A stretch of 64,000 nucleotides of DNA from Tridacna crocea. Its lineage: Eukaryota > Mollusca > Bivalvia > Cardiida > Cardiidae. The position numbers and the translations under genes are program-made. Below, piece by piece: positions 1 through 64,000 of this stretch. The notes beneath the pieces are model-generated. The model saw nothing but the letters and a program-made list of their open reading frames with translations, made no database searches and had not been told where the DNA came from. The stretch's first letter is position 1; each line of letters begins with the position of its first letter. The DNA is taken from positions 10,863,501 to 10,927,500 of the forward strand of contig OX031060.1 in the NCBI GenBank assembly GCA_943736015.1. Direction: 5' to 3'.

Positions 1-286
1 TACTGATTGATTTTAACCCATGTTTTTTTACCTGAAAATAAGCAGGTGTGTGTGTGTGGGGGGGGGGGCAGCCTGCAAGTATTAATCAAAGTGCTTTGGG
101 TATCAGTATTAGTGTGTCCGCTGAAGTGCATTTGTCCTAATGAAAAATAAACATTACCCAAGAACATAAAAGGAAATAAAAAGAAAGGAAATAAAATATA
201 TTTACTAGCAATACTTTACAACATCCAGGATCATAACATTTTTACTAGCAATACTTAGAACATACTCAGGCAAGGAAAGACGTTTT

Positions 287-437
287 AACTCTTTACCACA
301 CAATCCTGACTTTTAATGACCCTGTGAAAGAAGCCTTTTGAAAACATTGAGGGAAAAGGAGAAAATGCTGGCAATCGTCTTTTTTTTCCCACAATGGTTT
401 TAAAAGGCTTCTACCTCAGGGTTGTCAAAAGTTGTCT
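287..437. mobile_element. Family A palindromic TTAA MITE, partial
   Basis: TTAA then CTCTTTACCACACAATC, and a degraded central palindrome (AAAATGCTGGCAATCG). The right end is short and lacks the usual GGTAAAGGGTTAA. Confidence 0.7.
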
Positions 438-469
438 TTTGTTCAAGTTTGAAGGAAATTTCTTCAGTA

Positions 470-696
470 TTAACCCTTTACCACAATCCTGAGGTGTAGC
501 TACCCTGAAGAAGAAAGCTTTTGAAAACATTGTGGGAAAAGAAGAAAATGCTGGTAACCAGCATTTTCTTCTTTACCAACAATGTTTTCTACTTTGCCAG
601 AAACAAATTTCGATTCTTGAACCAAATTTAATTTGTCATCTGCAAATGCTTTCAAAATGGATTGGTCTGAAATTTTGTCATTTGGTAAAGAGTTAA
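470..696. mobile_element. Family A palindromic TTAA MITE
   Basis: Complete, TTAA to TTAA. Both palindrome arms read GAAGAAAATGC where most copies read GGAGAAAATGC, a matched change in both arms. Confidence 0.85.
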
Positions 697-704
697 CAGA
701 GATA

Positions 705-955
705 CGACAAAATGTCAAAGTTTTTGTATGATGATGATGATGTCACAGATGCCAGGGCCACATAAATAACCCATCATTTTCTTCGAAAATAGCTGTGATA
801 ATCTAAAAAAGTGCAATACATGCTGGTGCCGACACCAACACTTAAACTGTGGTTTCTTTTTCAGTAAATATTGCAAGTCAAAAAAGGGACATTATTGTAT
901 CAAAAATGTTTTGAGAGTTATCTGCTCTCTCACTATGGGTTCCCCTTTTGATAAC
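705..955. repeat. Dispersed repeat (family M), copy 1
   Basis: Blocks such as TTTTCAGTAAATATTGCAAG, AAAAAAGGGACATTATTGTA and GATGCCAGGGCCACA recur in diverged form, in changed order, at 6960-7245. The copy ends at the minisatellite. Confidence 0.5.
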
Positions 956-1795
956 TAGCCAAAGTTCGACATATATACAGTATCGTCGGCCATATAGATA
1001 GACGTAAATACAGTATCGTCAGCCATATTAATAGATGTAAATACAGTATCTTCGGCCATATTGATAGACGTATATTTAGTATCATTAGCCATACTGATAG
1101 ACTTAAATACAGCATCTTCAGCCATATTGCTAGACTTAAAATACAGTATCGTCAGCATATTGATATAAGTAAATACTGTATCATCAGCCATATTGATAGA
1201 CGTAAATTTCGTATCGTTAGCCATATAGATAGACGTAAATTTAGTTTTGTCAGCCATATAGATAGACGTAAATACAGTATCGTCAGCCATATAGATAGAC
1301 GTAAATACAGTATCGTCAGCCATATAGATAGATGTAAATACAGTATCGTCAGCCATATTAATAGACGTATATTTAGTATCGTTAGCCATATTGATAGACT
1401 TAAATACAGCATCTTCAGCCATATTGCTAGACTTAAAATACAGTATCGTCAGCATATTGATATAAGTAAATACTGTATCGTCAGCCATATTGATAGATGT
1501 AAATTTAATTTCGTCAGCCATATAGATAGACGTAAATACAGTATCGTCAGCCATACTGATAGACGTAAATACAGTATCGTCAGCCATACAGATAGACTTA
1601 AATACAGTATCGTCAGCCATACAGATAGACGTAAATTTAGTATCGTCAGCCATACAGATAGACTTAAATACAGTATCGTCAGCCATACAGATAGACTTAA
1701 ATACAGTATCGTCAGCCATATAGATAGACTTAAATACAGTATCATCAGCCATACAGATAGATGTAAATACAGTATCTTCAGCCATATTAACAGAC
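950..1795. repeat. 30-bp minisatellite, about 28 units
   Basis: Units follow ATAGACGTAAATACAGTATC plus GTCAGCCAT-like bases at a 30-bp period. Because 30 is divisible by three, several minus frames stay open and one 276-codon frame repeats the decapeptide MADDTVFTSI. A 297-bp higher-order copy is visible: AGCATCTTCA recurs at 1111 and 1408 with the same paired one-base deletion and insertion around it. Confidence 0.95.
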
Positions 1796-1904
1796 GTATG
1801 AGAAGATGTCGAAGATTATGTGCTTGAACGCAGGGTCATGACAATAATTCAAATTTTTCTTCCAAAGCAGCCAAGAAAAATCAGACCTGTCACTGAAAGT
1901 GACT

Positions 1905-2132
1905 AAAATCTTTACTAAACAATCTCTGGTCTTTACGACCCAGATGAAGAAGCCTTCTAAAAACATCGTACGAAAAGGAGAAAATGCTGGTAACCAGCAT
2001 TTTCTCCTCTTTCCACAATGTTTTCTACTCTTCCAAAGTCAAGTTTCAATTTTTGAGCCACGTCTATTTTGTGGTCTGCAAATGCTGTCAATTTGGACAA
2101 GTCCAAAATTTTGTTGTGTGGTAAAGAGTTAA
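1905..2132. mobile_element. Family A palindromic MITE
   Basis: The right end is GGTAAAGAGTTAA. The left TTAA is lost. The centre is a GGTAACC palindrome. The right half contains the family's GTCTGCAAATGCTGTCAATT string. Confidence 0.8.
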
Positions 2133-2134
2133 TA

Positions 2135-2240
2135 CCCCCTCCAGCTCTTTGATTTTGTACACAGACGTACACACAGACAGACAGGTTGATTCCAGTATAC
2201 CCCTGAAAACATTCATTTTGTGGAGGTATAAAGATAATAA
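2135..2240. repeat. Fragment of ACAGACAGAC-containing dispersed repeat
   Basis: Contains ACAGACAGACAGGTTGATTC and GTATACCCCTGAAAACATTC, which recur at about 3420-3475 as ACAGACAGGCTGATTCAAGT. Confidence 0.5.
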
Positions 2241-2494
2241 ATAAAGAGATAAATAAATAAAAGCAACACAAAAGCCTAATACATCTGAAAAGTTTTCTAG
2301 CATTAGATTATGTCAGTATATATCTTTAGAAATTTCCAACCAGTATACTTTTTTTTAATCCTTTTACCGAGGTACCCATCAACCTTCGACCACACAATCT
2401 CCAATCATTAATGATTCTGAAAGATCTTATGGCAAGTAGTCTCACATGGTCGGGAACAAAGAAGACACGGTGTTGAAGAAAGAAACAATGATGT

Positions 2495-2805
2495 TAGAAT
2501 GATGTTTGGTGTTTAACACCATTTTCATCATTTGAGTTATATTGAAATGGCCAGTGCATCTATTTATGCTTTCCTACAGTGTCTGTTACTTGTACTTTGT
2601 ACTATATTCTATCTAAGCCACGAGCTGCTTTCCCATATATCTATTATGGAAACTATGATTTACAATGGGAAAAGAGTGAATCCAGTTTCAATGAGTAGCA
2701 TCAATGCTGGAAAAGACATACGCAAAGCTGAGGATTTGAACTGGTGATCACCTATTCTCAAATTCTGTATACTAACTACTGCGCTTCCTGCGCTGGCCAA
2801 AATCC
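2495..2805 (-). mobile_element. tRNA-derived SINE
   Basis: Read on the minus strand, a tRNA-like head near 2800 has an A box (AGCGCAGTAGTTAG) and a B box (AGTTCAAATCC). The low-coordinate end reads GGTGTTAAACACCA, the 3' tail shared by the other SINEs here. Confidence 0.6.
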
Positions 2806-2817
2806 AAGAATAAAAAG

Positions 2818-3046
2818 TTAACCCTTTACCAGATGACAAAGTTTACAGCTACCCCAAATTGAAAGCAGTTGCAGATGACAAAATAAATGCAAATGAAAGA
2901 TTGAAATTTGTTTTAGGAAGGATGAAAAACACTGTGGGAAAAGGAGAAAATGCTGGTAACCAGCATTTTCTCCTTTTCCCACAATGTTTTTTAAAAAGCT
3001 TCTTGTGTAGGGGCGTTAAAAGTAGGGACTGTGTGGTAAAGAGTTG
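2818..3046. mobile_element. Family A palindromic MITE in the probable CAPS2-like 3' UTR
   Basis: Left TTAA is intact; the right end is mutated to TTGA. The central palindrome is nearly perfect. It starts 66 bp past the CAPS2-like stop codon, so the mature transcript may carry its hairpin. Confidence 0.85.
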
Positions 3047-3111
3047 AAATGAGAGTTCTATAAATGTTCAGAGTTTTTCCCATGACTGTAGTTAGGCTTT
3101 ATCATATAACA

Positions 3112-31119
<28,008 letters not shown>

Positions 31120-31312
31120 GGTTCAGTTACCTAAAAACATGAAAAGACTAGTAAATTTATCTCTGTCTTGCAGCAGAACCGTATGTGTACCGTTTGAGAA
31201 ATTGAATTTAATTATTCAACAATAATAGTAGAGTAAAATGTAGCCTAATTTTCCTTGTCTAAAAATGAATCTTGCCTCATTTACTATCTATAGATGCATT
31301 TACATGCCTTTA

Positions 31313-31541
31313 TTAACTCTTTACTACACAATCTCGATTCTTAACTACCCTGAGTAAGAAGCCTTTTGAAAACATAGTGGGAAAAGTAGAAAATGCTGGT
31401 TACCAGCATTTTCTCCTTTTCCCACAATGTTTTTTACCCTTCCCAAACCAAATTTCAATTTTTCAGTCACATTTATATTGTAGTCTGCAAATACTTTCAA
31501 TTTGGACCAGTTTAAATTTTGACATTTGGTAAAGAGATAAA
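31313..31541. mobile_element. Family A MITE
   Basis: TTAACTCTTTACTACACAAT to ATTTGGTAAAGAGATAA; good palindrome. It lies just upstream of the CAPS2-like coding start exon. Confidence 0.82.
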
Positions 31542-31544
31542 TCA

Positions 31545-32571
31545 ATTAAATCTATGCTGTGTTTCTCTTCTAGACAGCATAAAAGGTTAGGGTCATAAAG
31601 ATAGGAGACAGATAAATAAACAAATAAAGAGAAAAGTGAGTGAAAAGAAAGCAATAAGACTTAGTATTGTATGAATAATCTATAGCCTAGGCCGGGCTGC
31701 ATATTTTTTTGCCGACATTATTCAGTAAGTATGGGCAAATCCATGTAGAATTTGGCTGACACGGTGCATTCCAAACCGATGTGGCCACATTAACACTCGG
31801 CCGAAACAATTCGGGACCGAAAGGACCACTTCTTCAGTTGTTGAAACGACTTCGGTTTCAGAGCCGGTACTGTTTTAATTGTAAACCCCGAAACTATCTC
31901 ATCTTGTTAACAAGAAAAGGTGGATGGTAGCTTAAAAAAAATATTTAAAACAAGACCCTAAAACCTTTTTTTCTTTGCAAATATATCAGTTTCCAAAGAT
32001 GTGTCGTGTTGCCATTGTAAATAATGTATTGGGGTGTTCTTTTTTCTAACCGCTATACGTGTTTAGACAGCGTCGAATGCCTCGTCTCAGTCTTTGAACA
32101 CACCCACTTTTTTTGCATACACCGCCATAAAATTCGCCACCGAAGGTTTCGTGATAGCATCATCTGGAGTAAGAACAAAAATTCATTGAACTAAAGCTCA
32201 CAATAGCACAGATATTTCTGTTAAGTGTTTGATGTCCATTTAGAACCGGAGTCATTTTACATTTTAGATCTAGATTTAACTTTACTTTCATCAATTTTTG
32301 ACGATCTATTTTCGAACTGGTTCAAAGAACTTTCCTTGGATACGAGTTCTCTGGAGAATTCGTACCCCCGCTAATACATATAACGATTGGTTACCGACAT
32401 GTTGTCAACTTTTATCTTTATGCCGTTATTACATAGATTTGATGAAAATGTTTTTTTTTTTTTAACATGTGTTGAAAAGATATAAATAAAGTAAAGAAAC
32501 ATGTGTGTTTTCTTATGCATGCAGTGTTTATATTTTGTGTTTGGTAACCTGGAATTAAATTTTTTCACAAG
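31545..32571. other. Gene-free stretch upstream of CAPS2-like; possible 5' region
   Basis: No repeat family is recognised from about 31690 to 32560. The part at 31690-32180 has more CpG than its surroundings (GCCGACAT, CTCGGCCGAAAC, TTCGGGACCGAAAG). A leader exon or promoter of CAPS2-like could lie here, but no specific start is visible. Confidence 0.3.
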
Positions 32572-32786
32572 TTAACTCTCTACAACACAATCGCGAGTTT
32601 AAACGAACCTGAAGAAAAAGGATTCAGGGGACCTTGCGGGGAAAGGAGAAAAAATTATGTTAAATTTCCATTTTCCACCATGTTTTCGACCCTGTTGAAG
32701 GCTATTGTTTCATTTGTCTCACTTTCGAATGTTTCCTATAGAATTTTTCAGTTTAGAAGAGTGTAGAATTTGTCGTTTGGTAGTTA
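32572..32786. mobile_element. Family A MITE, highly diverged
   Basis: TTAACTCTCTACAACACAAT at left and TTGTCGTTTGGTAGTTAA at right. The hairpin is largely destroyed. Confidence 0.6.
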
Positions 32787-32789
32787 AAG

Positions 32790-34300
32790 CAGTGTATACA
32801 TGTATCTACTGCCATCAAAAATTTGCTGTGTCAAATTACCTGTACAGATTCTTTCTTACAAGTACGGATTATGCTTGTATTTATATATGTCTTAGGAAAA
32901 AAAGTCTCTTTCGCCTTTTCTAGGCTTTGCCTTTTTTCATATTAATTTGTGCGAGTTTTAGAAGTTCCTGTATATCATGAACACTTTTACTTTCTCTCAA
33001 GTCTGTTTATGCTGATTTACGTCAATGGGAGGTTATGTGTAGCACGAAATAAAACCGGCTAAAATCAGGAGTAATTTTATGGTCAAAGGGAGAAAACTCG
33101 TATTTACTGACATCACTTTTTCATGGCAGAGTTACTTCCCTTACATTTGTGGACAGCATAAAACCGAAGACGAATAAACATCATTGCAGCTTGTGCAGAC
33201 GATCTGTACCGAAAAAAAAAAATGTTCATAGAGCTGTCATTATTTCTGATAAAGTTTAGAGACAGCCTTGCAGATAAGTTGCTAGTTCTGAAAATATCAT
33301 GACAGAAGACAATTGAAAGAAAAAAACATTTGCAGAGGTGGTTACTACTTTGTAAACAGGTGGTAGTCTCCCTTGTATATTTCGTCACATTCGTAAACAA
33401 GACGACCGCTGAAATTCAAACTTGGAAGTTACGATTCGGTTATCAAAGTAAGAGCTCACGCAGAATCTATAGATCTAAATGTTGTTTTTACAATTAAATT
33501 CATCAACTGACAAATTTATACGATAAATAAGCTTTATTATATCACAATATATAAACTTATGAACCAACGACATGGTTTCGTTCAATTAGGTTTTCGAGGT
33601 TATAAATAAATATCGTTAATATGAGCTGAATTGTCAAATATCAATCATTTCTTTGATCATTCACCGAGAGGAACAGGGGACAGATAGTGAAAGCATACAG
33701 GTCTGAATCTTTCAAGCGAATAAATGGAGATGAAAGCTATGCTTTTTCCCCGATTTTAACCATGTTGATCCCAGTTTAGACCTCCCCCCTTTTTAAATCG
33801 AACGTTGTAAGGGGGGGGGGGGGATCACTCTCTATTAATTTGAACACTGAATCCCTGAGACAATGAATTGATAATGATTTAATTAAAATAACGCAATGTT
33901 CAGCATCCTGCCTTTGACTGAAAAATAACAGCGGAGAAACCATCAGCACAGACTTAAAATTAACTCGGATGTACTTATAAATGAACGTGCAGGCTGGTCC
34001 TGAATCTACACGGTCCATTCAGAACATTTTTCCAAAAGAAAACTCCTTTGAAATCGCAAAGATCGGGTTTCAAAATCATTTTACTTATTTAGCAGAATAT
34101 GTGTGAACGGAGGGTCCGTGTTATTCGATAGACCGTATGGGTATAAATTAACCGAGCACCGGTTCTTACAATTTCGGTGGGTAGAGCTTAAATATACACC
34201 GAATAAGTCTGTACACCGAAAAAGTCTAGTGTCAGTCATAATACGGCAACACCCTAATTTTTATTTTACTGAAACTCCGCCCTATTCAGCAGCCCTTTAA
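32790..34300. other. Gene-free stretch, nothing recognised
   Basis: Short open frames occur on both strands but show no known motif or splice context. A 14-base G run is at 33810-33824. Confidence 0.4.
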
Positions 34301-34369
34301 ATCCGCCCTTATGGCATTGTTACCGTGCCAATTTTCTACTCTATATTTCACATAGATTTCAATACACAC

Positions 34370-34442
34370 TTTGAAATGTCGTCTGCAATTTCTTTAGATT
34401 CGGACAGTCTTTTATTTTTTTTGTCATCTCGTAATGGGTTAA
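34370..34442. mobile_element. Family A right-end fragment
   Basis: ATGTCGTCTGCAATTTCTTT to CATCTCGTAATGGGTTAA. Confidence 0.55.
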
Positions 34443-34844
34443 ACGTGGTTTCAAAATGTCAAATTGGGCGCCCGCTTAATGCACAGTTCCTGTCTAGATT
34501 TGTGTGATTATAAACTCCGCCCATAGGCGGTATCGGGTAAAAGTAGACATCAGACTTAAACGGTGTACAGACTTATTCGGTGGACGTTTAACCTTTACCA
34601 GTTTCGGCGTGACTCTTCTTAATGGTTAGAAAAAAAGACACTCCGAGGAGGGGGGGTAACAATAAGGGAGAGAACTCTTCATAACTAATGGATACGAGAT
34701 TGTTCGAGTTTTTTCCCTTTGACCATAAAATCATAACGGAATTTGATAGTGAACGTACAGATCTAGGACAATCCCGAGACCGATCCACAGCGATATTAGG
34801 GAGCTTTCTCACATTTTTAACTCTACTGTCTATGTTAAGGCAGA

Positions 34845-36200
34845 GTTTCCGCCGTCCGTCCATCCGTCCGTCCGTCCGTCCGTCCGTCCGTCCGTCTGTC
34901 TGTCTATCTGTCTGTCTGTCTGTCTGTCTGTCTGTTAATCTTTTTATTCTTACGCCATAAAGTCTGCAATTCTCATTAGATTTTCGTGAAACTTACACAA
35001 TTTGTTAATCTCATCAATATAATTATAGCTTGAAAGATCGATTTTGATAAAATTCCCACAATAAGTATGGGAAAAGTAGCCATTTCAAGTTTGAAATTTC
35101 CATTTCTTGTTTTTGATATAAAGTCTACAGTTGTGGTCAGATTTCAGTGAAATTTGCACAGTTTCTTTATCTTATCAATAGCTTCAGCCCTATTGATTTT
35201 GAAAAAAGTCCAACCAACAATATGGGAAAAGTAGCCATTTCTAGTTAAAAATTTCCATTTTTTGATAATGCGATAAAGTCTGCATTTGTTATCAGATTTT
35301 TGTAAAACTTGCATAATTTGTTAATCTCATAGATAGCTTGAACCCTATCGAATTTGAAAAAAAAAAAAAAAAAAAAGCATTGGAAAAGTATCCTTTCTCT
35401 GACGAAAATTTCCATTTATTTAGTTTATGTGAAGTCAGCATTTGAGTTCAGATTTTCATGAAACTTACACAGTTGCTTCGTCTTATCAACAGCTTAAAAA
35501 TGATCGATTTTGAAGAAAAATCGTACAATCAGTATAATAAAAGTAGCCATTTAATCACCCATTTCTTGTTAATGCAATGAAGTCAGCATTTGGTGACCGA
35601 TTTTCATTGAACTTGCACAGTTACTTTGTATCATAAACAGCTTGAACCCTATTGATTTTGAAGATAAAAACTGACAATCATTGTGGGAAAAGTAGCCATT
35701 CAAAGTTTAAAATTTCCATTTCTTGTTTTGGCAAAGAAGTTAACAGTGTTGATCCTATTCTGTAGAAACTTGGAAAGATTGTTTTGTTCATCAAGGAATT
35801 GAACTCTATTAAAAGTGAAGAAACTCAAGTAAACAATTCAGAAAAAGCAGCCATTTGATGACTTAGTAATAGTATGAAACAAAATACACCTTATTAGTCA
35901 TATTTCCTTGAAGGTTGCTAGGATTGTGTAGGCCTAATACAAGGCGTACTAAAACACTTTCAAATTTGGCTTGGAGTCCAACCATTTAGTTTTGAGAAAT
36001 TGCACTTCAGTTTATTCATCATACCTACTTATGCTGTCTTAGTGGGTTGAATCCCATTTTCAAGAACAAACTTGTGTGTGTGTGTGTGAGCGTTTTTTTT
36101 TCATATATTTTACATCATAAATTCATAAAGTATGTTGGCACAAAATCTAATTCACTGCCAGTCGAGCGATTTCTGGCCCTCAAGGGCCTCTAGTTTTTAT
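34845..36200 (-). mobile_element. Pearl/HINE-type element, inverted, about six core units
   Basis: Read on the minus strand it opens ACTAGAGGCCCTTGAGGGCC, runs through units of about 165 bp with AATGGCTACTTTTCCCATA and CTGTGCAAGTTTCAC..., and ends in an ACGG/ACAG microsatellite (34850-34935). The low-coordinate end is less clear. Confidence 0.75.
34850..34937. repeat. CCGT/CTGT tetranucleotide microsatellite
   Basis: About 9 CCGT units followed by about 10 CTGT units, the terminal microsatellite of the pearl-type element. Confidence 0.95.
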
Positions 36201-36220
36201 TCTAGTTCAAGTTTGATCTA

Positions 36221-36448
36221 TTAACGCTTTACTCCATAGATACTCATTTCTACGCATTGCTTGTAGGAGCCTTTGGAAAACATCGTGGCAAAAGGTGAAA
36301 TTGCTTGTGACGAGCAATTTCACCTTTTGTCACAATGTTTTCTATGCTATAAAAAGGTGTTATATACACATAAGAAATGGCTTCATCCTTGCTGTTATTT
36401 AGGGTCAATTAGAGATACCATAGAAATACCTTATGGGGTAAAGGGTTA
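36221..36448. mobile_element. Family B TTAA MITE
   Basis: TTAACGCTTTACTCCATAGA to ATGGGGTAAAGGGTTAA; hairpin centre GCTTGTGACGAGC. Confidence 0.88.
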
Positions 36449-36829
36449 AAACATTCATGTCCTCCCATAGATCTATTGCCTGTTATCTATATTCGCAATT
36501 TTGCTGTAGATCTAGATTGATTAAAATTTAATTTTCTTATTACATGTAGTTGGTTAGGACACGAGGCCTACCTTCCATTCGGAGGGTAGCTCTCTGCACC
36601 CCTCCCCCTTTTTTCCAAGAACATTTTCAAAAGCTATCTCCCACAGGGTGGTATTTAGCAACTGAGCACTATTTGGTAAAGGGCAAAGTAATGATCCATC
36701 AAGATTCATAGAGCTATAGGCCTATTTCTTCTTTTATTGTGACATAATTAAAAAGGTTATATTCGTTTTATTCTTATCCAGCAATGTTTATAGGAGGTTT
36801 TTTTTCCCTTGTAAAACATGCAATTGATC

Positions 36830-37018
36830 GGTAAAGCATTTGCAGACGATAAAAAAACGTGACTGAAAAAATTTAAATTTGGTTGGGAAGAGTGGAAAAC
36901 ATTGTGGGAAAAGAAGAAAATACTGGTTACAAGCATTTTCTCCTTTTCTCACAATGTTTTCAAAAGGCTTCTTTGTCAGGGTTGTTTAAAGTCGGGATAT
37001 TGTGGTAAAGAGTATTAA
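36830..37018. mobile_element. Family A MITE, left-truncated
   Basis: GGTAAAGCATTTGCAGACGA to TGTGGTAAAGAGTATTAA, with palindrome (GGTTACAAGC centre). Confidence 0.75.
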
Positions 37019-37294
37019 AGCAGGTTCAATTTTCATATAACACACTCCGTGTTATCTTATAAGGAGACGATTGCGGAAACATCCGACAGTTACCGGTGTT
37101 TAATATGCTCGTGCATTTTGTGAGTACTGTTTGCGAGCGCACGAGTATTTCCCTTTCTCTCTGCAGCATTATCGCAGCGTCTTACTACAGGGGCAGTCGT
37201 TTCATGCATCATACAGGCTGGAATCTCTCTACAATCTTTCTCAAGATAAGAACTTTTCTCTCATCCTTGGTAAGTTTTACTTCTCCTTTCGTCT

Positions 37295-37386
37295 TATTTG
37301 TATATCGTCGGTTTACTTCAAAAACCTCGTAACTACAGCTTGTAACAAGCTGTAGTTACGAGTTTTTTGAAGTAAATCTGCGATAC
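37295..37386. repeat. Family H fold-back element
   Basis: TTTACTTCAAAAACCTCGTA plus ACTACAGCTTGT pairs with ACAAGCTGTAGT plus TACGAGTTTTTTGAAGTAAA. Confidence 0.9.
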
Positions 37387-37679
37387 ATTGCGTTTTGTTT
37401 AGCCTGGTCGCTTTTTTTTAAAAATCATTTTCAGGCTTTTTGTGATATTTGTTTGGCATAATACCGGCAAATACCCCTCCACTATACAGCCTTGTGCATA
37501 CATGCGGTATTTGTTTTACGAATTAAAAGAAATTAATGCAATCTTGTGCTTTATTCCGTAGACCAGTGCTGTATTTGCTGTATCCGGAATGAATCCATAA
37601 GAAATAAAAATTCATTTTACACACAATTTAGATTTTCAGTGGAGAGGCGTATTCCAGTATTATGCCCAATTTGGCTATT

Positions 37680-38030
37680 ATACCCCCCCCCCCCCCCAAC
37701 ATAGTAGAGGGGGTACACTGGAATCGCCATCGCTGTCCCTCCGTCCGTAGGCGCAAATTTGTCTGGAGCAAAACTTCAACACTTTTAAGGTACTGAACTC
37801 AAATTTACACCCAGGGTTCCTATATATATGAAATTGTGCATGTGCAATTTTCGTGACCCTGCTGCGATTGGTTGCGGAATTATCTCCCCTTGAATTTTAT
37901 TTTCAACTCTTACATTTTTACAAATCCATTCTGCATTCTGTGACAAAGACCAGTTTTTGTGACAAGAAGCTGGTAGGGGTATGGGGGATATTATAACGTT
38001 TAGTGACAGCTCCTAGTTAAAGCTCCTAGT
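37680..38030. repeat. Dispersed repeat family I
   Basis: GTAGAGGGGGTACACTGGAA, CCCTCCGTCCGTAG, CTGAACTCAAATTTACACCC and GTGACAGCTCCTAGTT recur at 43.96 kb and, inverted, at 13.7 kb. Confidence 0.75.
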
Positions 38031-38294
38031 TACTCCGGAAATAAAAGCACTGAATTCGACCACATGTCTTCATGGTTTACCCTTTTAACATTAAATTTAT
38101 TCGTGGTGGTTAGACCTAAATGTTTAATTTTCGTTGTGAGGAAGAGAATAAATTGATAGCCTCCAAAGTTCCGACCTTTGTAACTCATTTTTAATCTATG
38201 CAACAATATACACAGTTGGGATAAAGAGCACAGTCATGTTTATTATTTCGATTGCCCTCGTTGTATATTTGCTATACCTGGGTGAAAATAAAAG

Positions 38295-38695
38295 ATGTGG
38301 TCTGTGGTCTACTTGCACTATACGGATATGAAGAAATTCTTAAAAACTCTTGTTCTCTGACACCGCTGGTCAGATTTTGAAATTATTTCACAGAAATGTT
38401 CCTTGGATGACCCTTTTCAAAACCTGTTTGTGAAATTTTGATAGGTCAAGAAACATGGCTTTGATGAATGGGGGCTACTTGCACTGTAGGGAAATTAAGA
38501 AACTCCTAAAATTTCTTCTTTTCTGAAACTGCTGGTCAGATGCTGGTCAGGACTTTTACAGGTGACCTTTTGAAAATTGCTTGGCAAAATACTAGTAATG
38601 ATTTTGTTTCCAGTGTTTCAATACCTCAAAAAATGGCTTTGGTCCTCTCAAAAATTCAGGTGAGCGATCCAGGGCCATCTTGGCCCTCTTGTTTT
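38295..38695 (-). mobile_element. Pearl/HINE-type fragment, inverted
   Basis: The reverse complement of the 22.77-kb element: TTGATAGGTCAAGAAACATG, then CAGGTGAGCGATCCAGGGCC at 38658 and ATCTTGGCCCTCTTGTT at the end. About two core units remain. Confidence 0.8.
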
Positions 38696-38782
38696 TGTCG
38701 TGTGCAAGTGCTTTCGATTTGGACAAACCTAAAATTTTGTGGTTTGGTAATGAGTTAAATTTTGTCGTCTGGTAAAGGGTTA
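38693..38782. mobile_element. Family A double right-end fragment
   Basis: GTGTGCAAGTGCTTTCGATT to GGTAATGAGTTAA, directly followed by a second TTTTGTCGTCTGGTAAAGGG plus TTAA. Confidence 0.65.
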
Positions 38783-39338
38783 AGCCCCCTTTCTGCAGAA
38801 CATGCGCATATACTATAGTATGTGTTACAAGTATTTAGATTACGTATTTGCATATTATGTATAAATACATTTGTTAATGTCCTATGTTTATGCACGCTTG
38901 AGCGTACTTTTTATTACGCTGAGGCAGGCAAGGCGTTTCTGCACGTGCTTTTCTTTCTCGCTCATATACTATGTTACTTCCATCTCTTGTATTTGCCGCC
39001 TTTTAGCTGACATTATTCATCTCTCTGCAATCTCATTCTGTTCTTCAACTGCTACAGAGTACAGATGCACATTTTTGCATCTTTTAATGGATTTTTTATT
39101 TCACAATTTTTGGAATTTTTGATGTCTCACTTTGGAAGAAAACAACTTGTTCTGACCTGGTAAGAAATCTTTCGCGCAATACCGGCAGACGCTCCGCCGT
39201 TGTGCATTTAGTGTATACAAGTGAAGTGACATCGTTTTTTGAGTTAAGATTTTATTGAAATTTTCAGCTTCATTTCATTGACAAATATAATATCTGATAT
39301 TTACGAAATGAATCCGTAAAACGATTACATTTTTCTTT
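38783..39338. other. Gene-free stretch, nothing recognised
   Basis: AT-rich, with overlapping 60-80 codon frames lacking motifs. The CGCACGAGTATTT-type blocks resemble 37.1 kb weakly. Confidence 0.35.
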
Positions 39339-39555
39339 TTAACCCTTTACCCCATAAGGCATTTCTATGGTATCTCCAATTGACCCTAAATAACAGCAAG
39401 GATGAAGCCGTTTCTTATGTGTATATGACACCTTTTGATAGCATAGAAAACATTGTGACAAAAGGTGAAATTGCTCGTCACTAGCAATTTCACCTTTTGC
39501 CACAATGTTTTCCAAAGCAATATGTAGAAATGAGTATCCATAGAGTAAAGGGTTA
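39339..39555. mobile_element. Family B TTAA MITE
   Basis: TTAACCCTTTACCCCATAAG to AGAGTAAAGGGTTAA; about 10 bp are deleted after the right arm. Confidence 0.88.
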
Positions 39556-39667
39556 AACACTTTTTTCATGTTTTTTTTTGTGGTTTATGGCAGGGCGTTT
39601 TACAGTGTCACTCCAGTCTATTTTTATATTATCTTGCTGCAAATATAAGATAAATATGAGCCGTGTT

Positions 39668-39790
39668 CTGTGAAAAGGGGACCTAATGCATCTGCAAAAT
39701 GTATCAACCCAGCTCTGCCTGCGCAGTCTGCGCAGGCTGACCTGGGCCGAAACTTTTAGCTATTGGTCACTTTTCTGTTTGTCAAAGGAC
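39668..39790. repeat. Family J fold-back element
   Basis: Core GCCTGCGCAGTCTGCGCAGG plus CTGACC, flanked by AATGCATCTGCAAAATGTAT and GGCCGAAACTTTT. Confidence 0.85.
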
Positions 39791-40329
39791 CAGTCTAGCT
39801 CAGGATTAAGTAGGTAATTGAAAAAAGTGGCTCTTATTAATCCATATTTATGTGATGTAATGGGCTAGTATCGTGTATAACGAAGACACAATCAAATTTC
39901 AGCACGGCAGGTTTAAACTCGTAGTTACACCGTGGTCGACATATATTAGTTAAGGTACACGACCCTGAACTTGTCGGTAAATGTCATGTAACATCGACGT
40001 TTCCCTGAGGGCCATTCGACCACTTTCAGCAGCTTTTTGTCTTATATTATCTTCACAATTTTCCTTCACTATTTGAGAGTATGGTTTGGGATAGGGTGGG
40101 GGATGATAGGTTCGACATGAGACTACCTCATAATGGATGACTCTTTTATGTCACTCGTAGTAACTTTTTTTCCTTCTTTGGAAACATGATATATTGTAGA
40201 CGGAATGACAAAAGATCGGCTAATATCAGGCCACAACCATGGGATGCATCATATAGGGCTAATGATCAGGTTTTGCAAGAAAATAAGGGTTGTCTCCCTT
40301 GAACTAATTTGAAACAACGGTGCTGTGAT

Positions 40330-40450
40330 TAGTGAAATGGGAGTTTGAAGCATCTGCAAAAAGTTTCGACCTATGTCAGCAGTGCTATCTGAGCAGGCTG
40401 ACATGGGCCGAAACTTTTTGCCATTTTTAAAATTTTCTGCATGCCCAGAT
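40330..40450. repeat. Family J fold-back element, diverged core
   Basis: GAAGCATCTGCAAAAAGTTT, TGTCAGCAGTGCTATCTGAG, then CAGGCTGACATGGGCCGAAA. One half of the GC core has decayed. Confidence 0.75.
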
Positions 40451-40510
40451 GACCATTCTAGCCCATGATTCAGTCGGATTTCTGGCAAAAAAGGGACCCA
40501 TAGTTATATC

Positions 40511-40733
40511 TTATCCCTTTACCCATGAAGCATTTCTATGGTATCTCTAATTGACCTAAATAACAGCAAGGATGAAGCCGTTTCTTGTGTGTATATGACA
40601 CCTTTTGATAGCATAGAAAACGTGACAAAAGGTGAAATTGCTCGTCGCGAGCAATTTCACCTTTTGCCACAATGTTTTCCAAAGGCTCCTACAAGCAATG
40701 CGTAGAAATGAGTATCTATGGAGTAAAGGGATA
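40511..40733. mobile_element. Family B MITE without TTAA
   Basis: TTATCCCTTTACCCATGAAG to GGAGTAAAGGGATA. The hairpin centre GCTCGTCGCGAGC differs from other copies. Outer sites do not read TTAA. Confidence 0.85.
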
Positions 40734-40941
40734 CGATGACTTGCACGGTATACTGTATCTTGAAAGTGCATTAAGTCCCCTTTTGTCAGAGTGCGGGTCA
40801 AATCTGGGATCTGTATAAAGCCCTTGACATACAATTCAGTCAAAGGCAAAACTAGAACAGGTTTTGCTGAAAGCAAATCTAAGCAGATCTGTAATTTGCT
40901 GCAGACATGGAATTTTATGGTTGCCCGAAAGGGGCTTGGGC

Positions 40942-41165
40942 TCAACTCTTCACCAAATGACAAAATTTTTGACGAGTCCAAATTGAGAGCATTTGCAGAT
41001 GACAAAATTAACAGGACTCAAAAATCGAAATTGGTTTCCAACATGGTAGAAAACATTGTGGGAAAAAGAGACAATGCTGGTTACCAGCATTTTCTCCTTT
41101 CCCTACAATGTTTTCAAAAGTATTCTATCGCAGAGTTGTAAAAATCAGGGATCGTTTGGTAACAG
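40942..41165. mobile_element. Family A MITE
   Basis: TCAACTCTTCACC at left, CGTTTGGTAACAGA at right; good palindrome (GGTTACC centre). Confidence 0.78.
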
Positions 41166-41260
41166 AAAGAGTCTTAGCTGCAATATGGTGCGGTCCAAGT
41201 GTTAGTCGCAGAGAAATTAATTTCAAAATCAGGTTAAAACCTGTCAAGCCATTATCTGTT

Positions 41261-43928
41261 TTTAGCTCACCTTTGCACAAAGTGCTAAAGGTGAGCTAAT
41301 GTGGTCGCCCTGTGTCCGTCTTCCTTCAACAGTTTCTTTAAACATCTTCTTCTCCTAAACCACTGGGTTAATCTTGATGAAACTTGTTAGGGATGTTCCT
41401 TGGGTGAAGCTCTACCAAAATTGTTAAAAGAATTCCACCCATAAGTCTGGTTGCCATGGAAATAAAAAGAAAAAAATCTTTGAAAATCTTCTTCTCTGAA
41501 ACTAAAAGGCGTAGAGCTTTGATATTTGGTACATGTAAGTGACATCTTTTAGTGGACCTCTACCAAGTTCGTGCAAATGATGCCCCTGATGGCCCCACCC
41601 CGGGGGACACAAGTTTGAGCATAGGAACAAAGAAGGAAAATTTTAAGAATCTTCTGTGAAACTAGATGACATAGAGCTTTGACATTTGGTATGTGTCATC
41701 TCCTAGTGGACCTCTACCAAGTTTGTGCAAATGATGCCCTGGGGTCAAAACTGGCCCAAGCCCGGGGGACACAAGTTTGAGCATAGGAACAAAGAAGGAA
41801 AACTGTAAAAATCTTCTCCTCTGAAACTTGAAGGCGTAGAGCTTTGATATTTGGTATGTAGCATCTCCTAGTGGACCCCAGCAAAGTTTTTTCACATGAT
41901 GCCCCTGGGTCAAAACTAGCCCCGCCCCAGGGATTACATAGGAACAAAGAATGAAAACTTGAATATTCTTCTTCACAAAAACTAAAAGGCATAGAGCTAT
42001 GATATTTGGTATGTAGCATCTCCTGGTGGACTTCTACCAAGTTTTTTCATATGATGCCCTTTGGGTCAAAACTGGCCGAGCCCCGGGGGTCATAAGTTTG
42101 AACACAGGAACAAAGAAGGAAAACTTAAAAAAAAAAATCTTCTCTAAAACTTGATGGCGTAGAGCTTTGATATAACACCATAGTCTAGGTAGTCCTAGTC
42201 CCTTGTCTGTCGTCCGTCGACCGTCAACAATTTCTTTAAACATCTTCTCCTTAACCACTGAACCAATCTTCATGAAACTTGGGAGGAATGTTCCTTGGGT
42301 AAAGTTCTACCAAAAGTGTTCAAAGAATTAAATTCCACCCATAACTCTGGTTGCCATGGCAAAAAAAAATGAAATCTTTGAAAATATTCTTCTCTGAAAC
42401 TAGAAGGCGTAGAGCTTTGATATTTGGTATGTAGCATTTCCTAGTGGACCTCTACCAAGTTTGTTCAAATTATCCCCATGGGGTCAAAACTGGCCCCTAC
42501 CTGGGGGTCACAAGTTTGAGCATTGGAACAAAGAAGGAAAACTTTAAAAATCTTCTCCTCTGAAACTTGAAGGCGTAGAGCTTTGATATTTAGTATGTGG
42601 CATCTCCTAGTGGACCTCTACCAAGTTTGTTCAAATTCTGTGCCTGGGGTCAAAACTGACCCCACCCAGGGGGGTCACAAGTTTAAGCGTAGGAACAAAA
42701 AAGGAAAACTTTAAAAATCTTCTCCTCTGAAAGTTGAAGGCTTAGAGCTTTGATATTTGGTATCTGGCATCTCCTAGTGGACCTCTACCAAGTTTGTTTA
42801 AATTATGCCCCTGGGGTCAAAACTGGCCCCACCCCAGGGGTCACAAATTCGAGCATAGGAACAAAGAATGAAAAGTTTAAAATTCTTTTCCTCAGAAACT
42901 AGAAAGCGTAGATCTTTGATGTTTGGTCTGTTGCATCTCCTAGTAGACCTCTACCTAGTTTGTACAAATGATGTCCCTGGGGTCACTAGTTTAAGCATAG
43001 GAACAAAGAAAGAAAACTTTAAAATTCTTCTCCTCTGAAACTAGATGGCGTAGAGCTTTGATATTTGGTATGTGGCATCTCCTAGTGGACTTCTACCAAG
43101 TTTGTTTAGATCATGCCCGTGGGATCAAAACTGGCCCCGCCCCGGGGGTCACAAATTCGAACATAGGATCAAAGAAAGAAAATTTTGAAATTTTTCTTCT
43201 CTAAAACTAGAAGGCATAGAGCTATGATATTTGGCATGTAGCAATTCTTAGTGGACCTCTACCAAGTTTGTTCATATTATGCCCTTGGGGTCAAAACTAG
43301 CCCTGCCCCAGGGGGGTCACAGGTTCGAACGTAGCAACAAAGAAGGAAAACTTTAGAAATCTTCTCTGAAACTTGAAGGTGCAGAGCTTTGATATTTGGT
43401 ATACAGAAACTTCTAATGGACCTCTACCAAGTTTGGTCATATGATGTCCCTGGCGTCAAAACTGGCCATGCTCTGGAGGTCACAGGTTGGAACATAGGAA
43501 TAAAGAAGGAAAATTTTAAATTTCTTTTTCTCTTAAACGGGAAGCTGTAGAGCTTTGATATTTGGTATGTAGCATCTTTGAGTGGACCCCTACCAAGTTT
43601 GTTCCAAGGATGCTGCTTTGGTTAAAACTGACCCAGCCCCAGGGACCACAAGTTCGAACATAGGACAAAGAAGGAAAACTTAAAATTCTTCTTTGAAACT
43701 GGTGTAGAGCTTTGATATTTGATTGCCCTATGTCTGGTGTCTGCCGCCCGTCAACAATTTCTTTCGACATCAAATGATCTTCTTCTCCTAACCCACTGGG
43801 CCAATCTTGATGAAACTTGGCAGGGATGTTCCTTGGGTGAAGCTTTACCAAAGTTGTTCAGAGAATTGAATTTCACTCATAAGCTATAGTCTAAGGTGAG
43901 CGTTCCAGTGCCAGTGGCCCTCTTGTTT
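41261..43928 (-). mobile_element. Pearl/HINE-type element, inverted, composite, about 14 core units
   Basis: The terminal hairpin AGCTCACCTTTGCACAAAGT plus GCTAAAGGTGAGCT is at the low end, and GGTGAGCGTTCCAGTGCCAG plus TGGCCCTCTTGTT at the high end. Core units of about 150-168 bp contain AGAGCTTTGATATTTGGTAT and ACCTCTACCAAGTTTG. TTGTCTGTCGTCCGTCGACC at 42210 and GTCTGGTGTCTGCCGCCCGT at 43735 are internal copies of the terminal part, so three tails occur in one block. Confidence 0.85.
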
Positions 43929-43957
43929 ATATTTTGCCTGATTTTAAAAAACTCATT

Positions 43958-44300
43958 TTTATCCCCCACCACAACGAAGTGGAGGGGGTACAGTGGAATC
44001 ACCACAGCTCTCTGTCCGTCCGTGCGTCTGTCCGTAGACACAAATTTTTCTGGCTAAATACTCTGACAGTTTTCCAGGTACTGAACTGAAAGTGAACTGA
44101 AATTTACACTCGGTATTCCTATATATATGAAGTTGTAGTTGATATATATATGAAGTTGCAATTTCCATGACCCTGCTGCTATTTGTTGCAGAATTATCTC
44201 CCTTTGATTTTTTTTCAACTCTTACTTTTGTACTGAACTATTCTTTAATCTGTGACAAAGAACCTGTTTTTTTGTGTCAGGTAGCTGGTGGTGGGAGGAT
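43958..44300. repeat. Dispersed repeat family I
   Basis: ACGAAGTGGAGGGGGTACAG, CTGTCCGTCCGTGCGTCTGT and GGTACTGAACTGAAAGTG match 37.7 kb. A short internal TATATATGAAGTTG duplication is present. Confidence 0.75.
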
Positions 44301-44689
44301 ATAATCAAAATTCTTCAAAATAATTTCCATACTTTAAAATGGTATGGTTAAAATGTATTATAACACCTGCATTGCTTTTCTTGCTCCCTATTGGGCCTTT
44401 TAATTTCACGAGACCAAGGAATTATTTCTTTAGTAGAAAATGTTTTTTTTTTTTCCAATAAATCAAACATTACAATGTAGTAACTGTTTATTTTATCTAT
44501 GTAATGGTTTGCTGTACAACAGTTTGCGATTTACTGTAAATTTTGCTGAAGATCATACAACTACAACACGGGAGAAACGCTCTTGCATAAAAATTTGGAG
44601 TTCAGCACGACGCTATGATAGCACTCTTTGATTCAACTGGTATACGATACTGCAACATTGGCTTTCAATGCGCGAAAAGGGACATTCGG

Positions 44690-44870
44690 ACATGTGGGTA
44701 AAGTGTCGTCTCGGATCAGCCTGCGCAATCCGCGCAGGCTGATCCGAGACGACACTTTCCGTTTTTATGTAATTTTCTGTTTTGTGCAAGTCTACTGTAG
44801 CACAAAATCTAACGTAGTCGTACAGTGCCGTCTGGCAGGCTGATCCGAGACGACACTTTACGCAAATGGC
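44690..44870. repeat. Family J-like fold-back element
   Basis: AAGTGTCGTCTCGGATCAGC pairs with GCTGATCCGAGACGACACTT around GCGCAATCCGCGC. A second GCTGATCCGAGACGACACTT follows at 44836. Confidence 0.85.
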
Positions 44871-44995
44871 TGAATGACCCTTTCCGCGTGTTGCAGGCCA
44901 GTACATTGGTACATCAGGTTTGTGTCGACAGTGGGTTTTGATGATAATTCATTCTCATCATTTCTGCGTTATCATTTGCAAAAACAAGGTAATCA

Positions 44996-45028
44996 AGAAA
45001 AAGAAAGAAAGAAAGAAAGAAAGAAAAT
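44996..45028. repeat. GAAA microsatellite
   Basis: About seven AAAG units. Confidence 0.95.
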
Positions 45029-45414
45029 GACTGGATTTTTTTAAAATCTACAATACAAATTGGCATTCTCCCACGGTCGTATTTCAGATTCGAATATTGT
45101 AAGATTTATTGAAATGGTGGTTCAACTTTTTACTACACGAGACTAATATTTAAGCTTTTACTATTACATATAAACACCTGTATGGCGACGTTTACAGATT
45201 ATATTAATTTTCAATCCATAAAGGATTTTTTTAAACGTTTGTTTTCAAACCTCGGACCTGTCAGTCTATGCTTTTTTGTGCCTTAATTTTGCACATGTTA
45301 AAGCTTGACCAAGAATTATGTCAACTTTTTTTTTGCAATGTTTCATCACGATTGGGTCAGGTATGTTTCAGCTTGGTGACAGAATTTGAACATCATTAAC
45401 TCTGTCGATGCTAC

Positions 45415-45504
45415 AGATATATCGTCGGTTTACCTCAAAAACCTCGTAATCACAGCTTGTTTCAAGCTGTAGTTACGAGGTTTTTTAATTAAACCGACTA
45501 TATG
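45415..45504. repeat. Family H fold-back element
   Basis: TTTACCTCAAAAACCTCGTA pairs with TACGAGGTTTTTTAATTAAA around CACAGCTTGTTTCAAGCTGT. Confidence 0.88.
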
Positions 45505-45842
45505 TATGCATACTTGCTTTTGCGAGCAATTAAAGATAAAGTGCAGGTCAAGATTTCGTTTTACAGGGAATACATTACTATAATTTGGTGTGTTTTCATT
45601 GCTGAGAATGGCGCGAGCAAACAATATATTGAGTGAAAATAGAAGCACATTAAACCCTTGAAATGAAATCCCAATATCTTGAGATGAAGTCATAATCTCA
45701 TGGAACGAAATCCCAATCTGATGAAACTAGTAAAGCCATTGCCTGTAGAACTAGAACTAAATGAACTTGGTATATATTTTTTTTTCTTCTCCTTATGTTC
45801 GCCTTTTCTCCTCCAATGTTTGTCCACATTCCTTACAGAAAT
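45505..45842 (-). other. Likely 3' UTR of TH
   Basis: The stretch is AT-rich and non-coding, directly 3' of the TH stop codon on the minus strand. I found no convincing poly(A) signal close to the stop. The nearest minus-strand AATAAA is near 45103, so the transcript end is unknown. Confidence 0.4.
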
Positions 45843-46017
45843 CTAGTACACCTGCGCCATGGATACTTTTTCCATAGCCTTTTCCATCTTTTCCAGGTCA
45901 AATCTCATCTCCTCTACCATCTTCAGAATGCTTTCCTTCGAGTTTAAAAGAACCACCGAACTTGTGAATGGATCATACCGTACTTCATAGGGTCGATCTA
46001 TTTTCAGGAAATATTCT
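45843..46017 (-). CDS. TH: TH exon g (C-terminal helix, stop)
   Basis: The last coding exon is 175 nt with acceptor CTATTTCAG. It encodes [20 protein letters not shown], then [20 protein letters not shown] and an amphipathic heptad helix ([17 protein letters not shown]) before TAG. This helix forms the tetramer bundle in the family. Confidence 0.93.
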
Positions 46018-49000
46018 CTGAAATAGAAAAGTGAAAAACAAGGCTTTAAATAATAATATAGACAAATAGAGAAAAAGTTGTCTATTTGTCTGTTTAAAAG
46101 ATAATACTAACAATAATGATATCGCTCTATCAAAGAGCCACTTCTATAGCCCTGGAATGTAAATCAAGTATTCTTAACTCATTACTACATAATTCCCACT
46201 TTTGATGACCCTCAGAAAGAAACCTGTAGAAAACATTGTGGGAAAAGGAGAAAATGCAAATGCTATTAACCAGTATTTTCTCCTTTTCCCACAATGTTTT
46301 CTACCCTTTCCAAAACAAATTTCAATTTTTGAGCCATATTTATTTTGTCGTCTGCAAGTGCTTTCAATTTGAACAAGTTTAAAAATGTGTTTTTTGAAAA
46401 TGAGTTAAATAATAATATAGACAGATCAAGAAACAGTTGTCTATTCGTCTATTTAAAAGATAATAATAACTGGTGATATCGCTCTAGTCCAAAGAACCAC
46501 TTCTATCACTCTGGAATGTAAATTATGGTCCGTATGCACAAACTATGTGTAATAACATTCGTTGTCTTATTCTCCAAAGATTTTTAAACCATTTGGTTCT
46601 GCCAATTAGCAGTTGTGTTACTTTTATATTTAGAAAATCTTGGCTATTACAACTTAAAATTAAAAAAAGAGATAATTTATGAAAAGGGGATACAGCTAAT
46701 TTTAAAGTTAAGGTTCCACCAGACAAGCCTAAAAAGTTTATCAGTCCATGGACTTTCCCCCGCTTACACGATAAAGTCAGCATTTTTATCTACTGCTGTC
46801 AAGTCATAGTTTTTTGTGCGTATCATTTAGGACATTAACCGTAAAGAAAACCCAGAAAGTTCAATAATTAGGTTGAGTGTAGAGGACTGGTAAAAGGAAC
46901 TCCAGGAAAACATGGATAGATGCACTGGCCACCGTGATATGAATTAAATAATGTTGAAAATGGCGTTTAACGCTATACGATAAATCGATTATTTAACTTA
47001 TTCAGTAAGATAAGGGTTAATTTACTCGAAGCAACAGATATACCTCATTTTCTTCATCATATCTTCAAACGACTCGGCCACATAATAAATTGGCTGGAGA
47101 TCTTCATCCGTGTAGGTCTGTAAAGCTGTTTTGTCTGGATCAAAGGGTCGCTTTTCCGGTTTATCGGAGAGAGCATGCTGCAGCTCTCCGTATGACGATA
47201 ACACCCCAGCGCCGTATGCTCTCGTTTCTCCACGTTGTTTACAGAGGCCGAATTCCACTGTGAACCAGTAAAGCTGAAACGATCATAATTATGTTGCCTT
47301 TATTTTGTGACAGTAAAAACGTTTAAGACACATTTTCAAGTCAGACATAATTATAAAACTTGAAGAGACGCCGGATTTTTTTTCAATGCTGCCGTAAAAA
47401 CCAGCGAAACATGAAAAAAAGTGTTTGAAACTGAAGAGGATAACTAGTTGGAATATTAATAATAATAATGATAGTAATAAAATAACAAGAAAAGCTGGGG
47501 ATAAATAATTGGAATATTAATAATAATAATAGTAATAATAAATCACAACCAAAGTAAAAAGTATCGACCCAGTTCAGCCTGCGCGGACTGCGCAGGCTGA
47601 ACTTGGTCGTTACTTTTTGTAGATGCATTCATTTACTTTTTAACATATTTATAGACCAGCAGGTACATTGTGACACGACATTATAATTATTTCAAGATTT
47701 ACCGTGGCAAACTTTTCGATATCTGCGTCCGAGGCTCCAAGTGTGGCAACACCAAGGTTCTGTGAAAACTGTGCGAACACTGGGTCAGCAAGCATTGGTA
47801 CGTGTCCAAGTAATTCGTGGATACAGTCTCTGCAATGAATAGATGAAATGGAAGTTGTTGCAGGAGATCAGTCCTTCCTTTCAGCACAGCTTTTTATCAC
47901 ATAACTCCCCTTGTTTTCTATGTAATACAGCCATTGCGAATTTTCTTACTCACACACGTGTGAGACAAGAAAATAGTGTTGTATTTGGTCAACTCTGTAA
48001 TTATACGTTTCATTCCTAAAACATTGCTGACCTAGGTTCCTAAAGAAAATTATAGGTCAAAATTTTTTATCGTGTATGAACTTGTTAAATTAATCACCTT
48101 TAGATTCAAAATAAAATAAATATATGCAAGTTTCCTCGGAACTATTTTTCGTTCGTAACAAACCCGTCAAAGAAGCGCCTAGGCTTCGTGTAAATTCCAT
48201 TACACAATATACATACATGTATGCCTCTGTTTTGACACAGAACTATAATGCTAGTTATATGAAAAAAAGAATCTGACACTCGTTGGCTTTTAAAATAAAA
48301 ATTTATCAAACTCGTCCACAATTTATTTATTTATTCAGTTTATTCCCCCCCCCCCCCCCCCCCCCGGGCCCAAACTTGTCCACAAAAAATGGCTCGATTA
48401 ATAACATGTCTTGCAGACTCGTTTAATAAGATTTTATCTCTAAAGCCAACTCATGTCAGATCCCGTTGTCTGCGCATGTCATATTCTTCGAAGATTCGAC
48501 TGTCTTATATGACGCATCACTACTAGCCCCGAAAGCGGGCTGACTGTAATATCACGCTCTATAAAGTAGCAATGTTGAAAATAGCTTTAACGTATCAATT
48601 CATTTGAGGAGAAATGAGACCTGCTTTAGCAACAGATTTCTCTAAACTGGTGATCTTAGTTGAGTGAATTGCACGAGGTAGCCTTTTATTGGGTAAACCT
48701 TTTTTTTGTTTAAAATTCAAAGTAACGGTTGTCGCGTAGGAAAGTGGTTCGGTTCTGTACCCAGGATGCCCATATTAGATAGATGAGTATTTATAGAATG
48801 CCATCTAGCGGGAGATAATGTTTCAGATCCTATATGTCTCGTATGAAATCAATACCTAACAACTGTGTTAGGAAGAGTTAGGTTTACGTGTTGGTCTTTT
48901 AAACCTTGACAAACGAGGAACTTTTCCGCACGGGTTCGAATTTCGCTAGGTGCCATATTTCAGCTATGCATTTGTTGCGACCTTTAATGTTTGTGAGAGA

Positions 49001-52000
49001 GTTTTGCAAATGTTAACGCTTTACAGTATATTCGAATTTAACAAAACACGTGGGTAAATTACAACGCCAAATGTGTTAAAAGTTGAACATGCGAGCAATG
49101 GTAGATACGTGTCCAGGTACTTGTAACCCATGTCCGAGTATACTGTATGTCCAATAACGGATCGGATGCTAGTGTTGCAAATATTTACAGATAAAAATTA
49201 AACTTTACAAAATAAATGCGTATTTTACAAGCGCCAAATGTCTTATAATTGAACAATGAAAATGTATCGTTAACAGTGTACGAAATACTTGTATAGTACT
49301 TTAGTAGCCAAGGTCCTGTTAAAACAGAGCGAACCCAGGGCTCGTATTCACCAACCATTCTTAAGAATGCTCTTTGTCCTATTCTCCAGAATTTTCTACA
49401 TTTGTAAGTAACACAACTTCTGATTGGCTAAACTATTCGGTTTAGCCAATCAGAAGTTGTGTTACTTACAAATTTAGAAAACCTTGCAGACTAAGAATAT
49501 TCTCAAGAATGGTTGGTGAATACAGGCCCTGGATCGACAAGCTTCGGTATATGTTGAGTGACTCATGTGTACCGTATTTTCCGGTCAATAAGCCGCTGCA
49601 CTGTATATAGGTCGCATCCTTTTATATCAACCATTTTAGAAAAAAAAAAAGATAGATATAAATATAGATACTTCAGAGCTCTAGTCTAGAACTAGTGAAA
49701 CCCAGAATACACACGAATACATGTATGTTAGCTGTCGCCGTGATATGAATGAAATAATGCTGAAAGCGGTGTAAAAACATCATTCATTCATCAGTCAATG
49801 GTTATATACATAAATTAGGTGTCTTTAACTCTTTACCAAACGACAAATTTCTGGACTGGATCAAATTGAAAGCATCTGCAGACAGCATATTAAATCTTGT
49901 CAATAAGATGATTTAGGACTTTAATAGGGTAGAACAAATTGTGGGAAAAGGAGAAAATGCTGGTAACCAGCATTTTCTCCCTTTCCCATATTGTTTTCTG
50001 TAGGCTTTTTACTCAGAGTCATTAAAAGAGTTAAGAATACTGACGGTTCTGGCGAATGGTCTGGTTTCGAGGCATGGCGAGTATATTGAGTACACTGGAA
50101 CACACGGAAAGCAAGACTTGCGAGAAAATCTCTGGCCGACAACAGTCCGGCTACAGGGCGTAACTGGAAACCACTTTTACCTGAAAAAGTGATAAAAATA
50201 CTATACTTGTTATATTATGAGCTATTTCATATGCTTGGATACAATACTAAATTCTTTTGGGTTACTAGGATGTAGACAGATAAAAAACCGTTTAGAAATG
50301 GGGCAGCAGCGATTTCGATTCCTAATCATTTCTCATTGGGTGCAGTTCGATTTAAATTACCAAAAATTTAACATCGACAGCTGCTGAACCAGGAAAGACG
50401 ACTGATGGTCGCCAATGTCCGCTATGGTTTCAGCTCCATCGGAAGATCTTCAAAATATTTCGAACGAGAAGTTAACGTTAACCAGTAGAATCTTAAATCT
50501 GTATATACAGTTTTAGACTTGTCCAAATTAAAGGCATTTGCTAACAAAACAATACGCCTATAAAGATGTGGTCTTCTATCGAAAGGTCGAAAATATTGTG
50601 GGAACTGTCCCCACAATGTTTTCCATGGTTTGAGAGTCTTATTTCATGAATTGACCCCACATTTACAATGTCGTCTGCAAATGTTTCCAATTTGAACAAA
50701 GTTACATTTTTGTGATATGGCAAAGACGTCGGACGAAATAGAAAGGTAACTGCTTACGTTTGAGAAAGTTGGACACGTCCTCTAGTTGTGGTATACAGGT
50801 ATCAGAATAGCCACACTCGGCCTCCAGTAGTTTAAAAGCCTCCAAGTACTCTCGACACGCATATCTCGGCATCAGTTTCTTCAGTTCCCGATACACATGA
50901 CCCCTGTGTTGGAAAAGAGTACGAACAAAGTCCGTGACAAAGAAACGAGCGAACAAATGCATGGCAGAAACACAGGGACCAGGCATGATTCGAACCCCAG
51001 AACGCCTGGACAAAAGGACAACACCTTAACCACTGAGCCAAGTGATATCTCACTAACGCAGTTGTCAGGTATTATATTTAAATGGGACACAGCCATGAAA
51101 GAGTGGTCTCCCGTAACACACCCCATCTTAAAGTCATTATTTATTGATGACTCGAAGCCTTATTGGGCAGAAAGTCCATATTCGGACAACAAATGGGATT
51201 AATGGCTCAATGGCCAGTCTCGGACAAGCCCCAATCTTAGAAAACAAAATCCGTGACAAAGAAAGAAGTGAACAAATACAAATGGCAGAAATACAGGGAC
51301 CAGGCAGGATTCGAACCCCAGAACGCCTGGACGAAAAGCCAGTACCTTAACCACTGAGCCAAAGAGATATCTCACTGTCGCAGTAGTCAGGTATTGTATT
51401 TCAATCCGGACGAAGCCATGCATGAAGGAGTGGTCTCCCGTAACACATCCCCTCTTAAAGTCATTATTTATTGATGACTCAAAGTCTTATTCGAACAACA
51501 AATATGATTAATGGCTCAATGGCCAGTCTCGGACGAGTCCCAATCATAGGAAGAAAGTCCGTGACAAAGAAACTAGTGAACAAATGCATGGCAGAAATAC
51601 AGGGACCAGGCACGATTCGAACCCCAGAACGCCTGGACGAAAAGCCAGTACCTTAACCACTGAACCAAAGAGATATCTCTCCGACACAGTAGTCAGGTAT
51701 TGTATTTCAATCCGGACGCAGCCATGCATGAAGGAGTGGTCTCCCGTAACAAGATAACAGACTCGTTACCAGACGGTAACATTTTTAGACTTGATTGAAT
51801 AAAAAATGTCTACAGGAGAGAAAGTTTGTGTGTCAAAAATGATGTGGATTCGTATTCACCCACCACTCTTCAGAACGTTCTGTGTCCTATATTATCCAGA
51901 ATTTTCAAGATTTGAAAGTAACACAACGCCTGATTGGCTAAACCATCCGGTTTAGCCAATCAGGAGTTGTGTTGCTTTCAAACCTAGAAAAATCTTCTAG

Positions 52001-55000
52001 AGTGAGATTTATAATACAAAGAACATGCTTAAGAATGATTGGTGATTATGGACGGATTGTGTCTTTGGAAAGCTGAGAACCATTGTCGGAAATGGAGAAA
52101 ATGTTTAGTGGTTTACCAGCATGTTCTCCATTCAAAGATTTCTTTTTTAACCCTTAACCTGTTAAGTGCGACTAGCTGACTTTTTTGCGGACAGTTTAGA
52201 TCAAGATCAGACTGCACAGAACGTGCAGTCTGAACTTTGATCGACACTGTCCGATAAGGAGATATTATTCCCCAAAACATAACTTTGTAACAACAATATT
52301 TGGGTTATTAATATGGGTTATTAACATGGTATTGAAAATTGAATTATTAGTTAGATTAACCATGTAGCATGATAAGGGTTAAGATTAACCATGTAGCATG
52401 ATAAGGGTTAATCTATCTTCTTCGGGATGATTAAAACTCGCGAATATTTCGTAAAGAATTGAGAAAAATCAAGGGTTATTTGTTAAAATGATGCGTCTTT
52501 GAGATAAGAAATGGCGTCCTCTTTCTGCAGAAAGATAGACTCTGCAGTGCCATATCGTTTAACGTTGAAGTTGATGAGAAACATTTGGAATTTAACGCGC
52601 TAACATCGCAGTATGTTACAACAGGAAAAGTATTTGCTTATGCGACCGGTCAACTTCAGCATAGATGGCAAAAAGTTACATAAATTGTACCCGTTAATCT
52701 CTTGTTATACTCCCGTAAAACGAATGTTTTCGGGAGTATACTGAAATTAGCTTGTCTGTCCATGTGTCCGTCCGCCCGTCCGTGTGTCTGTCTGTGTACA
52801 AAATACTAGTAATTTTGTGTTGCGCACTCCTCCTACAGTTTTCCTTCAATTGTATTGAAACTTTGCACATATACTGATCATATATTGAAGATTTGCAAGA
52901 CGTAATTTTCAACTCAACTCTTCATGGTTGTGGAATTATCTTCCCTTGAACTCGACACTTTTTTTTTCTGTTAAAGTGCTGGCGGTGGTATTAAGTTACA
53001 TTCGGTGACAGCTCTAGTTGCATCTACGACAGACATAAGCTAACAAACACTGGTAGGCTGCAAGTGTTATGTTAACCATAATTCGCAATATCTTAAAATT
53101 ACTCTGAACTTATACACGTTTCTGCTTTCGTAATGTTTATTTTACTTTTATAGAGGTATTGCAGTGGGTGTTGTTTGATTGGCCAAATATATAGGTACTC
53201 CTCGTTAAGTTTTAATCAAAACGCCAAACGTTGAAAACTGAGCTGGATATCGGATTCTATAGCAAAGAGTTTGTGTCGAGAACTTTATGGAAGAAACCGC
53301 ATTCCTTTATAAAGTTGTACCAGTTGCACTCTATGATAATCGATTTAAAAATCAATTGATGACGCTGTCTAGTTCTTACCATACAGCTGTTTTGATTTAC
53401 TTTGACCGTGTCGCAGTTTACGTGTTTAGCGCCAATCTTCATGAAACCTATTAACTCTTTACTGAACAAGCCCTGGATTAAAAGACCTTTGGAAAGAAGC
53501 CTTTTGAAAGCATTGTTGGAAAAGGAGAAAATCCTGGTAGCCAGCATTTTCTCCTTTTCCAAAAATGTTTTCTACCCCATCAAGGACAAATTTCGCCATT
53601 TTAGCCACTTTTGATTTGTCGGCTGCAAATGTTTTCAAATTGGATAGGTCTAAAATTTTGTCGTTTGGTAAAGGGTTAAATGTGATATTTTGTTTGGCAC
53701 GTCGAAGAGGTCAAAGAATTCAATAGTTTTAATCCACACGACCGTGATTTTCAACTTCCTTTTCTTGATAACATTTGTTTATCTTATTTTCATGTCAGTC
53801 AAAGACCTAATCTCAAGATCAAGTGCAAAGAAATTATGATATCAAAAGTGGTATATTGAAGAAAGTAAATTTTAGGGACTTTTATTTGATGCTTTCCGGT
53901 AGGATATCGAGAAATAGCAGTGAAAATATTTTTCAATACTCTACGGGTACGACCAGTGAAAATACCGATTTTTAATTCCTAGTTACCTAGCTAATTTGCG
54001 CGTGACTCACAACTGAAATGGAAATATGACGTCATTTACCTTACATTGATCGCGCTTGACGTAATATTGTAATGCGTTGCTATGCGGATGGGGTACGCCA
54101 CGGAGAATAACAAAACAAGAGGACCATGATGGTCCTATATCGCTCACCTGAGTACCAAGCAGTAAAGATTTACAATGAAGATAAATACCAAATATCGAAG
54201 TGCAAGGCCAAAGCTTTAGGTCTTCTTGGTTTAGATAAGAAGATAATCATTCTTAACCAAACCCGGTTATATAAATATTTAAGAGAAGTTTGAAAGTGCT
54301 CAGGTGAGCTAACTAGAGCCTTAATTTGAAGTATTTTGGTAGAGGGCCACTAGATGATGCTACATGCCAAATATGAAAGCTCTAGCCCTTAAGGTTTGGG
54401 ACAAGAAGATTTTTGAAGATTTCCTTCTTTATCTCTATGTGAAATCTGAGAACCCACAACATAGGGCCAATTTCCACACTAGGGCCATTATTTGAAGTAT
54501 TTTGGTAGAGGGCCACTAAATGATACTACATGCCATATATGAGAGCTCTAGCCCTTATGGTTTGGGACAAGAAGATATTTAAAGATTTCCTTCTTTATCT
54601 CTATGTGAAATCCGAGAACCCACAACATAGGACCATTTTCCACACTAGGGCCATAATTTGAAGTATTTTGGTAGAGGGTCACTAGATGATGCTACATGCC
54701 AAATATGAAAGCTCTAGCCCTTAAGGTTTGGGACAAGAAGATTTTTACAGATTTCCTTCTTTATCATTATGTGAAATCTGAGGACCCACAACATAAGGCC
54801 ATTTTCAACACTAGGGCCATAATTTGAAGTATTTTGGTAGAGGGTCACTAGATGATGCTACATGCCAAATATGAAAGCTCTAGCCCTTAAGGTTTGGGAC
54901 AAGAAGTTTTTTACAGATTTCCTTCTTTATCTCTATGTGAAATCGGAGAACCCATAACATAGGGCCAATTTCTACACTAGGGCCATTATTTGAAGTCTTT

Positions 55001-58000
55001 TGGTAGAGGGCCACTAGATGATACTACATGCCATATATGAGAACTCTAGCCCTTATGGTTTGGGACAAGAAGATTTTTAAAGATTTCCTTCTTTATCTCT
55101 ATGTGAAATCCGAGAACCCACAACATGGGGCCATTTTTAAACTAGGGCCATAATTTGAAGTATTTTGGTAGAGGGCCACTAGATGATGCTACATGCCAAT
55201 TATGAAAGCTCTAGCCCTTACGGTTTGGGACAAGAAGATTTTTAGAGATTTCCTTCTTTATCTCTATGTGAAATCCGAGAACCCACAACATAGGGCCAAT
55301 TTCTACACTAGGGCCATTATTTGAAGTCTTTTGGTAGAGGGCCACTAGATGATACTACATGCCATATATGAGAGCTCTAGCCTTTATGGTTTGGGACAAG
55401 AAGATTTTTAAAGATTTCCTTCTTTATCTCTATGTGAAATCCGAGAACCCACAACATAGGGCTATTTTCAACACTAGGGCCATAATTTGAAGTATTTTGG
55501 TAGAGGGCCACTAGATGATGCTACATGCCAAATATGAAAGCTCTAGCCCTTAAGGTTTGGGACAAGAAGATTTTTGAAGATTTCCTTCTTTATCTCTATG
55601 TGAAATCCGAGAACCCACAACATAGGGCCAATTTCCATACTAGGGCCATTATTTGAAGTATTTTAATAGGGGGCCACTAGATGATACTACATGCCATATA
55701 TGAGAGCTCTAGCCTTTATGGTTTGGGACAAGAAGATTTTTACAGATTTCCTTCTTTATCTCTATGTGAAATCCAAGAACCCACAACATAGGGCCATTTT
55801 CAACACTAGGGCCATAATTTGAAGTATTTTGGTAGAGGGCCACTAGATGATGCTGCATGCCAAATATGAAAGCTCTAGCCCTTAAGGTTTGGGACATAAA
55901 GTTTTTTACAGATTTCCTTCTTTATCTCTATGTGGAATCGGAAAACCCACAACATAGGGCCAATTTCCACACTAGGGCCATTATTTGAAGTATTTTGGTA
56001 GAGGGCCACTAGATGATACTACATGCCATATATGAGAGCTCTAGCCCTTATGGTTTGGGACAAGAAGATTTTTAAAGATTTCCTTCTTTATCTCTATGTG
56101 AAATCCGAGAACCCACAACATAGGGCCATTTTTAAACTAGGGCCATAATTTGAAGTATTTTGGTAGAGGGTCACTAGATGATGCTACATGCCAAATATGA
56201 AAGCTCTAGCCCTTACGGTTTGGGACAAGAAGATTTTTAAAGATTTCCTTCTTTATCTCTATGTGAAATCCGAGAACCCACAACATAGGGCCAAATTTCT
56301 ACACTAGGGCCATTATTTGAAGTATTTTAATAGGGGGCCACTAGATGATACTTCATGCCATATATGAGAGCTCTAGCCTTTATGGTTTGGGACAAGAAAA
56401 TTTTTAAAGATTTCCTTCTTTATCTCCATGTGAAATCCAAGAACCCACAACATAGGGCCATTTTCAACACTAGGGCCATAATTTGAAGTATTTTGGTAGA
56501 GGGTCACTAGATGATGCTACATGCAAAATATGAGAGCATTAGCCCTTACGGTTTGGGACAAGAAGATTTTTAAAGTTTTTTCTCTCGGTTGCCATGGCAA
56601 CCAGAGTTCTCCATGGAATTCAAATCTTTGAAGTATTTTGAAAGTGCATCACCTAAGGATCATTTCTGTGAAGTTTCACTGAAATCTGTTGGGCAGTTTC
56701 AGAGGAGAAGAATTTTAAGTAATTGTTCACGGACGGACGGACACACGGACGGACGGACGGACGACGGACAACGATCGATCACAATAGCTCACCCTGAGCA
56801 CTATGTGCTCAGGTGAGCTAAAAAAAATATATGGATTTTGATAAAGCTTCTCTCAGAAAGGGTTAAAAGCATGAAATAAATAGAATATTTTTTTTTCGGT
56901 GAAAGATCGAAATTTATTTCATCTCGTGAGCACCATCGTAATATTTTCTCTTGATGAAATAATTTTCGATCTCTCACCGAAATAAACAAATATCCTCTAA
57001 TTATTTACCAAGCTTTTATTTCTTCTTCGGCATACTGGACCCTCGGGATTGGCTGACCACTGCAATGAGAAAGACACGAATATTAGTTATTTGCAACATT
57101 TGTTAGAAAAAGTTGACAGGAAAATTCAGTTTTGTTAAAATGTTAAACTAAATATTCCTTCTACGAATGCAAAATGAAATGGCCGTAAAAGTATAGTTTA
57201 GAAAAAATTAAGAAGAGATTCGCAATTTAATTTGGCCAAGATGCATCGAACTTGTGGACATTTTAGAGCATCTAAAACCGACTTTGAATTTCAATGGCTT
57301 TAATATGTATCGCTTAAAATTTTACACTGCTTAACCCTTTCCCAAACGGCACAATGTTAGACTGGTCCAAATGGAAAACACTGGCAGACGACAAAATAAA
57401 CGAAATTCAGAAAAACTGAAATTTGTTAACAACAGGGTAGAAAAAATTGTGATAAAAAGAGAAAATGCTGGTCACCAGCATTTTCTCTTTTTCCCCACGA
57501 TGTTTTCAAAAGGCTTCTATGTCAGGGTCGTAAAAACCAGGGATTGTTTGGTAAGAGGTTAACTGTTAGGCTCATCTATATAAAACATAAGATATATAGG
57601 ATCTGACATGAGTGGGCTTTTGGGATAAGATTTTATTAAACGAGTCTAGGGAAATGTTATTAAACGAGCTTAATAAAAATTTTCCTTGAAGTTAATAAAA
57701 TTTTATCTCAAACGCCCACGAATGTCAGATTCTTTTTATCACATAATGATATTTCACAAAATGTAGATCAGATGGTGCAAAAACATTCATAAATGTACCC
57801 GCGGTATTTTCCATGAGACCCATTCACTCGTATGAAATGCGTACAAAATGACGTCAAAAATAACGTCAAACAAAAGTGATATCAAACGTATATAAGATAA
57901 GAAAATTCGTAATGAGTATATTACACTGAAAACAAGGGAGGTTATGTGATAAAAGGTACTCACTATTTATAGTCGAAGGCAATATCAGCTATTTCCTTCC

Positions 58001-58031
58001 TCCTTTTTCTGTACTCTTTGTCAGTAAAGCC
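45843..58031 (-). CDS. TH: Tyrosine 3-monooxygenase (tyrosine hydroxylase), 3' seven exons; 5' end missing
   Basis: The enzyme turns L-tyrosine into L-DOPA using tetrahydrobiopterin, Fe(II) and oxygen, the committed step of catecholamine synthesis. The minus-strand join is 58031-57964, 57059-57009, 50903-50758, 50180-50045, 47829-47703, 47273-47044, 46017-45843. All junctions are GT-AG and keep phase over 933 nt (310 residues). Visible motifs are [24 protein letters not shown], the pterin-loop string [31 protein letters not shown], the iron motif [12 protein letters not shown], the third iron ligand in YWFTVEFG, and the C-terminal helix. [19 protein letters not shown] and SYGEL favour TH over phenylalanine hydroxylase (LLSSRDFLGG) or tryptophan hydroxylase (YLSPRDFLSG). 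The N-terminal regulatory part and the first catalytic residues were not found between 58032 and 64000. Confidence 0.93.
46045..46165. repeat. Direct duplication, copy 1
   Basis: TAAATAATAATATAGACAAA to CACTTCTATAGCCCTGGAAT. The second copy is at 46405-46525 and a family A MITE sits between. Each copy also holds a small inverted repeat (AGACAAATAG / CTATTTGTCT). Confidence 0.85.
46174..46408. mobile_element. Family A MITE between duplicated arms
   Basis: TTAACTCATTACTACATAAT to GAAAATGAGTTAA. The left flank of the hairpin has an extra AAATGCAAATGC. Confidence 0.85.
46405..46525. repeat. Direct duplication, copy 2
   Basis: TAAATAATAATATAGACAGA to CACTTCTATCACTCTGGAAT, roughly 85-90 percent like copy 1 by eye. 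Confidence 0.85.
46525..46635. repeat. Family E fragment
   Basis: TCTTATTCTCCAAAGATTTT, then GCCAATTAGCAGTTGTGTTA plus CTTTTATATTTAGAAAATC. The left arm has lost its pairing. Confidence 0.55.
46825..46970 (+). mobile_element. SINE 3' part
   Basis: GGAACTCCAGGAAAACATGG, then GTGATATGAATTAAATAATG plus TTGAAAATGGCGTTTAACGC, the shared SINE tail. Confidence 0.55.
47044..47273 (-). CDS. TH: TH exon f (third iron ligand)
   Basis: The exon is 230 nt and starts [20 protein letters not shown], where the Glu of VEFG is the third iron ligand (human Glu376). It continues [20 protein letters not shown] and ends [10 protein letters not shown]. The acceptor is GTTTCAG and the donor GTATAT. Confidence 0.95.
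47450..47548. repeat. TAA-type microsatellite pair
   Basis: GGAATATTAATAATAATAAT occurs twice about 65 bp apart. Confidence 0.85.
47545..47632. repeat. Family J fold-back element
   Basis: AAAAAGTATCGACCCAGTTC, the core AGCCTGCGCGGACTGCGCAG plus GCTGAAC, then TCGTTACTTTTTGTAGATGC. Confidence 0.85.
47703..47829 (-). CDS. TH: TH exon e (HELLGH iron-binding motif)
   Basis: The exon is 127 nt and encodes [20 protein letters not shown] followed by [20 protein letters not shown]. The two His of HELLGH correspond to iron ligands His331 and His336 of human TH. The acceptor is TTGCAG and the donor GTAAAT. Confidence 0.95.
47890..48835. mobile_element. Family K fold-back transposon, copy
   Basis: TTATCACATAACTCCCCTTG, GAATCTGACACTCGTTGGCT, GTTGTCTGCGCATGTCATAT plus TCTTCGAAGATTCGAC, CTATAAAGTAGCAATG and GCCATCTAGCGGGAGATAAT recur at 57.6-57.96 and 58.2-59.24 kb. 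A 22-base C run at 48344-48365 splits it. Confidence 0.65.
48344..48365. repeat. Poly(C) run
   Basis: Twenty-two or so consecutive C, then GGGCCC. The length is uncertain in any assembly. Confidence 0.9.
48895..49015 (+). mobile_element. tRNA-like SINE fragment
   Basis: CGCACGGGTTCGAATTTCGC (B box), then AGGTGCCATATTTCAGCTAT and ATTTGTTGCGACCTTTAATG, paired with 27.97 kb. Confidence 0.55.
49336..49532. repeat. Family E fold-back element, complete
   Basis: CTCGTATTCACCAACCATTC to GGTTGGTGAATACAGGCCCT. The arms meet at GGCTAAACTATTCGGTTTAG plus CC. Confidence 0.92.
49735..49800 (+). mobile_element. SINE 3' tail
   Basis: CGTGATATGAATGAAATAAT plus GCTGAAAGCGGTGTAAAAAC, then CATTCATTCATC, the tail shared with other SINEs here. 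Confidence 0.6.
49825..50034. mobile_element. Family A MITE abutting TH exon d donor
   Basis: TTAACTCTTTACC at left. The right flank lacks about 20 bp before AGTTAA (50031-50034). Only 10 bp separate it from the TH exon d splice donor. Confidence 0.85.
50045..50180 (-). CDS. TH: TH exon d (pterin-binding loop)
   Basis: The exon is 136 nt and encodes [40 protein letters not shown] and HSPE. The donor is the weaker GTCAGT. A family A palindrome ends 10 bp beyond it (50034). Confidence 0.93.
50505..50727. mobile_element. Family A MITE, diverged
   Basis: Flanks GTTTTAGACTTGTCCAAATT and GTCGTCTGCAAATGTTTCCA are clear. The hairpin has collapsed to GTGGGAACTGTCCCCAC. Confidence 0.65.
50758..50903 (-). 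CDS. TH: TH exon c
   Basis: The exon is 146 nt with acceptor AACACAG and donor GTAAGC. It encodes [20 protein letters not shown], then [14 protein letters not shown] and [12 protein letters not shown], the start of the catalytic core. A tandem tRNA-like repeat begins within 20 bp of the acceptor. Confidence 0.93.
50915..51760 (-). repeat. Tandem triplication, about 313-bp unit with tRNA-like heads
   Basis: Three units (landmark GGGACCAGGCA near 50976, 51296, 51602) each contain, on the minus strand, an A box TGGCTCAGTGGTTAAGGT and a B box GGGGTTCGAATC. Shared strings include AAAGTCCGTGACAAAGAAA and GAGTGGTCTCCCGTAACA. The array begins within 20 bp of the TH exon c acceptor. Confidence 0.88.
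51847..52055. repeat. Family E fold-back element
   Basis: TTCGTATTCACCCACCACTC to GATTGGTGATTATGGACG. The core is TTGGCTAAACCATCCGGTTT plus AGCCAA. Confidence 0.88.
52060..52150. mobile_element. Family A hairpin remnant
   Basis: AACCATTGTCGGAAATGGAG, AAAATGTTTAGTGGTTTACC, then AGCATGTTCTCCATTC. Flanks are lost. Confidence 0.5.
52149..52415. repeat. Family C fold-back element with tandem end
   Basis: TTAACCCTTAACCTGTTAAG, core GATCAGACTGCACAGAACGT plus GCAGTCTGAAC, and a right end GATTAACCATGTAGCATGAT plus AAGGGTTAA that is present twice in tandem. Confidence 0.8.
52708..53020. repeat. Dispersed repeat with terminal hairpin (family I type)
   Basis: TACTCCCGTAAAACGAATGT plus TTTCGGGAGTA forms a hairpin, followed by a CCGTCCGCCCGTCCGTG tract, and ends GGTGACAGCTCTAGTT. 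Confidence 0.7.
53451..53678. mobile_element. Family A MITE
   Basis: TTAACTCTTTACTGAACAAG to GGTAAAGGGTTAA; palindrome slightly damaged (AAAATCCTGGTAGCC). Confidence 0.83.
53880..54108 (-). repeat. Dispersed repeat family G, inverted
   Basis: ATATCGAGAAATAGCAGTGA, GTAATATTGTAATGCGTTGC and GGGGTACGCCACGG are the reverse complement of 30.77-30.98 kb. Confidence 0.75.
54114..56824 (+). mobile_element. Pearl/HINE-type element, 14 core units of 166 bp in two alternating forms
   Basis: Opens AACAAGAGGACCATGATGGT and ATCGCTCACCTGAG. GTTTGGGACAAGAAG recurs near 54394, 54560, 54726, 54892, 55058, 55224 and so on to 56549. Two forms, GATGCTACATGCCAAATATG (a) and GATACTACATGCCATATATG (b), mostly alternate. 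The end has TTGCCATGGCAACCAGAG, a GGACGGACGGACG tract and the hairpin CTCACCCTGAGCAC / GTGCTCAGGTGAGCT. It fills the 6.1-kb TH intron. Confidence 0.9.
56895..56985. repeat. Fold-back element (singleton)
   Basis: TCGGTGAAAGATCGAAATTT plus ATTTCATC pairs with GATGAAAT plus AATTTTCGATCTCTCACCGA. A single-arm relative is at 30618-30650. Confidence 0.8.
57009..57059 (-). CDS. TH: TH exon b
   Basis: The exon is 51 nt with acceptor CATTGCAG and donor GTAAAT. It encodes [16 protein letters not shown], matching the conserved PIPRVEY segment. The 6.1-kb intron that follows carries the large pearl/HINE element at 54.1 kb. Confidence 0.9.
57331..57562. mobile_element. Family A MITE
   Basis: TTAACCCTTTCCCAAACGGC to TTTGGTAAGAGGTTAA. 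Both arms read AAAAAGAGAAAATGC where most copies read AAAAGGAGAAAATGC. Confidence 0.85.
57605..57960. mobile_element. Family K fold-back transposon, copy abutting TH exon a
   Basis: Contains GAGTGGGCTTTTGGGATAAG and its mirror ATCTCAAACGCCCACGAATG, and ends AACAAGGGAGGTTATGTGAT plus AAAAGG, 4 bp from the TH exon a donor. Confidence 0.65.
57964..58031 (-). CDS. TH: TH exon a (first seen here)
   Basis: The exon is 68 nt, entered in phase 0 after TTATTTTAG and left in phase 2 before GTGAGT. It encodes [20 protein letters not shown], equivalent to the vertebrate TH segment around GFSDQVYRQRRK. The next upstream exon should end in an Asp-His-Pro type string and was not found. Confidence 0.9.
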
Positions 58032-58084
58032 CTAAAATAAAAAAAGTAGAATTATTCAAGTGTCTGAAAATTATGAGTCACGCC

Positions 58085-58200
58085 CTGTGAAAGGGAGTTT
58101 AATGCATCTGCAAAAAGTATTGACCCAGATCAGCCTGCGCAGTCCGCGCAGGCTGATCTGAGTCGAAACTTTTTGCTTTTGGTTTGCATGTTGTTACGGG
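58085..58200. repeat. Family J fold-back element
   Basis: TAATGCATCTGCAAAAAGTA, core CAGCCTGCGCAGTCCGCGCA plus GGCTG, then GAAACTTTTTGCTTTTGG. Confidence 0.88.
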
Positions 58201-59240
58201 AGGCTACTCCTTCATGCATGGCTTCACCCCGGTTTAAATACAGTACCTAACAACCAGTAGTTTAGAGAAATCTAGAGCTAAAACAGGCCTGATTTCTCCT
58301 CGAACGTATACTGATAAAAGCCATTTTCTCCGTTGTTACTTTATAGCGCGTATTAATACAATCCCAAGGGTCAGCGTTTAGAATAAAGCCTCATAGCAGA
58401 CGGCTGTCGAATCTTTGAAGAATATTACATGCGTTGTCTGCGCATGTCATATTCTTCTAAGATTCGACCTTATATGACGCATCGCTCTCCCCAATATCGG
58501 GTGAGACCGTAGTATTACGCGCTATAAAGTAGCAATGGAGAAAATGGCTTTTATCAATACGTTTGAGGAAAATTAAGGCCTGTTTTAGCTCCAGATTTCT
58601 GTAAACTGATGATCATAGCTGAGTGAATGCAATCGGTAGCGTTTTATTAAGTAAACATTTATTTTAGTTTAGTTTAAACATATTTTATTCAACAGTATAA
58701 ATTTACAAGAGAAAATGAAATACAATCGTATGACAAGCAAACTGAAAAAAAGGATTAAAACGAAAGCATAGGCTTATAAAGTTCTTCTCCAAATTTCAGT
58801 TAACGGTTAACAAGGTTATTAAATGATCATATCATTATAAGTTATAGAAAACTTAGGTTAAAATAGTTGGAAAAAAAAACAGAGTTGTGTGGAGTGTTAT
58901 TGGTTATAGTTAGAAATGAAGAAAAGCCTCTTTAATGACTAAGGAACCTTCCAACTGGACCATCACAATTGATTAAACAGGCGCATGTTTACAATTAAAA
59001 AAACTACATGATATTAAGATATCAGTCAACTTAGAAAAGAAATGACTTGATTAAGTTAACGTGATACAGATTCAACCATTAATAAGAATTCGTAGGAATA
59101 AGATATTACGAAGATATTTGAGTTTGACATTCAAATTAGTCCGGTTCTGTACCCAGGATGCCCAAATTAGATGAGTATTTGTAGAATGCCATCTAGCGGG
59201 AGATAATGATATGACATGCGCAGACAACGCTGTAGATGCG
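58195..59240. mobile_element. Family K fold-back transposon with insert
   Basis: Long inverted arms: GATAAAAGCCATTTTCTCCG plus TTGTTACTTTATAGCGCG at 58314 is mirrored by CGCGCTATAAAGTAGCAATG plus GAGAAAATGGC at 58518. The inner pair GTCGAATCTTTGAAGAATAT / CATATTCTTCTAAGATTCGA also folds. A 470-bp insert (58668-59140) splits the right arm before CCGGTTCTGTACCCAGGATG. Confidence 0.7.
58668..59140 (-). mobile_element. Probable retroelement 3' fragment inserted in family K
   Basis: The low end reads, on the minus strand, TGAATAAAATATGTTTAAAC plus TAAA, like the tail of the SINE at 62.4 kb (AAATAAATACGTTTAAACTA). No coding motif is recognised. Confidence 0.45.
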
Positions 59241-59429
59241 TTTTTTTGTCAATCGTGAGTGTTATTTTATCAGATCAAGGCATATATTGGAGCCTGAAAC
59301 TTTTACTACTGTTGTAAAATGATAATGAATAGAGGAATGCTTCTCACGTTCATTAGATTTATGTATCACTTTAGATATAATCCAACCGTGTGTTGATGAC
59401 GGATCATACGCGTGTATGCATAATGCTTA

Positions 59430-59516
59430 TATATCATCGGTTTACTTCTAAAACATCGTAACTACAGTTTGTAACAAGCTGTAGTTACGAGGTTTTTGAA
59501 ATAAACTGACGATATG
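59430..59516. repeat. Family H fold-back element
   Basis: TTTACTTCTAAAACATCGTA pairs with TACGAGGTTTTTGAAATAAA around CAGTTTGTAACAAGCTG. Confidence 0.88.
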
Positions 59517-59611
59517 CTGGCGGGTAATGGATTGTACTAAAATTATAACAGGAATAAGCCGTTGCTAATTAGCACTGCAGTGAAACTTATTGATAGCCGA
59601 AAGCCTTTGGC

Positions 59612-59821
59612 TTACCCATTACCACACAATCGCTACTTTTTACGACCCTGAGAAAGAAGCCTTTAGAAAGCCTGGTGACCAGCATTTTCTCCTTTTCCCA
59701 CAATGTTTTCTACCCTTCACTGAAAAATTTCAAATTTCTAGTCCCGTTTTTTTTTTTTTGTCGTCTGCAAATGCTGTCAATTTGGACAAGTCTCAAATTT
59801 TGTCGTTTGGTAACGAGTTAA
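59612..59821. mobile_element. Family A MITE, hairpin arm deleted
   Basis: TTACCCATTACCACACAATC to GGTAACGAGTTAA. The left arm is reduced to GAAAGCCTGGTGACCAGCAT. Confidence 0.78.
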
Positions 59822-60337
59822 AGACGCTAAATTTTCGAATTGGCTGAATGTGCTGGCTTATGACCTACTTCTTGGTACTGATGAAGGATGAATAAATTGT
59901 AATTTGTGATTGGTTAAAAACGGGCGCTGGTTAATTCGGCGGGCACCGCTGCCATATTTGCTCGCATATTTATGAAACCACTATAGTTTACTAGCGTTGC
60001 TTTGCTAATCGATAGCGCGAGGCTTGATTCATAAGATGGTGTATTAATGTAATAGCGAATGATCCTTTATTGTTCTATTTGGAAATGAAGTATTTTCATA
60101 AGCGTCACTAAATAGCACCGTACCTGAAATTACAATCTACTTTTCAACGACATGAAAAACGGTTAGGAAAAAAAAGGTAATTTCTCGCCAGGTATTTTCT
60201 TATTAGTATATTTCATATTGATCCTTAAGAGCTTCAGTATTACTAGTCCAGCATCTTTTACGTCATCTATCCTTTTAGAGGATCTTTCTTGTTTGGTTTG
60301 ATCGTCAAGATTCGTCAATTGGCTTAACTTACTTCGC
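59822..60337. other. Gene-free stretch, nothing recognised
   Basis: AT-rich, no repeat family or coding motif identified. A TH 5' exon was looked for here and not found. Confidence 0.4.
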
Positions 60338-60568
60338 TTATCCCTTTACCAGACGACAAAATTTTAGCCTTGTCCAAATTCAAGGTATTTTCAGCAGATA
60401 CAAATTCATTGAGGCGCAAAAAGTGGAACTTTTCTTTGATAGGATAAAAACACATTGTGGGAAATGGAGAAAATGCTGGTTACCAGCATTTTCTCCTTTT
60501 CCACAATGTTTTCAAAAGGCTTCTTTCTCAGGGTCGTCAAAAGTCGGGATTGTGTGGTAAAGGGTTAT
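60338..60568. mobile_element. Family A MITE flanked by TTAT instead of TTAA
   Basis: TTAT-CCCTTTACCAGACGACA at left and GTGTGGTAAAGGG-TTAT at right, complete with a near-perfect hairpin. The same non-standard 4 bp is on both sides. Confidence 0.88.
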
Positions 60569-60594
60569 TCGTTATTTGGCGATCATTGAAGGGC

Positions 60595-60765
60595 AGATGT
60601 TCTATGGAAGCATTTTTCAGAAGATTCTGAGGTCCAATCTTAAAAGTAACACAACTTTTGATAGGCCAAAACGAACGAATGGCTTAGCCAATCAGAAGTT
60701 GTGTTACTTTCAAAGTAATATAGAATAAGACTCAGAATGTTTTTGATAGTGGTAAGAGAATGCGG
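60595..60765. repeat. Family E fold-back element
   Basis: Core AAGTAACACAACTTTTGATA plus GGCC pairs with GCCAATCAGAAGTTGTGTTA plus CTT. The outer arms are diverged. Confidence 0.75.
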
Positions 60766-60767
60766 AT

Positions 60768-60933
60768 CCATTCCCTAACCATTTCTTAAAATTAATTGTA
60801 TTGTTATTTTCAAAAAAGTTCTAAATTTTCGCAACTTTGATTGGCTTAACTAAGTGGCTGAGCCAATCAGAAGGTGTTACTTTTTAAGTTCAGAACAAGA
60901 CTTAGTATGAGTTTATAATGGTTGGTAAATACG
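60768..60933. repeat. Family E fold-back element
   Basis: CATTCCCTAACCATTTCTTA at left, AATGGTTGGTAAATACGCAC at right, core GATTGGCTTAACTAAGTGGC plus TGAGCCAATC. Confidence 0.75.
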
Positions 60934-61720
60934 CACTCGATCATTCTAAATCGCTTTCCTTGTCAAATGTTAAGCCATTTCCTAAATATCAAATTTCTGA
61001 ATGTCCAAATAGAGGTCGAGTTATCTTTTTAAGGTGGGTATTTAAATTTTTCACATCTCACCAAATTGAAAAATGTATCACTGAAATTTTAGGAAAAACC
61101 TATACAAATTATCAATAATTAAGAATCATAAAATTGCAATTTTTTTGACGGTGTTCCCTTAAAAGGCTACGTAGCCTCTTTAGGTATATTTAGATTTCGC
61201 GCCAGAAATAAAAAAAAAAGCATTGTGGGAATGTCAAGTGACTAATGACGCTTAAATTCCGTAACATAACAAACATGCAATTATTTTCGATAATGTCTTC
61301 TTCGGATGTTTCAAGCTTCGTATGTGTGTTTCCGGTATGTAAATGAGCGAGTTGCTCATATAAAAGTAGACTGTGTTTCCCGTCGTTGTCGTCCTAATTT
61401 CTCTTGTTGTCGGATGGTTTTCGACTACTGGGGTTTTATAAATGAAAATGAGGCTTTGGCATCAACCAGTTAGTACTTTATCACCTTCCTTTTATTTACA
61501 TACATCAAAAGTGTCCTAATTTAGCTGGCGAAATGTTAAATACCAGCCATTTACAAGCAAAAACACCACTAACGGCAGATGTTTATTCACGATCTTGTTA
61601 ATTTCATGATCTTGAGAACGGACCATTACAGCGACTTTATTGTCAGTTTGGCGGGGTTAACGAGTTTTTAGCACGATCTTAAAGCCCCCCTTTAGTATAA
61701 CAATGAAAATATTTGAGGCA
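60934..61720. other. Gene-free stretch, nothing recognised
   Basis: No repeat family or coding motif recognised. Short frames have no homologous look. Confidence 0.4.
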
Positions 61721-61721
61721 T

Positions 61722-61850
61722 GCTCTTTGAAAAAGGGGGCTTAATGCATCTGCGAAAAGTATCGACCCAGGTCAGCCTGCGCAGTCTGCGCAGGCTGACC
61801 TGGGCCGAAACTTTTCGCTGTTGATTTTTTTTTTTGCTTGACCAAGACCC
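61722..61850. repeat. Family J fold-back element, perfect core
   Basis: CCCAGGTCAGCCTGCGCAG-T-CTGCGCAGGCTGACCTGGG is a perfect inverted pair around one base, flanked by AATGCATCTGCGAAAAGTAT and CCGAAACTTTTCGC. Confidence 0.92.
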
Positions 61851-62402
61851 CATTCTACAATATGATTAAGTCGAATGTTAAAAATGTGGCTCATTTCAAA
61901 TCCATGAGTATGTGAGCTCTTGCATTTGTGTCAAACATCACTGAGATGCATTAAGTCCCCTTTTGTCAGAGCTCAGATCACATCAACGATCTATTGTTCT
62001 GGAAACGTTAAAAACCAGAGAAAAACGAACTTTGCTGTCTCTTTTTATGTGTGACTGAACTTGAATGAAAGTAACTTTCGATTTACGCAAATAAAACGGA
62101 TCTACAGTCGTTAACCTGCTTTCATTTAAAGTGCTAATCACATACTGGGCAAATGGCGTGACAAGTCAACAAGTGTATTTCATTTCTACTGGACTATGTA
62201 TGTATCTTGGACTCTTCCGTATTGAAAACGTTCATAAAAAGCAAATTTTCTGTAAAAATATATTGTCAATTTTGTCTTTAGAAGGGTAGAAAGCTTTGCG
62301 CAAAAATGAGAAAATCTTGGTCACTGGCACGTTTATTTCTTTTTTAAGTTTACGACAGCATTGTCAAATGCTTCTTTCTAGTGCTTGTGATAGCAAGGGA
62401 CG

Positions 62403-62641
62403 CTCTTTAGAGTTTAGTTTAAACGTATTTATTTTACATCGATTGAGAAACAAGTTCTTACAACTTATACTAACCTCTCTCGATTGTGCTTCCTGGGAAC
62501 TACACCAGTACTCGCGCCGAATGTGTGGGCCAATGACAAATCCCAAAGTTGACACCCGCTTCCAGGTATCGAACTCAGGACCTTTAGATTATGAGGCCGA
62601 CGCTCTGCGTCACGACCACGGACACCACTCTTTAGAGTTTA
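62403..62641 (-). mobile_element. tRNA-derived SINE with 14-bp target duplication
   Basis: CTCTTTAGAGTTTA occurs at 62403-62416 and 62628-62641. Between them, on the minus strand, is a tRNA-like head (GTGACGCAGAGCGTC A box, TCCTGAGTTCGATACC B box), a body, and a tail ending ATCGATGTAAAATAAATACG. The duplicated target and tRNA head make this a clear retroposed copy. Confidence 0.85.
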
Positions 62642-62852
62642 ACCCTATACCACACAATGACGACTTTTGACGACCATGAGGTAGGAGCCTTTTGAAAACA
62701 TTGTGGTAAAAGAAGAAAATGCTGCTGACCAGCATTATCTGCTTTTCACACAATGTTTTCTAACTTTCCCAAACCAAATTTCGATTTTTCAGTCACATTT
62801 ATTTTGTCGTCTGCAAATGCTTTCAAAAATTTGTCGTTTGGTAAAGAATTAA
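62639..62852. mobile_element. Family A MITE, SINE at its boundary
   Basis: TTAACCCTATACCACACAAT to GGTAAAGAATTAA. A short right-flank deletion removes the usual GGACCAGTC. Confidence 0.83.
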
Positions 62853-63180
62853 TTTAAAAAAAAAGATCATTTGTTTTATTAGTAACAACAACCGACCCAC
62901 TTGGCGGGAAATGAGAAAAAATAGCGTATGCCGACGTTATGTTAATGACGTGCAATTGTGAAACGAGACGAAAGAAGTTTAATATGTCTTGACGATGCCT
63001 TCCCAGAGTTAAGATAAATTGTCCTTTGAACCTCAGATTTTATTTTTTTACCACATTTATGAATGAAATTTTCGTGTATTTTTTATTTAGAAATGTTAAC
63101 ATTTGGCCACTCCTCAAATTCAGACGATAACCTGTGACACCAGTCACTTTATTATACCATACAATATGAGACAAAGCCCT
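62853..63180. other. Gene-free stretch, nothing recognised
   Basis: AT-rich, no repeat family or open frame of note. Confidence 0.4.
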
Positions 63181-63183
63181 GCA

Positions 63184-63266
63184 TATCGATAGGTGAGTGC
63201 AACACTATTCTAAGTGCCTGTACATTGTACAGGCACTTAGAATAGTGTTGCACTCACCTATCGATA
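63184..63266. repeat. Perfect 83-bp palindrome
   Basis: Two 41-base arms (starting TATCGATAGGTGAGTGCAAC) are exact reverse complements around a single T at 63225. No second copy is in the window. It would fold as a cruciform or a long hairpin RNA. Confidence 0.95.
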
Positions 63267-63579
63267 CGCAATATCTCGATTCAGCATCGAGTTTCAATAG
63301 TAATATCGATCAGTAAAGCAATAATGCAAGACAGCATGTCTTTCTATAGTTTATTAATTTCTAAATTACGTTTAAATGTTATATTAAACCTTGTGGCATC
63401 ATAAGCGATTAGTTTTTGCCATTCAGAGAATGAAATACACTTTGGTGAAGTGTCAAAGACAGCGACGGGTCAGGTTTTAATTCAATAATCTAGGTTTTTG
63501 TATATTTGAAATACATTTCAGAATTCATTTCAAGCATAAGGGAAAACACTCCTTTGCAATGCCTGTTCAAAGATGTATG

Positions 63580-63640
63580 AGCCACGCTGTGTGAAAAAGG
63601 GGCTTAGTGCATCTGCGCAGTCTGCGCAGGCTGACCAGTG
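63580..63640. repeat. Family J remnant
   Basis: GTGTGAAAAAGGGGCTTAGT, GCATCTGCGCAGTCTGCGCA plus GGCTGACC. The left half-core is deleted. Confidence 0.75.
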
Positions 63641-63885
63641 TTATCTGCGCATGCCATATTCTTCGAAAATTCGACCTGTCTACTATGACGCATCGCCGAC
63701 CCCATAGCTGCATTTTTCAGCAGACGACTTTATCATGACGAAGGTTGCGCCTTGGCCATACAGAAAATTGGCCAATAGCGAAAAGTTTCGGCACAGGTTG
63801 ACCCATTACCTCCTCTATCTAATTTGGGCATTCTGGGTACAGAATCGGACTACTTTTCTACACGACAACCGTTACTTTGAATTTC
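63640..63885. mobile_element. Family K fragment
   Basis: TTATCTGCGCATGCCATATT, CGAAAATTCGACCTGTCTAC, then the mirror of the family's end (ATTTGGGCATTCTGGGTACA plus GAATCGGAC and ACGACAACCGTTACTTTGAA). Confidence 0.65.
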
Positions 63886-63888
63886 AAA

Positions 63889-64000
63889 TTAACCCTTTCC
63901 CAAACGACAAACTTTTTGACTAGACCATATTGAAAGCATTTGCAGACATTTCAACTCTTGCTGAAAAGATGATTTCTGTCTATGATAGGATAGAAAACAT
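63889..64000. mobile_element. Family A MITE, cut by window end
   Basis: TTAACCCTTTCCCAAACGAC, then TTGAAAGCATTTGCAGACAT and GGATAGAAAACAT at the edge. Confidence 0.8.

Follow-up and report, generated by a model that had tools for sequence, protein, structure and literature searches.

Mini-transposons of two families, A and B, make up roughly a tenth of the Tridacna crocea genome. Sequence comparison supports their assignment as related non-autonomous transposons (MITEs) of the piggyBac superfamily. In the account that we favor, with a probability of about 70% for the whole, piggyBac MITEs were moved at TTAA and the symmetry of their central palindrome was selected as aiding spread. What is new here is that the palindrome is 2.2-fold less diverged than the flanks, that its changes between subfamilies are matched, save one in B, and that it decays in a flank-like manner after insertion. 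A similar anatomy, without a superfamily, was already known in the clam Lucina pectinata (PMC4732748).

The window, which is the whole 64-kb stretch of DNA that was analyzed, was searched with iterated nhmmer models at E<=1e-5. This search defined 77 non-overlapping A/B loci, comprising 67 A and 10 B hits. Because a 22-bp duplication divides the B element at 20436-20684 into two hits, the 10 hits correspond to nine B elements. Near full length were 42 loci (34 A and 8 B), and A and B together cover about 13.8 kb, or 21.6%, of the window. The number of window loci was 74 when a larger sequence set served as the nhmmer database. Exact occurrences in the window were 9 each for TTAACCCTTTAC and TTAACTCTTTAC, 12 for GTAAAGGGTTAA, 3 for GTAAAGAGTTAA, 21 for AAAACATTGTGG, 26 for CCACAATGTTTT, 29 for AAATGCTGG and 5 for AAATTGCTCG. 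In a systematic 54-kb genome sample, consisting of a 3-kb piece from each large contig, the A/B fraction was 11.9%, and extrapolation from this sample put the genome-wide number at about 0.7 million (0.37-1.13), copies and fragments counted together. The sample yielded 37 hits as compared with none in its reversed sequence. The half-palindrome of A occurs exactly 181,692 times in the 1.05-Gb genome, and the same word read backwards does not occur. Exact palindrome patterns were absent from viral_contigs (28-base pattern) and genome_contigs (24-base pattern). The sequence-only reading had described abundant A and B repeats in the window with nine copies of B, both of which are confirmed by these numbers; its figure of about 55 A copies was an undercount.

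Table 1. A and B features in window coordinates. Strand is the model orientation, in which the left end is the piggyBac-like end.
Feature	Coordinates	Strand
A, near full length	471..694	+
A, near full length	1909..2130	+
A, near full length	2820..3045	-
A, near full length, TTAA shared with next copy	3753..3983	+
A, near full length	3984..4209	-
A, near full length, TTAA shared with next copy	5879..6099	+
A, near full length	6100..6337	-
A, near full length, TTAA shared with next copy	8614..8844	+
A, near full length	8844..9074	+
A, near full length	9253..9472	-
A, near full length	10891..11114	+
A, near full length	11343..11562	-
A, near full length, TTAA shared with next copy	14603..14821	-
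A, near full length	14822..15048	+
A, near full length	17030..17261	+
A, near full length	18150..18372	+
A, near full length	20787..21019	-
A, near full length	22532..22754	+
A, near full length	25151..25347	-
A, near full length	25826..26049	+
A, near full length	26631..26855	+
A, near full length	26941..27139	-
A, near full length	27143..27368	-
A, near full length, top model score in window (230.1 bits)	28564..28789	-
A, near full length	29848..30067	+
A, near full length	31314..31538	+
A, near full length, diverged	32573..32782	+
A, near full length	40944..41163	-
A, near full length	46175..46406	+
A, near full length	53452..53677	+
A, near full length	57332..57561	-
A, near full length	59614..59820	+
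A, near full length	60340..60567	-
A, near full length	62640..62850	+
A-derived foldback, two halves in opposite orientation, each matching A right half	7834..8101	
B, near full length	12163..12388	+
B, full length, 22-bp tandem duplication ahead of palindrome	20436..20684	+
B, near full length	21630..21846	-
B, near full length	27738..27964	+
B, near full length	29229..29454	-
B, near full length	30269..30495	-
B, near full length	36223..36449	-
B, near full length	39339..39554	+
B, near full length	40513..40732	+
Other A loci among the 77, shorter or truncated	within 286..64000	
Examples of shorter A pieces	286-441, 6731-6907, 8223-8362, 14121-14259, 17591-17751, 36833-37013, 49827-50028, 63891-64000	

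An element is about 229 bp long with both TTAA included. The consensus and the copy ends read C[CT]C[TA]TT[AC]CC, i.e. termini of the CCC...GGG type, and the terminal inverted repeats (TIRs) are about 10 bp. Being short, non-coding, uniform in length, high in copy number and bounded by TIRs, the elements have the features of MITEs. The consensus palindrome of A spans 67 bp, with two 33-bp arms around a single centre base. The palindrome of B is also 67 bp and is homologous to that of A; the flanks of the two families can be aligned only near the ends and beside the palindrome, with B reversed. The palindrome had been called well kept, which holds for the family consensus and not for single copies: 9 of 150 distinct copies are free of mismatched pairs (6 of these without gaps), and the other 141 carry 1 to 16 mismatched pairs. 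Abutting copies with one common TTAA were observed in the window, and the A-derived foldback gave two hits, 8006-7834 (model 53-226) and 7936-8101 (model 52-224). The view that so large a palindrome is unusual for a MITE has to be softened, as the L. pectinata MITE-like repeat (consensus 1, about 210 bp) has TIRs and a 77-bp central palindrome (PMC4732748). Compared by description and not by sequence, the two are alike in bivalve host, length, TIRs and central palindrome. Whereas the L. pectinata repeat has a 30-bp inverted repeat matching at 27/30, typical left and right ends of A agree at 16/30 (ungapped); no target duplication or superfamily was found for the former (PMC4732748).

TTAA was present at both ends in 60, at one end in 39 and at neither end in 16 of the 115 near-full copies in all the sequence examined. 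For four insertions (L023:3731-3957, L014:9437-9665, L012:7341-7567 and L022:362-590), other copies of the host repeat have a single TTAA at the empty site, which rules out TTAA as part of the element and bears out its earlier description as a duplicated target. The genome holds at least 118 piggyBac transposase matches (Pfam PF13843), a lower bound with 116 of 196 candidates scored, and none of these listed matches falls inside the window. The window's own open frames of at least 100 aa number 29. A piggyBac element at L020:1166-7541 has a PF13843 match at its ORF and starts at the 5' end with TTAACTCTTTCCCACACAATCCCGACTTTTTACGACCC. Of 40 places scored among 451 candidates, 28 carry its first 38 bp with 97-100% identity; the match stops at base 38-39, and all eight fetched places are full family A elements. 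The mean identity of 76 A left ends is 73% to the 5' end of L020 and 66% to that of L021, as compared with 37-50% for five further piggyBac families in this genome. The 5' ends of L020, L021 and L010 contain subterminal repeats of 35-36 bp in 3.6-4 copies, and 3' ends of the L020 and L021 type can be aligned up to the last base, which supports the element boundaries.

The right end of A shows no match to the 3' ends of L020 and L021 past the first ~12 bases and was found in no examined partner: 63 right ends compared with nine ends gave a best mean identity of 51%, and the 12 places found by search were all piggyBac kin by position. MITEs need not retain both subterminal regions of one parent, so the missing match weakens the partner claim and not the TTAA mechanism. 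For family B, no partner was found among the examined piggyBac elements, and the agreement of the B right end with the L010 ends, at 14 of the first 16 bases with TTAA included, is too little. A palindrome native to L020 or L010 was likewise rejected, as similar stretches look by eye like old nested MITEs. Among the autonomous elements examined, none was seen to carry the palindrome natively. Thus the piggyBac origin first suggested from the letters is supported by TTAA duplication, by the PF13843 transposases and by the 38-bp L020 5' end common to A, and the expected match to a piggyBac terminus holds at the A left end and fails at the A right end, with none found for family B. We infer that the L020/L021 transposase clade is the one that moved A. 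The Kolobok and Sola3 superfamilies also duplicate TTAA, and the right end that matched no examined piggyBac end would suit a transposase of either; that such an enzyme moves A and B is very unlikely, given A left ends identical over 38 bp (97-100%) to a piggyBac 5' end. The CCCTT-type ends also point to piggyBac, since CCCTT is its most conserved end motif in the excerpted text of PMC10813416, where TTAA duplication and short TIRs are likewise traits of the superfamily and its MITEs. Beyond these traits, A has its 5' end in common with a piggyBac of the same genome; unlike the piggyBac MITEs in those excerpts (PMC10813416), it has a central palindrome with mostly matched-pair evolution and an untraced right end.

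How has the palindrome changed? Across 81 deduplicated copies, its divergence is 9.6% versus 20.9% for the flanks, and it is the less diverged part in 79 of them. With CG/TG/CA sites left out, the flank/palindrome ratio is 2.24 (1.92-2.63). Protection of the palindrome after insertion was considered and rejected. Post-insertion substitutions numbered 19/813 in the palindrome and 38/1412 in the MITE flanks, to which a ratio of 1 fits (P 0.74) and a ratio of 2.24 does not (P 0.016, or 0.007 once the L027 pairs are excluded). If the lower limit of 1.92 is taken instead, P becomes 0.050 for the pooled pairs and 0.021 when L027 is excluded. The test comprises 57 substitutions, linked copies included. 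Once inserted, the palindrome mutates like the flanks, as far as the fit to a ratio of 1 goes. Between subfamilies, the palindromes differ by matched pairs, in B at 14, 21, 26 and 31, in A2 (four or five copies) at 8, 26 and 31, and in A3 (three copies) at 12. The one exception is in B, where position 13 is A in 6 of 11 palindromes with the opposite arm still C, leaving one unmatched pair in the majority consensus. Symmetric double changes numbered 41, whereas 500 shuffles averaged 14.2 and never exceeded 24. Unpaired double changes also exceeded the shuffles (22 versus 14.4) because copies differ in age. Co-mutation per 1000 cells was 25.3 in register versus 9.9-15.6 in 12 slid registers.

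The excess of symmetric double changes and the matching between subfamilies, save for the one pair in B, would also be produced by a functionless palindrome whose arms are kept alike by templated correction (hairpin template switching or arm-to-arm gene conversion), perhaps mostly in post-transposition repair. Imperfect palindromes are known, as a general matter, to undergo templated correction. We regard this as somewhat unlikely here. One-sided changes in resident copies outnumber symmetric ones by 335 to 41 and most copies are mismatched, which indicates that in-place correction is slow. By our reasoning, unbiased arm copying should not reduce divergence from the consensus, yet the palindrome diverges less. 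The flipped pairs 26 and 31, common to A2 and B though their flanks align only in part, could instead mark an exchangeable module, younger than the flanks and recently spread between families by recombination or conversion. This is improbable, as the palindrome still has about half the flank divergence inside flank-defined A clusters (flanks/palindrome 12.8/5.4%, 12.9/6.3% and 7.7/3.7%). Should the hairpin work as RNA rather than DNA, as a small-RNA precursor or double-stranded transcript, the perfect stem of -50.8 to -54.9 kcal/mol in the four subfamily palindromes (B typed with G at 13) would fit. Usual microRNA precursors are unlike a 67-nt hairpin with a three-base loop, Rfam at the gathering threshold gave no match within the window, and the benefit to the element is not obvious, all of which make an RNA role highly improbable.

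In the favored account, piggyBac transposases encoded elsewhere in the genome would cut and paste A and B into TTAA, and the elements would by now number several hundred thousand, fragments included. The A left end would be the 5' terminal 34 bp of a piggyBac element, covering the terminal repeat and the start of the first ~35-bp subterminal repeat. The central palindrome may serve in cis as a hairpin or dyad that proliferation requires, with its symmetry selected because a central hairpin, cruciform or symmetric protein site would help spread, for example by drawing the ends together for synapsis. The matched-pair change during spread, as read from the copies, suggests that the palindrome helps the elements move. 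Counted against this is that arm-to-arm copying in moving elements could yield symmetric change without selection. Tentatively, and at somewhat less than even odds, the palindrome would act structurally in cis within a eukaryotic cut-and-paste MITE. Arm pairing, more than the exact letters, would be selected in source lineages because transposition would be raised by a hairpin, a cruciform or a symmetric binding site, and this innovation would have allowed one family to grow to about a tenth of a 1-Gb genome.

The PALTTAA repeats of Caenorhabditis are, to judge by the name, palindromic repeats at TTAA as well. Bacterial REPINs, in the excerpted account of PMC3116915, show compensatory changes on both hairpin sides, from which element-level selection was argued. 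Like A and B they are mobile, non-autonomous and abundant, and contain a symmetric hairpin; unlike A and B they are bacterial and tied to RAYT tyrosine transposases, not to cut-and-paste at TTAA (PMC3116915). The titles and abstract starts of the open-licence literature yielded no description of the A/B family or of matched-pair evolution in a eukaryotic TTAA MITE. What makes a small number of MITE families outstrip the autonomous elements they derive from is a general question, and in this case one can point to a partner clade, a copy number and a candidate cis-determinant. The A/B copies themselves allow selection during spread to be told from later decay. Since A and B occupy so much of an animal genome, they are also relevant to repeat annotation.

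Two nhmmer models, made from full-length window copies of the related TTAA-bounded MITE families A and B, identified 77 non-overlapping loci in the window (contig C5, positions 10863501-10927500) at a cut-off of E≤1e-5, 67 of A and ten hits of B that represent nine elements. Near full length were 42 of the 77, and together the two families fill about 13.8 kb of the window, a share of 21.6%. A sequence-only reading had counted the nine B elements correctly and had set A too low, at about 55 copies. The density of the window is no special case, since A and B make up 11.8% of 198 kb in 20 regions around piggyBac genes (133 copies) and 11.9% of bases (bootstrap 6.2-18.4%) in a systematic sample of 18 pieces of 3 kb, one from each large contig. 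The sample held 37 copies, all A, in 12 of the 18 pieces, and the same pieces reversed gave 0 matches. Extrapolated to the assembly (1,048,827,098 bases, 31 contigs), this corresponds to 0.72 million complete or fragmentary copies (0.37-1.13 million). The two strands hold 91,065 and 90,627 exact occurrences of the 35-base half-palindrome of A, which read backwards is found 0 times genome-wide. As a copy with two intact arms is counted twice, 91,065 to 181,692 copies have at least one intact arm. Other repeats of the window are listed in the table together with the insertions discussed below.

Coordinates of elements, insertions and other repeats in the window and in fetched genome regions (L handles)
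Feature	Coordinates	Observation
piggyBac element, proposed partner of A	L020:1166-7541	
MITE insert in a piggyBac copy	L023:3731-3957	seven other copies without insert, among matches listed
MITE insert	L014:9437-9665	four empty relatives among matches listed, places partly identical to those for L012
MITE insert	L012:7341-7567	five empty relatives among matches listed
MITE insert	L022:362-590	one empty relative among matches listed
Foldback	window 7834-8101	two right halves of A around one palindrome
Third interspersed family, central palindrome GATCAGACTGCAC	window 14275-14426, 25668-25840, 52147-52330	13 places in 327 kb examined; better copies TTAA-bounded with CCC/GGG-type ends
Palindromic repeat, arms CTGCGCAGGCTGA or close variants	window 44701-44758, 47557-47618, 58111-58176, 61753-61818; L011:7508-7573	placed with the third family by clustering
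TATCGTCGGTTTACTTCAAAAACC-type palindromic repeat, 64-84 bp	window 37313-37376, 45420-45503, 59432-59515; L011:3031-3114, 8767-8832	TTAA nearby in only 2 of 5 places
Palindromic repeat, AACACAACTTCTGATTGGCTAAAC-like arms	window 26327-26392, 49393-49481, 51899-51995	
90-bp palindrome	window 63181-63270	45-bp arms 98% complementary; no relative on clustering palindromes from 23 sequence sources
Tandem arrays, mostly 155-166-bp units	window 22920-24123, 41466-43721, 54312-56579	presumably akin to bivalve BIV160-type satellites
33-bp tandem array, 25 copies	window 968-1798	the window's two longest stop-to-stop frames, of 286 and 290 codons, overlap it and appear spurious

Among 115 near-full copies in all sequence examined, TTAA stands at both ends in 60, at one end in 39 and at neither in 16. 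Joined flanks of MITE copies were used as queries for empty sites; many of the 195 junction-spanning matches are flanks that are MITE sequence themselves. The empty sites hold a single TTAA, apart from one relative with an altered site in each of the L023, L014 and L012 sets. TTAA is therefore, in line with the sequence-only reading, a duplicated target and no part of the element.

Matches to Pfam DDE_Tnp_1_7 occur at no fewer than 118 places in the genome (116 of 196 candidates scored), and none of the 118 listed lies in the window. The 20 piggyBac regions fetched belong to several families with differing ends, for example CCCTTTATATAC, CCCTAGTCATGC, CCCATTTATGCC and CCCTTTCAG; for some of the 20 an end pair was not found. 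A 2.77-kb family with CCCTTTATATAC ends (L013-L016, L019, L023) appears to have spread recently, the proteins of the fetched copies agreeing at 93-99% and five of the six copies having an open frame of 474-624 codons. Another clade comprises L020, L021/L025/L027 at 78-80% protein identity and L010 at 54%, and its elements have 3.6-4 tandem copies of a 35-36 bp unit at their 5' ends. The predicted L020 frame has 508 codons and no internal stop; it has at least 96 genome matches (85 of 192 candidates scored), the best listed being a broken copy on contig C13 at 85-96%, followed by L021-type copies at 77-79%.

The first 38 bases of L020 were matched at 28 of 40 places scored from 451 candidates (two at 100%, 26 at 97%), and in all 28 the match halts at base 38 or 39. 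All eight of these that were fetched proved to be palindrome-bearing members of family A; the remaining 12 places comprise L020 itself and matches that are longer or lie further inside, piggyBac relatives by position. The left ends of 76 A copies averaged 73% identity to the L020 5' end and 66% to that of L021; as a control, the corresponding ends of five further piggyBac families from the genome gave 37-50%. The 3' end of L020 matched 12 genome places, all piggyBac relatives by position and none a MITE. That L021-type 3' ends align with it through the last base supports the boundaries of both elements. By the 38-bp matches A bears a piggyBac 5' terminus, and by the lack of a MITE among the matches to the L020 3' end its right end appears to be of other origin. 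The piggyBac ancestry first proposed thus holds for the left end, and at the right end finds no match beyond about the first dozen bases.

Deduplication left 81 of 95 A copies, in which divergence from the consensus was 9.6% in the palindrome and 20.9% in the flanks, and the palindrome was the less diverged in 79 of the 81. Without CG/TG/CA sites the ratio of flank to palindrome divergence was 2.24 (1.92-2.63). Flank divergence is uneven, with a few stretches at 11-15% and most others at 20-37%. Protection of the palindrome once inserted was rejected using 12 pairs of MITE copies duplicated together with a larger surrounding stretch. Sites changed after insertion numbered 19/813 in the palindrome, 38/1412 in the MITE flanks and 107/3412 outside; equal rates fit (P 0.74), and a 2.24-fold reduction does not (P 0.016). 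Without the linked L027 pairs (15/537 versus 25/974) the latter P was 0.007, and against the lower bound of 1.92 it was 0.050 pooled and 0.021 without these pairs. At least one mismatched pair is present in 141 of 150 palindrome copies, so the palindrome once described as well kept is symmetric in consensus and mostly imperfect in single copies. Conservation and symmetry are a property of the lineages that spread.

In 57 of 67 bases, the A consensus agrees with the majority consensus built from 11 B palindromes. The ten differences are one centre base, four mirrored pairs (14/54, 21/47, 26/42 and 31/37, all perfectly paired in A as in B) and a one-sided change, at position 13, where B has A in six and G in five of the 11 copies opposite a C in ten; this is the sole shared exception to symmetry observed. 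Subfamily A2, with ends CCCTTTCCC, differs on both arms together at 8, 26 and 31, the L050-L052 subfamily does so at 12, and flank-based A clusters of at least four members contain no unmatched pair in their consensus palindromes. All four matched A/B differences are flips (G-C to C-G, A-T to T-A) with no transition; within A, 13 of 22 distinct symmetric changes are transitions. In reverse, the right flank of B gives a weak alignment (score 14, reached by 0 of 300 shuffles) with the left flank of A, and on this basis B may be a reversed relative of A with a replaced long side.

Symmetric double changes totalled 41 at the level of copies, whereas 500 shuffles gave 14.2 on average and 24 at most; 11 of the 41 are the same shared change, at position 8. 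Distinct symmetric double changes numbered 22 (shuffle mean 9.3, maximum 17), and unpaired double changes 22 (mean 14.4). Because the copies are unequal in age, slid pairing is the better control; paired sites co-mutated at 25.3 per 1000 cells, versus 9.9-15.6 in twelve slid registers. As the letters may be replaced two at a time in matching fashion, what seems to matter is less an exact site than the pairing or symmetry of the arms.

Elements of the piggyBac type with TTAA targets are a known kind, as PMC10813416 describes, and a clam repeat printed without superfamily in PMC4732748 has the same overall plan as A and B. This repeat, the nearest one published, and the BIV160-like arrays of the window suggest that the source is an animal, probably a bivalve. 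Bivalve MITEs are left unclassified in one survey (PMC10294476). Compensatory hairpin changes are reported (PMC3116915) for REPINs, which are bacterial non-autonomous elements; a search of titles and abstract openings of open-licence papers found no such report for a eukaryotic TTAA MITE.

Copying of one arm onto the other in moving copies, without selection on structure, would account for the symmetry but leaves the lower divergence of the palindrome unexplained. On the most economical reading, a cis-acting structure at the centre of the element would have been under selection while the elements proliferated. The A palindrome has a predicted DNA hairpin of -37.2 kcal/mol (z -14.5); such a hairpin could shorten the path between the element ends or accommodate a protein dimer.
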